From assembly GCF_016863295.1 (NCBI RefSeq), contig NZ_BOOP01000004.1, positions 62,001-126,000 on the forward strand: a stretch of 64,000 nt of DNA. The letters are read 5' to 3'. The stretch is from Planotetraspora phitsanulokensis (GTDB lineage: Bacteria; Actinomycetota; Actinomycetes; Streptosporangiales; Streptosporangiaceae). Every line of letters starts with the position of its first letter. Position 1 is the stretch's first letter. The notes beneath the pieces are model-generated. The model was given only the letters and a program-made list of their open reading frames with translations, searched no databases and was not told where the DNA came from. Made by a program: the position numbers and the translations under genes. Below are positions 1-64,000 of this stretch, one piece after another.

Positions 1-2
1 AC

Positions 3-80
3 TGGTGGGATCGCGTGGATGAGCGGCATCAAATGAGTCAGGACCAAGCGCACACGCTTGCCGAAGCCGCGATAGCCTAG
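3..80 (+). CDS. Possible C-terminal tail of a truncated gene
   Basis: Frame 3 is open from the window edge for 25 codons and stops at TAG 78-80. The encoded tail is charged, contains WWDRVDERH and reads like protein. It is too short to assign to a family. From 81 to 315 I see no coding signal. Confidence 0.25.
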   Translation, partial: WWDRVDERHQMSQDQAHTLAEAAIA

Positions 81-315
81 TTTGGACGGAATCGTCCTAT
101 TAGCTCCTGGTCGACGGATCGACCGAACTCATCGGGCCAACCACCCACCGCAACTCGAGGACGGAGCACGCAGGAGCCATCAGCCGCGGAACCGACTGCG
201 CCGATGCTGGGGTAAGACGGCGCAACGGATCTGACACTAACCAGGCGGAACAACCGTTCACGCAGCTGCGCACGGACGGATCGTTCTGACCGGTCGTACG
301 GACAATTTCTTGTAG

Positions 316-657
316 GGGATTTCTGACGTCGATGACACCATCCGCCGCCTCTCCGCTTACGCGGAGGCAGGAGCTGACCTCCTCTACGCACCGAACCTGC
401 CAGACAGGGCCTCCATCAGCGCAGTCATCAGGGCTGTCGCCCCCAAGCCGGTCAACGTCCTCGTCAGCCCCCAAGATGCGGCTACCCACGCGGAACTCCA
501 GACGATCGGTGTCCGCCGGATCAGCCTTGGGGTCGACCCGTACACGCACGCCCTCGCGGCTACACAGGCGGCTGCGGCGAAGCGTGCGAAGGGAGACCTG
601 ACGGCACTCGCATCAAATCTCAACTTCGGCCACATCATCGACCTCATCAAGGGCTAA
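316..657 (+). pseudogene. C-terminal remnant of an isocitrate lyase/PEP mutase-family protein
   Basis: The frame opens after a TAG at 313-315 and runs to TAA 655-657. It has no start codon at its head and no upstream part of the gene. The translated segment contains AYAEAGADLLYAPNL, then a KPVNVLVSP strand, then GVRRISLGVDPYTHAL. This order matches the last strands and helices of the PEP mutase/isocitrate lyase TIM barrel. The family is normally about 250-280 residues, so well over half is missing, including the metal-binding and catalytic loops. The remnant is probably non-functional. An alternative is a frameshifted gene whose 5' part has decayed beyond recognition in 1-315. Confidence 0.7.
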
Positions 658-802
658 CACGGCCGCGCAGCCGCGCACTGGGCCCATGGAGCCAGATCGC
701 AACGTGAGCTGTTTTGAATGCCCGCGTGACTCGCGCAGATACACCCTCGGGTGCTTACAGAGCGGAGCCCGGTCAGGAGCAAGCGATGAGTAAGGAGAAC
801 AC

Positions 803-2098
803 ATGATCCAAAACGAAGAGGCGACGGCGACACACCGCGCACCGCGGGTGCGCGTGGTCGCGGCATCGTCGTGCGCCGCGGCCGTCCCGACCCAGCTTGC
901 AGCCGCCCGCGCTGCCACCGCTGCTGCGGAGCCCGGTAGCAGGCGGGGCTGGGCGTCCGTCGGTGCGGTCGCGCTCGGCGCGTTCGTCGTCGTCATGACG
1001 GAGACGCTGCCGGTGGGGCTGCTGCCGCAGATCGCCGACGGACTGCATGTCTCGCTCGGCCTCGCAGGGCTGATGGTGCTCGTGCCGGGCTTCAGCGCCG
1101 CGGTGTCGGCGCCGCCGTTCTTCCTCTGCTCCGGCCGCTTCAACCGGCGCTCGGTCATTCTCGTCCTGTGTCTAACGGTGCTGGTGTCGAACGCGGTCGT
1201 CGCGGTGGCGCCGAACTTCGTCCTGGTGCTGATCGCCCGTATGCTCTTCGGCGCCGCCCTCGGAGCCTTCTGGACCGTGGTCGCACCGGTCGGACCCAAG
1301 TTGGTGGGCCCGGCCGGCGGAACTCGCGCCATCACCATCATCGCGGCCGGTATTTCGGGTGGGACGGTGGTGGGGCTGCCTGCGGGACAGTTCCTCGGCA
1401 ACCTCGTCGGCTGGCGTCCCACTTTCGCCATTGCGGCGGCGGCAACACTGCTTATCGTGGTTGTGCAGACGGTCCTGCTGCCGGGTATTCCGCCGGACGG
1501 GCGTACGCACCTGCGTGATCTCGTGGGAGTCGTGACGCGGCGGGCCGCCCGGTTTGGGATGGCAGCGGGCGCGATGGTGTTCATCGGACAGTTCGCCGCC
1601 TGGACCTATGTCACCCCGTTCCTGATGGACCACACGCATTTGTCCAGCGGCGTGATCTCCCTGCTGTACGTCATCTACGGCTGCGGTGGCATCGTCGGTT
1701 CACTCGTCGCCGGATCGCTGTTCAAGCGCGGAGTGATCGGCAGCTTCGCCGGGGCGGCGACGGTGGTGGCAGCGCTGCTCATCGGGCTGGCGAGCGCGGG
1801 CACCTTACCCTGGCTGGCTGGCCTGTTGCTCGTGCTGTGGGGTTTGGTCTGGGGAATCGTGAACCCGGGAACGCTGGTCTGGATGCTCGACTCGGCCCCG
1901 GAAACCCCGGAAGCCGCGTCTGCGGTGAATGTGACGAACCTTCAGATAGCCCTGGCGGCAGGGTCCGGCCTCGGCGCGATCCTTGTTTCGTCGACCACCT
2001 TGCAGACGGTGTTCCTCACGGCGGGCTTCACCGTCCTTGCCTCCGCCGTGCTCGCCGCGGTGGCGGCGCGGTTCATAACACTCGCCCGGAGGGAATGA
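803..2098 (+). CDS. MFS transporter, drug/sugar efflux type
   Basis: A 431-residue integral membrane protein of the major facilitator superfamily, with about 12 hydrophobic helices beginning near residue 55. The first helix carries the ETLPVGLLPQIA signature common in AraJ/CmlR-like efflux permeases, and a long cytoplasmic N-terminus of about 50 residues precedes it. The likely role is proton-driven export of a sugar or drug across the plasma membrane; the substrate cannot be read from sequence. AAGGAG sits 6 nt before the ATG at 803, which supports this start. The gene stands alone, with no adjacent regulator in the same orientation. Confidence 0.85.
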   Translation: MIQNEEATATHRAPRVRVVAASSCAAAVPTQLAAARAATAAAEPGSRRGWASVGAVALGAFVVVMTETLPVGLLPQIADGLHVSLGLAGLMVLVPGFSAAVSAPPFFLCSGRFNRRSVILVLCLTVLVSNAVVAVAPNFVLVLIARMLFGAALGAFWTVVAPVGPKLVGPAGGTRAITIIAAGISGGTVVGLPAGQFLGNLVGWRPTFAIAAAATLLIVVVQTVLLPGIPPDGRTHLRDLVGVVTRRAARFGMAAGAMVFIGQFAAWTYVTPFLMDHTHLSSGVISLLYVIYGCGGIVGSLVAGSLFKRGVIGSFAGAATVVAALLIGLASAGTLPWLAGLLLVLWGLVWGIVNPGTLVWMLDSAPETPEAASAVNVTNLQIALAAGSGLGAILVSSTTLQTVFLTAGFTVLASAVLAAVAARFITLARRE

Positions 2099-2270
2099 GA
2101 AGACCGGAGCGAGGCAGGGGGTGGCCGGGCGCTCAGAGCCCCGGGCGCACTCGGCGCTCTTGAGAGCCACAGTGATCGGGCTCGCTGAGACTTCATCCGG
2201 GGCAGTCAGGAAGGTAGTCCCGACGGGTCATTCGCCCTTGGGAAATCTGCTTGACCCACCAAAACGACTC

Positions 2271-2370
2271 CATGATCATGCACGTCCATGCCTCCCGTAC
2301 ACCCTGTGCATGATCACGACCCGCATCGCGGCCGGCCGAGGGCACTGTCACCGAAGGCGTGCATGATCAC
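2271..2370. repeat. Three copies of a GCATGATCAC intergenic motif
   Basis: GCATGATCAC occurs exactly at 2308-2317 and 2361-2370. A closely related copy in opposite orientation, CATGATCATGCACG, lies at 2271-2284. All are in the gap between the MFS gene and the TetR gene, and the last overlaps the tail of the TetR gene. The core TGATCA is self-complementary. Further copies at 4757, 18335 and 18388 suggest a recurrent genomic element rather than an operator of one regulator. Confidence 0.6.
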
Positions 2371-3080
2371 GCCGGAGGGGTGGTGAGGAGGTTGGTGATT
2401 TCCCCCTCATACAACGGGGTGGGATCGAGGCCCATGGACGCGAAGTTGCCTTCGATCTCGAGGCTGACCAGGCCGTGCAGCCGGGCCCACAACGTCGTCG
2501 CCCGGACGGCGATCACCGCGGCGGCGCCCGGCATCCCCCGGCCGGCCGCCCACTCGGCCAGCGGAGCCTCCAGCTCCCCTCCCGCCACCGGCCCTTCGGC
2601 GGCGATTCCCTCCAGCACCTCCACGGCGACGTTCATCGCGATCTGCGACGCCTGGACCAGCGGCTCGGAATGCGCGTCGTAGCCGTACAGCGGCGCCCTA
2701 AACAACAGCCGGTAGCGGTGGGGCTCCTCCAGCGCCCATGCGCGATAGGCCTTCGCCAGCGCCCGCAGCCGGTCAGCCGGGTCCTTCCACGCACCCGCCG
2801 TCGCGGCCTCGCAGGCCGCGGCGAGATCCCGGTACGCGTCGACGACGAGGTCCGTGAGCAGGGCGTCCCTGTTGGCGAAGTACCGATACAAGGCAGGCCC
2901 TGACACCCCGAGGACCTTCGCGACGGCGTTCAGCGACAACGCCTGCGGTCCGCCGTCGGCGAGCTGGCGGAGCGCCACCTGCTTGATCTCGTCCCGCACC
3001 TGAGCGCGAAACCGGCCGCGCAACCCCGGTCCACCGGCGTGCGCCCGTCCGTCCACCTCGATCCCTCCCGGGCTTGACAT
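2367..3080 (-). CDS. TetR/AcrR family transcriptional regulator
   Basis: A DNA-binding repressor of about 237 residues. The N-terminal helix-turn-helix contains LSLNAVAKVLGVSGPALYRYF, the classic TetR recognition region, and a TetR_C ligand domain follows (HRYRLLFRAP). An in-frame extension upstream would run through the promoter, so the ATG at 3080 is preferred. The gene is divergent from the oxidoreductase at 3146. The 65-bp gap holds a perfect 10-bp palindrome, so it probably represses itself and that pair. Confidence 0.85.
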   Translation of the reverse strand: MSSPGGIEVDGRAHAGGPGLRGRFRAQVRDEIKQVALRQLADGGPQALSLNAVAKVLGVSGPALYRYFANRDALLTDLVVDAYRDLAAACEAATAGAWKDPADRLRALAKAYRAWALEEPHRYRLLFRAPLYGYDAHSEPLVQASQIAMNVAVEVLEGIAAEGPVAGGELEAPLAEWAAGRGMPGAAAVIAVRATTLWARLHGLVSLEIEGNFASMGLDPTPLYEGEITNLLTTPPA

Positions 3081-3095
3081 GAACCGTACCGTACT

Positions 3096-3130
3096 AGTTA
3101 TAACTTCTAACATACGCATGAAGCTATAAC
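3096..3130. promoter_or_regulatory. Putative TetR operator between divergent genes
   Basis: AGTTATAACT at 3096-3105 is a perfect 10-bp palindrome, and a related half, CTATAAC, lies at 3124-3130. The AT-rich site sits between the TetR gene and the oxidoreductase operon, where an autoregulatory TetR operator is expected. Binding is inferred, not shown. Confidence 0.5.
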
Positions 3131-3145
3131 GCGGAAGGTGATGAC

Positions 3146-4249
3146 GTGCGAGCCACCGAAGTCGTGCTTCCGGCCATCGGCGAGCCGGAGTCCATGCAGT
3201 TACGGACCAGGGAGTTGCCGGACCTCCAGGCGGGTCAGGCCCTCATCCAGGTCGAGGCGAGCGGCGTGTCCTTCGCCGAGCAGCAGATGCGGCGAGGCAA
3301 GTACTACGACCAGCCCGCCTTCCCGTTCGTCCCCGGCTACGACCTGGTCGGAATCGTCGAGGCCCTCGGCGACGGCCCGGCCGCCCCCGGCGCCGGCATC
3401 TCGGTAGGCAGCCGCGTCGCCGCTCTGACGAAGATCGGCGGCTGGGCCGACCGCGTCGTCCTCGACACCGCGGATCTGGTGGCCGTGCCGGACGGCGTGG
3501 ACGCGGCGGCGGCCGAGACGGTCGTGGTCAACGGCGTGACGGCCTGGCGCATGCTCCACCGCTCGGCTCATGTGCGGGCCGGCGACACGATCGTCGTCCT
3601 CGGGGCAAGCGGCGGGGTCGGATCAACACTCGTGCAACTGGCCGCGCACGCCGGGATCCGCGTGATCGGCACGGCCTCCCCCCGCAGCCACGACCGCGTC
3701 CGCGCGCTCGGCGCGATCCCGGTCGACTACAACGACGACGTGCCCGCACGGGTCCGCGAGATCGCCCCGGACGGCGTGGCCGCCGTGTTCGACCACGTCG
3801 GCGGCCCGGGCATCGTCGCCTCCTGGCGGATGCTCGCGCGCGGCGGCACCCTCCTCTCCTACGGCAGCGCGTCGACCCGCGATCTGCCCGGCAGCGGTCT
3901 GCTCACGGTGCTCAAACTGGTCGCCCGGCTGATGATCTGGAACGCGCTGCCGAACGGGCGTCACGCGTCGTTCTTCAACCTCTGGGCCGGCAAGGCCCGC
4001 CATCTCGGTCGCTACCGCGCGGACCTGCGCGCCGACCTCACGCAGGTGTTCACCCTGCTCGCCTCCGGCGACATCACCGCCCAGGTGGCCCGCGCCTTCC
4101 CCCTGGCCGACGCCGCGAAAGCCCTGCGCTACGCCGAGGCCGGCGGCTTCACCGGCAAGGTCGTCATCCTGCCCGGCACCGAGACCGCGAACCAGGCCGA
4201 ACCCCCGAGCCAGACCGAGACCCACGCCAGAATTGAGGAGACCTCATGA
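3146..4249 (+). CDS. Zinc-independent MDR/quinone oxidoreductase family protein
   Basis: A 367-residue medium-chain dehydrogenase/reductase of the quinone oxidoreductase class. The N-terminal GroES-like domain (GVSFAEQQMRRGKYY, FPFVPGYDLVG) is followed by a Rossmann NADPH-binding region with GASGGVGSTLVQLAA near residues 151-165. No structural zinc Cys cluster is present. The likely role is NADPH-dependent reduction of an enone or quinone, with unknown substrate. It starts at GTG 3146 after a GGAAGG-like site. Its stop overlaps the ATG of the next gene (ATGA), so the two are coupled and are probably both controlled by the divergent TetR. Confidence 0.85.
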   Translation: MRATEVVLPAIGEPESMQLRTRELPDLQAGQALIQVEASGVSFAEQQMRRGKYYDQPAFPFVPGYDLVGIVEALGDGPAAPGAGISVGSRVAALTKIGGWADRVVLDTADLVAVPDGVDAAAAETVVVNGVTAWRMLHRSAHVRAGDTIVVLGASGGVGSTLVQLAAHAGIRVIGTASPRSHDRVRALGAIPVDYNDDVPARVREIAPDGVAAVFDHVGGPGIVASWRMLARGGTLLSYGSASTRDLPGSGLLTVLKLVARLMIWNALPNGRHASFFNLWAGKARHLGRYRADLRADLTQVFTLLASGDITAQVARAFPLADAAKALRYAEAGGFTGKVVILPGTETANQAEPPSQTETHARIEETS

Positions 4250-4695
4250 CCATCCCGGCGACGATCGACCAGTCCGCTCCGGTGCTCTCCCACCACGATG
4301 TCGACATCCACGCGCCGATCGACACGGTCTGGCGGCTGCACACCGGCATCGACGCCTGGCCCACGTGGCATCCCGACATCACGGCCGCACGGCTCGACGG
4401 CGCCGTCGAGCCTGGCTCGTCGTTCACCTGGACCAGCTACGGCTTCACGGTCACGTCCACGATCTACGACGTGTCCGCGTGCTCCCGATTGTTGTGGGGC
4501 GGGACGGCCGACGGCATCACCGGCGTACACGAATGGCTCTTCGTCGAGACGCCCGGCGGAGTCCACGTCGCGACGAGCGAGTCCTTCGCGGGCGCGCCCG
4601 TCGAAGCCGATCCGGACACGATGCGATCGATGCTCGACATGTCCCTGCGGGCCTGGCTCGCGCGGCTCAAGGCCGCCGCCGAGCAGACCGTCTGA
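4246..4695 (+). CDS. SRPBCC-family (START/polyketide cyclase-like) protein
   Basis: A 149-residue protein of the SRPBCC helix-grip fold. The N-terminus shows the usual strand-helix (HDVDIHAPIDTVWRL...TWHPDI), and a long C-terminal helix carries SMLDMSLRAWLARLK. Such proteins bind a hydrophobic ligand in a cavity. The 4-bp overlap with the upstream oxidoreductase suggests a shared substrate or detoxification role under the TetR regulator at 2367. A GC-rich self-complementary run (CCCCCCGGGGGG) 30 nt after the stop may act as a terminator. Confidence 0.8.
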   Translation: MTIPATIDQSAPVLSHHDVDIHAPIDTVWRLHTGIDAWPTWHPDITAARLDGAVEPGSSFTWTSYGFTVTSTIYDVSACSRLLWGGTADGITGVHEWLFVETPGGVHVATSESFAGAPVEADPDTMRSMLDMSLRAWLARLKAAAEQTV

Positions 4696-4756
4696 GCACA
4701 GGTACGGCGATGCAACAGGCACCCCCCGGGGGGTCCTCCGAGGAACGCGAACCTGC

Positions 4757-4766
4757 GCATGATCAC
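4757..4766. repeat. GCATGATCAC motif copy
   Basis: An exact copy of the decamer also found at 2308, 2361, 18335 and 18388. Here it lies in the 80-bp space between two convergent genes, so a promoter role at this site is unlikely. Confidence 0.55.
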
Positions 4767-4776
4767 GCGGAAAAGG

Positions 4777-5547
4777 TCAGACGCGGAAGACGGTTACGCC
4801 TGCCTCGGTGAGACGAGCCGCGGCGTCATCGGACAGGCCGTCATCGGTGATCAGGGTGTCGATCGCGTCGATCGAGCAGATCCGCGCGAAGGCCCGGCGG
4901 CCGACCTTGGACGCGTCGGCGACGACCACCACCCGGGCGGCCCTCTCGATCAGCTGGCTGTTGACGCTCGCCTCACCCTCGTGATGGGCGGTGGCCCCCG
5001 CGTCGACGTCGATCGCGTCGACCCCGAGGAAGGCGATCTCTATCGCCACCTGGTCCAGCACACCCGACGCCAGCGGGCCGATCAGCTCATAGGACTGCGG
5101 CCGGGCCACTCCCCCGGTCACCACGATCTTCACGTGCTGGCGGACGGTCAGCTCCGCCGCGATGTTCAGCGCGTTGGTGACGATCGTGAAGCCGATCTCC
5201 GGATCCGCCGCCGTGGCCAGTGCCCGCGCGACCTCGGAGGTGGTCGTGCCGCCGTTCATCCCGACCACCGTGCCCGGCTCCACGAGGGCCGCGGCGGCCT
5301 TGGCGATCCGCTGCTTCTCCCCCGCGTGCCGGGCCGTCTTGTACCGCAGGGGCAGGTCGTAGCTCACGCTCTGGGTGACCGCGCCGCCGCGCGTCCGCAT
5401 CAGCAGTTGCTGGCCCGCCAGCTCGTCGAAGTCACGCCGGATCGTCGCGGTGGACACCTCCAGCGACTGCGCGGCCTGCTCGACCGACAACCGGCCCTCC
5501 TCCGCGAGGAGCTCGAGGATGGCGTTCCACCGCTCGTACCTGCTCAC
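4777..5547 (-). CDS. DeoR/AgaR-like transcriptional regulator of sugar catabolism
   Basis: A 256-residue DeoR-family repressor. The N-terminal winged helix (LSVEQAAQSLEVSTATIRRDFDEL, about residues 19-42) is followed by a sugar-phosphate sensor domain with the typical NGGTTT motif, IVTNALNIA and a FLGVDAID stretch. It is divergent from the SIS gene at 5741 and shares with it the promoter that bears the 47-bp element also found before the kinase/aldolase operon at 15162. Known relatives (AgaR, GatR, GlpR) respond to phosphorylated sugars. Tagatose or galactosamine phosphates are the likely inducer, by inference from the target genes. Confidence 0.85.
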   Translation of the reverse strand: MSRYERWNAILELLAEEGRLSVEQAAQSLEVSTATIRRDFDELAGQQLLMRTRGGAVTQSVSYDLPLRYKTARHAGEKQRIAKAAAALVEPGTVVGMNGGTTTSEVARALATAADPEIGFTIVTNALNIAAELTVRQHVKIVVTGGVARPQSYELIGPLASGVLDQVAIEIAFLGVDAIDVDAGATAHHEGEASVNSQLIERAARVVVVADASKVGRRAFARICSIDAIDTLITDDGLSDDAAARLTEAGVTVFRV

Positions 5548-5678
5548 CGTGCCTCACCCTGCCTGCTCACGCCGCCCACACCCCACCCCGTCCCGCTGGA
5601 TCTCGACCGTTCTCCGCACCGGCTCCGGCGTGCCCACCGCGCAACAGCCTGGCACACGCTGGAGACCCACCCCCAGAT

Positions 5679-5725
5679 CTGCACAAAGCTGTTCAATAAT
5701 GCTATGAAATATGCAGAAACGAACC
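5679..5725 (+). promoter_or_regulatory. 47-bp promoter/operator element, copy 1
   Basis: This stretch aligns without gaps to 15066-15112, with 38 of 47 identical bases by my count. Shared blocks include CTGCAC, TGCTATGAAA and GCAGAAA. The complement of the 3' half reads TTCGTTTCTGC...TTTCAT, reminiscent of the TTTCRTTTY repeats of AgaR boxes. It ends 15 nt before the ATG at 5741. It is the best candidate operator for the divergent DeoR regulator. Confidence 0.7.
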
Positions 5726-5740
5726 ATACCTGGAGGCGGC

Positions 5741-6619
5741 ATGACCACCTACACCGAGGCCGAGATCGCCTCACAACCGGACTGCTGGCGCGAGGTCGCC
5801 GGCGTTCCGGCCCAGGCCCTGCCCGCCCCGGGCGAACGCGTCGCCGTCGTCGGCTGCGGCACCTCGTGGTTCGTCGCCCAGAGCTACGCGGTCCTCCGCG
5901 AGCGCGCGGGGCACGGCGAGACCGACGCCTTCGCCGCCTCCGAGGTGCCGCTCGGGCGTCCGTACGACCGCGTGGTCGCCCTCACCCGGTCGGGGACCAC
6001 CACCGAGGTCCTCGATCTCCTGAGCCGGGCGAAGGAATCCGCCATCAGGACCACCGCCATCACCGCGGACGCGGACACGCCCGTGACCGGGCTGGCGGAC
6101 GAGACGATCGTCCTCGGCTTCGCCGACGAGCGGTCCGTGGTGCAGACCCGCTTCGCCACGACCCAGCTCGCCCTTCTCCGCATGCATCTCGGCGAGGACC
6201 TCACCTCCGTCATCGCGGACGCCGAGCACGCGCTGGCCGAGCCGCTTCCCGAGCCGCTCCTCGCCGCCGAGCAGTTCTCCTTCCTCGGCACCGGCTGGAC
6301 GTACGGCATCGCACAGGAGGCGGCGCTGAAGATGCGGGAGGCGTGCCGGGCGTGGACCGAGGCCTACCTGGCCATGGAGTACCGCCACGGCCCCATCGCC
6401 ATCGCGGAGCCGGGCCGGATCACCTGGATGCTCGGGACCGCCCCCAGCGGGTTGCGCGACCAGGTCGAGGCCACCGGCGGCACACTCCTCGAATCGACCC
6501 TCGACCCCATGGCCGAGCTCGTCCGCGTTCAGCGGGTGGCCGTCGCGCGCGCCCACGCGGCCGGCCTCGATCCGGACCGGCCGCTGCACCTGACCCGGTC
6601 GGTCATCCTCCCGGCCTGA
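5741..6619 (+). CDS. SIS-domain sugar-phosphate isomerase/deaminase (AgaS-like)
   Basis: A 292-residue protein with two sugar-isomerase (SIS) domains like the isomerase half of GlmS. Visible are VVGCGTSW near residue 35, the phosphate-binding loop LTRSGTTTEV near residue 85, and a second domain with LGTGWTYGIAQEAALKMREA and EYRHGPIAI. The family includes AgaS, which turns galactosamine-6-phosphate into tagatose-6-phosphate plus ammonia. The neighbouring DeoR regulator and the co-regulated tagatose-type kinase and aldolase favour that reaction over a GlcN-6-P one. GGAGG lies 7 nt before ATG 5741. An upstream in-frame ATG at 5711 falls inside the operator and is rejected. Confidence 0.8.
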   Translation: MTTYTEAEIASQPDCWREVAGVPAQALPAPGERVAVVGCGTSWFVAQSYAVLRERAGHGETDAFAASEVPLGRPYDRVVALTRSGTTTEVLDLLSRAKESAIRTTAITADADTPVTGLADETIVLGFADERSVVQTRFATTQLALLRMHLGEDLTSVIADAEHALAEPLPEPLLAAEQFSFLGTGWTYGIAQEAALKMREACRAWTEAYLAMEYRHGPIAIAEPGRITWMLGTAPSGLRDQVEATGGTLLESTLDPMAELVRVQRVAVARAHAAGLDPDRPLHLTRSVILPA

Positions 6620-6638
6620 CCCCGCACGCGGCCGCGTC

Positions 6639-7217
6639 TCACGAGGACGCGGCCCCGTCTTCCGCGAGCAGTCGCCGTACGGCGTCGACGACGGTCCACC
6701 TGCGGCGCTCGCGGTCGGCGGAGGCGTTCTTGCCCAGCTCGGGGGTGACCGAGGACCACGCCCCGGCTGTCGCGATGACCAGCGTCAGGATCTCGGCGGG
6801 CGAGTAGCGAGTGGGCACCACGCCGTCCCGCTGTGCCCGCGCCACCTTCTCGAGCTTGTTCGTGTTGGACGCCACGATGGCCTGGAGCGGGGCGCCCTGC
6901 GGGCGCTCCAGCCGGTACCAGGTGGCCAGGCGCACGGTCGCGGGATCGTCCTCATAACGGTCGAACAACCGCCCGGCGTACCCCGGCAGGTCCTCGGCGT
7001 CGAACGGCACACGCTCGATGGTCGCCGCGACGAGGGCGGTGAAGACCGCGTCGAACAGCTGGTCCTTGTTGCCGAAGTACGCGTAGATCATCGCCTTGTT
7101 GCACCCGGCGGCCTCGGCGATGCGATCGACCCTGGCGCCGGCGATGCCGAGCGCGGCGAACTCGGCGGCCGCCGCCTCCAGTAGCCGTTTCCTGGTCAGA
7201 TCCGCGTCCCGCGCCAT
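6639..7217 (-). CDS. TetR/AcrR family transcriptional regulator
   Basis: A 192-residue TetR-family repressor with the N-terminal HTH segment GARVDRIAEAAGCNKAMIYAYFGNKDQL and a variable ligand-binding C-terminus. It is divergent from the SDR at 7330. Two identical 12-bp sites (7244 and 7296) lie in the shared promoter region, so autoregulation and control of the SDR are likely. Confidence 0.85.
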   Translation of the reverse strand: MARDADLTRKRLLEAAAAEFAALGIAGARVDRIAEAAGCNKAMIYAYFGNKDQLFDAVFTALVAATIERVPFDAEDLPGYAGRLFDRYEDDPATVRLATWYRLERPQGAPLQAIVASNTNKLEKVARAQRDGVVPTRYSPAEILTLVIATAGAWSSVTPELGKNASADRERRRWTVVDAVRRLLAEDGAASS

Positions 7218-7243
7218 GCCGTGAGCCTACCACTGAAGCAACT

Positions 7244-7307
7244 AACCAGTCAGTTGACATATCCGCCCGCCGAGTGTTTCTCTATGCATGTATCCAACCA
7301 GTCAGTT
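7244..7307. promoter_or_regulatory. Pair of 12-bp direct repeats, putative TetR operators
   Basis: AACCAGTCAGTT occurs at 7244-7255 and again at 7296-7307, 52 bp apart. Each overlaps a short dyad around ACTGACTGGTT. The pair sits between the divergent TetR and SDR genes. This is the usual arrangement for a TetR regulator with one site per promoter. Confidence 0.6.
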
Positions 7308-7329
7308 AGTTACGCAAGAGGGAACACCC

Positions 7330-8163
7330 ATGACCAGGACCTGGCTCATCACCGGCAGCTCCCGCGGCTTCGGCCGAGAGCTGGCCAAGGCGGCGCTCGA
7401 TGACGGCGACAAGGTCGTCGCGACCGCCCGCAGGCCGGAGCAGCTCGACGATCTCGTGAAGGAGTACGGCGACGCCGTACGGGCCATCGCGCTCGACGTC
7501 ACCGACGCCGCCGCGGCCCACGCGGCCGTGCGGACGGCGGTGGACGAGTTCGGGCGGCTCGACGTCGTCGTGAACAACGCCGGCTACGCCAACAGCGCCT
7601 CCATCGAGGACTTCACCGACGACGACTTCCGCGCGCAGATCGAGACGAACCTGTTCGGCGTGGTCAACGTCACCAGGGCGGCCCTGCCCGTGCTGCGCGG
7701 GCAGCGCTCGGGCCACTTCATCCAGTTCTCCTCCATCGGCGGACGCGTGGGCGGCACGCCGGGCATGGGCGCGTACCAGACCGCCAAGTGGGGGGTCGAA
7801 GGCTTCTCTGAAGTCCTCAGCAACGAGGTGAAGCCGTTCGGGGTCAAGGTCACCATCATCGAGCCGAGCGGCTTCCGCACCGACTGGGGCGGCTCGTCCA
7901 TGCGGACCCCGCCGGTGAGCCCCGACTACGACGAGACGGTCGGCGCGTTCAACCGCTACCGGGAGTCGACCGCGCACGAGTGGCCGGGCGACCCCGCCAG
8001 GGCGGCCAGGATCATCCTCGACGTCGTGCGGCTGGACGAGCCGCCGCTGCGCCTCCTGCTCGGCGCGCGCGCGGTCGAGATGGCCGCGGAGGCGTCCCGG
8101 GTACGCGCGGCGGAGGCCGAGAAGTGGGCCGACGTCAGCCGGTCCGCCGACTTCCCCTCCTGA
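7330..8163 (+). CDS. Short-chain dehydrogenase/reductase
   Basis: A 277-residue classical SDR: TGSSRGFG at the nucleotide-binding loop (about residues 8-15), NNAG near residue 80, catalytic Ser in FSSIGG and the YQTAK pair near residue 150. The arginine-rich start (ATARR) suggests NADP(H). It starts at ATG 7330 after an AGAGGGA site; the earlier in-frame ATG lies within the operator repeat. It is probably induced when the divergent TetR is released. The stop falls in the palindrome TGACCGGTCA, which also contains the stop of the convergent VWA gene. Confidence 0.85.
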   Translation: MTRTWLITGSSRGFGRELAKAALDDGDKVVATARRPEQLDDLVKEYGDAVRAIALDVTDAAAAHAAVRTAVDEFGRLDVVVNNAGYANSASIEDFTDDDFRAQIETNLFGVVNVTRAALPVLRGQRSGHFIQFSSIGGRVGGTPGMGAYQTAKWGVEGFSEVLSNEVKPFGVKVTIIEPSGFRTDWGGSSMRTPPVSPDYDETVGAFNRYRESTAHEWPGDPARAARIILDVVRLDEPPLRLLLGARAVEMAAEASRVRAAEAEKWADVSRSADFPS

Positions 8164-8167
8164 CCGG

Positions 8168-9361
8168 TCACGCGGCGGGGACGCGTACGGTCTCCGCCCA
8201 CGCGGGCGGGTCGGGAGGCCCGGAGTGGTCCGCGCCGATCAGGACGCAGATCACCCGGCACGACGGCGCCTCGGCGGGCCAGGGCGTGAGGCCGTCCGTG
8301 AGGACGATCAGCACGCTCGGCCGGTCGGGCGCCGCGAGCGCGGCCGCGATGCCGGCGCGCATGTCGGTGCCTCCTCCGCCGGACAACGTGACCTGGGCGG
8401 CGTCGGTCACCCGGGACACGGCCTGCACGTCGGCGTCGCACGCGAGCACCGTGACCCGGTTGCCCCGGATGCCGACCTCGCGCAGCACTCCGGCGACCTC
8501 CGCCATCGCCGCGGCCAGGTCGTCCTGGCCCATCGACCCGGAGGTGTCGACCACGACGGCCACGCGCGGCAGCGGGCGGCGCAGGCTCGGCAGCACGACC
8601 CCGCGCAGGGCGGGTGTGCGGCGTGACGGCCGGCGGTAGGTGTAGTCGACCGCGCCTCCGGCCCAGGCCACCGCCTCCCTGACCGCCCCCGCCAGCATCC
8701 TGCGCCAGTTCACGACCGGTTCGAGGACCTGGTCCGCCCATCGCCGCCACCCGCCTGGCAGGTCGCCGCGACCGCGCAGGTGAGCCCGCATCGCCTGCGC
8801 GGTCGTACGGCGTAGCGCGCCGGCCTCCACCGGGCCGATCCCCCCGGCGGCACCCCGCAGGTCCCAGGGGGCGCTCCTCCCATGGGCGCCGGAGCCGCAG
8901 TCGTGCACGTTGGCCTGCGGCGGTATCCGGGGCAGGTACGCCTCGAACAGCAGGCCCGGCGGAAGACCGAAGAGGCCGGGCACCAGGCGGCCCTCGGGCA
9001 GCGCCACGCCGTCGGCGACCAGGTCGTCGTTGATCTCGCAGTCCTGGGCGACGTTGACGCGCAGGCGATCGCGGTGGGCTGCGGCGGGCAGCCGGTCGGC
9101 CCGGCCGTGGTGGTCGCGCAGGAGGTGTGCCACCTCGTGGATCCAGACACCGGCGAGCTCCTCCACCGGGGTCGCGTCGACGAAGCCCGGCGACACGTAG
9201 CAGCGCCACCTCCGGTCGACGGCCATCGTCGGCACGGCCGTGCTCGGCACGACCGACAACGCGTACAGGGCGGAGGCGAGGTAGGGGCGGTCGAGCGCCG
9301 CGCGGTAGCGGGCGGCGAGCAGCTTGACCCGGTCGAGCCCTGCGACGTCGAGGTCACCCAT
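8168..9361 (-). CDS. VWA domain protein with metallopeptidase-like N-terminal domain (DUF2201-type)
   Basis: A 397-residue protein and the last gene of a five-gene overlapping operon. The N-terminal half resembles putative metallopeptidase domains, with HEVAHLLRDH (HExxH, residues 75-79). The C-terminal half is a von Willebrand A domain with the MIDAS motif DTSGSM (about residue 270) and GGGTDM. VWA proteins next to MoxR ATPases are thought to form chaperone-like or metal-insertion complexes. It starts at ATG 9361, overlapping the MoxR gene by 8 bp. Its substrate is unknown. Confidence 0.85.
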   Translation of the reverse strand: MGDLDVAGLDRVKLLAARYRAALDRPYLASALYALSVVPSTAVPTMAVDRRWRCYVSPGFVDATPVEELAGVWIHEVAHLLRDHHGRADRLPAAAHRDRLRVNVAQDCEINDDLVADGVALPEGRLVPGLFGLPPGLLFEAYLPRIPPQANVHDCGSGAHGRSAPWDLRGAAGGIGPVEAGALRRTTAQAMRAHLRGRGDLPGGWRRWADQVLEPVVNWRRMLAGAVREAVAWAGGAVDYTYRRPSRRTPALRGVVLPSLRRPLPRVAVVVDTSGSMGQDDLAAAMAEVAGVLREVGIRGNRVTVLACDADVQAVSRVTDAAQVTLSGGGGTDMRAGIAAALAAPDRPSVLIVLTDGLTPWPAEAPSCRVICVLIGADHSGPPDPPAWAETVRVPAA

Positions 9362-10550
9362 CAGACGGCAACGCACCCGACAGCTGGAGCAGGTCGACGA
9401 ACGCGTCGATGCCGCCCGGCACGGGCCAGTCGGTGTCACGCAGCGCCGCCAGGTCGACGGCCGCGCGAGCGGCGACGTCGGGGACGCCCGCCTCGACGGC
9501 CTTGGCCAGCACCGCCCATCCCGCCTCCCACCGGGGCCGGGTGAGGTCCGCCTGCACGGCCGCGACGACCGCGGTGAGGAAGGCCAGTTGCCGGTCGCCG
9601 CGCTCGGGCAGGTCGAAGGCCCCGGGGTCGGCCAGCACCCGATCGGGGTCGGGCAGGTCGAGGTGCTCGAGGTAGGACAACAACTCGATGCCGGCGCCTT
9701 CGCCGACGGCCCCGACCAGAGCGGCCGCCAGCGCCTCCCTCCCCGCCCGCGACGCGTGCCCGACCGCGAGCAGCCGCAGGGCCATCTCCCACGTGCGCGG
9801 CGACGGCCAGGCCCCGCCCCTGCCTTCCGCGTCGTCGGGCATCAGGTGCACCAGGCCGGGGCGCGCGGTGAGGAAGCCGGAGATGGCGCCGCGCGCACGG
9901 GCGACAGCGCCGTTGACCCTCGCCGGTTCGACGACGGGGATCGGCACATGCGGCCAGACGCCCGCCATTCCGCGCGCGACCGTACGCGGGTCGTGGGTCC
10001 ATCGCAGGTGGATGAAGCGGTTGGCCAGCGGCGGGCTGAGATGCCAGCCGTCGGCGGCGCTCGACGGCGGATTGGCCGCCGCGACGATCCGCACCTGCTC
10101 GGGCAGGACGAGGCTCCCCACTCGCCGTTCCAGGACGACACGCAGCAGGGCCGCCTGCACGGCCGGAGGGGCGGAGGACAACTCGTCGAAGAAGACCAGG
10201 CCCCGCCCGGCCCGCACCAGCCGCACGGCCCAGTCGGGCGGCGCCATCGGCACACCGGTCGTGGCCGGGTCGTCGCCGACGATGGGCAGCCCGGCGAAGT
10301 CCGACGGCTCGTGCACGCTGGCGATGACCGTCTCCAGCGGGACGCCGAGCCCGGAGGCAAGCCGTTCCAGGCCCGCCGACTTCCCGATGCCGGGTTCGCC
10401 CCACAGCAGCACGGGCTGGTTGGCCGACACGGCCAGGGCCAGCGCCTCGAGCTGTGGATTCTCGCCCCGCTCCGTCCGGGACGACCGGGCGCGGCGGTTG
10501 AGCTCGTCGGCCCCCGCGAGCAGGTCCGGCGATGCGCCTGCGATGTCCAT
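9354..10550 (-). CDS. MoxR-type AAA+ ATPase
   Basis: A 398-residue AAA+ ATPase. Walker A GEPGIGKS spans residues 51-58 and Walker B LVFFDE ends near residue 123. AANPPSS (sensor 1) and an Arg-containing ANRFIHL segment follow. MoxR ATPases remodel partner proteins together with VWA proteins. This one lies directly upstream of its VWA partner and is joined by TGATG to the ankyrin gene before it. The start at 10550 is fixed by that coupling; longer upstream readings in this frame are shadows of the ankyrin gene. Confidence 0.85.
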   Translation of the reverse strand: MDIAGASPDLLAGADELNRRARSSRTERGENPQLEALALAVSANQPVLLWGEPGIGKSAGLERLASGLGVPLETVIASVHEPSDFAGLPIVGDDPATTGVPMAPPDWAVRLVRAGRGLVFFDELSSAPPAVQAALLRVVLERRVGSLVLPEQVRIVAAANPPSSAADGWHLSPPLANRFIHLRWTHDPRTVARGMAGVWPHVPIPVVEPARVNGAVARARGAISGFLTARPGLVHLMPDDAEGRGGAWPSPRTWEMALRLLAVGHASRAGREALAAALVGAVGEGAGIELLSYLEHLDLPDPDRVLADPGAFDLPERGDRQLAFLTAVVAAVQADLTRPRWEAGWAVLAKAVEAGVPDVAARAAVDLAALRDTDWPVPGGIDAFVDLLQLSGALPSDG

Positions 10551-12265
10551 CAGCCCTCGTCGTCCTTCACCAGATGCGGGTTGCCAATGCCGGGATGCTC
10601 GCGGGCGACCTGGTCGCGCAGGAAGCGCAGGTCGCCTCGTCGCGTCCGCCGGATCACGTCGCCCAGGGACCAGCCTGACCCGTCGACCACGTCGGTGCGG
10701 GCGCCCGCGGCGAGCAGCGCGCGCACAAGAGCTTCCGGCCCGTGTCCGTAGACGGCCGCCATCAGCGGGGTCCGCCCCTGATCGTCGCGGGCCTCCAGGT
10801 CGACTCCCGCCTCCAGCAGGTGCGGCAGCAGTCGCACGTGGTCGAGCGAGGCCAGTCCGTGCAGCAGCGTGCGCAGCCCGCCGTCGCGCACGTGCGGGTC
10901 CACCCCGGCGTCCAGCAGGCGCAGCACCCCCGGGGTGTCGCCGTACTGGACCCGCCTGAACAGGTCGCGTCGCTGGCGGCGCAGTTCCTTCGGCAGGCGT
11001 CCCCGCCCCGACGTCCACGCGTCCCCGGCGGCGAAACAGCCCGCGACCGCGCCGCCGAAGGCCCGCATCGCCCGTTCCCGCCGCCGCTCCTCGACGCTGT
11101 GGGGCATGCGAAGCACTCCCCCGCCCGACGACAGCAGGTGCCATTCGCCCCGGCACCGGACGCGCACGGGGGCGGGAGGCTCGGGATCGGGCGGTCCGGC
11201 CGGGCCCTCGCCGGGTGCCAGGTCGGGAAAGAGCGCCGTTCTGACCAGAGGGTGGAGGCGGTCGGCGGTGATGCGGCCGCGCCGCATCAGGTCGAGGTCG
11301 GGCAGACGGCGCCAGCACAGGTCGGGGAGCCGGACGATCCCACCTGCCTGGGCGGTGCTGACGCGCAGAGCTCCCTCATCGGGGGCACGGTCCAGCGCCA
11401 CCCTCGAGCCGTAACCGTAGACGATCTCGAAATGCCGCTCGCCTGTCTCGTCGGCCAATCGGGCCGTCTCCCGCTCGATCCCGGCCAGGTTGAGCGGCAG
11501 CGTCTCCAGCCGTCGCGTCAGGCCGCCCCACCCCCAGCCGCGCACGACCGGTTCTCGCAGGTCGAGGTGGATGCCGACGGCCGCCAAGGCCGCCTCGACC
11601 TCGCCGCGCTCGTGCAGCAGTGAGACCCATTCGGTGTGCGCGACGGGGTCGTCACGACCGGGGTCGGCCGTGGGCAGTTCATCCTCGGCGAGCGGTCGTC
11701 CGTCCCTGGTGAAGAACGGGATCCTCTCACCTCCACCGGCGCGCAGGCGCAGTTCTCCGGCGCGCCGCACGTCCCATAGATGGCGCGACGTCAGCCAGGC
11801 GCGCCCGTCCCGCCACCGGGCGGCGTCTTCCTTCGCATCGGCCGGCCCGAGGTGCAGGGTGAGCCGCTGCGTTCCCTCGACCACCGGGGGCGTCGTGACG
11901 AACAGGGAGGGACCCCAGCCGAGGGACCTCGCCCGGTACTCCGCCAGGACCACGATCCGGCCGACGGCGAGCGTCCCGTTCCACGGAGTCGTCCGGGGCA
12001 GATGCCAGCGGAGCAGGTCGGGCGCGAAATGCGTGAGGTCGTCTTCGACCTCGGCCGCCACGGACCCGCCGTATCGCTTCGCGACGGCGGCGGGATCGAA
12101 GGCGACGTCGACGCCGGCCGCCGAGCAGGCGCCCCGCCAGTCCCCGGCCAGGCGGCGCTCAGTCGCCTGCTCGATCATCCAGCGCGGCACCGCGTAACGC
12201 CGGACCCGCTGCCAGGCGGCCGCCTCCTCGTCGCCGAACGACGTCGTGGCTCGTGTGCCGGTCAT
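10550..12265 (-). CDS. Ankyrin-repeat protein of the MoxR-VWA operon
   Basis: A 571-residue protein. The first 400 residues form a unique region with no fold I recognise, rich in Trp/Arg. The last 130 or so contain three or four ankyrin repeats (for example TLLHGLASLDHVRLLPHLLEAG and GRTPLMAAVYGHG). Ankyrin repeats mediate protein contacts, so it may deliver clients to, or sense for, the MoxR-VWA machine. It overlaps the LRR gene by ATGA and the MoxR gene by TGATG, so the five genes probably form one transcript. Confidence 0.8.
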   Translation of the reverse strand: MTGTRATTSFGDEEAAAWQRVRRYAVPRWMIEQATERRLAGDWRGACSAAGVDVAFDPAAVAKRYGGSVAAEVEDDLTHFAPDLLRWHLPRTTPWNGTLAVGRIVVLAEYRARSLGWGPSLFVTTPPVVEGTQRLTLHLGPADAKEDAARWRDGRAWLTSRHLWDVRRAGELRLRAGGGERIPFFTRDGRPLAEDELPTADPGRDDPVAHTEWVSLLHERGEVEAALAAVGIHLDLREPVVRGWGWGGLTRRLETLPLNLAGIERETARLADETGERHFEIVYGYGSRVALDRAPDEGALRVSTAQAGGIVRLPDLCWRRLPDLDLMRRGRITADRLHPLVRTALFPDLAPGEGPAGPPDPEPPAPVRVRCRGEWHLLSSGGGVLRMPHSVEERRRERAMRAFGGAVAGCFAAGDAWTSGRGRLPKELRRQRRDLFRRVQYGDTPGVLRLLDAGVDPHVRDGGLRTLLHGLASLDHVRLLPHLLEAGVDLEARDDQGRTPLMAAVYGHGPEALVRALLAAGARTDVVDGSGWSLGDVIRRTRRGDLRFLRDQVAREHPGIGNPHLVKDDEG

Positions 12266-13395
12266 CGGTAAACGCTTGCGATGGCGGCCACGTCGGGATG
12301 GCCCGGTGCGGCCGGGCGGAGCAGCGGCGCGATGGAGCGCTTCACCTTTCGCGGCACGCCGGGACCCAGCCCGAGGTATTCCAGTCGCGTGCCCGCCCCG
12401 ATGCCCGACAGCAGCGTCTTGGCGCCCCGGCCGGTGACTCCCGTGTGCCGCAACTCCAGGCGCCGCAGGGGGCTGCCGACGAGTGCCTCGGCCAGCGCGT
12501 ACGCCCCGGCGTCGCCGGTGGCGTTGGCGGGCGCGCCCAGGCTGCGCTCCGACGGCGGCCTGCCGAGGTCGAGCGTCTCGATGCCGCCGAGGGCCTCGGC
12601 CAGCGCACGTGCTCCGGCCGGGCCGATCCCGTTGCCGCCCAGGCCGAGCCGTACGGGCCGGGCGGGGTCGGCGGCGCCGGCGAGGACCGCGGCGCCCTCG
12701 TCGCCGAGGTGGTTGGCCGGCAGGTAGAGCTCGCGCACGCCCGCGTCACGGATGAGCGCGGCCAGCAGGGGCGCCGCCCCGGCGTCGAGGCCGTTGCCCC
12801 CGAGGTAGAGCCGTTCGATCGGCCGGGGCCTGGCCGTCAGCGCGTCGAGCAGCGCGCCGAGCCCCTTGATGGTGAGACCGGTGTTGACCAGATCGAGCGT
12901 GCGCAGGGAGGTGTTGCGGCGCACCATGGCGGCCAGCGCCCGGGCTCCCGCGTCGCCGATCGGGTTGCGCTTGAGCCACAACGCGCGCACGGTGTCGTCG
13001 GCGGCCAGCCGGTCGGCAAGCGCGGCGGCTCCGTCGGCGTCGATGCGGTTGCAGCCCAGGTACAGCGTGCGCAGGCCGTGCCCGGGGCCGAGCGCGCCGG
13101 CGATCATCCGGGCGCCTTCCGAGCCGATGGCGTTGGTGCCGAGCAGCAGGTGGACCGCGTGCGGCGAGACGGTCACCACGGGCAGCAGCCGGGTGGCGCC
13201 GGCCAGGCCGAGCCCCTGTTTGCACAGGTCGACCCGCCCGTCCTGCCGTACGGTTCCCACTGGGAACGTCTCGTCGGCCTCGACCGGGTCGGCGGCGGCG
13301 AGCCTGGCCAGGAGCGGGCCGAGCGCCTCGGGATCGGCAAGCGGTACGTCCGGATGCTCGATCGCGGGGCAGCGCACGGGGGTCGGCTGGGTCAT
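12262..13395 (-). CDS. Leucine-rich-repeat protein (ribonuclease-inhibitor type)
   Basis: A solenoid of about 377 residues with roughly nine repeats of about 28 residues (LRTLYLGCNRIDADGAAALADRL, VRALWLKRNPIGDAGARALA and relatives). This is the RI-like LRR pattern, usually a protein-interaction scaffold. I chose ATG 13395, which overlaps the upstream stop as TGATG, matching the coupling seen elsewhere in this operon. GTG codons at 13398 and 13401 are alternatives. It has no signal peptide and is probably cytoplasmic. Confidence 0.8.
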   Translation of the reverse strand: MTQPTPVRCPAIEHPDVPLADPEALGPLLARLAAADPVEADETFPVGTVRQDGRVDLCKQGLGLAGATRLLPVVTVSPHAVHLLLGTNAIGSEGARMIAGALGPGHGLRTLYLGCNRIDADGAAALADRLAADDTVRALWLKRNPIGDAGARALAAMVRRNTSLRTLDLVNTGLTIKGLGALLDALTARPRPIERLYLGGNGLDAGAAPLLAALIRDAGVRELYLPANHLGDEGAAVLAGAADPARPVRLGLGGNGIGPAGARALAEALGGIETLDLGRPPSERSLGAPANATGDAGAYALAEALVGSPLRRLELRHTGVTGRGAKTLLSGIGAGTRLEYLGLGPGVPRKVKRSIAPLLRPAAPGHPDVAAIASVYR

Positions 13396-14810
13396 CACCA
13401 CTCCACCGGTCGGAAGTCCTTCAGAAACAGTCCGGACATCCGCTCACCGCCGACGCCCCGCACGATCGGGTCGTAGACGCGCGCGGCGCCGTCGATGACG
13501 TCGAGCGGCGGCCGGAAACCCGACTGCCGCTGCGCCGTCTTGTTCGGATGGGGCCGCTCGTCGGTCACCCAGCCGGTGTCCACGCTGTTCATGTGGATCC
13601 CGGAGACCGCGTAGTCGGCGGCCGCCGTGCGGGTCAGCATGTTCAGCGACGCCTTCGCCATGTTCGTGTGCGGATGCCTGACGGTCTTGTTCACCCGCGA
13701 GAAGCTGCCCTCCATGGCCGAGACCTGGACCACGTACCGGTCGGGGTACGGCGAGGCCTCCATCAGCCCGCGCAGCCGCGAGGTGAGCAGGAACGGCCCG
13801 AAGGCGTTCACGAACTGCACCTCCAGCCACTCGGCGGGGTCGACCTCGTGCAGGCGCAGGCTCCAACTGTTGCGCTCGCGCAGGTCGAGAGGTTGCCCGG
13901 TCTCGTCCGTACGGCCGGCGGGGAAGAGCGAGCCCGCCGGTTCGTCCGCCGCCGTCAGAGTCTCGGGGAGCGCGATCATCCCGGGGAACGCGAGCGCCGG
14001 GCGCGGCGCGGGTCCCGTGATGGAGATGCGGGCCGCGGGCCCCGTCAGCGGCGCGCCCTCGGCTGCGCGCACCTCGTGGTGGTAGGCCGGCGGCCGTCTG
14101 ATCGTCTGTGCCGCGTTGTTGACCAGGATGTCGAGGTGCGCGAATCGCTCGTGCACCGTGTCGAGCAGCCCGGCCACGCCCGCCACGTCGAGCAGGTCGA
14201 CGCCATGCACGTGCAGCCGGTCGAGCCAGAGAGCGGAGTCGCGCACCGCGGCGAAACGCCGGGCGGCGTCGCGGGGGAACCGGGTGGTGACCAGCACCTC
14301 GGCTCCGTCGCGCAACATCTTCAGCGCGACGTGAAAGCCGATTTTGATGCGGCCTCCGGTCACGAGGGCCGTCCTGCCGCCCAGGTCGCATCGGGCGTCG
14401 CGGCGGAGCAGGCTCTCCCGCGCGCAGTCGGGGCACATCAGGTGGTACACGGAGTGGACCTGGCCGTACGGGGTCTTGCACACATAACACCGGCGGGTGC
14501 CGACCAGCGGCCGCAGGCTCGCCGGGGGCCGCTCAGGAGACTCGGGCTCGGGGGTGGGGTCCTGGTGTGCGAAGCGCTCGGACGCGGCCACGGCCTCCAG
14601 ATCGCGCCGCCGGCGCTCGGCGTACCTGGCCGCCTTCCGCGCCTTCTTTCCCGCGTGGTACAGACGCGCGGCGGCCTCGCGGACGGGCGCCCACCGCGGG
14701 TCGCCGGGGTCGGCCGCACGCGCGTGCTCGAGCACCCGCAGGCAGGCTTCGACGTCCGGTTCGGCCAGGGTGTCCGCGACCCCGGCCGCATCCGGGGGGA
14801 ACGACGCCAT
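13395..14810 (-). CDS. SDR-like protein with N-terminal helical and zinc-ribbon extension
   Basis: A 471-residue protein and the first gene of the operon. Residues 1-95 are helical and Arg-rich. A ribbon CYVCKTPYG...CPDC follows near residues 110-135. A Rossmann SDR domain then begins at LGGRTALVTGGRIKIGF. NNAAQ and VSAMEGSFS are present. The expected catalytic Tyr of YxxxK appears as Thr in HTNMAKASLN, so the enzyme may be inactive or use another acid. It is about 200 residues longer than a typical SDR. AGGAG lies before ATG 14810. It is probably a regulatory or recruiting partner of the MoxR-VWA system. Confidence 0.75.
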   Translation of the reverse strand: MASFPPDAAGVADTLAEPDVEACLRVLEHARAADPGDPRWAPVREAAARLYHAGKKARKAARYAERRRRDLEAVAASERFAHQDPTPEPESPERPPASLRPLVGTRRCYVCKTPYGQVHSVYHLMCPDCARESLLRRDARCDLGGRTALVTGGRIKIGFHVALKMLRDGAEVLVTTRFPRDAARRFAAVRDSALWLDRLHVHGVDLLDVAGVAGLLDTVHERFAHLDILVNNAAQTIRRPPAYHHEVRAAEGAPLTGPAARISITGPAPRPALAFPGMIALPETLTAADEPAGSLFPAGRTDETGQPLDLRERNSWSLRLHEVDPAEWLEVQFVNAFGPFLLTSRLRGLMEASPYPDRYVVQVSAMEGSFSRVNKTVRHPHTNMAKASLNMLTRTAAADYAVSGIHMNSVDTGWVTDERPHPNKTAQRQSGFRPPLDVIDGAARVYDPIVRGVGGERMSGLFLKDFRPVEW

Positions 14811-14833
14811 CGGCTCTCCTCACGAACGGGCGG

Positions 14834-14906
14834 CGAGGCCGGCCGGATTCGAACCGGCGTCCTCCCCTTTGAGAAAGGGGCGCGACGACCCCTGCGCTAC
14901 GGCCCC
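14834..14906 (-). tRNA. tRNA-like gene, apparent anticodon CTC (Glu-type), atypical
   Basis: Read on the minus strand, the 7-bp acceptor arm GGGGCCG/CGGCCTC has one G-T pair. Then come TA, a D-arm beginning GCGC, an anticodon stem CCCCT/AGGGG with loop TTCTCAA, a 5-nt variable region and a perfect T-arm GCCGG-TTCGAAT-CCGGC. Length is 73 nt without encoded CCA. Nucleotide 26 appears to be missing. Three extra bases on each side (GGC/GCC) could extend the acceptor stem to 10 bp. It could be a genuine but unusual tRNA or a tRNA-derived element. Confidence 0.5.
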
Positions 14907-14951
14907 GCCGGGCGGAAGCTTAGCGATCTGCCATGCCTTGGGAGAAAACGG

Positions 14952-15024
14952 CGAAGCCGGCCGGATTCGAACCGGCGTCCTCCCGATGAGCAGTCGGGCA
15001 CGACGACCTCTGCGCTACGGCTTC
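14952..15024 (-). tRNA. tRNA-like gene, apparent anticodon GCT (Ser-type), atypical
   Basis: A tandem partner of 14834-14906 with nearly the same D-arm and the identical T-arm. The acceptor arm is different but perfectly paired (GAAGCCG/CGGCTTC), as is the anticodon stem (CCCGA/TCGGG). Compensating changes on both sides of the stems argue for a folded RNA. The loop CTGCTCA reads anticodon GCT but has C at position 37, and a serine tRNA should have a long variable arm, which is absent. Identity is therefore uncertain. CGTTTTC follows the 3' end. Confidence 0.45.
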
Positions 15025-15065
15025 GCCTGCGCACACCCTAGCGATCTTTCATGACATAGCGCACT

Positions 15066-15112
15066 CTGCACAGAACTGCGCATTAGTGCTATGAAAGAAG
15101 CAGAAATGAACC
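15066..15112 (+). promoter_or_regulatory. 47-bp promoter/operator element, copy 2
   Basis: Ungapped partner of 5679-5725 (38 of 47 identical). A second CTTTCAT at 15047-15053 faces the CTATGAAAG here, giving a loose dyad across about 50 bp. It lies 21 nt upstream of the leader ORF and about 50 nt before pfkB. It predicts control of the kinase-aldolase operon by the DeoR regulator at 4777. Confidence 0.7.
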
Positions 15113-15132
15113 GTCCCCTTCGGAGGCGAGCC

Positions 15133-15165
15133 GTGCCCCCACGCCCCCGGCCGTCCGCGCCGTGA
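15133..15165 (+). CDS. Ten-codon leader ORF overlapping pfkB start
   Basis: GTG 15133 follows GGAGG with a 6-nt gap, the best ribosome site in this region. It opens a Pro/Arg-rich 10-codon frame that ends at TGA 15163-15165, overlapping the pfkB start as GTGA. pfkB itself has no good ribosome site, so translation may depend on this leader by coupling. The proline-rich content could also pause ribosomes. The role is inferred from layout only. Confidence 0.4.
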   Translation: MPPRPRPSAP

Positions 15166-16106
15166 TCCTCACCGTCACCCTCAACCTGGCCCTCGACGTG
15201 ACCTACGTGGTCGGCGATGTCGACTGGAACGGCATGAACCGCGTCAGCTCGGTCCATCGCCGAGCAGGCGGCAAAGGCGTCAACGTCGCCCGCGTGCTCA
15301 CCTCCCTCGGCCACGAGGTCGTCGCCACGGGCCTCGCCGGAGGCCGTACCGGCGAGGACGTCCTGGCCGACCTCGCCCTCGCGGGCGTCGCCGCCGACTT
15401 CACCCCCATCGCCGCCGAGTCACGCAGCACCCTCGTGGTCTCCGAAGCCGGCCCATCCGCATCCCGGCGGAACGCCTTGTTCAACGAGCCCGGCCCGGTG
15501 GTGACCGAGGACGACCTCATGCGCTTCACCCGGCACTTCGCCGGTCTCGTCCGCGGGGCGGACGCCGTCGTGATCTCAGGGAGCCTGCCGCCCGGCGCTC
15601 CCCCGGACTTCTACGCCGGGCTCGCCGCCATGGCCGCCGAACGAGGCGTGCCCGTCATCGTGGACGCCGACGGCACGCCTCTGCGCCATGCCCTGAGCGG
15701 CCGCCCAGCGATCGTCAAGCCCAACGCGGAGGAACTCGCCCGCGCCGCCGTCCTCCCCCGGACGGCGACGCCGCCCCGGTCGGCCGACGCGGCGGAGGCG
15801 TTGCGGAGAGCCGGCGCGGAGTCCGTCGTGGTCTCGCTCGGAGCACACGGCGCCCTCGCGGTCACACCCGGCGGATCCTGGCGGGCCCACATGCCGCGCG
15901 AGGTCGCCGGGAACCCCACCGGTGCGGGAGACGCCCTCGTGGCGGGGCTCGCCCTCGGCCTGGTGGAGGCCACCCCCTGGCCGGACCGGCTGCGCCGCGC
16001 CACCGCACTGGGGGCCGCCGCGGTCGCCGCCCCTCTGGCCGGCGACGTCGACCCCGACGTCTACCTGGCCCTCCACCCCGAGATCGGCATCGAGCCCGTC
16101 TCCTGA
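15162..16106 (+). CDS. 1-phosphofructokinase-family hexose kinase (tagatose-6-phosphate kinase candidate)
   Basis: A 314-residue PfkB-family kinase of the FruK/LacC type. The N-terminus MILTVTLNLALDVTY fits family starts exactly, GGKGVNVARVL is the sugar-binding motif near residue 38, and NPTGAGDALVAG near residue 250 holds the catalytic Asp. Family members phosphorylate fructose-1-P or tagatose-6-P. Co-regulation with an AgaS-like protein and the adjacent aldolase favour tagatose-6-P to tagatose-1,6-bisphosphate. The position equivalent to Pro in TLNPALD is Leu here. The next gene follows after 31 nt. Confidence 0.8.
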   Translation: MILTVTLNLALDVTYVVGDVDWNGMNRVSSVHRRAGGKGVNVARVLTSLGHEVVATGLAGGRTGEDVLADLALAGVAADFTPIAAESRSTLVVSEAGPSASRRNALFNEPGPVVTEDDLMRFTRHFAGLVRGADAVVISGSLPPGAPPDFYAGLAAMAAERGVPVIVDADGTPLRHALSGRPAIVKPNAEELARAAVLPRTATPPRSADAAEALRRAGAESVVVSLGAHGALAVTPGGSWRAHMPREVAGNPTGAGDALVAGLALGLVEATPWPDRLRRATALGAAAVAAPLAGDVDPDVYLALHPEIGIEPVS

Positions 16107-16137
16107 CCCCCCGACCACCAGAAAACGGAGTCCTCCC

Positions 16138-16971
16138 ATGACTCTCGCCCGCATCGGCGACATCGTCCGCGACGCTCCGGCGGGCGTCGGCGCCTTCAAC
16201 GTCATCCTGCTGGAGCACGCGGAGGCGATCGTCACCGGAGCGGAGGCCGCAGGCTGTCCCGTCGTGCTGCAGATCAGCGAGAACGCGATCCGCTATCACG
16301 GCGCCCTCGCCCCGGTCGCGGCGGCCTCACTGGCCGTCGCGGGCGCCGCCGCCGTACCAGTGGCAGTGCATCTCGACCACGCCACCGACCGCGCCCTGGT
16401 CGAGGAGGCCGTCGCGCTCGGGCTGGGCTCGGTCATGTTCGACGCCTCCGCGCTCGACGACGAGGCCAACGTGGCGGCCACCGCGGACGTCGCCGCCTGG
16501 TGCCACGAGCGCGGTGTCTGGGTGGAGGCCGAGCTCGGCGAAGTCGGCGGGAAGGACGGCGTGCACGCGCCGGGCGCCCGGACCAAGCCTCGCGAGGCCG
16601 CCGACTACGTCGCGCGGACAGGCGTCGACGCCCTGGCGGTCGCCGTCGGCACCTCCCACGCGATGACCACCAAGGACGCCGTGCTCGACCTCGACCTCAT
16701 CGCCGAGCTGCGTGCCGCCGTACCGGTGCCTCTCGTGCTGCACGGCTCCTCGGGCGTGCCCGACCACACCCTCCGCGCAGCCGTACGGCACGGCATGAAG
16801 AAGATCAACATCGCCACGCATCTGAACAAGGCCTTCACCGAGGCCGTCCGCGGGCACCTCGATGCCCATCCGACCGCCGTGGACGCCCGGGCGTACGTCC
16901 GGGCCGGGCGTGACGCCGTGGCCCGCGAGGTCACGCACCTGCTCGGCGTCCTCGGCCCCGTACCTGGCTGA
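16138..16971 (+). CDS. Class II fructose/tagatose-bisphosphate aldolase
   Basis: A 277-residue zinc-dependent aldolase of the FbaA/GatY/KbaY family. HLDHATD (residues 78-84) carries the catalytic Asp and a zinc-ligand His. GTSHA and HGSSG hold the further zinc and phosphate-binding residues, and KINIATHLN follows. It cleaves a ketose-1,6-bisphosphate to dihydroxyacetone phosphate and glyceraldehyde-3-phosphate. Its length (shorter than FbaA) and its partner kinase fit tagatose-bisphosphate aldolase. It starts at ATG 16138 after CGGAG and belongs to the operon that begins at 15162. Confidence 0.85.
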   Translation: MTLARIGDIVRDAPAGVGAFNVILLEHAEAIVTGAEAAGCPVVLQISENAIRYHGALAPVAAASLAVAGAAAVPVAVHLDHATDRALVEEAVALGLGSVMFDASALDDEANVAATADVAAWCHERGVWVEAELGEVGGKDGVHAPGARTKPREAADYVARTGVDALAVAVGTSHAMTTKDAVLDLDLIAELRAAVPVPLVLHGSSGVPDHTLRAAVRHGMKKINIATHLNKAFTEAVRGHLDAHPTAVDARAYVRAGRDAVAREVTHLLGVLGPVPG

Positions 16972-16986
16972 CCGTGCCCCGGGAGG

Positions 16987-17646
16987 GTGCGCCTTGCATG
17001 GCCCGGCCCATCGCTCTTGAATGTGAAACAGTGCCTGGCGCTTTGGACGGAGACAGCGTTGATTCCTGGACTGGCCGATGTGGAGGCGGTCGCCCGTGCC
17101 GGGTCCACGATTCTCGGTGCGGTGAAGAAATCCGACCAACGTACACGGCGAGACGTGCGCGAATCTCTCATGGAGCTCTTCGCGATACTCGACGACTGGT
17201 GCGACATGGCGGAGGAGACGACGCTCTTCCTCACACCGGGGACCCACCCCAGAGACCTGGACATCGCTCCCCGGCAAATGCGCGCCGAGGTCCTGCCGGC
17301 GATCCTCAAGGACATCGACGGTCTCTACACGGAGAAGGCGCCGATACTGGTGCGCTGGCGCGCCTCGAAGCGCCGTCAGGCGGCCCGTCTCAGCCTCCGG
17401 ACACTCCTCAAGATCTATTGCCCTGACCTGTTCGATCAGGTCCTCAACGCGACGGAGGACCGAGCGGAGTGGATTCTCCGGTACAGGGCTCAGGTCGCCG
17501 CCGTTCCGGAATTCGGGGAAGAGCACAGAGCTCTGGCCGATGACGCCACGGCGACCGCGCGTGCCCTGTTCGCCGCTCGTGCACGACTGCGGGAATTCAT
17601 CGTCGCCACCTATTCGATCGGCGACATCGAGCACGCGGCGGAATAG
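16987..17646 (+). CDS. Conserved-looking hypothetical protein
   Basis: I do not recognise this 219-residue protein. It is helical and charged, with KKSDQRTRRDVRESLMELFAILDDWCD, a basic SKRRQAARLSLRTLL stretch and no signal peptide or membrane segment. The start is uncertain: GTG 16987 has a GGGAGG sequence too close to it, and GTG 17026 or TTG 17057 are alternatives. It lies 15 nt after the aldolase in the same direction but has no evident metabolic link. Lower GC at the third codon position in its first part hints at separate origin. Confidence 0.65.
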   Translation: MRLAWPGPSLLNVKQCLALWTETALIPGLADVEAVARAGSTILGAVKKSDQRTRRDVRESLMELFAILDDWCDMAEETTLFLTPGTHPRDLDIAPRQMRAEVLPAILKDIDGLYTEKAPILVRWRASKRRQAARLSLRTLLKIYCPDLFDQVLNATEDRAEWILRYRAQVAAVPEFGEEHRALADDATATARALFAARARLREFIVATYSIGDIEHAAE

Positions 17647-17796
17647 GCCGGCGGGCGGATGTCACCCGTCGAACGAGAACCTGTGGTCACCGGCGCGGGA
17701 ATGCGGGGGACGACATGCGGCTGTCCCGCCTGTAGTTCACAGAGGTGACCGGTTCCACGGGATGCCGGGCGCCGGGTAGGTGGCTAGCATGCGCGG

Positions 17797-18294
17797 ATGC
17801 CTTCGGTGCAACTGCGTCATTCGGTCCGCGCGGTCGTCCTCGACGGAGACGACCGCATCCTGCTGTGCCGGCACGTCATTCCCAAGCCGACCGGAACGAT
17901 CGTCGTGTGGGCGGCACCCGGTGGAGGCGTTGAGCCCGGCGAAGCCGACCTTGTCGCCCTGCGACGGGAGTTGGACGAAGAGGTGGGACTCGCCATCGAC
18001 GCCGACCCGCCGCACGTCTGGCACCAGGAGGTCGTCGACCCTGGCCACGTGGCGGGCCATGGCGGAGTGATCAACGATTACTTCCTCGTTCGCACCGGAT
18101 CGTTCCACCCCCGCGGCACGATGTCCGATGACGAACTCGCCGCCGAGAACATCGTCGCCTTCCGCTGGTGGCGGCTATCGGACATCGCGGGCTACCGCGG
18201 TCCCGACTTGTTCTCACCGCGCGATCTGGCCACGCCGTTGGCGGCGCTGATCGCCGACGGGGTTCCGTCCAGGCCCGTATCGCTCGGCCTGTGA
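17797..18294 (+). CDS. Nudix hydrolase
   Basis: A 165-residue protein with a complete Nudix box, GGGVEPGEADLVALRRELDEEVGL (about residues 47-70), whose REL-EE residues bind metal. It hydrolyses a nucleoside diphosphate linked to another moiety; the substrate is unknown. It is a single-gene unit, about 150 nt after the hypothetical gene. Confidence 0.85.
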   Translation: MPSVQLRHSVRAVVLDGDDRILLCRHVIPKPTGTIVVWAAPGGGVEPGEADLVALRRELDEEVGLAIDADPPHVWHQEVVDPGHVAGHGGVINDYFLVRTGSFHPRGTMSDDELAAENIVAFRWWRLSDIAGYRGPDLFSPRDLATPLAALIADGVPSRPVSLGL

Positions 18295-18334
18295 GCCAGG
18301 TGTCCGCTCTGCCGTCCTATCGGCGCGGATGAAT

Positions 18335-18397
18335 GCATGATCACGAAACCGGTTTGCGTAGGCCGGGGTATGCGTGACCGAATCCGCGCATGATCAC
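18335..18397. repeat. Two GCATGATCAC motif copies at convergent gene ends
   Basis: Exact decamers at 18335-18344 and 18388-18397, 53 bp apart. That matches the 53-bp spacing of the copies at 2308 and 2361. The second contains the stop codon of the Gfo/Idh gene (complement of TCA 18394-18396). The region lies between convergent genes. Confidence 0.6.
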
Positions 18398-19650
18398 GGC
18401 GGAGGGGGTGGGAGGGTGACGACGGTGGCGGTGTGGCGAGCTTGTTCGGCCGCCCACACGACTCGGTGGGAGTCGAGGCTCGTGGCCGCGTCCGTCCAGA
18501 CGAGGGAGGGATCGCCCGCGGCCACCGCCCTGAGGAACGCGTCCACGAGTGCCCCGTCTCCCCCGCCGTGCCCGTCGGCCGCGGCGGCCCCGCTCTCGGC
18601 GCTCGTGTCGACGACCTCCTCCCTGCCGGTACGGAAGTCGGTCACCTTCACCAGGGTCCCGTCGCCCTCCAGGTACCCGTGTGTGCCGAAGATCCTGGTC
18701 CTGCGCTGCTCCTGCGGCGTGAAGGCCGTCATGGTGAAGGTGACGGTGCCGCCTCCGGCGAACTCCCAGGAGACGACCTGGTGGTCGACGACGGAGTTGT
18801 CGCAGGCGTAGACGCAACGGCCGTAGGGGCCTTCGCGCAGGGCCCGCCGCACGCCCTCCTCGGTGTGGTCGGAGGTGACGACGCTCAGCGGCCAGAACGT
18901 CCGGTCCGGGTCGTTCAGGCAGTCGAGGTAGAGCCGGGGCGCCGAGTAGGGGCAGGTCGCCTCGACCGCGCAGTCGAGGCACCGGTCGGCCGCGCCGTCC
19001 GGCCGGTTGGCCGGGGTGAAGTGTTTCAGCGACCCGAACGACGAGACACGTTCGACCCGCCGGCCGGTGACGTGGAGCAGCCAGTCGATGTCGTGGCACG
19101 ACTTCGCGAGCAACATGGGCGCGTCCTGCTCACGCCGCCAGTTGCCGCGGACGAACGAGTGGGCCTGGTGCCACCAGCCGACCGGCTCGAGGTGCTGCAC
19201 GCTCACGATCTCGCCGATCCGTCCGGCCGCGAGAAGCGAGGTGAGCACGCGGGTGTAGACGGTGTAGCGGAGAACGTGGCAGACCGTGAGGATCACTCCG
19301 GCCTCGGCCACCGCGTCAACGATGCGAAGCGCGTCGGCCTCCGAGGTGGCCATCGGCTTCTCCAGCAGGAGATGGTGGCCCGAACGGGCGAACGCCACGG
19401 CCTGGTCGGCGTGTTCGCCGTCCGGGCTGGCGATGACGGCGGCGTCCGCCGACCGCTGGGCGGCGAGGGCCGTCCAGTCGGCGTGGACGTGTTCCGGCGC
19501 GAGCCCGTGCTCGACGGCGAAGGCTTCCCGCCGCCGCGGATCGGGATCGGCGACGGCGACCACGCGGGCGCCCGCGGCCACGGCGTGCCTCGCGTAGACC
19601 GTGCCGCGCATGCCCGCTCCGACGACGACCAGTGTGACCGGTCGGCTCAT
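18394..19650 (-). CDS. Gfo/Idh/MocA-family oxidoreductase of the carbohydrate operon
   Basis: A 418-residue NAD(P)-dependent oxidoreductase. GAGMRG (residues 11-16) binds the dinucleotide and EKP (97-99) is the family catalytic Lys motif; AKSCHDIDWLL carries the active-site His. An insertion CLDCAVEATCPYSAP may bind metal. Members oxidise or epimerise sugars, and the related GH109 enzymes cleave alpha-GalNAc by an NAD-dependent mechanism. That alternative is worth considering here because the operon carries GH114 and GH4 enzymes. It follows the permease gene by 19 nt and is the last gene of the operon. Confidence 0.8.
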   Translation of the reverse strand: MSRPVTLVVVGAGMRGTVYARHAVAAGARVVAVADPDPRRREAFAVEHGLAPEHVHADWTALAAQRSADAAVIASPDGEHADQAVAFARSGHHLLLEKPMATSEADALRIVDAVAEAGVILTVCHVLRYTVYTRVLTSLLAAGRIGEIVSVQHLEPVGWWHQAHSFVRGNWRREQDAPMLLAKSCHDIDWLLHVTGRRVERVSSFGSLKHFTPANRPDGAADRCLDCAVEATCPYSAPRLYLDCLNDPDRTFWPLSVVTSDHTEEGVRRALREGPYGRCVYACDNSVVDHQVVSWEFAGGGTVTFTMTAFTPQEQRRTRIFGTHGYLEGDGTLVKVTDFRTGREEVVDTSAESGAAAADGHGGGDGALVDAFLRAVAAGDPSLVWTDAATSLDSHRVVWAAEQARHTATVVTLPPPPP

Positions 19651-19669
19651 CCTGGATCCTCTCCGCGGG

Positions 19670-20482
19670 TCACCCCTTGAGCCCGCTGAACGACATGGTG
19701 GCGATGAAGTGCCGCTGGGCCACGACGAACGCCGCGATCAGCGGGAAGGTCGCAAGCACGTTGCCCGCCATCAGCGCCGACCACTGGGTGTGCCGGGCTC
19801 CGGCGAAGGTGGTGAGACCCACCTGCAGCGTGTACGTCTCCTCGGAGTTGATGGCGATCAGCGGCCAGATCAGGTCGTTCCACGCGCCGAGGAACGTGAA
19901 GACGGCCAGGGTGGCGAGCGCGGGACGAGCGAGCGGCAGCACCACCCGGAAGAACACGCCGAGGCGGTTGCAGCCGTCGATCCTGGCGGCCTCCTCCAGT
20001 TCTCGCGGCAGGCTGAGGAAGAACTGCCGCATCAGGAAGACCCCGAAGGCCGTCGCCAGCCACGGGACGAACGCCGCGGACAGCGTGTCGATCAGGCCGA
20101 GGTTCTTGAAGACGAGGAACGTCGGGATCATCAGCACCTGGGTCGGCACCATGACGGTCGCCATGATGGCCACGAAGGCGACGCCCCTGCCGCGGAAGCG
20201 CAGCCGGGCGAAGCCGTACCCGGCGAGTGAGCACAGCACCAGATGGGAGACGACGGCGACCGCGGTGACGAGCAGCGTGTTGCCGAACCAGCGCGGGTAG
20301 CTGTCCTCGGTGAGCACCTTGAGGTACCCGCCGAAGTCGATGTGGCTGGGCCACAGGCGCGGCGGGTACGCGTTGATCTCGGCGTCCGGCATGAACGACG
20401 TGATGAGCATCCACACCAGCGGCGCCGCGAACAACAACGACAGCGGCATGAGGACCAGGTGGTAAGGCCACTGACGCCTCAT
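19670..20482 (-). CDS. Carbohydrate ABC transporter permease, MalG/UgpE type
   Basis: A 270-residue integral membrane protein with six helices. It contains the inner-membrane component motif EAARIDGCNRLGVFFRVVLPLARP, which contacts the ATPase. It forms the translocation pore with the permease at 20479. No ATPase gene is present in the operon, so a shared MsiK-type ATPase elsewhere is expected, as in many actinomycetes. It starts at ATG 20482, overlapping the upstream stop by ATGA. Confidence 0.85.
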   Translation of the reverse strand: MRRQWPYHLVLMPLSLLFAAPLVWMLITSFMPDAEINAYPPRLWPSHIDFGGYLKVLTEDSYPRWFGNTLLVTAVAVVSHLVLCSLAGYGFARLRFRGRGVAFVAIMATVMVPTQVLMIPTFLVFKNLGLIDTLSAAFVPWLATAFGVFLMRQFFLSLPRELEEAARIDGCNRLGVFFRVVLPLARPALATLAVFTFLGAWNDLIWPLIAINSEETYTLQVGLTTFAGARHTQWSALMAGNVLATFPLIAAFVVAQRHFIATMSFSGLKG

Positions 20483-21396
20483 GAGGGCGCCTCCCCTCGC
20501 CGGGCGTGCCAGAGGGCGGCGCCCGAAACGATCAGGGTGACCACGAACAGCGCGTAGGCCACGGCCGCCCCGTATCCGGCGTGGAACAACTGGAAGGCCT
20601 GCTGGTACAGGTAGAACACGATCACCGTGGTGGAGTCGAGGGGCTGACCTTTGGTGGTCGTGTACACCAGGTCGAACAGTTGCAACGCGTCGATCGTCTG
20701 CCAGATCACCAGGAAGACGGTGGCGGGCCTGAGCTGGGGCAGGGTCACCGCGCGGAAGACCCGCACCGCGCCCGCGCCGTCCACGCGGGCCGCTTCGAGC
20801 AGTTCGCGCGGGATGTCCTGCAACGCGGCCAGGTAGACCACGATGGGCAGGCCGACCGAGCCCCACAACGACACCACGACCAGGGTGAGCAACGCCTGGG
20901 AGGGGTCCTGCAGGAACCCCTGCCGGGCGACGCCCGCGCCGGCGAGCAGGTCGTTCACGATGCCGAACTGCGGATCGAGGATGAAGTTCGCGAGGATGCC
21001 CGTGGCGGCTGCCGAGACGACGTACGGCACGAACAGGCAGGTCCGGTAGAACGCGCGGAACCGGATCGGCCGGTTGAGCGCGAGCGCGATCGGCAGCCCG
21101 ATGACGAGGGACCCGGGGACGTACAGGACGGAGTACAGCAGGGTGTGCAGGGTCGCCGCCCGCAGGTCCGGGTCGTCGAGCAGGTCGCGGTAGTTCTGCA
21201 GTCCCACGAACGAGCCGGGGGCCAGCAGGTTGTCGTCCCGCAGCGAGAGGATCAGCGCCCAGACCGCCGGGAAGATCGACAAGCCGACGATGACGAGCGT
21301 CGCCGGCCCGACGAAACCCCACCCGGTCAGCTGCGGCATCAGCCGTACCCGGGGCCTGGCGTGCCGCCTGCGCAGGGTGAGCGCGTCGGCGGCCAT
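20479..21396 (-). CDS. Carbohydrate ABC transporter permease, MalF/UgpA type
   Basis: A 305-residue membrane protein with six or seven helices and the EAA motif ELLEAARVDGAGAVRVFRAVTLPQLRP. It pairs with the MalG-type permease downstream. ATG 21396 lies 1 nt after the stop of the binding-protein gene; a longer in-frame reading would overlap that gene and is rejected. Confidence 0.85.
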   Translation of the reverse strand: MAADALTLRRRHARPRVRLMPQLTGWGFVGPATLVIVGLSIFPAVWALILSLRDDNLLAPGSFVGLQNYRDLLDDPDLRAATLHTLLYSVLYVPGSLVIGLPIALALNRPIRFRAFYRTCLFVPYVVSAAATGILANFILDPQFGIVNDLLAGAGVARQGFLQDPSQALLTLVVVSLWGSVGLPIVVYLAALQDIPRELLEAARVDGAGAVRVFRAVTLPQLRPATVFLVIWQTIDALQLFDLVYTTTKGQPLDSTTVIVFYLYQQAFQLFHAGYGAAVAYALFVVTLIVSGAALWHARRGEAPS

Positions 21397-21397
21397 G

Positions 21398-22678
21398 TCA
21401 GCCCTTCGCCAGGATCTTGTCGGCCTCGGCGGCGGCGTCGGACAACGCCTGCTGTGCCGTCGCCTGGCCGAGCAGCGCCTTGTCGATCGCATCACCGACG
21501 GCCGCGGAGATGTCCGGGTACCCCTCGATCGCCGGGCGGGCCTGCACCGCGTTCTCCTGGTTGGCGAGGAAGGCGTCCGCCCCGGTGAACTGCTCCGCGA
21601 ACTTCTCGTAGGCGGGCAGCTTCGAGGTCGCCTGGCGGATCGGCAGGTTGCCCGACCCGAGCGACCAGCGGGCGTCCTGCTCGGGCTTGGTCAGCCAGGC
21701 GAGGAAGTCCTTGGCGGCCTGGGCCCGCTTGGAGCCGTTGTCGAACACCACCCAGTTGTCCGGGCCGGAGATCGTCTGGTGGTTGCCCCCGTAACCGGGG
21801 AGCGGCACGACGCCGTAGTCGACCTGGTGGTCGGCGAGGTCGCGCATCGCCCACGGGCCGGCCATCTCCATGCCGACCTTGCCGCTGTAGAAGAGCGGCA
21901 GGAACTTCTCGCCGTTCTGGTCCAGGTAGACGGACTTGTCCTCGACGGCCATGGCCCGCCACAGGTCGAGGCTCTGGGCGGCCTGCGGCGACGCGAAGGC
22001 GGCCGTCTTGCCGTCGGAGCCGAGGATCGACCCGCCCTGTTGCCAGAGCATCGGCCAGAAGCGCCAGACCGTGTCCTCGTCACCGGTGACCACGTACGAC
22101 GTGCCGAAGACGCCCTTGCCGGGGTCGGTCAGCCTCTTCGCCGCCGCGCGGAAGTCGTCCCAGGTCCAGTCCTTGGTCGGGTACGGCAGGCCGGCGGCGT
22201 CGAAGAGCTTCTTGTTGTAGATCAGGCCCAGGTTGTCGACGACGGACGGGACGCCGATGACCTTTCCGTCGACCGTGGCGGCCTCACGCGCGGCGGGCCA
22301 GAAGTCGTCCCAGCCGAACGACGGGTCCTTGACCATGGAGGACAGGTCGACGACCTTGGGCGTGGCGGCGAGGGTCGAGGACCAGGAGCCGTACATGTAC
22401 GCGACGTCCGGCGGCTCGCCGCCCGCCAGCGCGGCCTGGACCTTCTGCAGCATCTCGTCCACGTTGGTCGTGCCGACCTCGGGGTCGACCTCCACGCCCG
22501 GGTGGGTCTTGTTGTACTCGTCGGCGAGGTCCTTGAGGATCTGGCCCTCGGCCTCGGTCTGGCCGTGCCACCACACGACCTTGACCTTGCCGCCTTCATC
22601 GTCGGACTGGCCGCCGCACGCTGTCGCGAAGCCGAGCGCGGGGACGATGGCAAGGACGATGGCGAGCTTGCGGATCAT
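21398..22678 (-). CDS. Extracellular sugar-binding lipoprotein of an ABC importer
   Basis: A 426-residue solute-binding protein (family 1). A signal peptide ends in a lipobox, ATAC at about residues 18-21, so the protein is anchored outside the membrane. KVVWWHGQTEAEGQ opens the mature domain, and YNKTHPGVEV, NLGLIYNKKLF and the NWVVFDNGSK region are typical. The ligand is probably an oligosaccharide released by the GH114 enzyme, inferred from the operon. The gene overlaps the GH4 stop by ATGA. Confidence 0.85.
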   Translation of the reverse strand: MIRKLAIVLAIVPALGFATACGGQSDDEGGKVKVVWWHGQTEAEGQILKDLADEYNKTHPGVEVDPEVGTTNVDEMLQKVQAALAGGEPPDVAYMYGSWSSTLAATPKVVDLSSMVKDPSFGWDDFWPAAREAATVDGKVIGVPSVVDNLGLIYNKKLFDAAGLPYPTKDWTWDDFRAAAKRLTDPGKGVFGTSYVVTGDEDTVWRFWPMLWQQGGSILGSDGKTAAFASPQAAQSLDLWRAMAVEDKSVYLDQNGEKFLPLFYSGKVGMEMAGPWAMRDLADHQVDYGVVPLPGYGGNHQTISGPDNWVVFDNGSKRAQAAKDFLAWLTKPEQDARWSLGSGNLPIRQATSKLPAYEKFAEQFTGADAFLANQENAVQARPAIEGYPDISAAVGDAIDKALLGQATAQQALSDAAAEADKILAKG

Positions 22679-23958
22679 GGCTTCATCTCCTCTCGGAGCG
22701 ACTCGGGCAGCAGGTCGGAGTGTGCGCGCACCATCTCGTCGCACAGATCCCAGATCTGCTCCAGGGTGAGGGTCGCCGCGGTGTTCGGGTCCACCATCGC
22801 GGCGTGGCGGATGTGCTCGGGCCTGCCGTCCACGGCGGCCCGGACGGTGAGTTCGCCGACGGCGGCGAAGGAGCGGTTCAGCGCGGCGCACTGCGGCGGG
22901 AGGTCGCCGACGGCCATCGGGCGGACGCCGAGCCGGTCCACCAGGCAGGGCACCTCGACGGCGTAGCCGGAGGGCAGGTTGGAGATCAGCCCGTGGTTGG
23001 GCAGGTTGCCATACACCACGCGCGGCCGGCCGGTCACCATGGCGTGGATGATCTGCGGGGCGTACTCCATCGTGGCGTCGGGCGGCTCGAACTCCCCGGC
23101 CCGGGCACGTTCGTAGGTGGCCACGTTGTCCGCGCTGATCCGCACGTACTCGGCGACGTCGAGCCGGAACCGCTCGATCTCCCCGTCGTGACGCAGGAAC
23201 CAGGGGAGGTACTCGGAGGAGTGCTCGCTGGACTCGGTCGGGTAGTAGCCGAGCCGCCGGTACATCTCCACCCGGACGCGCCGCCGCAACCCGGGGTCCT
23301 TGTCGATGGCCGCGTCCAGGCGCGGGTAGAGGTCCTCGCCGTTCGCCGAGAACTTCAGCACCCACGACTGGTGGTTGACGCCGGCGCACAGGTAGTCGAT
23401 CTCGTCGTACGGCACCCCGACCAGGTCGGCCAGGCCGTCCATCGTCCAGTGGACCGAGTGGCACAGGCCGACCACCCTGGGCAGTTTCCGTGCCAGGTAC
23501 GTGATGTTCATGGCCATCGGGTTGGTGTAGTTGAGCAGCCACGCGTCGGGACAGACGTCGGCGATGTCGTCCGCCAGCGCGTCCAGGAAGGGGAAGGTGC
23601 GCAGCGCCCGGAAGATGCCGCCGACGCCCAGTGTGTCGCCGATCGTCTGGCGCAGGCCGTACCGCGCGGGGATCGCGAAGTCGGTCACGGTGGCGGCGTG
23701 CATGCCGATCTGGACCATGTTGATCACGAAGTCGGCTCCGGCGAGCGCCTCGCGCCGGTCGAGGTGGGTGGTGACGACCAGACCGGTACGGCTGTCGCCC
23801 ACGATCCCGCGTGCCCCGTTCTCCGCCACCGCGAGCCGTTCGGCCGAGATGTCGTGGAGGGCGATCTCACTTCCCGCGAGCTCGGGGAGGCCCGCCAGGT
23901 CGGCCAGCAGTCCCTGGGTGAACACGACGCTGCCGGCGCCGATGAAAACTATCTTCAA
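22675..23958 (-). CDS. Glycoside hydrolase family 4, alpha-galactosidase-like
   Basis: A 427-residue GH4 enzyme, a family that needs NAD and a divalent metal and works by an oxidation-elimination route. GAGSVVF (residues 7-13) binds NAD. NYTNPM (143-148), CHSV (166-169) and GVNHQ around His196 supply metal and substrate contacts. CHSV is the signature of the alpha-galactosidase branch. The cytoplasmic location and operon suggest trimming of imported alpha-linked galactose or galactosamine oligomers. TTG 23958 is the start: AAGGAG lies 7 nt before it and MKIVFIGAGS fits family N-termini. Confidence 0.85.
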   Translation of the reverse strand: MKIVFIGAGSVVFTQGLLADLAGLPELAGSEIALHDISAERLAVAENGARGIVGDSRTGLVVTTHLDRREALAGADFVINMVQIGMHAATVTDFAIPARYGLRQTIGDTLGVGGIFRALRTFPFLDALADDIADVCPDAWLLNYTNPMAMNITYLARKLPRVVGLCHSVHWTMDGLADLVGVPYDEIDYLCAGVNHQSWVLKFSANGEDLYPRLDAAIDKDPGLRRRVRVEMYRRLGYYPTESSEHSSEYLPWFLRHDGEIERFRLDVAEYVRISADNVATYERARAGEFEPPDATMEYAPQIIHAMVTGRPRVVYGNLPNHGLISNLPSGYAVEVPCLVDRLGVRPMAVGDLPPQCAALNRSFAAVGELTVRAAVDGRPEHIRHAAMVDPNTAATLTLEQIWDLCDEMVRAHSDLLPESLREEMKP

Positions 23959-23974
23959 TGGGTCGCTCCTTGCG

Positions 23975-23998
23975 GGTGGGCCCTGATGAGGGCCCACC
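23975..23998. terminator. Hairpin between GH114 and GH4 genes
   Basis: GGTGGGCCCT (23975-23984) and AGGGCCCACC (23989-23998) form a 10-bp stem with loop GATG. It lies after the GH114 stop and before the GH4 start. Without a clear promoter in the 50-bp gap, it probably acts as a partial terminator that lowers expression of the downstream operon relative to the secreted enzyme. Confidence 0.65.
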
Positions 23999-24008
23999 CC
24001 GGGGGGGT

Positions 24009-24857
24009 TCAGACGCCGCGGCAGGCCACGCGGTAGGCGTCCAGTTCGAGATGTTTCCTGAGTGAGTTGAAGTTCTGCGCGTTGGCCTTCGCGCAGAACT
24101 TGGACGTGGCGAGGGAGTACTCGACCTGCATGACGGCCTTGCCCGCGGCGACGAACTGGTCGTAGCCGTAGGAGCCGTTGTCCGCGGTCGTGCACTCCTT
24201 GTAGGAGAAGCACTCTTCGTTCAGGGCCCAGTCGAAGTACGGCAGCAGCGTGGGGATCTGCTCGATGTCGTTCTTCAGTGCCACGGACAGGCCGCGCGCG
24301 TGGGCCTCGTTGGCCAGCCAGGTGTTGTACGCCAGCTGGTCGGCGGCCGTGAGGGGGAAGCCCGTCTTGTTCGTGTAGCCGTCGACGTTGTCCGGTTCGA
24401 CGGCGTCGAATCCCTTGGCCTTGCACATGTCGAGCCGTGCCTTCATGATCGCGCCGAGCGGGCCGTCGTACTGACGGATGTCCAGCCAGCGCTCGCCGGC
24501 CCAGCCGGCCAGGTTCTTGCCCAGCACGGAGGCGGGGAACTGCGCGGCGTCCGAACGCCAGTTCTCGTAGGAACCGGCGCTTATGTAGCAGACGACCTTG
24601 CGGCCCTGCTTCGTGGCGTGCAGGTCGGCCACCAGGCCGGCCGGTGCATCAAATCCGTCGATGTCGTACATGTCGACATTCAGATACGGACTTGTGGGCA
24701 GCGACGACAGCTGCCACTGCCAGCTGGTCTGCAGGGCAGGGTGCCAGCAGCCGGGGCAGGCGACAGGGGCCGGCAGGGCGGCGCCCTGCGCGGGGCTCGC
24801 GGTGACGATCAGGCCGGCCGTGAAGACGGCGGCGAACAACGCCTTGAGATAGCGCAT
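24009..24857 (-). CDS. Secreted endo-alpha-1,4-polygalactosaminidase (GH114)
   Basis: A 282-residue secreted glycosidase of family GH114. The signal peptide covers about residues 1-30 (KALFAAVFTAGLIVTASP). The TIM-barrel shows DMYDIDGFDAP, VCYISAGSYENWRSD, RWLDIRQ and FDAVEPDNVDGY, where the acidic residues match the proposed catalytic pair. The family cuts alpha-1,4-galactosamine stretches such as those in fungal galactosaminogalactan. AGGAG lies 6 nt before ATG 24857. First gene of the minus-strand locus, divergent from the kinase at 25092. Confidence 0.85.
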   Translation of the reverse strand: MRYLKALFAAVFTAGLIVTASPAQGAALPAPVACPGCWHPALQTSWQWQLSSLPTSPYLNVDMYDIDGFDAPAGLVADLHATKQGRKVVCYISAGSYENWRSDAAQFPASVLGKNLAGWAGERWLDIRQYDGPLGAIMKARLDMCKAKGFDAVEPDNVDGYTNKTGFPLTAADQLAYNTWLANEAHARGLSVALKNDIEQIPTLLPYFDWALNEECFSYKECTTADNGSYGYDQFVAAGKAVMQVEYSLATSKFCAKANAQNFNSLRKHLELDAYRVACRGV

Positions 24858-25032
24858 GTGCACTCCTCGCATGGACTGACGTTCAGGCAAGGGGCGTCAT
24901 GCGTGCTGTTCCTCACTCTCCCTCGCCGCCCGGCCCACGATGCGGTGGGAGTGACATGACCCATAGTGATCAGCAGGACCATGTCAGCACGCCTCGTTCG
25001 GCTTCCTTCCTCCCGGCTGGCTCAAGACTTGC

Positions 25033-25074
25033 GCGTATTAGCTCGATTCGCAATGCTTTCGAGCATTAATTCGC
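25033..25074. promoter_or_regulatory. Nested inverted repeats, putative operator before PfkB kinase
   Basis: AATGCT-TTCG-AGCATT (25052-25067) is a perfect 6-bp dyad. In addition GCGTATTAGCTCGA (25033-25046) faces TCGAGCATTAATTCGC (25059-25074) as an imperfect repeat. It lies 18 nt before the kinase ATG and in the shared region with GH114. The binding regulator is unknown; the site does not resemble the 47-bp DeoR element. Confidence 0.5.
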
Positions 25075-25091
25075 ACGAAATGGGAGCCTGG

Positions 25092-26111
25092 ATGTTCGAT
25101 CTCCTGGTCGTGGGCGACGCGAACCCCGATGTGATCCTCTCCGGCGCGCCCCGGCGTCCCGCGTACGGCCAGCGAGAAGAACTCGTCGACACCGGGGTCC
25201 TCACCGTCGGCGGCTCCGGCGCGATCATGGCGTGCGGGGCGGCGCGTCTCGGTCTGCGCACGGCGTTCGTGGGCCGGGTCGGTGACGACGAGGCGGGCCG
25301 CTTCATGCTGACCTCGCTGGAGGCACGGGGGGTGGACGTGTCGGCCTGCGTCGTGGACCCCGCACTGCCGACGGCGCTGACGGTCGTCCTGGTCGACGGG
25401 GGCGGAGCCGCGCATCGCGAGGCGGGCAAGGAGCCGACCGGGGCGGGTCTGGACCGGGCCATCCTGACCGCTCCCGGCTGCCTGCCGTTCCTGTCCGGGA
25501 CGGACGTCCCCCGCACCCTGCTCGCCTCGGCCCGTCACGTGCACGCGGCGTCGTTCTTCCTCCAGCCGCGCCTGGCCGCGGACCTGCCGTCCCTCTTCTC
25601 CGCCGCCCGGTCTCACGGGGCGACCACGTCGCTCGACACCAACGACGACCCGGAGGGCAGGTGGGAGGGGCTGGCGGAGGTCCTCGCCGTGACCGACGTG
25701 CTGCTGCCCAACGAGGCCGAAGTGCTGGCGATCACCGGCGCCGGGGGCACACCGTCCGGCCCCTCGCCGCACGGCTCCCCTGCCGGCTCCCCCGTCGAGG
25801 AGGCCGCGCGTGAACTGGCCGCGCGGGGGGTGCTTCCCGTCGTCAAGCTCGGACGGGACGGCGTGCTCGCGTGGACGGACGCGGGAGCCGTACACGCCCC
25901 TGCCATGGAGGTCGACCCGGTCGACACGGTGGGGGCGGGCGACAGCCTCGACGCCGGGTTCGTCGCGGCACGACTGCGCGGGTTGCCGCTGGACGCCGCG
26001 CTGCGGATCGCCGCGGCCTGCGGCTCGCTGTCGACCCGGGCGGCGGGTGGCACCTCGGCCCAGGCGACCTGGGACGAGGCGGTGAGTGCCGCCTCCGTTC
26101 CCTCGCCGTAG
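25092..26111 (+). CDS. PfkB-family sugar kinase
   Basis: A 339-residue ribokinase-type kinase. It shows FDLLVVGDANPDVIL at the N-terminus, GGSGAIMACGAARLG (sugar-site glycines), LGRDGVLAW and DTVGAGDSLDAGF with the catalytic Asp. It is longer than many relatives because of a Gly/Ser/Pro-rich insertion around residues 220-235. As the divergent neighbour of the GH114 operon it is a candidate for phosphorylating the released galactosamine or galactose-type sugar, feeding the SIS enzyme at 5741. That link is inference. It starts at ATG 25092; longer frames would include the operator. Confidence 0.8.
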   Translation: MFDLLVVGDANPDVILSGAPRRPAYGQREELVDTGVLTVGGSGAIMACGAARLGLRTAFVGRVGDDEAGRFMLTSLEARGVDVSACVVDPALPTALTVVLVDGGGAAHREAGKEPTGAGLDRAILTAPGCLPFLSGTDVPRTLLASARHVHAASFFLQPRLAADLPSLFSAARSHGATTSLDTNDDPEGRWEGLAEVLAVTDVLLPNEAEVLAITGAGGTPSGPSPHGSPAGSPVEEAARELAARGVLPVVKLGRDGVLAWTDAGAVHAPAMEVDPVDTVGAGDSLDAGFVAARLRGLPLDAALRIAAACGSLSTRAAGGTSAQATWDEAVSAASVPSP

Positions 26112-26204
26112 TCCGGGCGGCGAAAAGCCGGTCCGATCACCCGCGGTCGCCGGTCTGGACGGCCGCCTTCCCTCCTCCGGCGCGTCGTTACTCTGCAACC
26201 TTGA

Positions 26205-26229
26205 ATATCATGTCTGCCGATATATCATG
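26205..26229. promoter_or_regulatory. Direct repeat ATATCATG, putative PadR operator
   Basis: ATATCATG occurs at 26205-26212 and 26222-26229, just upstream of the PadR gene start at 26235. PadR regulators often bind ATAT-containing sites overlapping their own promoter. Confidence 0.5.
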
Positions 26230-26234
26230 GACGC

Positions 26235-26573
26235 ATGACACCGCGGGCGATGACAGAACCCGCGTTCCTCGTCCTCACCGCACTGGTCGACGAGCCGCGG
26301 CACGGTTACGGCATCGCGCAGGAGGTCGAGCGGATCTCCGGCGGCCGGGTCCAGTTGAAGATCGGCACCTTGTACGGCGTGCTCGACCGGCTCACGGCCG
26401 ACGCGTTCGTCGAGCCCGACCGGGAGGAGGTGTGGCAGGGACGGCTGCGCCGCTACTACCGGCTGACCGACGAGGGGGCGCGGGCCCTGGAGGAGGAGGC
26501 CGTTCGGCTGGCCGACAACGCGCGCCGCGCCGTCGAACGGCTGCGCCTCAGACAGGCGGAAGGTCTGACATGA
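26235..26573 (+). CDS. PadR-family transcriptional regulator
   Basis: A 112-residue winged-helix protein with the PadR hallmarks ALVDEPRHGYGIAQEVERISGG and LYGVLDRLTADAFVEPD, followed by RRYYRLTDEGARAL. It overlaps the following membrane-protein gene by ATGA. Such pairs commonly have the regulator controlling its own operon. Confidence 0.85.
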   Translation: MTPRAMTEPAFLVLTALVDEPRHGYGIAQEVERISGGRVQLKIGTLYGVLDRLTADAFVEPDREEVWQGRLRRYYRLTDEGARALEEEAVRLADNARRAVERLRLRQAEGLT

Positions 26574-27652
26574 GCGTCCTCGAGGACAGCTACCGGTGGG
26601 TGCTGCGACTGCTGCCCGCGCCCTACCGCGCCGAGCGCGAGGAGGAGATGGTCTCGGCCTTCCTCGAAGGCGCCCAGCACGGAGAGGCGGGTCTCGACGA
26701 CCAGCGCCCGCGCTGGATGGAGATCGCCAGCGTGGCCGCGCTCGCGGTGCGACTGCGAGTCGGGGGCCCGGGGGCGCCGCCGAGGTCGTTCCTCTGGGGA
26801 GAGGCGGTCCGCCGGGTTGCTCTGCTGGGCCTCGTCTTCTGGACGATGATCGGCTTCCTGTCCGCCGCGCAGGCGCTGATCGCGTACGGCATCCTCGCCG
26901 ACGCTCTGCCCGACGACGTGATCATGGGAATCGGCTACGCCGGGTCGCCTGATCGCCTGCGGCACGTGCTGGCGGATCTCGTGCCGCTGATGTGGGCGGG
27001 GAGCCTCGGCGCGCTCGTTCTCGGCCGCCCCCGCATGGCCAAGGCGGTGGCCGTGGCCGCACTGGTCCTGCCGCACATGCTGGTTCCCCCCGTGTTCCCC
27101 GGCGGGTGGGAGATCGTGGCCCGCTGGGCCTGCATGGTGCTGCCGGCCGCGGTGACGGTGCCGGCGTTGGTCATCGGATTCCACCGCGACGCACCGCCGC
27201 CGCCCCTGCCTCGGGGGCAGGCCCTGCGCATGGTCGCGCTTCCGGCCGTTCCCGGCATCCTGCTCTCCCTGGTCGTCACCGCGCTCAGTTCGCTCTCCAG
27301 AGCCGATACCGTCCCGGTGACGCTTCTGGTACAGGCATCACTGTGGGTCGACGTCCCCGGTCTCGCGTGCGTTTCGCTGCTCATCGTGACGGTGTGGTGT
27401 CTGGCCCGGCGCCGAACGTCGGGGCCGACGGCGTTGGCCGCGGCGATTCTGACCGTGCCCGCGGTTCTCTCCCGGGCGGCCACGCTGCACCCCGGTGCGG
27501 CCGATTCCATCACCGAGACGATCAACCTCGTCGGAGGGCTGCAAATCGCTCTGCTACTGGCAGGCGGAATCACGCTCGTCGCCTTGAGCACACAGGCGCT
27601 GCGAACAGTGGTGGACGGCGACCTCACCGGGATTCGCGGGCAGCACGGATAG
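26570..27652 (+). CDS. PadR-linked integral membrane protein
   Basis: A 360-residue protein. The soluble N-terminal part (residues 1-75) opens with a RWVLRLLPAPYRAEREEEM motif seen in PadR-associated membrane proteins. About eight hydrophobic helices follow. The specific function is unknown; membrane stress sensing or remodelling is typical speculation for this pair. The only upstream signal is the PadR gene it overlaps. Confidence 0.75.
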   Translation: MSVLEDSYRWVLRLLPAPYRAEREEEMVSAFLEGAQHGEAGLDDQRPRWMEIASVAALAVRLRVGGPGAPPRSFLWGEAVRRVALLGLVFWTMIGFLSAAQALIAYGILADALPDDVIMGIGYAGSPDRLRHVLADLVPLMWAGSLGALVLGRPRMAKAVAVAALVLPHMLVPPVFPGGWEIVARWACMVLPAAVTVPALVIGFHRDAPPPPLPRGQALRMVALPAVPGILLSLVVTALSSLSRADTVPVTLLVQASLWVDVPGLACVSLLIVTVWCLARRRTSGPTALAAAILTVPAVLSRAATLHPGAADSITETINLVGGLQIALLLAGGITLVALSTQALRTVVDGDLTGIRGQHG

Positions 27653-27702
27653 CGACGCGTGAACCGGCGCCGCCGTTTCCGCGCCCTCCCGCGCATGCCG
27701 AA

Positions 27703-27728
27703 GCCCCGCGCCGGATGCGGCGCGGGGC
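27703..27728. terminator. Bidirectional terminator hairpin
   Basis: GCCCCGCGCCG (27703-27713) and CGGCGCGGGGC (27718-27728) form an 11-bp stem with loop GATG. It lies between the convergent membrane-protein and small secreted protein genes and can serve both. Confidence 0.8.
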
Positions 27729-27750
27729 CTCCGCCGGAAGGGGTCCCGTC

Positions 27751-28098
27751 CTAGTCGAACGCCTTGGCCGTGGAGTCGTCGTCCTGCCTCTGCCACGGGT
27801 TGGCCTTGGTGTCGGCGGTCTGGAACGGCGACACGACGAGCGTGAAGTCGCGCATCAGGTGCTGGTTCTGATGCTGGCGCTGGTGCTCCTGCTGCCACTG
27901 CCGGTTGTGGTTCCGGTTGTGGTTGCGGTTGTGGCCACCCCGGCCCCAGCCGCATCCACCGCCGCCGCATCCACCGCCGCCCATGACGGTCGAGGCGTTC
28001 GCGGCGCTGGTGGTGACGGCCGCACCGAGGGCGACGGCCCCGCCGGTGAGTGCGGTGCTGATGGCGAGGGCGCCGACGAGGCTCTTGAAGTTGGGCAT
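27751..28098 (-). CDS. Small secreted Gly- and His/Asn/Arg-rich protein
   Basis: A 115-residue protein with a signal peptide (KSLVGALAISTALTGGAVALGAA, cleavage near ANA at about residue 35). A low-complexity region GGGGCGGGGCGWG follows, then repeated HNRNHNRN and Gln/His-rich runs, then an acidic C-terminus. Two Cys and the His cluster could bind metal. I recognise no family. ATG 28098 is preceded by AGGGAG. It borders a strikingly AT-rich gap. Confidence 0.65.
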   Translation of the reverse strand: MPNFKSLVGALAISTALTGGAVALGAAVTTSAANASTVMGGGGCGGGGCGWGRGGHNRNHNRNHNRQWQQEHQRQHQNQHLMRDFTLVVSPFQTADTKANPWQRQDDDSTAKAFD

Positions 28099-28634
28099 TT
28101 CATTCTCCCTTTAGGACTGTCGCCCTTATATGCATGCTCTGACGTTTTCCAAACGAAGTGGAAAATGTCGCTATTTGCGACCTTCGATAGGTCCTGCCTG
28201 CAATGACTATTTTCCTCCCTATCTGACCAAGCAAACGATGAACATCGCCTTTTGTCGCACACTTATCTCTTTATTGACACTGTTGGCCCTATAAAGATCT
28301 ATTTGATCTGAAATGTCATTTATATCCGATTTCAATATGTCCCTTATGAGCGATATGCATGCTTTTGTAGTGAAGGGACCGAGGTCATTCAGCCGTGATG
28401 GATCGACGAGGCGGCGGGCCGGCCGGGGCATCTGTTCTCGTCTGGACGCCGGCACGACGGCGGAGACGGCCCCGGCGTACACGCCGGCTGGATACGGTCC
28501 CGATGTCGGCCCGCGCCGGAGACCTGCCGCGAATTCGTGCGAACTTTCCGCGGCCTGCGGGAGATAAGCGGCTGAACCATCCCCGACCGAGACGAGGCCG
28601 CCATGACGAAAGAGCCCTGCCGGTGCCGACTGAG
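28099..28634. other. AT-rich intergenic stretch without a supported gene
   Basis: From about 28100 to 28390 the GC content falls far below the rest of the window (for example TCTTTATTGAC, TTTATATCC). A 7-bp hairpin TTTTCCA/TGGAAAA lies at 28145-28165. The stretch probably contains the promoters of the secreted protein and the sigma factor. From 28395 the sigma-factor frame stays open, so a longer sigma protein cannot be excluded, but that part looks non-coding. Confidence 0.5.
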
Positions 28635-29231
28635 ATGACGGGCGCCCTCGCGGCCGCGTCGTCCGCCGCGGACGACGCCGAGCTGATCATGGCGTCCCTC
28701 ACCGACTCCGAGCGTTTCGCCGCCATCTTCGACCGGCACGCGGAACCGATTCACCACTACGTCGCCCGGCGAGTGGGGACGGATGCTGCCGACGACATCG
28801 TCGCCGAGACCTTCCTGACCGCCTTCCGCAGGCGGTCGTCCTACGACCCGGCGCGTCCCGATGCCCGCCCGTGGTTGTACGGCATCGCCACCACGCTCGT
28901 CGCCCGGCATCGCCGTTCGGAGGTGCGGTACCTGCGGGCGCTGAGCCGTACGGGCGTGGACCCGTTGCCGGAGTCGCCGGCGGACGGCGTCGTCGAGCGG
29001 ATCACCGCACAGGACCACATGCGCAGGCTGGCGGGGGCGCTGGCGACGCTGGGACGCGGTGACCGGGACACCCTGCTGCTCGTGGTGTGGGGCGAGCTGA
29101 CCTATGAGGAGGCGGCGCGGGCCCTCGGCATCCCTGTCGGGACGGTCCGGTCGCGCCTCAACCGCGCACGCCGCAAATTACGCGAGCGACTCGGCGGAGT
29201 CGACCCGATGAAGGAGGCCCACGATGGATGA
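28635..29231 (+). CDS. ECF-type RNA polymerase sigma factor
   Basis: About 198 residues. Region 2 is visible as FDRHAEPIHHYVARRVGTDAADDIVAETFLTAFRR and region 4 as LGRGDRDTLLLVVWGELTYEEAARALGIPVGTVRSRLNRAR. No ZAS anti-sigma gene follows; instead the next gene (8-bp overlap) encodes a CU044_5270 membrane protein, as in many Streptosporangiales ECF loci. The start is uncertain: ATG 28635, ATG 28689 or GTG 28623, none with a strong ribosome site. Confidence 0.8.
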   Translation: MTGALAAASSAADDAELIMASLTDSERFAAIFDRHAEPIHHYVARRVGTDAADDIVAETFLTAFRRRSSYDPARPDARPWLYGIATTLVARHRRSEVRYLRALSRTGVDPLPESPADGVVERITAQDHMRRLAGALATLGRGDRDTLLLVVWGELTYEEAARALGIPVGTVRSRLNRARRKLRERLGGVDPMKEAHDG

Positions 29232-30264
29232 GCTGGACCTGCTCGCCGAGCTGCGCGGGGACACGCCTCGCATCAGCACGGGCGCGGCGAGGGCCGCCCG
29301 GGCACGGCTGATCGAGGCGATGGCGGCTCCCGAGCGCCCGCCTCGGTGGGTCGGGCCCGCCGTCTGGCGGACGGGACTCGTCGCGGCCTTCGCCGTCGCG
29401 ATCGTCATCGGGACTGTCTTCTTCGAAGGAGACACCCCGGCACCCGGGCGTGGCCCAGGCCTCACCGGCGTGCTGCCGATCGCGCAACCCGCCGTGGCTG
29501 CTGTGGCGGAGCGGGCTCGTACCGTCGCCGGCAGAGGACCCGCCGACCGCCTGGAGCCGACCGCCTGGGTGTACGTGGAGACCCTGCAGAGAGAGAGTCA
29601 GTCGCACGAGATGTCGACGTTGTCGGACTGGTACACCCTCGACGGCCTGCACTCCGCGGGCGTGGACGACAGAGGCCGCCTCAATGTGTTCCATGCCGAA
29701 CCCCTCCGGGACGTGCCGTCGCAGGCCTTCCTCCTCGACGCGCCGGACGACGCGGAGGGCATGGCCCGGCACGTCTACGCGGAGGTGGATCGGATCATCC
29801 GGGGCGAACGCGACCACACCATCCGACTGGCGCGCGTCGACACCTCGCGGGGGCGGGACGTCGCGGCGTTCACCCTGGTCCAGACGGTGCTGAAATACTT
29901 CTACGCAACGCCGCGACAGCAGGCGGCCCTCTATGGCGCGCTCGCGTACATCCCCGGGGTGGAGGTCGTCGACGACGTCGCGGACGCGGCCGGACGGCAC
30001 GGCCAGGCGTTCGGCATCACCGACAGCCAGTCGGTCCGGTCGGAGATCATCCTCGACAAGCGGACCTACCGGTATCTGGGCACCCGCGCGATCTTCACGA
30101 AGGACTGGACCGAACCGTCGTATCCACCCGACATCTCACCGGACTCCGACCCGGCCCACCCGCTCCACTTCCCCAAGGGCACGGTCATCGAACTGACCGC
30201 CAAGGTGGCCTCCGGCATCGTCGGCGGCCCGGGGGAACGCGACGAACGCGGGCAACGCCCCTAG
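29224..30264 (+). CDS. CU044_5270-family protein, sigma-factor partner
   Basis: A 346-residue protein. The cytoplasmic N-terminus of about 45 residues (DELDLLAELRGDTPRIS) precedes one transmembrane helix (TGLVAAFAVAIVIGTVFF, about residues 50-70) and a large extracellular domain. The layout fits an anti-sigma or sensor protein for the overlapping ECF gene, although no zinc motif is seen. The function is not experimentally known to me. Confidence 0.75.
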   Translation: MDELDLLAELRGDTPRISTGAARAARARLIEAMAAPERPPRWVGPAVWRTGLVAAFAVAIVIGTVFFEGDTPAPGRGPGLTGVLPIAQPAVAAVAERARTVAGRGPADRLEPTAWVYVETLQRESQSHEMSTLSDWYTLDGLHSAGVDDRGRLNVFHAEPLRDVPSQAFLLDAPDDAEGMARHVYAEVDRIIRGERDHTIRLARVDTSRGRDVAAFTLVQTVLKYFYATPRQQAALYGALAYIPGVEVVDDVADAAGRHGQAFGITDSQSVRSEIILDKRTYRYLGTRAIFTKDWTEPSYPPDISPDSDPAHPLHFPKGTVIELTAKVASGIVGGPGERDERGQRP

Positions 30265-30285
30265 CTAGCCGATCGACGGCCGGTC

Positions 30286-30313
30286 GATGAGCGGGCCCGC
30301 CGGCCCGCTCATC
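30286..30313. terminator. Strong hairpin terminator between convergent genes
   Basis: GATGAGCGGGC (30286-30296) pairs with GCCCGCTCATC (30303-30313) across a 6-nt loop CCGCCG. It lies between the CU044_5270 gene and the convergent SDR gene, and serves both directions. Confidence 0.8.
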
Positions 30314-30326
30314 GTTCCGGAGCCCG

Positions 30327-31016
30327 TCAGGCCGAGGCCGTCAAGGGCGCGGAGAGGTTCTGCTTGACGAGCCGGGTGGGTTCGTCGGCGATGATCTCGA
30401 CGGCTCCGTCGGCGATCCCGTCGAGGGCGGCGGCGGCGACCACGGCCGGGTCCGTCTTGTTCTCCGGTGCGACGTAGGAGGCCATGTCGGTGTCCATGTA
30501 GCCGACGTGCAGGGCGGCGACCTGGATGCCCCGGGGGGTCAGCTGCTGCCGGATCACGTTGGTCATCGCCCACGCCGCGGCCTTCCCCGCGGAGTAGGCG
30601 CCGTAGTCCACCGGGTGGGCCCACGAGAGGATGGACAACACGTTGAGGATCGCACCGCCCCCGTTGGACTCGATGACCGGCGCGAACGCCCGCGCCACGG
30701 CGAGGGTGCCGAAGTAGTGCGTCTCCATCTCCAGCCGGATCCGGTCGAAATCACCGTCGATCAACGGCGTGTGCGTGGAGATTCCCCCGTTGTTGATCAG
30801 CAGGGTCACGTCGGTCGCGATCCGCGCTGCCTCAGCCACCGACTCCGGCTCGGTGAGGTCCAGCCGCAGCGGCACCGCCCCTGGCACGTCGACCGTCTCG
30901 GGCCTGCGCGCGGCGGCGTACACCTTCGCGCCACGGTCGATCAGCTGGGTGACGAACTGACGGCCGAGCCCGCGGTTGCCGCCGGTCACGATCGCCACAG
31001 AATTCTCGATCTTCAT
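30327..31016 (-). CDS. Short-chain dehydrogenase/reductase
   Basis: A 229-residue SDR with TGGNRGLG near residue 11, NNGG (variant of NNAG), and the Tyr-Lys pair in YSAGKAA. NADP(H) preference is suggested by AAARRPE. It starts at ATG 31016 after AAGGGA. It is divergent from an HxlR regulator at 31182, which is the likely controller. Confidence 0.8.
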   Translation of the reverse strand: MKIENSVAIVTGGNRGLGRQFVTQLIDRGAKVYAAARRPETVDVPGAVPLRLDLTEPESVAEAARIATDVTLLINNGGISTHTPLIDGDFDRIRLEMETHYFGTLAVARAFAPVIESNGGGAILNVLSILSWAHPVDYGAYSAGKAAAWAMTNVIRQQLTPRGIQVAALHVGYMDTDMASYVAPENKTDPAVVAAAALDGIADGAVEIIADEPTRLVKQNLSAPLTASA

Positions 31017-31181
31017 CGCGTTCCCTTTCACAGTGCGGCGAGGATCGCCTGTAGGCGATCGGCCGACGCATACGAAATTTCAAGGTGACCGGTCGTCTCA
31101 AACAGCTTGACCGGCTAGGTCCGAAATCCAAAGCTAGCCGCCCTTGCTTGGATAAATCAAGTCAGGGGGTACGGTGGTGGA

Positions 31182-31646
31182 GTGAGAAGGACCACCCGTC
31201 ACGCCATGCTCGACTCCGCGTGCTCGATCCAGCGCAGCCTGGACGTCATCGGCGACCCCTGGACGGTCCTCGTCCTGCGCGAGGCCTTCATGGGGGTCAC
31301 GAGGTTCGGCGACTTCGCGACCGCCCTCGGAATCTCGACCGATCTGCTCTCCGACCGCCTGACGACGCTGGTCGAGGCCGGTGTCATGGAAAGGCGGCCC
31401 TACGCCGAGCCGGGCAGGCGCTCGCGGTACGACTACCACCTCACCTCCATGGGCGAGGAGTTGCGCCTCGTGCTCGGCGCGCTGCAGCAGTGGGGTGACC
31501 GCCACCGTCTCGACGACGACTCTCCGTCCGTGGAACGTCGCAGCCGCACCACCGGCGGGCGTCTCGCTGTCGCGTTCGTCGACGAGTCGGGCGGCGCGGT
31601 CGAGCTGGAGGACGTCGCCTTCGTCTCCGTGCCCGATCCGGCCTGA
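31182..31646 (+). CDS. HxlR-family transcriptional regulator
   Basis: A 154-residue winged-helix protein with HxlR features: CSIQRSLDVIGDPWTVLVLREAF, TRFGDFATALGISTDLLSDRLTTLVEAG and RSRYDYHLT. HxlR proteins often sense reactive electrophiles. It starts at GTG 31182. The dyad CTTGGATAAATCAAG about 25 nt upstream is a candidate operator. It is divergent from the SDR. Confidence 0.8.
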   Translation: MRRTTRHAMLDSACSIQRSLDVIGDPWTVLVLREAFMGVTRFGDFATALGISTDLLSDRLTTLVEAGVMERRPYAEPGRRSRYDYHLTSMGEELRLVLGALQQWGDRHRLDDDSPSVERRSRTTGGRLAVAFVDESGGAVELEDVAFVSVPDPA

Positions 31647-31660
31647 CCGGGCTCCCCCAC

Positions 31661-32209
31661 TCACTCCAGGTCGACTTCGACCTCCACGCCGACCGGATCG
31701 GCCAGCCGCAGCGCGCCGAAGAACGCGCTGTACGGCTTGACGCCGTACTCCGACTGCACGACCGTGCCCGTCGCCCGGTGACGACCGTCTTCCGTCCGGG
31801 TGACCTGAAGCCGGAACGGGCGTTCCACGCCGCGCACGGACAGGGTGCCCTCGACGACGCCCTCATCGGGGCCCGTGACGGTGATCGCGCTGGAGACGAA
31901 CCTCGCCTCCGGGTACCGCTCGGCGTCCAGCAGCTTCCCGGCGGTCTGCGCGATCTCCCGCTTGTCCCCGTCCGTGAGGGGAACGGCGCCTCCCTCGCCC
32001 TCCAGGACCCGCAGAGATCCCATCTCGGCCGTGACGGTCACCGAGCTCGCGGGGAGGTCGTCCTCCTCGAAGTAGACCTCGCCCGCCCATCGCACCACCT
32101 CGATGGTGAGGTCGTGCCCCATCCGCCCGGCGAAGCCCTGCCTCGAGGTCTTCAGGATCAGCGTGCCGCAGCCGGGGCCGATCCGATGATGTCGTCCTGG
32201 TACCGCCAT
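31661..32209 (-). CDS. YceI-family protein
   Basis: A 182-residue lipocalin-like YceI protein. The visible core is LILKTSRQGFAGRMGHDLTIEV, VTVTAEMGSLRVLEG, RYPEARFVSSAI and GTLSVRGVERPF. No signal peptide is apparent. The family binds isoprenoid-type hydrophobic molecules; the role here is unknown. It is convergent with the HxlR gene. Confidence 0.8.
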   Translation of the reverse strand: MAVPGRHHRIGPGCGTLILKTSRQGFAGRMGHDLTIEVVRWAGEVYFEEDDLPASSVTVTAEMGSLRVLEGEGGAVPLTDGDKREIAQTAGKLLDAERYPEARFVSSAITVTGPDEGVVEGTLSVRGVERPFRLQVTRTEDGRHRATGTVVQSEYGVKPYSAFFGALRLADPVGVEVEVDLE

Positions 32210-32272
32210 ACACGCACCGTAGGGCGGCGGACACGCGACGCAAAGGATCCGCGCCGTCCGACCGGCCCGCCG

Positions 32273-34600
32273 TCACTCGCGCGCGGTCTCCGGCAGGTGG
32301 TCCCGTGCCGCGGCGACGGCCGCCTGGCCGACGCTGATCCCGCCGTCGTTCGGCGGCACCCGGACGTGTGTGAGCACCCGGAAGCCGCTCGCGTTCAGCC
32401 CTTTGGCGACCCGGCCGAGCAGGAGCAGATTCTGGAAGACCCCGCCGGAGAGCGCCACGGCCGAGACGCCGGACTCGTCGCGCAGCATCTCGCAGACGCG
32501 CACGACGACGTCGGCCGTCCCGTTGTGGAACCGGGCGGCGACGACGGCGGGCGCCACACCCGCGAGAAGGTCATCCGCCGCCGCCCTGACCAGATCAGCG
32601 CCGGCCACCACGACCGGACGCCCGGCCGAGACTCCCGCGCGGTAGGCGCCGTGTTCGGCGGGGTCGGCGTGCTGCTCCAGTTCGACCGCCGCCTGCCCCT
32701 CGTAGTTGATCGTGTCGCGCAGGCCGAGCACGGCGGACACCGCGTCGAACAGCCTCCCCGCGCTGGAGGTCGTCGGGGAGTTCACCCCGGCCCTGCCGAG
32801 CCGGAGGACGTCCGCCCACGCCGCCTCATTTCGGCGGACCACGTCCAGCCCCTCAGGCGGCCCACCGCCGTACGCCGCGTCGAGATAGGCGGCCGCCATC
32901 CGCCACGGCTGCCGGATCGCCGCGGTTCCGCCCGGCATCGGCACCGGTGCGAGGTGGCCGAGCCGCCGGAAGGAGACCAGGTCGGCTAGGAGGAACTCGC
33001 CGCCCCAGATGGTGCCGTCGGCGCCGTAGCCCAGACCGTCGAAGGCCACGCCGAGCACCGGTCCCTCCTCCCCGTTGTCGGCGAGGCAGGACGCGATGTG
33101 CGCGTGGTGGTGCTGCACGCCGACCGAGTCGACGCCGGTCATCTCCAGCGCGTGCTTGGTCGACAGATATTCGGGATGCAGGTCGTGCGCCACGAGTTCG
33201 GGGCGGACGTCGAAGAGCCTGGTGAAGTGGTCGATGCCGGTGACGAAGGACCGCATCGTCTCGTAGTTCTCCAGATCCCCGACGTGGTGAGAGACGAACG
33301 CGTGCCTTCCCTTGACGAGGCAGAACGTGTTCTTGAGCTCGGCGCCGCACGCGAGGATCGGCCTCCTGGCCGGCCGGCTGAGCCGTACGGGGTCGGGCAC
33401 GTGGCCCCGGGAGCGGCGCAGCACCGCCTCCCGGCCGAGGAACGGACGCACGACGGAGTCGTCGGTGCGGATGTGGATGGGCCGGTCGTGGACGAGGAAG
33501 GCGTCCGCGATGCCCGCGAGCCGCTCAAGCGCGTCGGCGTCGTCGTAGGCGATCGGCTCGTCGGACACGTTCCCGCTGGTCAGCACGATGGTGGTGCCCA
33601 GCTCCGCGAGCAGCAGGTGGTGGAGGGGCGTGTACGGCAGCATGAGGCCGAGCCGGCGGTCGCCCGGAGCCACCGAGTGGGCCACGGCAGGCGCCCCCGG
33701 CAGCCGTCCGGTCGCGGCACCCCGTCGCGGGAGAAGCACGATGGGCCGGGCTCGGCCGGTGAGCGACGCCACGGCGCCCTCGTCGAGCTCGCAGAGCGCC
33801 GCCGCCGTCTCCACGTCGGGGACCATGACGGCGAACGGCTTGTCCTCGCGGTGCTTGCGGGCCCGCAACGTCGAGGCGGCCGCCTCGTCGTCGGCTCTGA
33901 CCGCCAGGTGGTAGCCGCCGAGGCCCTTGATCGCCACGACCCCGCTCCCTCGCAGCAGCGCGGCGGCGGCCCGCAGGGGATCACCCGGGAGTTCGGCCCC
34001 GTGCGCGTCGACCAGCCGGAGCCGGGGACCGCAGTCCCAGCAGGAGATCGGCTGCGCGTGGAACCGGCGGTCGCCCGGGTCCGCGTACTCCGCCGCGCAG
34101 GCAGCGCACATCGGGAAGGCCGCCATCGTCGTGTTCGGGCGGTCGTACGGCACGTCGCGCACGATCGTGAACCGCGGCCCGCAGTTGGTGCAGTTGATGA
34201 ACGGATAGCCGAACCGGCGGTCGGCGGGATCGGCGAGCTCGGTCAGGCAGTCGCCGCAGGTCGCGGAGTCAGGGGAGACGAGGGCCTGCCGCGGCCCCGA
34301 ACCGTCGCTGCCCACGATCGTGAACTCACCGCCGCCGTCGGGCTCGCCGGACCTGACGGTGACCCGTTCGATCTCGGCGAGCGGAGGGGCGTCGCGTTCG
34401 AGGGCGGCCAGGAACGCGGCGATCCCGGCCGGTGTCCCCTCGACCTCCACGAACACGCCGCCCGCGTCGTTCCCCACTCGTCCGGCCAGGCCGAGCCGGG
34501 TGGCCAGGCCGTACACGAAGGGCCGGAAGCCGACGCCCTGGACGACGCCCTCCACCCGCACGTGCCGGCGTATCGGCCCGTCGAGTGGCTCAGTGTGCAT
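32273..34600 (-). CDS. hypF: Carbamoyltransferase HypF
   Basis: A 775-residue HypF, which makes the cyano ligand precursor for [NiFe]-hydrogenase. The order is acylphosphatase domain (VEGVVQGVGFRPFVYGLA), two zinc fingers with paired CxxC (CGDC...CTNC, CAAC...CWDC), a YrdC-like domain (GLGGYHLAVRADD) and a Kae1-like carbamoyltransferase domain (HHHAHIASCLADNG, VALSGGVFQN). It is full-length and looks intact. No other hyp or hydrogenase gene is present in the window. It overlaps the NmrA-like gene by 11 bp. Confidence 0.9.
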   Translation of the reverse strand: MHTEPLDGPIRRHVRVEGVVQGVGFRPFVYGLATRLGLAGRVGNDAGGVFVEVEGTPAGIAAFLAALERDAPPLAEIERVTVRSGEPDGGGEFTIVGSDGSGPRQALVSPDSATCGDCLTELADPADRRFGYPFINCTNCGPRFTIVRDVPYDRPNTTMAAFPMCAACAAEYADPGDRRFHAQPISCWDCGPRLRLVDAHGAELPGDPLRAAAALLRGSGVVAIKGLGGYHLAVRADDEAAASTLRARKHREDKPFAVMVPDVETAAALCELDEGAVASLTGRARPIVLLPRRGAATGRLPGAPAVAHSVAPGDRRLGLMLPYTPLHHLLLAELGTTIVLTSGNVSDEPIAYDDADALERLAGIADAFLVHDRPIHIRTDDSVVRPFLGREAVLRRSRGHVPDPVRLSRPARRPILACGAELKNTFCLVKGRHAFVSHHVGDLENYETMRSFVTGIDHFTRLFDVRPELVAHDLHPEYLSTKHALEMTGVDSVGVQHHHAHIASCLADNGEEGPVLGVAFDGLGYGADGTIWGGEFLLADLVSFRRLGHLAPVPMPGGTAAIRQPWRMAAAYLDAAYGGGPPEGLDVVRRNEAAWADVLRLGRAGVNSPTTSSAGRLFDAVSAVLGLRDTINYEGQAAVELEQHADPAEHGAYRAGVSAGRPVVVAGADLVRAAADDLLAGVAPAVVAARFHNGTADVVVRVCEMLRDESGVSAVALSGGVFQNLLLLGRVAKGLNASGFRVLTHVRVPPNDGGISVGQAAVAAARDHLPETARE

Positions 34601-35537
34601 TCCGCGGGCCTTCCGGCCCGACGAACAGATGGGCGTGTTCCACGACGAACCGCTCCACGGACTGGGCGGGCGTCCCCGTGACCTCCTCCACGGTCCCGGT
34701 CGACCGGTCGTACCGGTTCTCGCGATGCAGCCGGGCCATCGTGATGAGGTGCTGAGTCACGTGGGGCGGCAACTCCGGATGGGCCGCCAGCCGCTGCGCC
34801 CAGACGTCGGGGGGCACGTCCACATAGGTGACGGGTTTGCCGAGCGCGCGGGAGTACTCGGCGGCGATGCCGTTCATGTCCTGCGACCGCGGCCCGGTCA
34901 GCTCGAGCACCTGGCCGATGTAACGGTCAGGATCGTCCAGGACGGCCAGGACCACGCGGGCGACGTCGGCGGCGGCGACCGGAGACGTGCGGCCCTCGCC
35001 GAAGGGCAGCGGAAGCGTCCCGCTCTGCGCGACCGGCCGCGCGACCAGGCTCGTGAACAGCACGTTGTCCAGGAACGCCGTGGGCCGGACGTACACGACG
35101 GGGAGCCCGGACCACTCCAGCACCTGCTCGGAGAGCCAGTGCAACCGCTGCTGGCTGGACTCCTCGGTGCTCACCGCGGTCATCTGGGACACCGTCATCT
35201 GGGAGATGTTCACCAGCGCCTCGAGGCCGCCCCGCGCGCGGGCCACGGTGGCGACGGTCGCCGTCGCCTCCAGGTAGGAGGAGGACACGCTCAGGCTGAA
35301 GAACATCCGGGTGATGCCGTCGAGCGCCTCGGCGACGTGGTCGGGCCGTGTGAGGTCGCCCACCACCACGTCCGCGCCGATGGAGCGCAGATGGCCGGCG
35401 CGCTCGTCGTCGTGGTGCACCATCGCGCGCACCGGGACGCCCTGTCGGCAGAGCGTCTCGACGACCATGCGGCCGACGCCGCCACCTCCGGCACCGCCGC
35501 CCGCTCCGGTCACCAGGATCCGCGGCTTCGCCATCAT
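34590..35537 (-). CDS. NmrA-like NAD(P)-binding protein
   Basis: A protein of about 315 residues of the atypical SDR/NmrA class. A glycine-rich loop VTGAGGGAGGGGVGRM is longer than the usual GxxGxxG, and VRAMVHHDDERA, VVVGDLTRPD and YVRPTAFLDNVL follow. Such proteins act as redox sensors or quinone reductases. Starts at 35537 and 35534 are both possible. Its 3' end overlaps the hypF start, so the two are probably co-transcribed. Confidence 0.8.
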   Translation of the reverse strand: MMAKPRILVTGAGGGAGGGGVGRMVVETLCRQGVPVRAMVHHDDERAGHLRSIGADVVVGDLTRPDHVAEALDGITRMFFSLSVSSSYLEATATVATVARARGGLEALVNISQMTVSQMTAVSTEESSQQRLHWLSEQVLEWSGLPVVYVRPTAFLDNVLFTSLVARPVAQSGTLPLPFGEGRTSPVAAADVARVVLAVLDDPDRYIGQVLELTGPRSQDMNGIAAEYSRALGKPVTYVDVPPDVWAQRLAAHPELPPHVTQHLITMARLHRENRYDRSTGTVEEVTGTPAQSVERFVVEHAHLFVGPEGPRNAH

Positions 35538-35968
35538 CGGGCCCGCCCCTCCTCCGTAGAACCTGCCCTGACCTGCGGCGCAATCCTATGATCGCCCGAG
35601 CTCCCAGAGGCGGTACGGCACGGCACGGGCCAGCCCCGGTTCCCCCACAGCTCGGCGAAGACACTCCGCCACCCGTGATCGGAACGGGCCGGCCGGACGC
35701 CGCGGCCATGGCGGCGCCCTCTCCCTCTCCCGCACGGCGGGGCGGCGCCGACAGGCAGGACGGCGCCTGCAGGGTGGCGCCTGCGGGGTGGGCAGTGCCC
35801 GCAGAGCGGCACCTGCCGGTCGGCCCAGACGGGGGCGGCACTATCTTGCGAGACGATAGGAAAGCGCGCCGGCGCGGACGACGTCTGGCGGCGCGCAGGC
35901 GACTTTGACATGATCGGCCGCCACCGACCCAGGGTCACACCGATCATCACCGCGGAGGGGGCTTCCCG
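35538..35968. other. Intergenic region of 430 bp, no gene seen
   Basis: The region between divergent NmrA and DUF5709 genes contains GC-rich repeats of GGCGCCTGC around 35760-35800. I see no convincing coding frame. It must hold both promoters. Confidence 0.4.
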
Positions 35969-36466
35969 ATGGCCGACCGAGACGACGACTTCGACGAGGA
36001 TTTCCAGGAGGACATTCTGGAGGACGACGGCGTCCTCGAGCCCTCGGACTCCTTGCTGACCGACGACCTCGACGACGACCCACTCGACACCGGCCTGACC
36101 GCCGCCGAGCGCTGGTCGGCCGGCCAGCGCTACGGCACGACGGCCGCCGAGGCCGAGGAGGGCGAGTCGCTCGACCAGCTGCTGGCTGAGGAGGAGCCCG
36201 AACCCGACCCGGCCATGCTCGCCGGGCGCTGGGACGAGGCGGAGGCGCGCAGCGGACGGCTGATCGGAGAGGACGGCGATCGTTCCGGCGCGCTCCTGGG
36301 CCGTGACGTCGGCGTCGACGCCGGTGCGGCGAGCGCCGAGGAGGCGGCCGTGCATCTCACCGACGAGGACACGGACCGGGACGCCGAACTCGACGACCCC
36401 CTGGACGAGGATCTCGACGAGGCCCTCGCCAACCTCGCGGCCGACGAGGCCCGCGACGCCGACTGA
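35969..36466 (+). CDS. DUF5709 domain protein
   Basis: A 165-residue, very acidic protein (start MADRDDDFDEDFQEDILEDDG) with LTAAERWSAGQRYGTTAAEAEEGESLDQLLAEE, the signature of DUF5709. It has no membrane segment and is probably disordered. Proteins of this kind are widespread in actinomycetes and of unknown function. It is a single gene followed by a strong hairpin. Confidence 0.8.
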   Translation: MADRDDDFDEDFQEDILEDDGVLEPSDSLLTDDLDDDPLDTGLTAAERWSAGQRYGTTAAEAEEGESLDQLLAEEEPEPDPAMLAGRWDEAEARSGRLIGEDGDRSGALLGRDVGVDAGAASAEEAAVHLTDEDTDRDAELDDPLDEDLDEALANLAADEARDAD

Positions 36467-36491
36467 CGCAGGACACCCCGGCCGAGGGACA

Positions 36492-36522
36492 CTCGCCCGG
36501 CCGAGGACATCGGCCGGGCGAG
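36492..36522. terminator. 13-bp hairpin terminator
   Basis: CTCGCCCGGCCGA (36492-36504) and TCGGCCGGGCGAG (36510-36522) pair perfectly around loop GGACA, 25 nt after the DUF5709 stop. Confidence 0.8.
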
Positions 36523-37050
36523 GACACCGGCGGAGCGGTCGGGCCCGTCCGCGCGCGCCAGCGAGAAGGGCCTCGCCTGCAGAAAGTCGGGAGGTTCCCC
36601 CGCGACAGGCGGCTCATCGGCCAGTCATCCCGGCCGTTGTGTTCGGCCCGCACAAGCGGGGCGACCTCGTCGCCGAGCAGTCTCTGATCCGATGGAGTCT
36701 TCAGAACATCTCGGCGATCGATGAGGCGCGCGCGGAGTTCGACGGCAGAGCGAATCCGCCACACTAGCCCGGCACCGGACTCCGTTTCCCCCGCGAACCA
36801 TCCATGTCCTGAAATAGGCGCCGCTGTGTGCCATGTCGGGGAACTTTCCGCAGTTCAGAAAGACGGCGTTCCGGGAACCGCATCCTCACGCGCCGGGAAT
36901 CCGGCCCCGGCCGGAACCCCGACGTGGCCGATCGTTGGCCGCCCGTTCACCTTCGCGTACTAAATACGGAAGTAACCGTTAAGTCAGACGGAATTGGGTT
37001 TCATTATCTGCATCCACTATCTGAACTTTTATGTCCAGAAAGGTGCACTT
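36523..37050. other. Intergenic region with possible small frame
   Basis: A GTG-started 42-codon frame (36639-36767, plus) has codon bias like local genes (third positions mostly G/C) and contains FGPHKRGDLVAEQSLIRWSL. It has no ribosome site and no family I recognise, so it could be a gene remnant. The final 90 bp are AT-rich and probably carry the promoter of the DUF839 gene. Confidence 0.35.
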
Positions 37051-38496
37051 GTGAACTCTCCCATTTCCCGTCGAAACCTTCTCCGTTCCGGCGCGGTCGG
37101 CGGTCTGGGCATCGCCATCGTCGGCAGCATCGAGGCGATCGCCGGCCCCACGGCGGCGCAGGCCGCCCAGGCGGGCGCGGGCAGGACCGTCGGCTACGGG
37201 CCCGTCGTCCTGGACCCGAAGGGCCTTCTCTCGCTCCCCCGGGGCTTCTCCTACAAGATCGTCGCCGAGGCGGGCAAGACCCTCCTCGAGACGGGCCACC
37301 CCACGCCCAGCGACGCCGACGGCACCGGCTGCTTCCGCGGGCCCAAGGGCTTCGTCCTGGTGAACAACCACGAGATCGGCGGGGGCGAGCCGTACGGCGT
37401 GCCGCCTCTCGCGGGACTGACCTACGACCCGGGCGCCCAGGGCGGCACCACCAACATCGAGGTCGACAAGCACGGGAACCGGGTCCGCGAGTACGTCAGC
37501 GTGGCCGGCACCCACAACAACTGCGCGGGCGGCATCACGCCGTGGGGCACCTGGCTCACCTGCGAGGAGACCGAGCAGCGCGCCGGCGGCGTCTTCCAGA
37601 AGGACCACGGGTACGTCTTCGAGGTCGACCCGTTCGACCGCAAGGCCAACCAGAACCCGGTCCCGCTGAAGTTCCTCGGCCGGTACGCCCACGAGGCGGT
37701 CGCGGTCGACCCCCACACCTCCGCGATCTACCTCACCGAGGACGCCGGTAGCCCGAACGGGCTGTACTTCCGCTGGCTGCCCCCCAAGCACTTCCACGGC
37801 CGCAAGGGCGAACTGCGAGAGCTCGCGCTCGGCAAGGGCGGCGACACCGCGGGCAAGCTGCAGGCCATGAAGTGCTCCAAGGGCGGCAAGCACATCGGCG
37901 ACCTGTCGGAGGCCACCACCCCGGGCACGCGCTACAAGGTCACCTGGGTCGACGTCCCCGACCGCGACGCCAAGACCGTCTCGGTGCGCAAGCAGTTCAC
38001 CGATGACCAGATCACCCGCAGCCGCAAGCTCGAAGGCGCCTGGTGGGGCGACGGCGGCGCCTACTTCGTCGCCAGCTACGCCCGCCATGACGACGGCAGC
38101 CGCAACGAGCACGACGGCCAGGTCTGGTTCTACGACCCCGACTCCGAGACGATCACGCTCAAGACGATCTTCGGTGTGAACCCGGACCCGGAGGCGGACA
38201 CCAACTACGACGGGCCGGACAACATCACCGTCTCGCCGTACGGCGGCGTCATCCTGGCCGAGGACGGCGAGGGCCTGTCCCACCTGGTCGGCGTCACCGA
38301 GGGCGGCAAGCCGTACGCGCTGGCTCGCAACGAGCTCAACGACAGCGAGTTCACCGGCCCCACGTTCAGCCACGACGGACAGATCCTGTTCGCCAACATC
38401 CAGTCGCCCGGTTACGTCTTCGCCATCACCGGGCCCTGGGGTCGCAAGGACGACCACGGCCACGACCACGGCGGACACGGTCACGACCACCACTGA
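37051..38496 (+). CDS. Secreted PhoX/DUF839-family protein
   Basis: A 481-residue Tat substrate. The signal SRRNLLRSGAVGGLG lies near residue 5, and hydrophobic stretch and AQAA sites follow. The body matches the PhoX/DUF839 beta-propeller family of calcium/iron phosphatases and related proteins: LVNNHEIGGGEPYG, GGTTNIEVD, GTHNNCAGGITPWGTWLTCEET and PDNITVSPYGGVILAEDG. The C-terminus is His-rich (HGHDHGGHGHDHH). Phosphatase activity is inferred. GTG 37051 is chosen because it starts just before the Tat motif. Confidence 0.8.
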   Translation: MNSPISRRNLLRSGAVGGLGIAIVGSIEAIAGPTAAQAAQAGAGRTVGYGPVVLDPKGLLSLPRGFSYKIVAEAGKTLLETGHPTPSDADGTGCFRGPKGFVLVNNHEIGGGEPYGVPPLAGLTYDPGAQGGTTNIEVDKHGNRVREYVSVAGTHNNCAGGITPWGTWLTCEETEQRAGGVFQKDHGYVFEVDPFDRKANQNPVPLKFLGRYAHEAVAVDPHTSAIYLTEDAGSPNGLYFRWLPPKHFHGRKGELRELALGKGGDTAGKLQAMKCSKGGKHIGDLSEATTPGTRYKVTWVDVPDRDAKTVSVRKQFTDDQITRSRKLEGAWWGDGGAYFVASYARHDDGSRNEHDGQVWFYDPDSETITLKTIFGVNPDPEADTNYDGPDNITVSPYGGVILAEDGEGLSHLVGVTEGGKPYALARNELNDSEFTGPTFSHDGQILFANIQSPGYVFAITGPWGRKDDHGHDHGGHGHDHH

Positions 38497-38575
38497 GCCG
38501 CCACGCCGGTCGCCGGGGACAGGTGCGTCCCCCTCGACCGCCCCAGGCACCTCCCCTGCCTGCGGACCGCGGCCG

Positions 38576-38612
38576 CGACGCCGCCCTCTCCCGTTCGGGA
38601 AGGGCGGCGTCG
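38576..38612. terminator. Hairpin terminator after the DUF839 gene
   Basis: A 12-bp stem, 38576-38587 with 38601-38612 (CGACGCCGCCCT/AGGGCGGCGTCG), encloses a second 4-bp stem TCCC/GGGA. Confidence 0.8.
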
Positions 38613-38649
38613 TGCATCCGGCCGTCGTTCATGCGCCGCACTAATGGGA

Positions 38650-38677
38650 CCAATCCGACGGCCGTTCGGCTCCGAAG
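38650..38677 (+). promoter_or_regulatory. SigK-type promoter before sigK
   Basis: CCAATCC (38650-38656) and CCGAAG (38672-38677) are separated by 15 bp. The same boxes and spacing recur at 40138-40165. They resemble the CCATCC/CCGAAT boxes reported for mycobacterial SigK, which suggests autoregulation. Confidence 0.65.
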
Positions 38678-38739
38678 TCTGGTCGGCAGGTTCTGTCCGG
38701 TGATTTGATCGGGTCACTCGACGCCGCGAGGGAGTTCGC

Positions 38740-39333
38740 ATGAGGCCGGAGGATGAGGCGCCGCCGGAGGGTCGGCCGCATGCCGCCCCGCCTGAGCTGG
38801 AAGACCTCCTGCGCTGGGTGGCGCGGGGTGACCGGGACGCCTTCGAGCAGGTGTACGCGCTGGTCGCGGGACCCGTCTTCGGCATGGTGCTGCGCGTCGT
38901 CCGTGACCGGGCGCAGAGCGAGGAGGTCACGCAGGAGGCCCTGGTGGAGGTGTGGCGCGCCGCGGCCCGTTACGACCCGGAGCGGGGCTCGGCGATGGCG
39001 TGGGTGATGACCATCGCCCATCGCCGCGCCATCGATCGCGTCCGTTCGGCTCAGGCGGGGGCCGACCGGGAGACCCGCGTGGCGCGGATGGACGTGCACC
39101 GGCCGTTCGACGAGGTGGCCGAGTCGGTGGCCGCCCGCTTGGAGCAGGAACGGCTCCGGCGCTGCCTGGGAGGATTGACGGATCTTCAGCGTGAATCGGT
39201 TACTTTCGCCTATTACGGTGGATACTCCTACCGGGAGGTCTCCGAGCTGTTGAAGGTTCCGCTGGCGACGGTGAAGACACGGATGCGAGACGGGCTGATC
39301 CGCCTGCGCGACTGCCTGGGGGTGGAGCGGTGA
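38740..39333 (+). CDS. sigK: RNA polymerase sigma factor SigK
   Basis: A 197-residue ECF sigma factor. It contains LEDLLRWVARGDRDAFEQVYALV, the region 2 helix VVRDRAQSEEVTQEALVEVWR, AWVMTIAHRRAIDRVRS and region 4 LTDLQRESVTFAYYGGYSYREVSELLKVPLATVKTRMRDGL. These and the RskA-type gene overlapping by GTGA identify it as SigK. An autoregulatory promoter lies 60 nt upstream. Membrane-bound RskA should hold it inactive. Confidence 0.85.
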   Translation: MRPEDEAPPEGRPHAAPPELEDLLRWVARGDRDAFEQVYALVAGPVFGMVLRVVRDRAQSEEVTQEALVEVWRAAARYDPERGSAMAWVMTIAHRRAIDRVRSAQAGADRETRVARMDVHRPFDEVAESVAARLEQERLRRCLGGLTDLQRESVTFAYYGGYSYREVSELLKVPLATVKTRMRDGLIRLRDCLGVER

Positions 39334-40112
39334 GCGTCAGAGGATCCGACGTGCACGCGCTGGCCGGGGCCTACGCCCTGCACGCCATCGACGACGACGG
39401 CGAGCTGCGTCTGTTCGAGGAACACCTGTCGGGGTGCGCCGAGTGCGCGCAGGAGGTGCGCGGACTCGCCGAGACGGCCACGCGGCTCGGGCTGGCCGCG
39501 GCCGTCGAGCCCCCGCCCGCGCTGCGTGATCGGATCATGGCGGAGATCGGTCAGGTCCGTCAGCTGCCCCCACTGGTCGCGCCGTCGCCGAGTATCCGGG
39601 AGTCCCGCTCCTCGGCGGAGCGGCGAAGCCCCCTGGCCGGGTGGCTCCGCTGGCGGCCCCGGCTCGCGGCCGCGCTCACCGCGACGGCGGTCGCGGCCGC
39701 GGTCCTGCTGGGGGTCGTCGCGGTCAGGACCCAGGCCGGGCTCGACGAGCTGCGCGCGACCGACCGCGAGGTGACCGCCGTGCTCGCGGCGCCGGACGTG
39801 CGGTCGGCCACGGCTCCGTCGGGAGCCGCGGGCGGCACCGTGGTGGTGTCCCGGTCCCAGGGCAAGATGGTGTTCGTCGCCTCGGGGCTGGCCTCTCTGC
39901 CGGACAGCCGCACCTACCAGCTCTGGCAGATCGGCCCGGAGGGAGCCCGCTCGGCGGGCCTCCTCCGCCCGGACGGCACCGGCCACATCTCTCCCGTGGT
40001 GTCCGCGACGGTGGACGGAGCCACCACGGTGGGAGTGACCGTCGAGCCCGCGGGAGGCTCGGAGCAGCCCACCACCCAGCCGCTCCTCCTGCTCGACCTG
40101 CCCCAGGCCTGA
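39330..40112 (+). CDS. rskA: Anti-sigma-K factor RskA
   Basis: A 260-residue membrane protein. The N-terminal zinc-associated anti-sigma motif shows HALAGAYALHAID and HLSGCAECAQEV (HxxxCxxC). One transmembrane helix (AAALTATAVAAAVLLGVVAV, about residues 105-125) leads to the extracellular RskA domain with VFVASGLASLPDSRTYQLWQI. It releases SigK on regulated proteolysis in known systems. The GTG start is coupled to sigK. Confidence 0.85.
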   Translation: MSVRGSDVHALAGAYALHAIDDDGELRLFEEHLSGCAECAQEVRGLAETATRLGLAAAVEPPPALRDRIMAEIGQVRQLPPLVAPSPSIRESRSSAERRSPLAGWLRWRPRLAAALTATAVAAAVLLGVVAVRTQAGLDELRATDREVTAVLAAPDVRSATAPSGAAGGTVVVSRSQGKMVFVASGLASLPDSRTYQLWQIGPEGARSAGLLRPDGTGHISPVVSATVDGATTVGVTVEPAGGSEQPTTQPLLLLDLPQA

Positions 40113-40137
40113 GCGCCTGACTCCGCTCCGCGACAGA

Positions 40138-40165
40138 CCAATCCGAATGCGTGAGGGCTCCGAAG
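40138..40165 (+). promoter_or_regulatory. SigK-type promoter, probably leaderless transcript
   Basis: CCAATCC (40138-40144) and CCGAAG (40160-40165) have the same 15-bp spacing as the sigK promoter. The following GTG at 40173 is only 7 nt past the -10 box, so the mRNA would start at or next to the start codon. A hairpin TGAGGGCT/AGCCCTCA (40152-40171) overlaps the box. Confidence 0.65.
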
Positions 40166-40172
40166 CCCTCAT

Positions 40173-41726
40173 GTGACAGCTGAGAAACGGGTTCACTCCC
40201 CGATCGCGGCGGCCGTCTCCGGCCTGCTGTCGGCGGCGGCGGCCCTCGGCGCGGCGGAACTGGCCGCCGCGCCGCTCCGGCCGCAGGCGAGCCCCCTTCT
40301 CGCTGTGGGTTCGGCGTTCATCGACCTCACCCCCGAATGGCTCAAGGATTTCGCGATCCGGACGTTCGGGGCCGATGACAAGACCGTCCTGCTGCTCGGC
40401 CTGGTGGCCGCGGTGGCCGCGTGCGCGATCGCCGCCGGTCTCCTGTCGACCCGCCGGCCCCGCCTCGCGGCCGGGGGGCTGATGACGCTCGGCGCACTCG
40501 CCACCGTGGCGGCGCTGTCGCGCCCCGGCGCGGTGCCCGCCGACGCGCTGCCGTCCCTGGTGGCGGCCGTCACCGGCGCTTTCGCCCTTCACGTGCTGCG
40601 CCGGGCGCGCCGACCGCGCCCACCGCGCCCTGGCCTCCCGGCGCCGGCAGAGGCGCCGCGTACCGACAGAAGGGCACTGCTGCGGACGGGAGTCGCGGTG
40701 CTGGGCTTCGCAGCAATCAGCGCCGCGACCGGGCGCATGGTGAACGGTGCACGCGACGCCGCCGCCGGCGGTGGGGGTCTCGCCCTGCCCCTTCCCTCTG
40801 ACCCCGCGCCGCCGTTGCCTTCGGGCAGCGACCTGCGTCTGCCCGGACTGAGCTCCTTCACGACGCCGAACAGGAGCTTCTACCGGGTCGACACCGCCCT
40901 GGTCGTCCCGCGCGTGCCGTACCGGGACTGGCGGTTGCGCGTCCACGGGCTCGTCGACCGGCCCGTGGAGCTGACCTTCGACCAGGTACTCTCGCGGCCA
41001 CTGGTCGAGCGGGACATCACGCTCACCTGCGTGTCGAACGAGGTCGGCGGCCCGTACACCGGGCATGCGCGGTGGCTCGGCATCGATCTGGCCCGGTTGC
41101 TCCGAGAGGCTGGCGTACGGTCCGAAGCCGATCAGATCCTCTCGCGCTCCGCCGACGGGTGGACCTGCGGCACTCCCGTGGAGGCCGTCCTGGACGGCCG
41201 CGACGCGCTGCTCGCCGTCGGCATGAACGGCGAGGTGCTCCCCGCCGCGCACGGCTTCCCCGCCCGCATGATCGTCCCAGGCCTGTACGGCTACGTCTCG
41301 GCGACCAAATGGGTGACCGAGATCAAGCTCACGCGCTTCGCCGACGAGCAGGCCTACTGGACCCGCCGCGGCTGGGCCGAGAGCGCCCCGATCAAGACCG
41401 CCTCCCGCATCGAGGTGCCCAAGCCGTTCGCCCGCATCCCGGCCGGCCGTACGACCGTCGCCGGGACCGCCTGGGCCCAGCACCGCGGCGTGGCCGCGGT
41501 CGAGGTGCGCGTCGACGAGGGGCCGTGGACGCGGGCCCGGCTCGCTCCGTCGCCGACCCCCGACACCTGGCGGCAGTGGCACCTGGACTGGTCGGCCACT
41601 CCCGGCGACCACCACCTGGAAGTCCGCGCCATCGACGCGACCGGCCAGGTCCAGCCGTCGCAGCGGACGCCGCCGTTCCCCGAGGGCGCGACCGGACGGC
41701 ACTCGGTCCTCGTGACCGTCTTATGA
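40173..41726 (+). CDS. Membrane-anchored molybdopterin-dependent oxidoreductase (sulfite oxidase/YedY-like)
   Basis: A 517-residue protein. About four hydrophobic helices occupy residues 10-170, and RTDRRALLRTGVAVLG resembles a Tat-like segment. The oxidoreductase molybdopterin-binding domain then shows TCVSNEVGGPYTGHARWLGIDL (Cys that ligates Mo), MNGEVLPAAHGFPARMIVPGLYG and KWVTEI, and a C-terminal Mo-co dimerisation domain (VEVRVDEGPW) follows. The catalytic part faces outward. It is probably a SigK target. It lacks a ribosome site, consistent with a leaderless mRNA. Confidence 0.85.
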   Translation: MTAEKRVHSPIAAAVSGLLSAAAALGAAELAAAPLRPQASPLLAVGSAFIDLTPEWLKDFAIRTFGADDKTVLLLGLVAAVAACAIAAGLLSTRRPRLAAGGLMTLGALATVAALSRPGAVPADALPSLVAAVTGAFALHVLRRARRPRPPRPGLPAPAEAPRTDRRALLRTGVAVLGFAAISAATGRMVNGARDAAAGGGGLALPLPSDPAPPLPSGSDLRLPGLSSFTTPNRSFYRVDTALVVPRVPYRDWRLRVHGLVDRPVELTFDQVLSRPLVERDITLTCVSNEVGGPYTGHARWLGIDLARLLREAGVRSEADQILSRSADGWTCGTPVEAVLDGRDALLAVGMNGEVLPAAHGFPARMIVPGLYGYVSATKWVTEIKLTRFADEQAYWTRRGWAESAPIKTASRIEVPKPFARIPAGRTTVAGTAWAQHRGVAAVEVRVDEGPWTRARLAPSPTPDTWRQWHLDWSATPGDHHLEVRAIDATGQVQPSQRTPPFPEGATGRHSVLVTVL

Positions 41727-41768
41727 CCATTCCCGCCATCTGTCCGACCGATCAGAAGGAAGATCAGC

Positions 41769-42383
41769 ATGAGGAAGACCCTGCTCGCCCTGCCCGTCCT
41801 CGCCGGCGCCCTGTGCCTGTCCGCCGCGTGCGGCGGCGACGCGGAGACGACCCCGGCGTCCCCCGCCGCCCCGGCCACCCAGGCGCCCGTGTCCCAGGCT
41901 CCGGCCGCGGCCATGCCGTTCGGCACGGCCTGCTCGGCCGTGCCGACCTCGGGCGAGGGCAGCTTCAGCGGGATGGCCGACGACCCGGTGGCGACGGCCG
42001 CGTCCAACAACCCCGTCCTGTCCACGCTGGTCACAGCGGTGAAGAAGGCCGGGCTGGTCGACACGCTCAACTCCGCCGAGGACATCACCGTCTTCGCGCC
42101 GACCAACGACGCCTTCGCCAAGATCCCCAAGAACACGCTGGACAAGGTGCTGGCCGACAAGAAGACGCTCACGAACATCCTCACCTACCACGTGGTGCCC
42201 GGCCGCAAGACCCCGGCCGACCTGGAGAACGGCTCGTTCACCACGCTGGAGGGCGCCAAGGTGACCACGACGGGCTCGGGCGAGACGTTCACGGCGGGCG
42301 GCGCCAACGTCGTCTGCGGCGACGTCCCGACCAGGAACGCCACCGTCTACATCATCGACACCGTCCTGATGCCGGAGAGCTGA
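41769..42383 (+). CDS. Fasciclin-domain lipoprotein (MPT83-like)
   Basis: A 204-residue lipoprotein: signal peptide ending in the lipobox SAAC at about residue 21, an Ala/Pro linker, then a fasciclin domain with TLVTAVKKAGLVDTLNSAEDITVFAPTNDAF and YHVVPGRKT, ending VYIIDTVLMP. In mycobacteria MPT70/MPT83 are SigK-dependent, so its place beside sigK-rskA and the Mo oxidoreductase fits. GGAAG precedes ATG 41769. Confidence 0.85.
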   Translation: MRKTLLALPVLAGALCLSAACGGDAETTPASPAAPATQAPVSQAPAAAMPFGTACSAVPTSGEGSFSGMADDPVATAASNNPVLSTLVTAVKKAGLVDTLNSAEDITVFAPTNDAFAKIPKNTLDKVLADKKTLTNILTYHVVPGRKTPADLENGSFTTLEGAKVTTTGSGETFTAGGANVVCGDVPTRNATVYIIDTVLMPES

Positions 42384-42424
42384 CCCTGTTCCGGTTCGCG
42401 CGGGTATTCCGGGTCGCGCGGGCC

Positions 42425-42460
42425 GCGGCATCGCCCTTTCTCCAGGGAGGGCGATGCCGC
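42425..42460. terminator. 13-bp hairpin terminator of the SigK operon
   Basis: GCGGCATCGCCCT (42425-42437) pairs with AGGGCGATGCCGC (42448-42460) over a 10-nt loop, 40 nt after the fasciclin gene. Confidence 0.85.
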
Positions 42461-42677
42461 CCGCAGGTCCACCGGGCGGCGGGACCCTCTCACCGCCATC
42501 CTTCGCCGAGGAACCTGCGCACGTGGCCCACGGTGACGTCGAGACGGCGATCACCGTCATCGCGGCAAAGTGCTCGTCAACTGGCGTTACCGGAGACGCC
42601 GGGCCGGGCATCGCGGGCATACGACGTGATTCACCGCCGCCGTTCGACTCGTGCTCTACACGCCTCAGGAGGACGCC

Positions 42678-42935
42678 ATGGCCAACCGATCGCACGTCGT
42701 CGCCACGGTCCGCCAGCGGCTCGACGAGCCGCAACGGGTCACCCTGCCGCTGGTCGGGGCCGTGACCGTCCCGCCGCCCGACCGGCTCGTGTTCTACGCG
42801 GTTCTGGGCCTGCTCGGCGTCATGGAGATCGTCGAATGGCCGATCGTGCTCATTGTCGGCGCCGGCCACTTCCTCGCCGAACAGCACCGCTATCCCGTCC
42901 TCATGCAGCTGGGCGAGGCCGCCGAGGCGGCGTGA
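42678..42935 (+). CDS. Small hypothetical membrane protein
   Basis: An 85-residue protein with one or two hydrophobic segments (LVFYAVLGLLGVMEIVEWPIVLIVGAGHFLAEQ). It has no family I can name. GGAGG lies 5 nt before ATG 42678. It is convergent with the hydroxy-acid oxidase gene, with only 4 bp between stops. Confidence 0.65.
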   Translation: MANRSHVVATVRQRLDEPQRVTLPLVGAVTVPPPDRLVFYAVLGLLGVMEIVEWPIVLIVGAGHFLAEQHRYPVLMQLGEAAEAA

Positions 42936-42939
42936 CGGA

Positions 42940-44100
42940 TCACGAGGTGAGCGTCTCCGAGGTGATCTCGCCGATCGCCGGGATACCGCACACCATCATC
43001 GTGATCTCCAGGTCGGCCAGCAGGCTGCGGATCACGTGCCGGACTCCCGCCTCACCGGCGAGCCCGAGCCCGTAGACGTAGGGACGGCCGAGCAGGACGG
43101 CCCGGGCTCCCAGAGCCAGCGCCTTGATCACATCGGACCCGGTGCGGACCCCGCTGTCGAACAGGACGCCGACCCGATCCCCGACGGCCGCCGCGACCGT
43201 GGGAAGGGCATCCAGCGAGGCGATCGCGCCGTCGGCCTGCCGTCCGCCGTGGTTGGAGACGACGACGCCGTCCATTCCGGCGTCGGCGGCGCGCCGGGCG
43301 TCGTCGGCGTGCAGGATGCCCTTCAGGATGATCGGCCCGTTCCAGTGGTCCCGCAGGAACGGAAGGTCCTTCCAGCTCAGCGAGGCGTCGCCGAAGATCT
43401 CCGTCCAGGCGAGGGCGGCCTCGCGCAGGTTGTGGTCACCGATCGGAGAGCCGACCGCCTTCTGGAAGACTGGGTCGGTGACGTAGTTGGCGATCCCGAC
43501 GCCGCGCAGGAAGGGGAGATAGGCCTGGTCCAGGTCGCGCGGACGCCATGCGAGCGTGTGATTGTCTAACGTGACGACCAGGGCGCGGTATCCGGCCGCC
43601 CGCGCCCGGTCGAGGAAGCTCTCGGCCAGGTCGCGATCCTTCGGCCAGTACAACTGGTACCACCGGGGACCGCCCGCGCTCGCCTCCGCCACCTGCTCCA
43701 TCGAGTGCGCGGCGGCCGTGCTCAGCACCATGGTCGTCCCGAGGCCGGTCGCCGCGCGGGCGACGGCGAGCTCGCCGTCGGGGTGCATGATCGTCAGAAC
43801 GCCCACCGGTGCGAGCAGAACCGGTGCGGCCATCCGCTCACCGAACAACTCCAGCGACGTGTCGGGTTCCGAGACGCCGCTCAGCATCCTCGGGATGATG
43901 CGGCGCCGCTCGAAGGCCGCACGATTGGCGCGAGCGGTGGATTCCGTGCCCGCGGCCCCGGCGACGTAGGCGAACGCCCGGGGCTCGAGCCGCCTCTCCG
44001 CCGTCCGCTCCAGGGCGTCGAGGTCGGTGGGCAGGGCGGGCAGCACGCCGTCGAGCCCGCGGAAGTAGATTTCGCGCTGGTAATCGGCGAGCACGGCCAT
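42940..44100 (-). CDS. FMN-dependent alpha-hydroxy-acid oxidase (lactate monooxygenase type)
   Basis: A 386-residue flavoenzyme of the LldD/lactate 2-monooxygenase/glycolate oxidase family. LLAPVGVLTIMHPDGELAVARAA, WYQLYWPKDRDL, the FMN/substrate motif VVSNHGGRQADGA with the catalytic His, and FDSGVRTGSDVIKALALGA are all present. It oxidises an L-2-hydroxy acid; the substrate is unresolved. It is divergent from an HxlR gene with a palindrome between. Confidence 0.85.
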   Translation of the reverse strand: MAVLADYQREIYFRGLDGVLPALPTDLDALERTAERRLEPRAFAYVAGAAGTESTARANRAAFERRRIIPRMLSGVSEPDTSLELFGERMAAPVLLAPVGVLTIMHPDGELAVARAATGLGTTMVLSTAAAHSMEQVAEASAGGPRWYQLYWPKDRDLAESFLDRARAAGYRALVVTLDNHTLAWRPRDLDQAYLPFLRGVGIANYVTDPVFQKAVGSPIGDHNLREAALAWTEIFGDASLSWKDLPFLRDHWNGPIILKGILHADDARRAADAGMDGVVVSNHGGRQADGAIASLDALPTVAAAVGDRVGVLFDSGVRTGSDVIKALALGARAVLLGRPYVYGLGLAGEAGVRHVIRSLLADLEITMMVCGIPAIGEITSETLTS

Positions 44101-44201
44101 GACCGCCTCCTTTCGGGGCCCGCCTCCGTTCCATCGGCGCTGCCGCGGCAGGGCGGTCCGCGAGGATCTTGCACGTGACGACTAACCGTCTCACCTCATA
44201 A

Positions 44202-44216
44202 CTTGCAATATGCAAG
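44202..44216. promoter_or_regulatory. Palindrome CTTGCA-ATA-TGCAAG, putative HxlR operator
   Basis: A perfect 6-bp inverted repeat with 3-bp spacer. A further CTTGCA half occurs near 44168. It lies between the divergent oxidase and HxlR genes. Confidence 0.6.
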
Positions 44217-44278
44217 CCCTCGATACCGCCGACCCTACGCCTTAGACTCGAGCCGGGGCAAGATAGCTTGGCACTCTC

Positions 44279-44779
44279 ATGGAGGCCGACGTGACAACCC
44301 GTGAACAGGTGTCCGCCCCCTGCCCGATCGGGCGAGCGGTGGGCCTGCTGGGCGAACGGTGGACGTTACTGATACTGCGCAATGCCAACCTGGGGACGAC
44401 CCGGTTCGACGCGTTCCGCTCCGAACTGGGCATCGCCGACAACATCCTTTCCAACAGGCTCGCCCGGATGGTCGACGCGGGCCTGCTCGCTCGCGTGCCG
44501 TACCGCGACGGCGGGCGGCCCCGTCACGAGTACCGCCTCACCGCCGCCGGGGCCGACGTGCTTCCCGTGCTGCACGCTCTGGCGGCCTGGGGGCAGGAGC
44601 ACACGAAGCCGGGCGAGCCGTCCGCTCCGATGCAGGTGATCCACCGGGCCTGCGACCACGCCACCGCGCCCAGCGACATCTGTGACCACTGCGGGGAGCC
44701 GATCCGGCGTGAGGACGAACTGTGGCTGCGCCCCTGGCGTTCGGCCGAGCCGTTCCCCCTCGCGGAGCCGGTCGCCTGA
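44279..44779 (+). CDS. HxlR-family regulator with C-terminal Cys/His tail
   Basis: A 166-residue HxlR protein: CPIGRAVGLLGERWTLLILRNANLGTTRFDAF, IADNILSNRLARMVDAG and RHEYRLTAAG. The tail HRACDHATAPSDICDHCGEPI contains three Cys and two His that could form a small zinc site, which ordinary HxlR proteins lack. It probably controls the divergent hydroxy-acid oxidase. GTG 44291 is an alternative start. Confidence 0.8.
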   Translation: MEADVTTREQVSAPCPIGRAVGLLGERWTLLILRNANLGTTRFDAFRSELGIADNILSNRLARMVDAGLLARVPYRDGGRPRHEYRLTAAGADVLPVLHALAAWGQEHTKPGEPSAPMQVIHRACDHATAPSDICDHCGEPIRREDELWLRPWRSAEPFPLAEPVA

Positions 44780-44890
44780 TCAGCACAGGACCACCTGGCC
44801 CCCAGAACGTGACAGGTACAGGGTGGCGAGCGACGTCCATGCCACACCGTCGTCTTCGAGACCGGTGACGTCCACCTTCTCCATGTTCAT
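44780..44890 (-). CDS. 36-codon peptide gene, possible RiPP-like precursor
   Basis: ATG 44890 with GGAG 6 nt upstream opens a 36-residue frame. It has an acidic first half (EKVDVTGLEDDG) and a Ser/Thr-rich C-terminal half ending in Cys (SLATLYLSRSGGQVVLC). Its TGA directly abuts the stop of the convergent HxlR gene within TGATCA. The leader/core look is like ribosomal peptide precursors, but no modification enzyme lies nearby. It may instead be a chance frame. Confidence 0.4.
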   Translation of the reverse strand: MNMEKVDVTGLEDDGVAWTSLATLYLSRSGGQVVLC

Positions 44891-45191
44891 TTGCCGCTCC
44901 GATCGTCACGGCTCGCGTGCGGAAACCTCTCGACCACGCCGTCCATCGCGAAATGCGCCTGTCGGCGTCGATGGTCGGGCGGCTTCACCAGGGGACGCCC
45001 GGCCCGCTGCGCGCTGCGGGAATTCCAGATGCGGCCGCGCCCGGGACGCCCGACGCGGGCCGTAGTCTCACCGGTATGAATCTTGGACGGTTGACGCGGG
45101 CCTGCCGGACGGATCTCGAGGCCGGGCTGGGCATGGCTGCGCCGTCGTCCACGAGGTCCCGGTGCGGGGCGTGCGCGTCCGTGCAGGCACG
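44891..45191. other. Intergenic region, no supported gene
   Basis: A minus frame ending at 44887 overlaps the peptide start by ATGA but has no recognisable content. I see no further feature. Confidence 0.35.
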
Positions 45192-45587
45192 ATGAGCGCG
45201 GATCTCGAAACGGGGGCACGCCGATCCTTCGGTCTTCGTCTGCCTGCGGCACTGCTGGCCTGCGTGGCGGTGCCCGTGGGGCTGATCACGCTGCCCTGGG
45301 CGGTGTTCGTCATCGTGGTCTTCGTGGGACAGATTTCTCAGGGCGATGACGGGGCCTGGTCCGGACTGATGGCGATGGGCCTCCCCCCACTCATCGGGTA
45401 CCCGGCGGCGGCCGTGTTGTGGTCGCACTCTCGCCGGGCCGCGACCCGTCGCCGGGCATGGGTCCTCGCGCTCCTGGGCGTCATCGCGATCGTCGCCGTC
45501 TCGTTCCTGCCCGTCTTCGCGCTCGGGTACGGCTTCTACGACGAATGGCGGGAGACCCAGCCCGGCGGCCGCGGCTACCACCCCTGA
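45192..45587 (+). CDS. Small hypothetical membrane protein
   Basis: A 131-residue protein with about three transmembrane helices (LPAALLACVAVPVGLITL, VFVIVVFVGQI, ALLGVIAIVAVSFLPVFAL) and a short soluble tail. I know no family. The start at ATG 45192 is a guess; an in-frame GTG lies at 45162. Confidence 0.55.
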   Translation: MSADLETGARRSFGLRLPAALLACVAVPVGLITLPWAVFVIVVFVGQISQGDDGAWSGLMAMGLPPLIGYPAAAVLWSHSRRAATRRRAWVLALLGVIAIVAVSFLPVFALGYGFYDEWRETQPGGRGYHP

Positions 45588-45837
45588 TACCCGCCCGTCA
45601 GCCGATCCGCCCGGTGGTGAGGCCCGACGAAGTGGGGCCGCGGCTACATCGAGACCTGAAGTCTGTCATCGTCCCGGCCAGGCCTTAGCCGAACAGCTCA
45701 CTACACGACGGCCCGATCAGGACACCGGCGAAAACGAGTCGATCATCCGGCAGAGCGGGGTTACGCTCTCGCTCGTTTCGCACCGCTTGCCGGTGGATTC
45801 GGTGCCCGGTGGAACAGGGAGAACAGGAAGCCCAGTC

Positions 45838-46209
45838 ATGGCCATTCCCAAGAAGGGCTCACGCCTCATCACTGTCGACGACATCGCCTACCGCTGGAGG
45901 GTCCGTCACAAGCCGACGTACTGCCAGGGAAACAGCTGGGGCCCGCTGACCTTCGCGGTTGAGCTGGTCGATCCGCCGGGTCGTGTTCTCCTCGTGTCAC
46001 TTCCTTGCTCTCGGCCGGATGCATGGCTCGGGGAACGAACGATGGCCGTACGTCCAGCGCTTGTGGCAGCGGCCATACGTGCAGCTCACGAGCGTGGCTG
46101 GGACCCACAGCACGCAGGCAACGCCTTCGAACCCAGCCTCACCGATGACGACCTGACCAATTTGATGAACGGTCGGCCACCTGCCTACGAGGTTCCTTTC
46201 ATGCGATGA
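45838..46209 (+). CDS. Conserved-looking hypothetical protein
   Basis: A 123-residue soluble protein: MAIPKKGSRLITVDDIAYRWRVRHKP, FAVELVDPPGRVLLVSLPCSRPDAW, ALVAAAIRAAHERGWDP and FEPSLT. It reads like a compact alpha/beta protein family of unknown function found widely in bacteria. AGGAAG lies 8 nt before the ATG. The 250 bp before it contain nothing I can identify. Confidence 0.65.
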   Translation: MAIPKKGSRLITVDDIAYRWRVRHKPTYCQGNSWGPLTFAVELVDPPGRVLLVSLPCSRPDAWLGERTMAVRPALVAAAIRAAHERGWDPQHAGNAFEPSLTDDDLTNLMNGRPPAYEVPFMR

Positions 46210-46279
46210 CCACGTCAGAGTCAGGACGAGCTCTCGGTGACAAGTCTCCATCAAGCTTGCATGCTCACCGCCGGCAAGA

Positions 46280-46717
46280 TCAGGCCATCTCCAACAGGTG
46301 AGCAGTGGGGCCGTAGTCGATCTTCCAGTCCGCGTATACGCCCAGGCCCCCGTCTTTCAGGCACCGCAGGCCGACGCTGACCCAGCGCACCTCACCGTCG
46401 CCGCGGAACGCGAACCCGACCGCTACACCGAACTCCTCTCCTCCGCATGGGCAGGCGCACTCACCGAGGTCGGCGTCATCCTCGTACTCAGCGCTGTCAG
46501 CGATGTAAAAAGCGTCCCCACACACGACGCAGACCCGTTGCACGCATCCTTCAACGTCATCGGCCAGAACGTGGAAGGACTTTCCAGTACATCCCGCGCA
46601 CACTGCCTCACGCACACGCTCAACGGCATAGCCACCCGGTTGGCATTCGCGGATGAACTCTGCGAGATCCTCGAAGCCCTCACCGCGCCACAGCTCGCCC
46701 GACGTGTCGATCGCCAC
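46280..46717 (-). CDS. Hypothetical Cys-rich protein
   Basis: A 145-residue acidic protein with pairs CAGC, CVVC and CACPCGG spread over residues 40-95, suggesting one or two zinc ribbons. No DNA-binding basic patch is seen. Its function is unknown. Its codons are less GC-rich than neighbours, and the plus-strand gene that precedes it also looks unusual, so the pair may have been acquired. Confidence 0.6.
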   Translation of the reverse strand: MAIDTSGELWRGEGFEDLAEFIRECQPGGYAVERVREAVCAGCTGKSFHVLADDVEGCVQRVCVVCGDAFYIADSAEYEDDADLGECACPCGGEEFGVAVGFAFRGDGEVRWVSVGLRCLKDGGLGVYADWKIDYGPTAHLLEMA

Positions 46718-46829
46718 AGTGCCCGAGTGTATGGCCGGAGAGCCACGGCACTAGGTGGGGCGCAGCCGGGTGCGGCTCACGTCCGATTTGTTCAAGACGG
46801 CCACCTGACCCACCCATACCATCGCCGTC

Positions 46830-47714
46830 ATGAATGAGCGATTCGCCGCTGGACGGGAGTTCCTTTTGCGCCAGGGCAGGCTCCTGGAGCAGCGCCTGTT
46901 CGCCACCTGCTTCGAGGGCGCTCCCGGCAACGGGGTCGTCGACGTCCTGAGAGGTTACGCCAACGACGACGGCGGGTTCGGCCATGGACTTGAGCCCGAC
47001 AAGCGCTGTCCTGCCAGCTTGCCCATCGACGTCGAGGTCGCCCTTCAGACGATGGCCGCGGCTCAGACCGTCGATCCGCCCCTGGTCCGCGGTGCGTGCG
47101 AGTATCTCGCCAAGGTCGCCGCCGACATGGGCTGCGGTGCAGCCGTTCCGCTCGCCTTCCCGGTGATCGAGGCGTACCCGAGGGCAGCGCATTGGACGGA
47201 GTGGACCTATCAGCCGGGTCTCAACCCGACCGCAGGGATCGTCGGCCTGCTCTACCGACTACGCGTGAACCACCCCTGGATCCCCGCGGCAGCGGGGTAT
47301 TGCTGGGAACAACTCGACAAGGCGGACCTGCCCACTGACGCTCATGCCTTGAACGAGGTCCTGGTCTTCTTGGAGCACACCCCGGAGCGCGAACGCGCCA
47401 GTTCGGTGGCGGCCAAGGTGCGCGAAAGCCTCCTCGACGCATCCTGGTTCCGGTTGGACCCGGACGACACCAGCTACGGGCTGTCGCCGCTCAGCGTCGC
47501 GCCTTTTGCCGACAGCCTGTGGCGCGGCCTGTTCGCCGACGATGTCATTCAGGCGCATCTCGACCGTATGGAGCGCGACCAACAAGCCGACGGCGGATGG
47601 CCGATCGCGTGGGAGCCCCCCAGCCAGGCGTCACTTCTCGAATGGCGAGGCATCGTCACCCTACAGAGCATGCGCACCCTGGTGTCCTTCGGCCGACTCG
47701 ACCCTGAGCATTGA
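46830..47714 (+). CDS. Prenyltransferase/squalene-cyclase-like alpha-toroid protein
   Basis: A 294-residue protein with repeats typical of terpenoid cyclase and prenyltransferase alpha/alpha toroids: YANDDGGFGHGLEPD and QQADGGWPIAW (QW-like motifs). No DXDD catalytic motif is visible, so it may be a binding or non-catalytic relative. Single gene, substrate unknown. Confidence 0.65.
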   Translation: MNERFAAGREFLLRQGRLLEQRLFATCFEGAPGNGVVDVLRGYANDDGGFGHGLEPDKRCPASLPIDVEVALQTMAAAQTVDPPLVRGACEYLAKVAADMGCGAAVPLAFPVIEAYPRAAHWTEWTYQPGLNPTAGIVGLLYRLRVNHPWIPAAAGYCWEQLDKADLPTDAHALNEVLVFLEHTPERERASSVAAKVRESLLDASWFRLDPDDTSYGLSPLSVAPFADSLWRGLFADDVIQAHLDRMERDQQADGGWPIAWEPPSQASLLEWRGIVTLQSMRTLVSFGRLDPEH

Positions 47715-47909
47715 CCGTGCTGCCTCTGCACGCAGGCATACGCGAGCGCCCTCGCTGGTGTGGGGCATGGCGGGCCCTTCACGACCGGCCACGACGAGGG
47801 ACCGCGTCGCCCGCCCCCGACCAAAGTCGTAGGCGGGCGTCACCTCGGTCGAACTCGGGATGACCGCACGCCCGATGCGTCGCCGTGCCGTGGCGGCGAC
47901 GCTGTCCAC

Positions 47910-49040
47910 ATGACTCCCCCCATCGGTTACCTGATCGCCATCGCTCTCACCGCGATCTGTCTGGTGGTCGCCCTGCGACCGGTCAACAGGCCGTGGTCGC
48001 TCGCCTACCTGAGCTTCCGAATCGGCATCGTGATCAACGAGCTGCCCTTCGTCGTCCTCTACTGGATCCTGGCCTCGACGGCGCTGGCACTCGGCCAGGG
48101 CTCCATCGACGCACTGGGCGCGTGGCCGGCCGTCGTCGTGGCCGGTGGGCTGGCGGTCGTCGTCCGGCTGGGGCTACGGGCGGGCACGGCCGTCGACCAC
48201 GCCCTGACCGAGGGCCTCGGCAGCGGGTGGCGCGCCGCCGACGTCGATCGGCACCGCCGGCTCCCGCTTCTCCGCATCCTCTTCCTGCCGGTCGCGTTCC
48301 GCCCCCGCGACGTCGAGCGGCAGGCGAACATCAGCTACGGCGACGCGGGCCGGCGCAATCTCCTCGACGTCTACCGTCACCGTTCCCACCCCTCTGGTGG
48401 TCCCGTGCTGATCCATCTGCACGGGGGCGGGTTCTACAGCGGCAGGAAGAACAGCCAGTCGCTTCCCCTCATCCACCGGCTCGCGCGCCGAGGGTGGGTG
48501 TGCATCAGCGCGAACTACCGCCTCAGGCCGTCGGCGCACTTCCCCGACCACCTGGTCGACCTCAAGAAGGTGATCGCCTGGGCGCGGGAGCACGCACACG
48601 AATACGGCGCCGACCCGTCGGCGATCTTCGTGTCGGGCAGCTCCGCCGGAGGCCACCTCGCCTCGATCGCCGCTCTCACCCCCAACGACCCCGCCTTCCA
48701 GCCGGGATTCGAGGACGCGGACACCTCGGTCACCGCCGTCGTCTCCCTGAACGGCTGGTACGGGAACTACTACGACCAGGGCCCGGAATCCTCCCCTGTG
48801 GACTACATCAGGCAGGACGCGCCGCCGTTCTTCATCGCCCACGGCGACCGGGACTCGATCGCGCCCGTCGAAGGCGCGCGGCTCTTCGCCGGGAAGCTGC
48901 GGAGCACCTCGTCCTCTCCGGTCGTCTACGCGGAGTTGCCCGGCGCGCAGCACGCGTTCGACCTGTTCCACTCCCCGCGCTTCGAAAGGGTCGTCGACGG
49001 GGTCGAGGCCTTCGCCGCCTGGGTGCTCTCCCACCGGTGA
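47910..49040 (+). CDS. Membrane-anchored alpha/beta hydrolase (esterase)
   Basis: A 376-residue protein. About three hydrophobic helices fill the first 95 residues. The alpha/beta hydrolase domain has the oxyanion motif LIHLHGGGFYSG, the nucleophile GSSAGGH, an Asp in HGDRDSIAP and the catalytic His in GAQHAFD. It belongs to the HSL/BD-FAE-like group that hydrolyses esters. ATG 47910 is used; upstream frame has no ribosome site. Confidence 0.8.
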   Translation: MTPPIGYLIAIALTAICLVVALRPVNRPWSLAYLSFRIGIVINELPFVVLYWILASTALALGQGSIDALGAWPAVVVAGGLAVVVRLGLRAGTAVDHALTEGLGSGWRAADVDRHRRLPLLRILFLPVAFRPRDVERQANISYGDAGRRNLLDVYRHRSHPSGGPVLIHLHGGGFYSGRKNSQSLPLIHRLARRGWVCISANYRLRPSAHFPDHLVDLKKVIAWAREHAHEYGADPSAIFVSGSSAGGHLASIAALTPNDPAFQPGFEDADTSVTAVVSLNGWYGNYYDQGPESSPVDYIRQDAPPFFIAHGDRDSIAPVEGARLFAGKLRSTSSSPVVYAELPGAQHAFDLFHSPRFERVVDGVEAFAAWVLSHR

Positions 49041-49045
49041 CGAGG

Positions 49046-49091
49046 ACGCCGCCTCTTGGGGTGCACGGCTGCACGCCCGAAGAGGCGGCGT
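49046..49091. terminator. Hairpin terminator after the hydrolase
   Basis: ACGCCGCCTCTT (49046-49057) pairs with AAGAGGCGGCGT (49080-49091), with a small inner GTGCA/TGCAC stem. It separates the hydrolase from the eCIS operon. Confidence 0.8.
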
Positions 49092-49139
49092 TAGGTGCAC
49101 GTTGACCGCACGTTAGGACCTGCTTCGCATACTGACCGC

Positions 49140-49754
49140 GTGAATCGCATCGCGGTGTACGTCCAGGCTCACGACCCCATCCTCCGAGCCGGGGTGACCA
49201 GTCAACTGCGCCAGCGCCCGGAGGTCCGGCTGGTGGGCCAGGACGAGGCACGGGTCGCCCTCGTCGTCGGCGACACGGTCGACGAGGAGTTGCTGCGGTC
49301 GTTGAAGGCCCTGCGTTGCCGCCCGGACCTGCGTATCCTCGTGATCTCCCGGCACGTCGACGACGCCGGGCTGATCGCGGTCATGGAGATCGGGGTGGCC
49401 GGGCTGGTCCGCCGGGCGGAGGCCACACCCGACCGGCTCCTGTCCATCATCGAGGCCGCGGCCAAGGGAGAGGGCTCGCTCCCGCCCGACCTGCTGGGCC
49501 GGCTGCTCTCCCAGGTGGGCAGCCTCCAGCGCGACGTGCTCGGCCCGCGCGGGCTGTCGTTCACCGGCCTCGCCGACCGGGAGGTGCAGGTGCTGCGCCT
49601 GGTCGCGGACGGTTACGACACCGCCGAAATCGCGGCCCGGCTCTGCTACTCCCAGCGCACCGTCAAAAGCGTCATGCACGACGTCACGACGCGGCTCAAC
49701 CTGCGCAACCGCTCGCACGCGGTGGCCTACGCCCTCCGGAACGGCCTCCTGTGA
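49140..49754 (+). CDS. LuxR-type regulator of the eCIS locus
   Basis: A 204-residue protein with a receiver-like N-terminal domain (RIAVYVQAHDPILRAGVTSQL) and a C-terminal LuxR HTH (LADREVQVLRLVADGYDTAEIAARLCYSQRTVKSVMHDVTTRL). The receiver domain lacks an obvious phosphoacceptor Asp, so it is probably phosphorylation-independent. It starts at GTG 49140, with no ribosome site, so a leaderless transcript is possible. It overlaps the DUF4255 gene by GTGA and probably controls this operon. Confidence 0.8.
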   Translation: MNRIAVYVQAHDPILRAGVTSQLRQRPEVRLVGQDEARVALVVGDTVDEELLRSLKALRCRPDLRILVISRHVDDAGLIAVMEIGVAGLVRRAEATPDRLLSIIEAAAKGEGSLPPDLLGRLLSQVGSLQRDVLGPRGLSFTGLADREVQVLRLVADGYDTAEIAARLCYSQRTVKSVMHDVTTRLNLRNRSHAVAYALRNGLL

Positions 49755-50482
49755 TCCACGAAATCGACGAGGCTCTGCGGAGCCTGATCCGCGAGAACGC
49801 GCTGGCCGGCAGCGGGATCGAGGTCCTGCTCGAGGCTCCGACGAAGGAGTGGGCGGCCCGGCGCAACACCCCCACCGTCAACATGTATCTCTACGACATC
49901 CGTGAGGACCTGCGCAGACGTGAGCTGGGCCGGATCCCGGAATACGACGCCGGCGGCCGGATCGCGGCGCGGCACCGGCCGCCTCGCCACATGAAGTTGT
50001 CCTACCTCGTCACCGCGTGGACACAGCGGCCCGAGGACGAGCACCGGCTGCTCTCGTCGATGCTCGTCGTCCTGCTCGCGAACGAGATGATCCCGCCGTC
50101 GCGGCTCACCGGCTCCCTGGCCGAGCTGGGACTCCCCGTCCCGATGACCGTGGCGTCGCCGCCTCCGGAGGACCGCGCCTTCGCCGACGTCTGGACGGCG
50201 CTGGGCGGTGAGCTGAAGCCCTCGCTGGACGTGGTGGTCAGCGTGCCCGTCCCGGCCGCGCCGCCCGAGCCCGCCGCCCCACTGGTCACGGAGAACCTGG
50301 TCACCCGCGTCGTGAACAGGCAGACCCGCATCGCGATGTCCCGCCACACGAAGGGCCGTCCGCCGAAGGGCCGCGAACCCGCGGACCACAGGCCGGAGGA
50401 GCGCCTCGTTCAGCCTCCCCGTGGAACACCCGAGGACGCGGCGACGCCGTCCGAGACGACGAAACGGAAGCGGCGACAGTGA
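49751..50482 (+). CDS. Pvc16-like DUF4255 protein
   Basis: A 243-residue protein matching DUF4255 (Pvc16/Afp16 family): IHEIDEALRSLIRENAL, TPTVNMYLYDIREDLRRRE, RRPPRHMKLSYLVTAWTQRPEDEHRLLSSML. In eCIS and R-type particles this protein caps the end of the sheath-tube shaft. The C-terminal tail is basic and disordered. It is coupled to the ATPase gene by GTGA. Confidence 0.85.
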   Translation: MIHEIDEALRSLIRENALAGSGIEVLLEAPTKEWAARRNTPTVNMYLYDIREDLRRRELGRIPEYDAGGRIAARHRPPRHMKLSYLVTAWTQRPEDEHRLLSSMLVVLLANEMIPPSRLTGSLAELGLPVPMTVASPPPEDRAFADVWTALGGELKPSLDVVVSVPVPAAPPEPAAPLVTENLVTRVVNRQTRIAMSRHTKGRPPKGREPADHRPEERLVQPPRGTPEDAATPSETTKRKRRQ

Positions 50483-52521
50483 CCGATCCCAGCGTGACGC
50501 ACCTGTTCGGGCGGCTTGGTCTCTTCGAGCGGCGGGTCCGCGGAGCCGTCGCGGCGTTCCGCGCCCGCGATCCACTCCCGGACGACCCCTTCCGCGGCCT
50601 CTACCTCTCCGACCGGGTCGTCGACGAGGTTCTGCGTTCCAGGCGGCTGCCCATCGGGGACGGCGATCCGGGGCTCGCCGACGTGGAGGCCGCCGCGGAC
50701 CGGACCGAGGAGGCGGGCGGCCGGTCCCGGCTCCGCGACCTCGCCGCGGCGGCCGCCCTCAGTCACCTCGACGTCGAACTGCTGCTCGCCGCGATGCTGC
50801 CCGACGTGGACAGCCGGTACGAGCAGCTCTACGGCTATCTCAACGACGACGTCACCCGGCGGCGGGCCACGGCCGGGCTCGCCCTGCGGCTCTGCGGCAT
50901 GCCGGAGGCGGCCGCGCACGCGCGGGCCCGCCTGGACGTGCTGGCCGGCCTCGGGCTGCTGGTCGTGGAGGAGCCCGAGCGGCCGCTGCTCTCCCGGACG
51001 CTGCGGGTGCCGGACCGGGTGGTCGCGCACCTGCTCGGCGACGACCGTCCCGACACCGCGCTGGCGCCGGTGCTCAGCCCCGCCACCGATACGACGCCGG
51101 ATGTCACGGGCCCCGCGGCGGTGACGCTCCCCGGAGCCGAACGGCTGGCGCGAGCCGTACGGAACGGAGTGCGTCTCATCTACCTGCGTGAGCGGTCCGG
51201 AGGGGGCGGGCGTGCGCTCGCCGTGGCCGCGTTGTCCGCCGCGGGCGCCGGGGCGCTCTGCGCGGACGCCGCGCTCCTCACCCCCGACCTCGCCCGCTCG
51301 CTCTACCGGGAGGCGCTGCTCACCGGGCGCGGAATCGTCCTGGGCCCGATCTGCGGGCCGCTTCCCGCGCCGCCGGGCGCGTGCGTCGTCGTCATCCTGT
51401 ACGGCACGGCCCCTTTCGATCCGCACTGGAGCGACACTCCCCCGCTGCCCGCGGACGTGGAGGCCGTGCCCGCCACGGTGCGGGCGCGGTTGTGGCGCGA
51501 CGCACTCGACGGGCTGCTCGCGCCGGGCGTCGACCCGGACGCGGCGACCGCCCATTTCACGCTCGGCCCTCAGCAGATCACCCGGGCCGCGGCGGCCGCC
51601 ACCCTCGTCGCGCTCGCGGAGGAGAGCCCGCTGCGCGCCGACCACCTGCGGCTCGGCGCCCGCGCCCAGAACGCCGGCGGGCTCGAACGGCTGGCCCGCA
51701 GGATCGAGCCGGCCGTGGGCTGGGACGACCTCGTCCTGCCCGCGGACGTGGCGGCCCAGTTGCGCGAGCTCGCCGCGCGTGCGCGCCACCGGGACACGGT
51801 GCTCGGCGAATGGCGGATGCGGCCGGGAGGCGGGCGCGGCCGGGGCGTGACCGCCCTGTTCGCCGGCGACTCCGGCACGGGCAAGACCATGTCGGCCGAG
51901 GTCATCGCCGCCTCCCTCGGCCTCGACCTCTACACGGTGAACCTGGCGACCGTCGTCGACAAGTACATCGGCGAGACCGAGAAGAACCTGGAGCGGATCT
52001 TCGCCGAGGCGTCCGGAGTGAACGGCGTCCTGCTGTTCGACGAGGCCGACGCCATCTTCGGCAGGCGGTCGGAGGTGCGGGACGCGCACGACAGGTACGC
52101 CAACATCGAGAGCGCGTACCTGTTGCAGCGCATGGAGACCTTCGACGGCCTCGCAATCCTGGCCACCAACCTGCGCGCCAATCTCGACGAGGCGTTCACC
52201 CGGCGGCTCGACCAGGTGGTGGACTTCCCTGTGCCCTCGCCCGAGCTCCGGCACACGTTGTGGGACCGGTGCCTGGGGGCGCGGCTGCCCCGCGACCCCG
52301 ACGTGGACCTCGATTTCCTCGCGCGCTCCTTCGAGCTCGCGGGCGGGCACATCCGGTCGGTCGCGATCACGGCCGCCTACCTGGCGGCCACGTCGGGGGA
52401 AGCGGTCCGCATGGCCGACGTCGTCGGCGCCGTCGCGCGGGAGTACCGCAAGCTCGGGCGCCTCTGCCTGGACCGGGAGTTCGGGCCCTATCTCTCCCTC
52501 GTCAGCGCGGAGCGGCAATGA
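50479..52521 (+). CDS. eCIS AAA+ ATPase (Pvc15/Afp15-like)
   Basis: A 680-residue protein. An N-terminal helical region precedes the AAA+ domain with Walker A GDSGTGKT at about residues 463-470, Walker B LLFDEAD near residue 518, and ATNLRANLDEAFTRRLDQVVDF with the Arg finger. It is the ATPase found in nearly all eCIS loci and proposed to help assembly or effector loading. It overlaps the next gene by ATGA. Confidence 0.9.
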   Translation: MTDPSVTHLFGRLGLFERRVRGAVAAFRARDPLPDDPFRGLYLSDRVVDEVLRSRRLPIGDGDPGLADVEAAADRTEEAGGRSRLRDLAAAAALSHLDVELLLAAMLPDVDSRYEQLYGYLNDDVTRRRATAGLALRLCGMPEAAAHARARLDVLAGLGLLVVEEPERPLLSRTLRVPDRVVAHLLGDDRPDTALAPVLSPATDTTPDVTGPAAVTLPGAERLARAVRNGVRLIYLRERSGGGGRALAVAALSAAGAGALCADAALLTPDLARSLYREALLTGRGIVLGPICGPLPAPPGACVVVILYGTAPFDPHWSDTPPLPADVEAVPATVRARLWRDALDGLLAPGVDPDAATAHFTLGPQQITRAAAAATLVALAEESPLRADHLRLGARAQNAGGLERLARRIEPAVGWDDLVLPADVAAQLRELAARARHRDTVLGEWRMRPGGGRGRGVTALFAGDSGTGKTMSAEVIAASLGLDLYTVNLATVVDKYIGETEKNLERIFAEASGVNGVLLFDEADAIFGRRSEVRDAHDRYANIESAYLLQRMETFDGLAILATNLRANLDEAFTRRLDQVVDFPVPSPELRHTLWDRCLGARLPRDPDVDLDFLARSFELAGGHIRSVAITAAYLAATSGEAVRMADVVGAVAREYRKLGRLCLDREFGPYLSLVSAERQ

Positions 52522-54404
52522 ACTGCGCCAGTTGCGGCACCACCAATCCACCCGGAGCCCAGTTCTGCTCGAACCCCGGCTGCGGCGCGTATCTCTCCTG
52601 GTCCGCCGGGCCGCAACCCGGCGAGCCGCGGCAGCCTGGAGAACAGCCCACCGAGCGGCCGCGACCGGAGACGCGGCAGCCCCAGACGTCGTTCATCCCC
52701 CAGTCTTCCGGGCAGGCGGGAATGCGCCTGGAGCTGGACATGGCGGAGGCCGCGGTCGAGCCGGGCGGCCAGGCACGCGTACGGGTCACCGTGTACAACA
52801 CCGGAACGCGGGTCGAGCGGTTCGCGCTCGCCGTCACCGGCACGGCCGCCCGTTGGGCCACGGCGGACCCCGCCGAGCTCACCGTCTATCCGGGCGCCGC
52901 CGCCACGTCGACGGTGACGTTCGCGCCGCCGCGCGGCCCCGGAGGTCCCGCCGGAGTCTGGGACTTCGCCGTGCAGGCGGCCTCCGAGGTCAGCGGAGGC
53001 CTGCGCCAGAGCGCGCCAGGCACGCTGTCCGTCGCGAGGTTCCACGCGCTGACCGCCGCCCTGTCCCCCGTCGCCGCCCGGGGCGGGAGCCGTACGCGGC
53101 AGGTGCTGGTGCTGGACAACCAGGGCAACGCGCCCGAGGACGTGTGGCTCAGTGCCACCGACCCGGAGAACGAACTGCGCATCGCCCTTCCCGCGAGCGC
53201 GCGGCTCGCTCCGGGGAAGACCGAGGTGGCGGTCCAGGTCGGGGCGACGCCCGCGACCTTCGGCCTGCCGAAACGGGTGCCGTTCACGATCACCGTGACC
53301 CCGTCCGGCGAGCGGCCCCTGACCGTGGAGGGCACGCGGATCGTCGCGCCGAGGTTCGGCCGATGGCCGCTGATCGTGGCGCCGCTCGTCGCCGCCGCCC
53401 TCGTCGGCGGGGCGCTGGCGCTGACGCGGTCGACCGGGGACCCGGCGGCGCCGGCCGGAGCGGCGGGCGAGGCGGCACCCGGCGGCTCCGAGAGCGAACC
53501 CGCCAAGGCAACGGGCAAGGACGCGAGCCCGAGCGCGCGGGCAGGCGGGACGAAGGCCACGCCCAAGCCGAGCCCCAAAAAGCCGCCGCCTCCTCCGTCG
53601 TACTACGCCGGCAAGGGCGAGCTGTCCGGCGGCGCCGCGGACGTCCCCGTGACGAGCCTCGCCTCCGACGCGAAGATCTTCCTCACCCCCGACCTGACCG
53701 CGATCACGATGTCGGGCACCACCGTGACCGACTCCCGGCCGCGCACCGGCGGCAACTTCCCCGCCGCGGCCCTGCGCGTGGCGGGGCGGGAGAAGAAGTC
53801 GTTCCGGGTGGAGGCGATGTCCGACGCCCCGCCCGACGGGCTGCGGTTCAGCTACCTCGTGCTCACCCGGTCACAGGGGACCGTCGGAGGCCTGCCGTAC
53901 CAGGCGGGCAGCTCGCGGATCGGAACCGGCCAGCAGCGGGTGCGGGTGCCCGGCGTCGAGACGGCGACGCCGGACAGTGTGATCATTCTGACCGTCCGGG
54001 ACGGCGGCCAGGCCGTGCGGATCGACGCCAAGGAGGACGGCGGTTTCATCGCGTCGACCCTCGACGCCCTGCCCGCGGCCGCTGAGGTGTCCTTCGACTA
54101 CCTCGTGGTCGACCCGGACGGGAAGGGCACGGGGCGGCGGAAGGCGGCCGCCGGGCTCGACAGGACCGAACCGGGGAACGTCGGCACCGCCGCTCCCCGG
54201 CTGGAGGACGACCTGATCGGAGAACGGTCGGCTGTCCTGCTCACCCCCGACGCCACGAGCTACCGCGACGACGCGGGCCTGTACGCCACAGCCCTGGCCG
54301 ACGTGTGCGTGCTGAGCCAGGGCGACGGCTTCGCCGAGGTCGAGCCGTTCTACTCCCAGCGGCCGTTCGTGAAGATCCCCTATGACTGGCTGGTCGTGAC
54401 ATGA
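52518..54404 (+). CDS. Zinc-ribbon/Ig-like membrane protein 1 of eCIS (three tandem paralogs)
   Basis: A 628-residue protein. The N-terminal zinc ribbon has C3, C6, C17, C22. Two Ig-like beta domains follow (RLELDMAEAAVEPGGQARVRV; GSRTRQVLVLDNQGNAPEDVWL), then a transmembrane helix near residues 283-303, an Ala/Pro/Lys linker and a 260-residue extracellular-side domain I do not recognise. It could tether the injector to the membrane, as reported for a membrane protein of Streptomyces CIS loci. ATGA coupling places it directly after the ATPase. Confidence 0.75.
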   Translation: MNCASCGTTNPPGAQFCSNPGCGAYLSWSAGPQPGEPRQPGEQPTERPRPETRQPQTSFIPQSSGQAGMRLELDMAEAAVEPGGQARVRVTVYNTGTRVERFALAVTGTAARWATADPAELTVYPGAAATSTVTFAPPRGPGGPAGVWDFAVQAASEVSGGLRQSAPGTLSVARFHALTAALSPVAARGGSRTRQVLVLDNQGNAPEDVWLSATDPENELRIALPASARLAPGKTEVAVQVGATPATFGLPKRVPFTITVTPSGERPLTVEGTRIVAPRFGRWPLIVAPLVAAALVGGALALTRSTGDPAAPAGAAGEAAPGGSESEPAKATGKDASPSARAGGTKATPKPSPKKPPPPPSYYAGKGELSGGAADVPVTSLASDAKIFLTPDLTAITMSGTTVTDSRPRTGGNFPAAALRVAGREKKSFRVEAMSDAPPDGLRFSYLVLTRSQGTVGGLPYQAGSSRIGTGQQRVRVPGVETATPDSVIILTVRDGGQAVRIDAKEDGGFIASTLDALPAAAEVSFDYLVVDPDGKGTGRRKAAAGLDRTEPGNVGTAAPRLEDDLIGERSAVLLTPDATSYRDDAGLYATALADVCVLSQGDGFAEVEPFYSQRPFVKIPYDWLVVT

Positions 54405-55423
54405 CATCGACATGCGCCAAGTGCGGCTTCCAGAACGTCGGCGGAGCCCAGTTCTGCGCGAACCCGGCGTGCGGCGCCTACCTTCCGTGGGACCGCGCCC
54501 GGCAGCCGGAGACGGGCCGGGTGCCCGTCGCCGAGCAGCGCGCGGGCGTCCGCGTCGAGCTCGCGGAGACGGCCCTGACCGTCGAGCCCGGCCAGACGGC
54601 CGAGACCCAGGTGACGATCCACAACACCGGGACCCGCGTCGAGCAGTTCGAGGTGCGGCTGTTCGGGCCCGCCGCGGTGTGGGGGCAGGCGGATCCGGCC
54701 GAGCTCGCCGTCTACCCGGGCACCAAGGCCACCTGCGCGGTGCGCTTCACCCCGCCCCGTTCCTCATCGGCCGGTGCCGGCCGGTGGGATTTCGGCGTCC
54801 TCGTCGAGTCGTCGGTCAACGCCGGCCTCCACGCGGACGCGACCGGCTGGCTCACGGTCGGCACGTTCTCCGCGCTCACCGCCGAGTTGTGGCCGCAGGT
54901 CACGCGTGGCCGGGGCACGACCGAGCACTCCCTCATCCTGGTCAACGGAGGCAACCTGTCCGAGGTGGTGAAGCTGGGCGCCGCCGACGATTCGGGCGAG
55001 CTCCGGCTCGACCTGCCCGCGTCGGTCTCCGCCGGGCCGGGGCGCACGACCGTGCCGGTCAGGGTGACCGTGGTGAGCGGGCAGGACGACGGGCGGACCT
55101 ACCGCTTCACCGTCACCGCGACCCCGCGCGACCGCACGCCGATCGTCGTGAACGGCTCCCGCGCGGTCCCCGCCGCACCGCGGCCACAACCGGCGCCGGC
55201 CCCCGCACCCTCTCCACCGCGGCCCGAGCCGCCGCCGGAACCCCCGCGTCCGCAGGTCGTGTACGTCCCCGCGGGCGCCCCACGGCAGCGGACGGCCGGT
55301 TGTCTCGGCGGACTGATAAGGCTGGTGCTGTGGTGCGCCTTCATCGCCCTGCTGCTCGCGGCGGCGTCCTGGGCATACGACAACCAGGACCAGGTGCGAT
55401 CGTGGTTGGAGAGTCTGCAATGA
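54401..55423 (+). CDS. Zinc-ribbon/Ig-like membrane protein 2 of eCIS
   Basis: A 340-residue paralog of the previous gene. The ribbon has C5, C8, C19, C24, followed by two Ig-like domains, a Pro-rich linker (APAPAPSPPRPEPPPEPP) and a C-terminal transmembrane helix (IRLVLWCAFIALLLAAASW) with a short tail. It lacks the large C-terminal domain of copy 1. ATGA overlaps on both sides. Confidence 0.75.
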   Translation: MTSTCAKCGFQNVGGAQFCANPACGAYLPWDRARQPETGRVPVAEQRAGVRVELAETALTVEPGQTAETQVTIHNTGTRVEQFEVRLFGPAAVWGQADPAELAVYPGTKATCAVRFTPPRSSSAGAGRWDFGVLVESSVNAGLHADATGWLTVGTFSALTAELWPQVTRGRGTTEHSLILVNGGNLSEVVKLGAADDSGELRLDLPASVSAGPGRTTVPVRVTVVSGQDDGRTYRFTVTATPRDRTPIVVNGSRAVPAAPRPQPAPAPAPSPPRPEPPPEPPRPQVVYVPAGAPRQRTAGCLGGLIRLVLWCAFIALLLAAASWAYDNQDQVRSWLESLQ

Positions 55424-56859
55424 ACGTCACCTGCGCGGTCTGCGGCCAGGTCAACGCCGAAGGCACCCAGTTCTGCGTCAACCCCGCCTGCGGCGCGTAC
55501 CTGCCGTGGGACCGGACGGCGGCCCACCACCAGCCTCCCCAGGAACCGCCGCCACCGGTTCCGCACCCGCCGCCATCTGAATCGCAGCCGCGGACCGCCC
55601 GGCACGAACGAGTGGAGCCGGAGCATCGGCCGGGGGCCCGGATCGAGCTCGCGGACGCGGCGCTCGCGGTCGATCCCGGGCAGATCGCGGAGACCCAGGT
55701 CACCGTCCACAACACCGGGAACCGGGTCGAGCGGTTCCTGGTCCGCGTCTCCGGCCCGGCGGCGCCCTGGGCGAGCGTCGACCCGGCCGACATCACCGTG
55801 TATCCCGGACGCCCTGCCGTGTGCACCGTGAGGTTCGCGCCCTCCCGCCAGGCCGCGACGTCCGCGGGCACGTGGAACTTCGGCGTGCTGGCCGACTCCC
55901 AGGTCACCCCAGGCCTGCAGGCGAGCGTCGTCGGAGCGGTGCACCTGGGCGACTACCGGTCGCTCACGATGACGCTCGAACCCGGCGCCGCACGCGGCGG
56001 GAGCCGTACCACGCAGACGCTGCTGATCGACAACCAGGGCAACGTCCCCGAGCGGTTACGGCTCACCGCGTCCGACACCGACGGGCTGCTGCGATTCGAG
56101 CTTCCGGGAGAGGCGACGGTCGAGCCGGGCAGGTCCGCGGTCCCGCTCCAGGTGCACGCCCGTCAGAAATGGTTCGGCAGGCCGCAGCGGGTGCCGTTCC
56201 ACGTCGTGGCCACGCCCGAGGAGGGACGCCCGGTGGGCGCCGACGGCGTGCGGATCGTCCGGCCGCGCCTGGGTGTGCTGCCACTGGTACTGGCCGGGGC
56301 ACTGGCCGCCGTCCTCGCCGGAGGCGTGGCGCTCAACCTGGGATCGTCAACCGACTCCGCCGACTCGGGATCCGGTCCGATCGGGGTGGCGGGCTCGCCG
56401 TCTCAGGAGGCCGTCTCCCCCGCGCCGGGCGTGACGATGCGGCCGCCGGAGTCGCCCTCGCCGACCCCCACTCCGTCGCCTTCGCCGTCACCGTCGCCAC
56501 GGGTGAAAAGCCCCGCGCCCCCTCCCGTGGACCCCGCGTCGAAGCTGCTCGTCGAGTATCGCCGCTCGGGCGGCTTCGCCGGATTCGCCGATCGGATCAC
56601 GGTGTTCGGCGACGGCCGCGCCACGGTCACCCGGGTGACGACCAACGTGGACACGACCCTCACACCGGACGAGCTGGCCGCGCTGAACGAGAAGCTCGAG
56701 GTGCTGGAACTCGGCGAGCCCGCCGCCGAACCGGGAGGCGCGGACCACATCACCTACGAGTTGCTCGTGAACGGCCGGCGATCCGTCCGTTACGACGTCC
56801 TGCCGCCGGACTGGCAGGACGTCACCGCGATCCTGGACCAGGTGATCGAGCGCCAGTAG
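55420..56859 (+). CDS. Zinc-ribbon/Ig-like membrane protein 3 of eCIS
   Basis: A 479-residue paralog. Ribbon C5, C8, C19, C24, two Ig-like domains (VTVHNTGNRVERFLVRV; TTQTLLIDNQGNVPERLRL), a transmembrane helix near residue 285 (LAGALAAVLAGGVAL), a Ser/Pro linker and a C-terminal domain of about 100 residues (LLVEYRRSGGFAGFADRITVFGDG). The last domain differs from copy 1, so the three copies share the cytosolic part but present different outer parts. Confidence 0.75.
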   Translation: MNVTCAVCGQVNAEGTQFCVNPACGAYLPWDRTAAHHQPPQEPPPPVPHPPPSESQPRTARHERVEPEHRPGARIELADAALAVDPGQIAETQVTVHNTGNRVERFLVRVSGPAAPWASVDPADITVYPGRPAVCTVRFAPSRQAATSAGTWNFGVLADSQVTPGLQASVVGAVHLGDYRSLTMTLEPGAARGGSRTTQTLLIDNQGNVPERLRLTASDTDGLLRFELPGEATVEPGRSAVPLQVHARQKWFGRPQRVPFHVVATPEEGRPVGADGVRIVRPRLGVLPLVLAGALAAVLAGGVALNLGSSTDSADSGSGPIGVAGSPSQEAVSPAPGVTMRPPESPSPTPTPSPSPSPSPRVKSPAPPPVDPASKLLVEYRRSGGFAGFADRITVFGDGRATVTRVTTNVDTTLTPDELAALNEKLEVLELGEPAAEPGGADHITYELLVNGRRSVRYDVLPPDWQDVTAILDQVIERQ

Positions 56860-56870
56860 GGGCGATGCCC

Positions 56871-56896
56871 GAAGGGGCGGCCTCCACCGCCCCTTC
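56871..56896. terminator. Hairpin ending the first eCIS operon
   Basis: GAAGGGGCGG (56871-56880) and CCGCCCCTTC (56887-56896) pair around CCTCCA, 11 nt after the third membrane-protein gene. It separates the ATPase/membrane operon from the structural operon. Confidence 0.8.
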
Positions 56897-56973
56897 GTAC
56901 GGACCTGCGGCCCTTATCGCCGGCCGGGGAGCGTGTCAGCGTCGGGGAGACGACACTGCTCCCAGGGGGCGCT

Positions 56974-57618
56974 ATGCACAGGCATGCCGGTGACCTCGGC
57001 TCGGAGTTCCGGCCACCGGGCGACCGCGCGCGAGCCGACGAGGGGGCGGCTCCCGAGGCGTGGGGTGCGGATCCGCGCGGCCTGCTCGGCCTGCAGCGCA
57101 CGGCCGGCAACGCGGCGGTCAGCGGCATGCTGGAGGAGGAACGCTCGCCCGTCCACGACGCGATCTCCTCGGCGGGTCAGGCGCTCGACGACGAGGTCAG
57201 GGCCGACATGGAGGGCCGGTTCGGCGCGGACTTCTCCGACGTGCGGATCCACACGGGCGAGCAGGCCAGGCACTCGGCCACCTCCGTGAACGCCCAGGCG
57301 TACACGGTCGGTCCGGACGTCGTCTTCCAGGACTACGACCCGTCGTCGGCCGCCGGCCGCCACATGCTGGCCCACGAGCTCACCCACGTCATCCAGCAGC
57401 GCAACGGGCCGGTTGACGGCACGGAGGCGGGAGGCGGCGTGCGGGTCAGCGACCCTTCGGACCGCTTCGAGCGCGAGGCCGCGGCCACCGCCGACCAGGT
57501 CATGTCGGCCCCCCCTCCCGCCGTGCAGCGCGAGGAGACTCCGGATGAGGAAGAGGCGGCGGCCCAGACGTACGTCCAGCGCCAGGAGGACGACGAAGAA
57601 GAGACGACCGAAGGATAG
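56974..57618 (+). CDS. eCIS-core DUF4157 protein
   Basis: A 214-residue protein of the DUF4157 eCIS-core family. LQRTAGNAAV sits at residues 40-49. The core RFGADFSDVRIHTGEQA and the HExxH motif HELTH (134-138) in MLAHELTHVIQQRNG define a zincin-like domain that may be a protease or a toxin-loading factor. The C-terminus is very acidic. It is the first gene of the structural operon; a typical eCIS marker next to effectors. Confidence 0.85.
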   Translation: MHRHAGDLGSEFRPPGDRARADEGAAPEAWGADPRGLLGLQRTAGNAAVSGMLEEERSPVHDAISSAGQALDDEVRADMEGRFGADFSDVRIHTGEQARHSATSVNAQAYTVGPDVVFQDYDPSSAAGRHMLAHELTHVIQQRNGPVDGTEAGGGVRVSDPSDRFEREAAATADQVMSAPPPAVQREETPDEEEAAAQTYVQRQEDDEEETTEG

Positions 57619-57726
57619 GGGCCACGTGGTCCTCGTTGTCCGCCTCGGACGTGCCGGTGACAGCACGGCGATCAGCGAATGGCATCCACCACGCCGGCCC
57701 GCCGGCCGCCAGTAAGGAGTGTCACC

Positions 57727-59670
57727 TTGTCGAGCGAACGGTTTGGCCAGGCGCCGCGCGAACCGCTGGCGCGACCCGGGCAGGCACTCGCGCGCGCCGT
57801 CGCCCCCAGACCCTCACCGGCACCGGAATCTTTCGAGCGGCTGCAGCGGCTGGCGGGGAACGCGGCCGTGCAACGGCTGGCATCCTGGCCCGCCGGACTC
57901 ACCCGCCTGCCTGTGCAACTGGCCCCGCCGACCAAGGGCACGGACACTTCGAAGTCTCCGAGCGACACGCTCGCGGAGCAGGTGACCGAGGGCAGGTTCA
58001 AGGAGGCGCTGGAATACCTCAACGGGCTGCCCATGGAGTACCTGCTCGTCCAACTGGACAAGCTGGGCTTCGCCAACGCGAACTACCTGCTGACCAATCT
58101 GAGCGCGGCCGCCTGGCTCGGGCCCTTCGCGCTCGCCAGGCTCGAGGCCGCGATCCGCTCCGTCGGGATCAGGCAGACGGGTACGGTCTCGGATCTGCTG
58201 ATCCCTCTGATCAACGCGGTCTCCCGATCCGGTGTGCGCCAGTACTCCGACCAGTTCTCGGCCATCCGCGCGAAGGTACGGGCGCCGGCAGGCGGGTGGA
58301 CCTCACTGATCCAGGGGTATTTCGCCATGGCCGACCTGGCACCGATCGCCGCGCTGACGGCGACGGACAACGTCTTCCGAGTACTCGACTTCGTCACAGA
58401 CGTGGAACTGAACCAGGCACTGCGCGACATGCAGGAGCCACAACTGCGCCTCCTGATCGTCAACAGCCGAGGCGCCGACCGCGTCTTCGACGGAGAGCGG
58501 ATCAAGCGGGCGCTCGACGCCACCTGGCGCGGCAGATTCCCGAAGACGGAGCCGCCGTGGCCGAAGGCGGTGACCGCTGAGGGGCTCAACGTGGCCACCA
58601 TGTCGAGCGTGGACAAACTGGGCACGGCGATCCGCTGGTCGGAACGGCACGGCGGCGAAGAACTCGCGGGCAAGCTGGAGGAGTTGCTCAGCTTGAAGTC
58701 GCTCGCGTTCATCGCCGGGACGACGATTCTCTTCGCCGTCCTGGAAATGGGGACGGGCGGCGCGGCGGGCGCGGTGATGCTGGTCGTGTCGGCGGCGATG
58801 GTCGGCCCCGAGGTGTACACGATCGCGAGCGACATCCAGTCGTTCATCACGACGGCGCTGGGAGCCAAGGACGAGACCGACCTCGACCTGGCCGCGCGTT
58901 ACTTCGCCAAGGCCGCCGTGGCGATCGGCGTCGACATCCTCACCGCCATCCTGCTGCACAAGCCGACCAAGATGGTCACACCCAAGATCCAGGCCGGAGC
59001 CCGTGTGGCGGGTGAGTTCCTCAAGGCCAGGGTGGCCTCCGGCGGTGGCGGCCTTGTCCCGGCCCTGGTCATGGGCGAGGGGCCGCCGAGTTTCGTGCAT
59101 GCTCCGCCGGAACGGCTCACCACCCTGGAGACGAGGGGAGGACCCGCCCCCCAGTTGCCCAAGGCGCCCAAGGCACTGCGGAACCTGGCCAAGAACGACG
59201 ACGCCGCGGCCTGGGCACTGCTCGACCGTTATTGGCGCATGCCTCGGGCGCAGCTGAGCAGACTCGCGAAGATGCAGGACGAGACTGCGATATACGTGCT
59301 GCAGGAGCGGATCAAGCCCAACGACGAGGCATTGATCAAGGCTCAGGGCAGCAACTACCGCCCCCCGCACGAGGCCGAGGTGACCATCACCCGGCCGCAG
59401 TACGCCAAGAAGATCTGGGAAGGCAAGATCCAGAGCGGCAGGATGACCGACCAGGAGGCGGCACTCGGCTGGCCGGACAGCATGTTCGCCACCCACACGG
59501 AGGCGCGTGCCGTGAAACACACACAGCTGAAATCGGGCGACGTCCTGACGATCTTCGGTCAGTACAACCCCTGCGCGGCATGCCGTGCCGCCATGGCGGA
59601 GGCGGCGATCCGTCTCGGCATCCGCGTTCACTACCACTGGATGGGCGGCCGGGAGTCCTTCTATCCCTGA
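57727..59670 (+). CDS. Putative eCIS effector with C-terminal deaminase domain
   Basis: A 647-residue protein. The N-terminal leader has LQRLAGNAAV (39-48), nearly identical to the DUF4157 protein before it. A long helical middle includes hydrophobic stretches around residues 340-400 (FIAGTTILFAVLEM, AVMLVVSAAMVG). The last 60 residues carry HTEAR (590-594) and NPCAACRAAM with C616 and C619, the HxE/PCxxC zinc signature of cytidine/adenosine deaminase-like toxins. Its target could be nucleic acid or nucleotides. It starts at TTG 57727 with AAGGAG 7 nt upstream. No immunity gene follows. Confidence 0.7.
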   Translation: MSSERFGQAPREPLARPGQALARAVAPRPSPAPESFERLQRLAGNAAVQRLASWPAGLTRLPVQLAPPTKGTDTSKSPSDTLAEQVTEGRFKEALEYLNGLPMEYLLVQLDKLGFANANYLLTNLSAAAWLGPFALARLEAAIRSVGIRQTGTVSDLLIPLINAVSRSGVRQYSDQFSAIRAKVRAPAGGWTSLIQGYFAMADLAPIAALTATDNVFRVLDFVTDVELNQALRDMQEPQLRLLIVNSRGADRVFDGERIKRALDATWRGRFPKTEPPWPKAVTAEGLNVATMSSVDKLGTAIRWSERHGGEELAGKLEELLSLKSLAFIAGTTILFAVLEMGTGGAAGAVMLVVSAAMVGPEVYTIASDIQSFITTALGAKDETDLDLAARYFAKAAVAIGVDILTAILLHKPTKMVTPKIQAGARVAGEFLKARVASGGGGLVPALVMGEGPPSFVHAPPERLTTLETRGGPAPQLPKAPKALRNLAKNDDAAAWALLDRYWRMPRAQLSRLAKMQDETAIYVLQERIKPNDEALIKAQGSNYRPPHEAEVTITRPQYAKKIWEGKIQSGRMTDQEAALGWPDSMFATHTEARAVKHTQLKSGDVLTIFGQYNPCAACRAAMAEAAIRLGIRVHYHWMGGRESFYP

Positions 59671-59676
59671 CCGTTG

Positions 59677-59708
59677 CCCTTTGGGGCACTGGACGAGGGA
59701 CCAAAGGG
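59677..59708. terminator. Possible hairpin between effector and sheath genes
   Basis: CCCTTTGG (59677-59684) and CCAAAGGG (59701-59708) form an 8-bp stem after the effector stop. It is weaker than other terminators here and may allow partial read-through into the sheath gene. Confidence 0.5.
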
Positions 59709-59786
59709 TGGGCGGACGGACGCTGTGCTCCCGGCCTGGGCGTCTGATTCTGGATGCGGGACGAGATTCCGCGAACGGAGGCAAGA

Positions 59787-61301
59787 ATGCCCACGTATCT
59801 GACCCCAGGTGTGTACGTCGAGGAGGTCGAGGCGGGCTCACGGCCGATCGAGGGGGTCGGTACGGCTGTCGCCGCGTTCGTCGGCTTCGCGCCGCTCGGG
59901 CCGTACAACACCGCGACCCTCGTCACGAGCTGGAGCCAGTTCACCCAGACCTTCGGGGACTTCATCCCTGGATGCAACCTCGCGCACGCCGTTTACGGAT
60001 ATTTCCTGAACGGCGGGGGCACGTGCTATGTCGTCCGCATCGGCGGCGACGGCGCGGCGACCGTACCGGAGCCGCAGGCAATGCTCGGCACCTACCGCGT
60101 CGCCGCGAAGGAGCTGGGGAACGGCAAGCCCGAGATCGTCGTCGAGGTGGCGCAGCCGACCGGCCAGGACGAGGCGGGCGACCGCTTCACCCTCGTCGTC
60201 AAGCGTGACGGCAAGGTCGAGGAGACCTACGAGGGCGTCACCGCCAAGCGCGGCAAGGACAACGTGGCGACTCAGGTGCAGAGCAAGTCGCGCCTGATCA
60301 CGCTCGAGGACACCGGCACCACCGCCGCCGTGCCGGCCCCCCAGTCGGTCACGCTGCGGACGCCGCCCGCCCCCGCCCCCGTGCCCGACCACGTCTCGGC
60401 CGACGACTACGTCGGCAACGTCGCGGAGCGCACGGGCTTCGGCGGCCTTGAGGCCGTCGACGAGATCACCATGGTGGCCGTCCCCGACCTGATGGGGGCC
60501 TACGAGCGGGGCGCGATCGACCTCGAGGGGGTGAAGGTCGTCCAGGACGCGATCATCGCGCACTGCGAGCTGATGGGCGACCGCATGGCGATCCTCGACG
60601 CGCCTCCCGGGATGACGGCCCACCAGGTGAAGGAGTGGCGCACCGACCTCGCCGGCTACGACAGCAAGTACGCGACGCTCTACTACCCCTGGGTCAAGGT
60701 CTTCGACCCGGCGGTGAACGCCACCCGGTTCCTTCCGCCCAGCGGCCACGTCGCCGGGATCTGGGCGCGCAGCGACGCCACGCGCGGCGTGCACAAGGCG
60801 CCGGCCAACGAGGTCGTGCGCGGCGCGGTCGCCCTGCAGACCCAGCTCACCAAGGGGGAGCAGGAGCTGCTGAACCCCATCGGGATCAACTGCATCCGCG
60901 CGTTCTCCGGGCGCGGCATCCGGGTCTGGGGCGCGCGGACGTTGTCGTCCGATCCGGCCTGGCGCTACCTCAACGTCCGGCGGCTGTTCAACTACCTCGA
61001 GGAGTCGATCCTGACCGGCACGCAGTGGGTGGTGTTCGAACCCAACGACGACGCCCTGTGGGCCCGGATCCGGCGGTCGATCAGCGCGTTCCTGATCCTC
61101 GGCTACCAGCAGGGCTCGTTGTTCGGCCGTACGCCCGACGAGGCCTTCTACGTCAAGTGCGACGCCGAGACGAACACCGCGGAGAGCATCGAGGCGGGAC
61201 AGGTCATCTGCGAGATCGGCGTCGCCCCGGTGAAGCCCGCCGAGTTCGTGGTCTTCCGGCTCGCCCAGATATCGGGCGGCGCCGGCCTCATCGGCGAATA
61301 G
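59787..61301 (+). CDS. eCIS/phage tail sheath protein
   Basis: A 504-residue contractile sheath subunit. MPTYLTPGVYVEEVEAGSRPIEGVGTAVAAFVGFAPLGP is the standard N-terminus. The C-terminal half contains YYPWVKVFDP, PPSGHVAGIWARSDATRGVHKAPANE, GINCIRAFSGRGIRVWGARTLSSDPAWRYLNVRRLFNYLEESI and the usual end. The insert from about residue 100 to 200 is the variable outer domain. GGAGG precedes ATG 59787. It polymerises around the tube and contracts on firing. Confidence 0.95.
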   Translation: MPTYLTPGVYVEEVEAGSRPIEGVGTAVAAFVGFAPLGPYNTATLVTSWSQFTQTFGDFIPGCNLAHAVYGYFLNGGGTCYVVRIGGDGAATVPEPQAMLGTYRVAAKELGNGKPEIVVEVAQPTGQDEAGDRFTLVVKRDGKVEETYEGVTAKRGKDNVATQVQSKSRLITLEDTGTTAAVPAPQSVTLRTPPAPAPVPDHVSADDYVGNVAERTGFGGLEAVDEITMVAVPDLMGAYERGAIDLEGVKVVQDAIIAHCELMGDRMAILDAPPGMTAHQVKEWRTDLAGYDSKYATLYYPWVKVFDPAVNATRFLPPSGHVAGIWARSDATRGVHKAPANEVVRGAVALQTQLTKGEQELLNPIGINCIRAFSGRGIRVWGARTLSSDPAWRYLNVRRLFNYLEESILTGTQWVVFEPNDDALWARIRRSISAFLILGYQQGSLFGRTPDEAFYVKCDAETNTAESIEAGQVICEIGVAPVKPAEFVVFRLAQISGGAGLIGE

Positions 61302-61354
61302 CGCGGGCATCCCCCGGACCCGCACCCCACGGACCGCACCCAAGGAGTTAGGTG

Positions 61355-61798
61355 ATGGCACTCCCCGAGATGGACACCTCTGTCGGTCACTCCTTCGGCC
61401 TGGAGATCGACGGCATCGTCATCAAGCAGATCAGTGAGGTGTCCGGGCTCAAGATGGAGCAGGACGTCATCGACCTGCCGCAGAATACGGCCGACGGCAA
61501 GTTCATGCGCAAGAAGCTGCCCGGCCGCCCGAAGGCCGGGGAGGTGACGCTCTCACGCGGCCTGACCAACGACCAGAGCTTCGAGAAGTGGGCCAAGGAC
61601 GCCCAGTTCGGCAAGATGAAGGACGCCCGCAAGGGCGGCGCCATCATCGTGTACGACTTCGAGGGCGTGGCCATCAAGCGGTACAAGCTGCACAACGCCT
61701 GGCCGAAGAGCCTGGAGATCGGCACCCTCAAGGCCGGCGACACCACCGTGCTGATGGAGAAGCTCGTCATCGTGCACGAGGGGATGGAGCCCGCGTGA
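61355..61798 (+). CDS. eCIS/phage tail tube protein
   Basis: A 147-residue tube protein of the gp19/Hcp-like family: DTSVGHSFGLEIDGIVIKQISEVSGLKMEQDVIDL, GEVTLSRGLTNDQSFEKW, IIVYDFEGVAIKRYKLHNAWPKSLEIGTLKAGDTTVLMEKLVIVHEGMEP. AAGGAG lies 7 nt before ATG 61355. It stacks into the inner tube that carries effectors. TGATG couples it to the next gene. Confidence 0.95.
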   Translation: MALPEMDTSVGHSFGLEIDGIVIKQISEVSGLKMEQDVIDLPQNTADGKFMRKKLPGRPKAGEVTLSRGLTNDQSFEKWAKDAQFGKMKDARKGGAIIVYDFEGVAIKRYKLHNAWPKSLEIGTLKAGDTTVLMEKLVIVHEGMEPA

Positions 61799-62289
61799 TG
61801 CGCCGCACCGCCCCGAGCGCGATGTCCGTGTCCGCCGACTCCGACGCGGGCGCCCCCGGCATGGGCGGGCACACGCAGGACGGCAGGCCGTACGGCGGAG
61901 CCGAGCCCCGGCGCGAGACCATGCGCACGGAGTTCGCCTTCGAGCTGCCCCGGGGCTACGTCGACGAGTACGGCACCGTCCACCGCGACGGCGTCATGCG
62001 CCTGGCCACCGCGAGGGACGAGCTGGTTCCGCTCAGGGACGACCGGGTGCGCGAGAACCGGGCCTACCTCACGGTGGTGCTGCTCGGGCGCGTCATCACG
62101 CGCATCGGCACCATCACCGACGTCCATCCCGGGCTGATCGAGAACTTCTTCGCGTCCGATCTGGCCTTCCTGCAGGACCTGTACCGGCGGGTGAACAGCG
62201 AGGGCCGGTCACGCGCGGCCGTCGCCTGTCCCGAGTGCCGCCACGAGTTCACGGTCGACCTCTCGGGCAGCCGCCTGGGGGAACCATGA
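61798..62289 (+). CDS. Small eCIS tail-assembly-type protein with Cys pair
   Basis: A 163-residue protein. The first 40 residues are low-complexity; an internal ATG at 61921 is an alternative start. The conserved part has EFAFELPRGYVDEYGTVHRDGVMRLATARDEL, LTVVLLGRVITRIG and the C-terminal CPECRHEF, a half-ribbon. It occupies the place of tail-assembly (T4 bacteriophage base-plate or chaperone-like) proteins in actinobacterial eCIS loci. Confidence 0.75.
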   Translation: MRRTAPSAMSVSADSDAGAPGMGGHTQDGRPYGGAEPRRETMRTEFAFELPRGYVDEYGTVHRDGVMRLATARDELVPLRDDRVRENRAYLTVVLLGRVITRIGTITDVHPGLIENFFASDLAFLQDLYRRVNSEGRSRAAVACPECRHEFTVDLSGSRLGEP

Positions 62290-62417
62290 CCGACCGGCTG
62301 TACGAGGAGGTCACCTATCTCGCCTACCACCTGCACTGGCCGCTCGACGACCTCCTCGACCTGGAGCATCACGAGCGCCGCCGGTTCGTCGCCGAGACCG
62401 GCCGGCTGGTCCGGTAG
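62286..62417 (+). CDS. DUF6760-family small protein
   Basis: A 43-residue protein with LYEEVTYLAYHLHWPLDDLLDLEHHERRRFV, the pattern of DUF6760, a tiny tail-assembly-like protein regularly placed after the tube gene in these clusters. It overlaps the preceding gene by 4 bp at its start. Confidence 0.8.
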   Translation: MTDRLYEEVTYLAYHLHWPLDDLLDLEHHERRRFVAETGRLVR

Positions 62418-62423
62418 GCCGCG

Positions 62424-64000
62424 ATGCGGTGGCCATGGACGCGCTCCGGACGGCCCGGCCGACCCGGCGGGGACGGCGCAGGGTCCGGAATCCAGGCGGA
62501 CGCCGGGGCCGGGGAATCGGCCGCAGCGCAGCCGTACGCGAAGCCGGCTCCCGTGCATCGCGGCGAGTGGCGGACGTTGCCGCCGCTCCAGCGCGCGCTC
62601 GGCCCGCATCCCCTGGCCGACTCCGGGGACGCGTTCTCCGGCACGCTGACCACGTGGCGGAACCCGTCGTCGCTGGCGCCGCTCGGCCACCACGTCGTGG
62701 ACGGGCCCGGCGGTCTCGTCGGCCCCTTCTCCCCCGGTACGGCTCCCGCCACCGAACGGCCGGGCACGCCGGACGACGATCGGCCACCGGTGCGGCACGC
62801 GCCTGGGCACGAACCCGTGACGATCGCCCGCTGGGCGGCTCCCATGCCCTCCCTCGACGCGCTGCCGGTCGTGAGCCGCGACCACGAAGCGGAACCGCGA
62901 GCCGAGATGAGGGATGACGTGCCCGCCGACGGCTCTCGTGGATACGCCCCGGACGATCCGGGACGCTCGTGGAGCGGCGTCCTCCCCCCAGGCGCCCACG
63001 CGGACGGCGTCCCGGACGCCCACGCCTGGGACGGCCCGGAGCAGGTGCATGCCGTCGACGCGGGCTCCGCACGAGGGACGCGGCCGCTCTCCGGCGACAC
63101 GACAATGAGCACCTCTGTCACCGAGACCGCTCAGCGGCTGTCACCCGAGACCGCGATCGGGCAGGCCCCCGCGAGCCCCGCCCCGCCGGCCGGTCATCCC
63201 GGATCCGCCGTTCAGCGGACGGCGGTGAGGCGGCTCGGGCTCGGGCCGCCGATCGAGACCGGCTCGCCGGGCGGCGCGGCGCCCTGGAACGCGCGAGCCG
63301 ACACGCTGACCGGCTCCCCACCCGGCTCACGACAGGCGTCGGGTCAGGCGTCAGGTCAAGCGGGCCGATCCGGCACGACGCCCACGGTCGCGCGGATCGA
63401 GGTGCACGGCGCCCAGAACCCGGACCCCGGCTTCGCCCGGTCCGCCCCGCATGACTCTGCGGAGCAACCAGCCGGCGCCCGGGGGCAGGCGGAGGCGACC
63501 CCCGTCGCGCCGACGCTGGGGTGGGATCAGCCCGGCATGACCGTGTCCACGCCCGTTTCGCCGGGCGACTCCGGCCGCACCAGCACGGGCACACCGCCGG
63601 GACGCTCAGGCGTCACCGCCGCCCGCGGAATCGGCGAACCCGTTCAACGGACACCCACGGGCACGCCCGCAGCCGACGGTCTCCCCCGCGCGGCCGTCGA
63701 CCGCCCGCATGCTGACCACCCGCATGCCGACCACCCGCATGCCGACCACCCGCATGCCGACCACCCAGATGCCGCGCGTCCGGATGCCGCGCGCCTGGAT
63801 GTCGTCGCGCGAGCCGTACTGCCGGAGTCGATCACGACGCGTCCTCTCCTGGGGTCGCGCGGGATCGAGGCGACGCAGGCCGTCTCCGTCCCGCTCGTGG
63901 ACGCCGGCGCGGACCTGTCCCCCGGCGCGGGCGAGCCTCCGCTGCCGCGCACGGGCGGGGCGGAACCGCTCGCGGCGCTCCAGCGCTCCGCGGCCCCGGC
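62424..64000 (+). CDS. Large disordered Pro/Ala/Gly-rich eCIS protein (truncated by window edge)
   Basis: From ATG 62424 the frame stays open to the window end, 525 complete codons. The N-terminus (MRWPWTRSGRP) and the segment PPLQRALGPHPLADSGDAFSG...SSLAPLGHHVV match the long Pro-rich protein that follows DUF6760 in Streptomyces-type eCIS loci. The rest is low complexity with scattered AVQR and PVQR motifs. Near 63705 a 15-bp repeat encodes HADHP units. Its C-terminus, function and length are unknown; a tape-measure or loading role is possible. Confidence 0.7.
   Translation, partial: MRWPWTRSGRPGRPGGDGAGSGIQADAGAGESAAAQPYAKPAPVHRGEWRTLPPLQRALGPHPLADSGDAFSGTLTTWRNPSSLAPLGHHVVDGPGGLVGPFSPGTAPATERPGTPDDDRPPVRHAPGHEPVTIARWAAPMPSLDALPVVSRDHEAEPRAEMRDDVPADGSRGYAPDDPGRSWSGVLPPGAHADGVPDAHAWDGPEQVHAVDAGSARGTRPLSGDTTMSTSVTETAQRLSPETAIGQAPASPAPPAGHPGSAVQRTAVRRLGLGPPIETGSPGGAAPWNARADTLTGSPPGSRQASGQASGQAGRSGTTPTVARIEVHGAQNPDPGFARSAPHDSAEQPAGARGQAEATPVAPTLGWDQPGMTVSTPVSPGDSGRTSTGTPPGRSGVTAARGIGEPVQRTPTGTPAADGLPRAAVDRPHADHPHADHPHADHPHADHPDAARPDAARLDVVARAVLPESITTRPLLGSRGIEATQAVSVPLVDAGADLSPGAGEPPLPRTGGAEPLAALQRSAAP
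63705..63794 (+). repeat. 15-bp tandem repeat inside the disordered protein
   Basis: Four near-identical units CCGCATGCCGACCAC (63705-63764; the first has T for C once) are followed by two degenerate ones. Each adds five residues (PHADH), so length changes keep the frame. Such repeats vary easily by slippage. Confidence 0.8.

Follow-up and report, generated by a model that had tools for sequence, protein, structure and literature searches.

A predicted catabolic locus for alpha-1,4-linked galactosamine polymers in Planotetraspora phitsanulokensis

Introduction

Galactosaminogalactan and Pel are polymers of biofilms and cell walls. Few enzymes that cut them have been characterised so far, according to excerpts of PMC12054363. 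The locus described here raises the question of whether a bacterium of the Streptosporangiaceae carries a complete route for such polymers, distributed over several transcription units. The window (the whole stretch of DNA analysed, 64 kb) belongs to a genome of 9.17 Mb. A gene set for cutting, importing and burning sticky galactosamine polymers, such as fungi and biofilm bacteria produce, would occupy 21 kilobases of it. An earlier note on this DNA had listed a GH114 enzyme, a GH4 enzyme, an ABC importer, a Gfo/Idh protein, a PfkB kinase, an AgaR-like regulator, a SIS protein, a LacC-like kinase and an aldolase. Profile searches located every one of them between positions 4777 and 26111.

The locus is taken here, with a probability of about 70% as judged from sequence, to serve the use of alpha-1,4-linked galactosamine polymers, which may be polygalactosamine, a Pel-like polysaccharide or deacetylated galactosaminogalactan. 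The earlier note proposed a fungal-type polymer; its source may be fungal or bacterial (Pel-like). The joining of the separated genes into a single galactosamine route, first made in the earlier note, is supported by the clustering of these genes in relatives, a motif found at two separated units, the MelA class of the GH4 enzyme and the presence of GatZ/KbaZ in mycobacterial versions.

Gene content of the locus

The predicted endo-alpha-1,4-galactosaminidase of family GH114 (24009..24857, minus strand; PF03537, 285 bits with a cut-off of 27) is secreted, as judged from a leader recognised by eye, and is the sole GH114 copy found in the genome. In an alignment, the counterparts of Asp189 and Glu247 of Ega3 are the Asp in EPDN and the Glu in NEEC, and both catalytic residues are retained in 18 of 18 aligned rows. 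Endo-alpha-1,4-galactosaminidase activity is proposed for this protein. Characterised enzymes with this activity are Ega3, FsGH114 and that of Pseudomonas sp. 881, and the bacterial GH114 enzymes studied resisted soluble production (both from excerpts of PMC12054363). The window protein shares their family and aligns with the catalytic pair of Ega3, but is an actinomycete enzyme.

The GH4 enzyme (22675..23958, minus strand; PF02056, PF11975 and NF011657) scores 561.8 on the alpha-galactosidase model NF011657, above the cut-off of 486. The motif CHSV, which we take to mark the MelA-type class of GH4, stands at residues 166-169 and is present in 106 of 115 aligned rows. Both features are shared with MelA-type alpha-galactosidases; unlike those, the window type recurs beside amino-sugar catabolic genes and GH114, and exo-alpha-galactosaminidase is its proposed activity. 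Since the alpha-galactosidase model is passed and mycobacterial versions of the locus carry GatZ/KbaZ, the sugar handled is probably galacto-configured.

The same operon encodes a sugar-binding lipoprotein (21398..22678; PF01547 and PF13416, lipobox recognised by eye), a MalF-type permease (20479..21396; PF00528), a MalG-type permease (19673..20482; PF00528, 73 bits with a cut-off of 26.4) and, as its last gene, a Gfo/Idh/MocA oxidoreductase (18394..19650), all on the minus strand. A query of the MsiK-type ATPase found no match inside the 64-kb window and 11 matches at E <= 1e-60 elsewhere in the genome. Solved structures matching the Gfo/Idh protein are Gfo/Idh oxidoreductases, and relatives with at least 50% identity occur in three of 80 related GH4 loci (the best 80 of 576). 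It may have a GH109-like role.

Divergent from the GH114 operon lies the gene of a PfkB-family sugar kinase (25092..26111, plus strand; PF00294), a proposed galactosamine 6-kinase. In 72 aligned rows, the window's included, the near-invariant segment AHREAGKEPTGAGL starts at residue 107. The gap between GH114 and PfkB contains a conserved palindrome, AATGCTTTCGAGCATT, with ATTCGCA repeats on both flanks (25046..25075, no strand assigned). It is a candidate for a separate operator, and no second site was found genome-wide at up to three mismatches.

At the other end of the locus, a DeoR-family regulator (4777..5547, minus strand) scores above the cut-offs of PF00455 and PF08220 and reaches 200.5 of the 260 bits required by the AgaR model NF040755. 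Beside it is a SIS-domain phosphosugar isomerase/deaminase (5741..6619, plus strand; PF01380), proposed to convert galactosamine 6-phosphate (GalN-6-P) to tagatose 6-phosphate (Tag-6-P). The regions of Glu200 and His216 are conserved in 108 aligned rows, and among solved structures its closest relatives are of GlmS type or are GlcN-6-P deaminases. The protein had been called AgaS-like; with 30.7 of 529.2 bits on TIGR02815 it falls far below AgaS membership, which was dropped as a defining point of the locus. Identity with NagS of Streptomyces was also rejected, on the published description and not by sequence: NagS is MurQ-related, restricted to Streptomycetaceae and located beside dmdR1 (excerpts of PMC12680351).

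Between these two ends are a LacC/1-PFK-type hexose-phosphate kinase (15162..16106, plus strand), proposed to act on Tag-6-P, and a class II ketose-bisphosphate aldolase (16138..16971, plus strand; PF01116, 269 bits), proposed to cleave tagatose 1,6-bisphosphate. The kinase scores 286 on TIGR03168 (cut-off 216) and 186 of 409.6 on the LacC model TIGR01231. The aldolase stays below the galacto-specific models (GatY NF009374, 221 of 383; KbaY, 159 of 542) and narrowly below the broader cbbA model TIGR00167 (211.4 of 215.6). The regulator, kinase and aldolase, earlier named AgaR-like, LacC-like and class II, pass broader family models and stay below the equivalog or subfamily cut-offs for AgaR, LacC and GatY/KbaY. 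Genes for tRNA-Glu (14832..14906) and tRNA-Ser (14950..15024), both on the minus strand, are neighbours outside the pathway.

Clustering in related genomes

Genes that stand apart in the window are often neighbours in relatives. With the window GH4 as query, 80 actinomycete loci (the best 80 of 576) were compared. They contain matches to the binding protein (71), MalF (71), MalG (73), PfkB (52), DeoR (52), aldolase (37), GH114 (33, by tblastn at 28% identity or more), SIS (31) and LacC (19), so that SIS, LacC-like kinase, aldolase and DeoR frequently stand beside GH4, ABC importer and PfkB. Most fetched loci span 3-21 kb and some are ended by contig ends, so genes further out are missed in these counts. 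All three GH114 proteins of related loci scanned with Pfam passed. GatZ/KbaZ matches occur in ten of the 80, nine of them mycobacterial; the one such protein scanned passed TIGR02810 (598.5 with a cut-off of 568.8), and in loci L064 and L100 GatZ is joined with a window-type SIS, PfkB and aldolase.

In a family sample of 297 genomes, 41 of 112 GH4 copies have one of the 150 GH114 genes listed, out of a larger number, no more than 10 kb away. These 41 come from 31 genomes, and about 0.3 pairs would be expected; the count takes paired GH4 genes twice and ignores kinship. The earlier note had asked whether GH114 co-occurs with the SIS and aldolase genes. Its reading withstood the comparison, with the reservation that, of the 22 SIS copies linked to GH4 in the family sample, just six have GH114 nearby. 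GH114 is absent from one of five species of the genus.

These counts bear on an alternative in which the operon is an ordinary alpha-galactoside operon with a MelA-type alpha-galactosidase, the GH114 and amino-sugar genes being unrelated neighbours. That the GH4 passes the alpha-galactosidase model agrees with it, as does the SIS clade, which outside GH4-linked loci stands mostly with NagA. Against it, GH4 is associated with GH114 and with SIS/aldolase far above chance, and the distance between SIS and GH4 is at most 12 kb in several actinomycete families; in locus L036 SIS is directly 3' of GH4, and GH4, SIS, binding protein, MalF and MalG are consecutive on the same strand. We consider this alternative unlikely.

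Operator-like motif

Two units of the locus share an operator-like motif, upstream of SIS (5680..5725, plus strand) and upstream of the LacC-aldolase pair (15067..15112, plus strand). A search of all 9.17 Mb with its 26-base core, allowing three mismatches, found exactly these two sites. The motif stands at both the SIS and the LacC promoters in five of five species of the genus; it was not found before GH114 or PfkB in this genome. Outside the genus, at up to five mismatches, it was seen in none of the 22 GH4-linked family loci and in 16 of the 38 NagA-linked ones. It may be a common operator of the two units, with the DeoR protein as its probable repressor.

Linkage to NagA

The family linkage of SIS was read from 72 copies picked by hand among the matches listed (158 of the 297 genomes matched), a non-random set that excludes the window genus. 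In this set, 22 copies are GH4-linked (NagA in 0, PfkB in 17), 38 are NagA-linked (GH4 in 0, PfkB in 0) and 12 have neither GH4 nor NagA. After correction for descent, the mutual exclusion of GH4 and NagA does not reach significance (median p 0.25); the association of GH4 with PfkB is borderline (0.0625). Among the 31 SIS-bearing loci of the 80, NagA is present in one, L109. Because SIS, LacC and aldolase stand with NagA elsewhere in the family and almost never do so in GH4-linked versions, these data suggest that a GalNAc pathway has been re-used for free galactosamine.

A comparable rule has been described, in which the presence or absence of the deacetylase AgaA in a cluster with AgaS distinguishes transport of GalNAc from that of GalN; as far as excerpts of PMC5583593 go, it concerns PTS systems of gut bacteria, while the present case concerns ABC/GH4 loci and another SIS subfamily.

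The genome itself keeps NagA, between glpD and guaB and outside the cluster, so GalNAc may still be used. NagA adjoins glpD in five of five species of the genus, and the stretch fetched there matched neither SIS nor LacC. The substrate could be a polymer that carries acetyl groups on part of its residues, or oligomers of GalNAc, deacetylated in trans by this NagA. Galactosaminogalactan contains GalNAc too, which counts for such a substrate together with the retention of NagA throughout the genus. Pel contains both GalNAc and GalN (excerpts of PMC12054363). This explanation is nevertheless improbable, as NagA stands outside the cluster with no motif core nearby at up to three mismatches in this genome, and apart from L109 it is not near the GH4-linked SIS copies counted above.

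Proposed pathway

For the preferred reading, a system for galactosamine polymers, the following course is proposed. GH114 would cleave the polymer outside the cell, and the oligomers would be imported by the binding protein, the two permeases and an ATPase encoded elsewhere. The MelA-class GH4 would trim them end-wise to galactosamine, perhaps to galactose too. Galactosamine would be phosphorylated to GalN-6-P by the PfkB kinase, deaminated and isomerised to Tag-6-P by SIS, and taken to triose phosphates by the LacC-like kinase and the class II aldolase. The DeoR repressor would act on SIS and LacC-aldolase through one common operator. A locus of GalNAc type (DeoR-SIS-NagA-LacC-aldolase), having lost its deacetylase, may have been placed beside a GH114-GH4 operon, an apparent case of a catabolic module losing a deacetylation step on joining a new import system.

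A further-reaching version, to which we give even odds, is that this is a dedicated actinomycete system for cationic galactosamine polymers that arose repeatedly from a GalNAc module minus deacetylase and a GH4/ABC/GH114 module. GH4 would then be a new activity, exo-alpha-galactosaminidase, PfkB a new subfamily of galactosamine 6-kinases marked by AHREAGKEPTGAGL, and SIS a third type of GalN-6-P deaminase, neither AgaS nor AgaI. As a conserved bacterial locus, it names candidates for the exo-enzyme, the galactosamine kinase and the GalN-6-P deaminase, makes it testable who consumes galactosamine polymers and provides a signature for bioinformatic discovery of more.

Comparison with known systems

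The locus would join a csn-like uptake operon to an Aga/Kba-like route. Among open-licence PMC papers, judged mostly by titles and the beginnings of abstracts, no description of it was recognised, nor was an earlier description of such an actinomycete system, a galacto counterpart of csn, found there.

The Aga/Kba pathway leads in its last steps to triose phosphates, has a DeoR-family regulator and receives its substrate through the PTS. The proposed route shares this regulator family and the course from GalN-6-P through Tag-6-P and tagatose bisphosphate to triose phosphates. The differences are entry by way of a polymer hydrolase, ABC import and a PfkB kinase instead of the PTS, a SIS protein that is not AgaS by model, and a cluster without deacetylase. 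In E. coli, Aga/Kba handles GalNAc and GalN (excerpts of PMC3668189).

The csnREFGHK operon of Streptomyces, for chitosan oligosaccharides, likewise combines an ABC importer, a GH4 and a sugar kinase, with a secreted endo-glycosaminidase as partner, but has a ROK repressor and a CsnR box (excerpts of PMC6097792 and PMC5635096). No ROK repressor was found among the window proteins scanned (803-31646), and a CsnR box, with one mismatch allowed, was absent from the window and from 161 of the 162 fetched loci. A distinct csn-type locus of this genome carries a CsnR box, and its GH4 is just 28% identical to that of the window. Identity of the operon with csn was rejected. It is accordingly very improbable that the operon serves chitosan or glucosamine oligosaccharides with SIS as a GlcN-6-P deaminase, even though the gene content is shared and the models nearest to SIS in sequence are those of GlmS and GlcN-6-P deaminase, given the missing box, the separate locus and the differing csn-type locus of the family, L265.

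In L265 the leader is ROK and the kinase is of BadF type, not PfkB, and the GH4 scores 168 on the alpha-galactosidase model (cut-off 486). In the two csn-type loci seen, L265 and L270, the GH4 is just 28% identical, and no match to SIS, LacC or aldolase was found. None of twenty loci around GH4 copies, taken as candidate csn operons, contained a CsnR box when one mismatch was allowed; among 20 longer CsnR-box loci, one, L265, had a GH4 match.

Gene content

The locus is proposed to be a utilisation system for alpha-1,4-linked galactosamine polymers. It lies in a genome of 9.17 Mb in 95 contigs. A compact operon on the reverse strand starts with GH114 (24009-24857) and continues with GH4 (22675-23958), a sugar-binding lipoprotein (21398-22678; lipobox judged by eye), two permeases (20479-21396, and 19673-20482, which passes PF00528) and a Gfo/Idh/MocA oxidoreductase (18394-19650). 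A PfkB kinase (25092-26111) diverges from the operon. Apart from the operon lie a DeoR (AgaR-like) regulator (4777-5547) and, divergent from it, a SIS-domain phosphosugar isomerase/deaminase (SIS; 5741-6619), and also a LacC-like kinase (15162-16106) paired with a class II aldolase (16138-16971). Pfam and NCBIfam models confirm the families of these genes. Genes for tRNA-Glu and tRNA-Ser (14832-15024) are directly upstream of the latter pair and might mark an insertion site. The scanned window proteins among and around these units are of unrelated types: TetR, SDR, VWA, ankyrin, LRR, NUDIX, PadR, sigma-70 and more. None of them is a ROK protein, a deacetylase or an ABC ATPase. An MsiK-type query found no match inside the window and 11 elsewhere in the genome (E <= 1e-60), which are candidate import ATPases.

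Ega3, a galactosaminidase of known structure, can be aligned with GH114 at E 4e-50. GH114 retains the residues at Ega3 Asp189 and Glu247 (numbering of PMC12054363) and carries a leader peptide, as judged by eye. GH4 passes an alpha-galactosidase model (561.8 vs cut-off 486), and the stretch AHREAGKEPTGAGL is near-invariant in 72 aligned rows of PfkB. Compared with proteins of known structure, SIS has its sequence relatives in GlmS-type and GlcN-6-P deaminase entries; as a point against the proposal, GlmS and GlcN-6-P deaminase are also its best-scoring models.

Clustering in related genomes

A scan with GH4 yielded 576 loci, of which the best 80, all actinomycete, were compared. In these, without correction for shared descent, the binding protein and MalF permease each occur in 71/80, MalG in 73/80, PfkB and DeoR in 52/80 each, the aldolase in 37/80 and LacC in 19/80. 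Genes that are scattered in the window can adjoin one another: locus L036 of Paractinoplanes toevensis has GH4, SIS, binding protein, MalF and MalG in succession on the same strand, a divergent DeoR, and PfkB, LacC and aldolase a short way off, and Actinomadura madurae (L031) has a run of binding protein, MalF, MalG, SIS, LacC and aldolase. The earlier note's claim that the separated genes form one galactosamine route gains support from this clustering. Against it, SIS, LacC, aldolase and DeoR all score under the curated galacto-specific cut-offs. An Amidohydro_2 protein recurs near GH4 in 10 of the best 80 of 576 loci (L104:11352-12404 and nine others).

Among 297 genomes of the Streptosporangiaceae, GH4 was found in 76 (E <= 1e-90), GH114 in 137 and SIS in 158. 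When 112 GH4 copies were compared with the 150 GH114 copies listed, 41/112, in 31 genomes, lay within 10 kb of a listed GH114 (shared descent uncorrected; chance expectation about 0.3 pairs). GH114 (at >=28% identity) occurs in 33 and SIS in 31 of the best 80 of 576 GH4 loci (shared descent uncorrected). Against the one-pathway reading, GH114 is not near 16 of the 22 GH4-linked SIS copies of the family sample. The genus species G077 is also without GH114; at its locus L115 just the 3' end of the gene seems, by eye, to remain between PfkB and GH4, as after a deletion.

With the window's genus left out and linkage set at 12 kb, 72 family SIS copies were sorted into 22 GH4-linked, 38 NagA-linked, none with both and 12 with neither (Fisher p 3e-10, kinship uncorrected). 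PfkB accompanies 17/22 GH4-linked and 0/38 NagA-linked copies. When the SIS tree is used to allow for descent, the GH4-NagA exclusion keeps its direction but is not significant (median p 0.25), and the GH4-PfkB association is borderline (0.0625). In the best 80 of 576 loci, NagA is near one of 31 GH4-linked SIS copies (L109). The NagA-type order is DeoR, SIS, NagA, LacC, aldolase, often between glpD and guaB; the single NagA scanned (L121) passes TIGR00221. PMC5583593 distinguishes GalNAc from GalN systems by whether AgaS has AgaA next to it, and the distinction used here, a deacetylase beside SIS or not, is the same.

The SIS of the window's genus is nested in a clade of 35 rows, 26 NagA-linked and four GH4-linked. 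In the window's genome NagA lies between glpD and guaB (L192, G000:C26:104001-122000, at 8908), with no matches to DeoR, SIS, LacC or aldolase beside it. In the four other species of the genus NagA adjoins glpD, and the 4.1 kb compared there contain neither an SIS nor a LacC match. The simplest reading of these gene orders is that DeoR, SIS, LacC and aldolase were relocated beside the GH114-GH4 operon and the deacetylase was left behind.

Putative regulatory motifs

A 46-base motif is common to the DNA immediately before SIS and before LacC. Its 26-base core has exactly these two sites in the genome at <=3 mismatches; the backwards control has none in the genome, and shuffles of a 30-base form have none within the window. 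Both sites are present in 5/5 genus species. Outside the genus, a weaker motif (3-5 mismatches) precedes SIS in 16/38 NagA-linked copies, 0/22 GH4-linked copies and 0/12 others. The 46-base motif was not found before GH114 and PfkB, which counts against the one-pathway reading. Between these two genes a palindrome of their own, AATGCTTTCGAGCATT (25046-25075), is flanked by ATTCGCA direct repeats; most of it is kept across the genus, and the genome has no second copy. The motif would thus place SIS and LacC-aldolase under common control in this genus. DeoR is its putative binder, because the motif adjoins the DeoR gene. A link of SIS and LacC-aldolase to the GH114 operon is suggested by clustering in relatives and conserved proximity in the genus.

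Comparison with the chitosan operon

The closest known system is the Streptomyces chitosan operon csnREFGHK, which, according to PMC6097792 and PMC5635096, comprises an ABC importer, GH4 and a sugar kinase, all shared with the window operon. That the window operon is csn itself was ruled out: the window has no CsnR box at <=1 mismatch, and a separate csn-type locus of the same genome (L270) has the box and a GH4 28% identical to that of the window. A csn-type locus elsewhere in the family (L265) has a ROK leader and a BadF-type kinase, and its GH4 scores 168 with the alpha-galactosidase model. CsnR boxes occur in 156/200 family genomes and at five places in the window's genome (backwards control 0); they are plentiful in the family, and a chitosan regulon is likely. 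A glucosamine route would enter glycolysis at fructose-6-phosphate and would need no dedicated kinase and aldolase. A third GH4 cluster of the genome (L271, G000:C4:381001-399000) has PfkB, DeoR and ABC importer matches 22-34% identical to those of the window.

Proposed pathway

Outside the cell, GH114 would cleave the polymer internally, an activity suggested by its family. Import would use the binding protein and two permeases with an ATPase encoded elsewhere in the genome. Inside, GH4 would trim to galactosamine, judging from its class and context; PfkB would phosphorylate, SIS would deaminate/isomerise, and LacC and aldolase would lead to triose phosphates. None of these steps is assigned to the Gfo/Idh protein. 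The natural polymer may be fungal (galactosaminogalactan, polygalactosamine) or bacterial (Pel). Every single part is a member of a known family; together they would make up an actinomycete system for a galactosamine polymer in which csn-like uptake feeds Aga/Kba-like catabolism. No description of this combination was recognised in listings of open-licence papers, a set without most subscription papers. If confirmed, two or three enzyme activities would, to our knowledge, be new.

Tagatose-bisphosphate aldolase has a non-catalytic subunit, GatZ/KbaZ, and 10 of the best 80 of 576 loci, one from Cellulomonas and nine mycobacterial, contain a match to it; the one protein scanned passes TIGR02810 (598.5 vs cut-off 568.8). 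The mycobacterial GatZ/KbaZ and the alpha-galactosidase score of GH4 make a galacto-configured sugar probable. The mycobacterial loci (L064, L075, L079, L080, L083, L092, L098, L100 and L106) are of the same GH4 group; all nine have an ABC ATPase match and none a LacC match. In seven, an AgaS-type SIS (464.6 of 529 in the one scanned) and a BadF-type kinase replace the window-type SIS and PfkB, and in L064 and L100 GatZ occurs together with window-type SIS, PfkB and aldolase.
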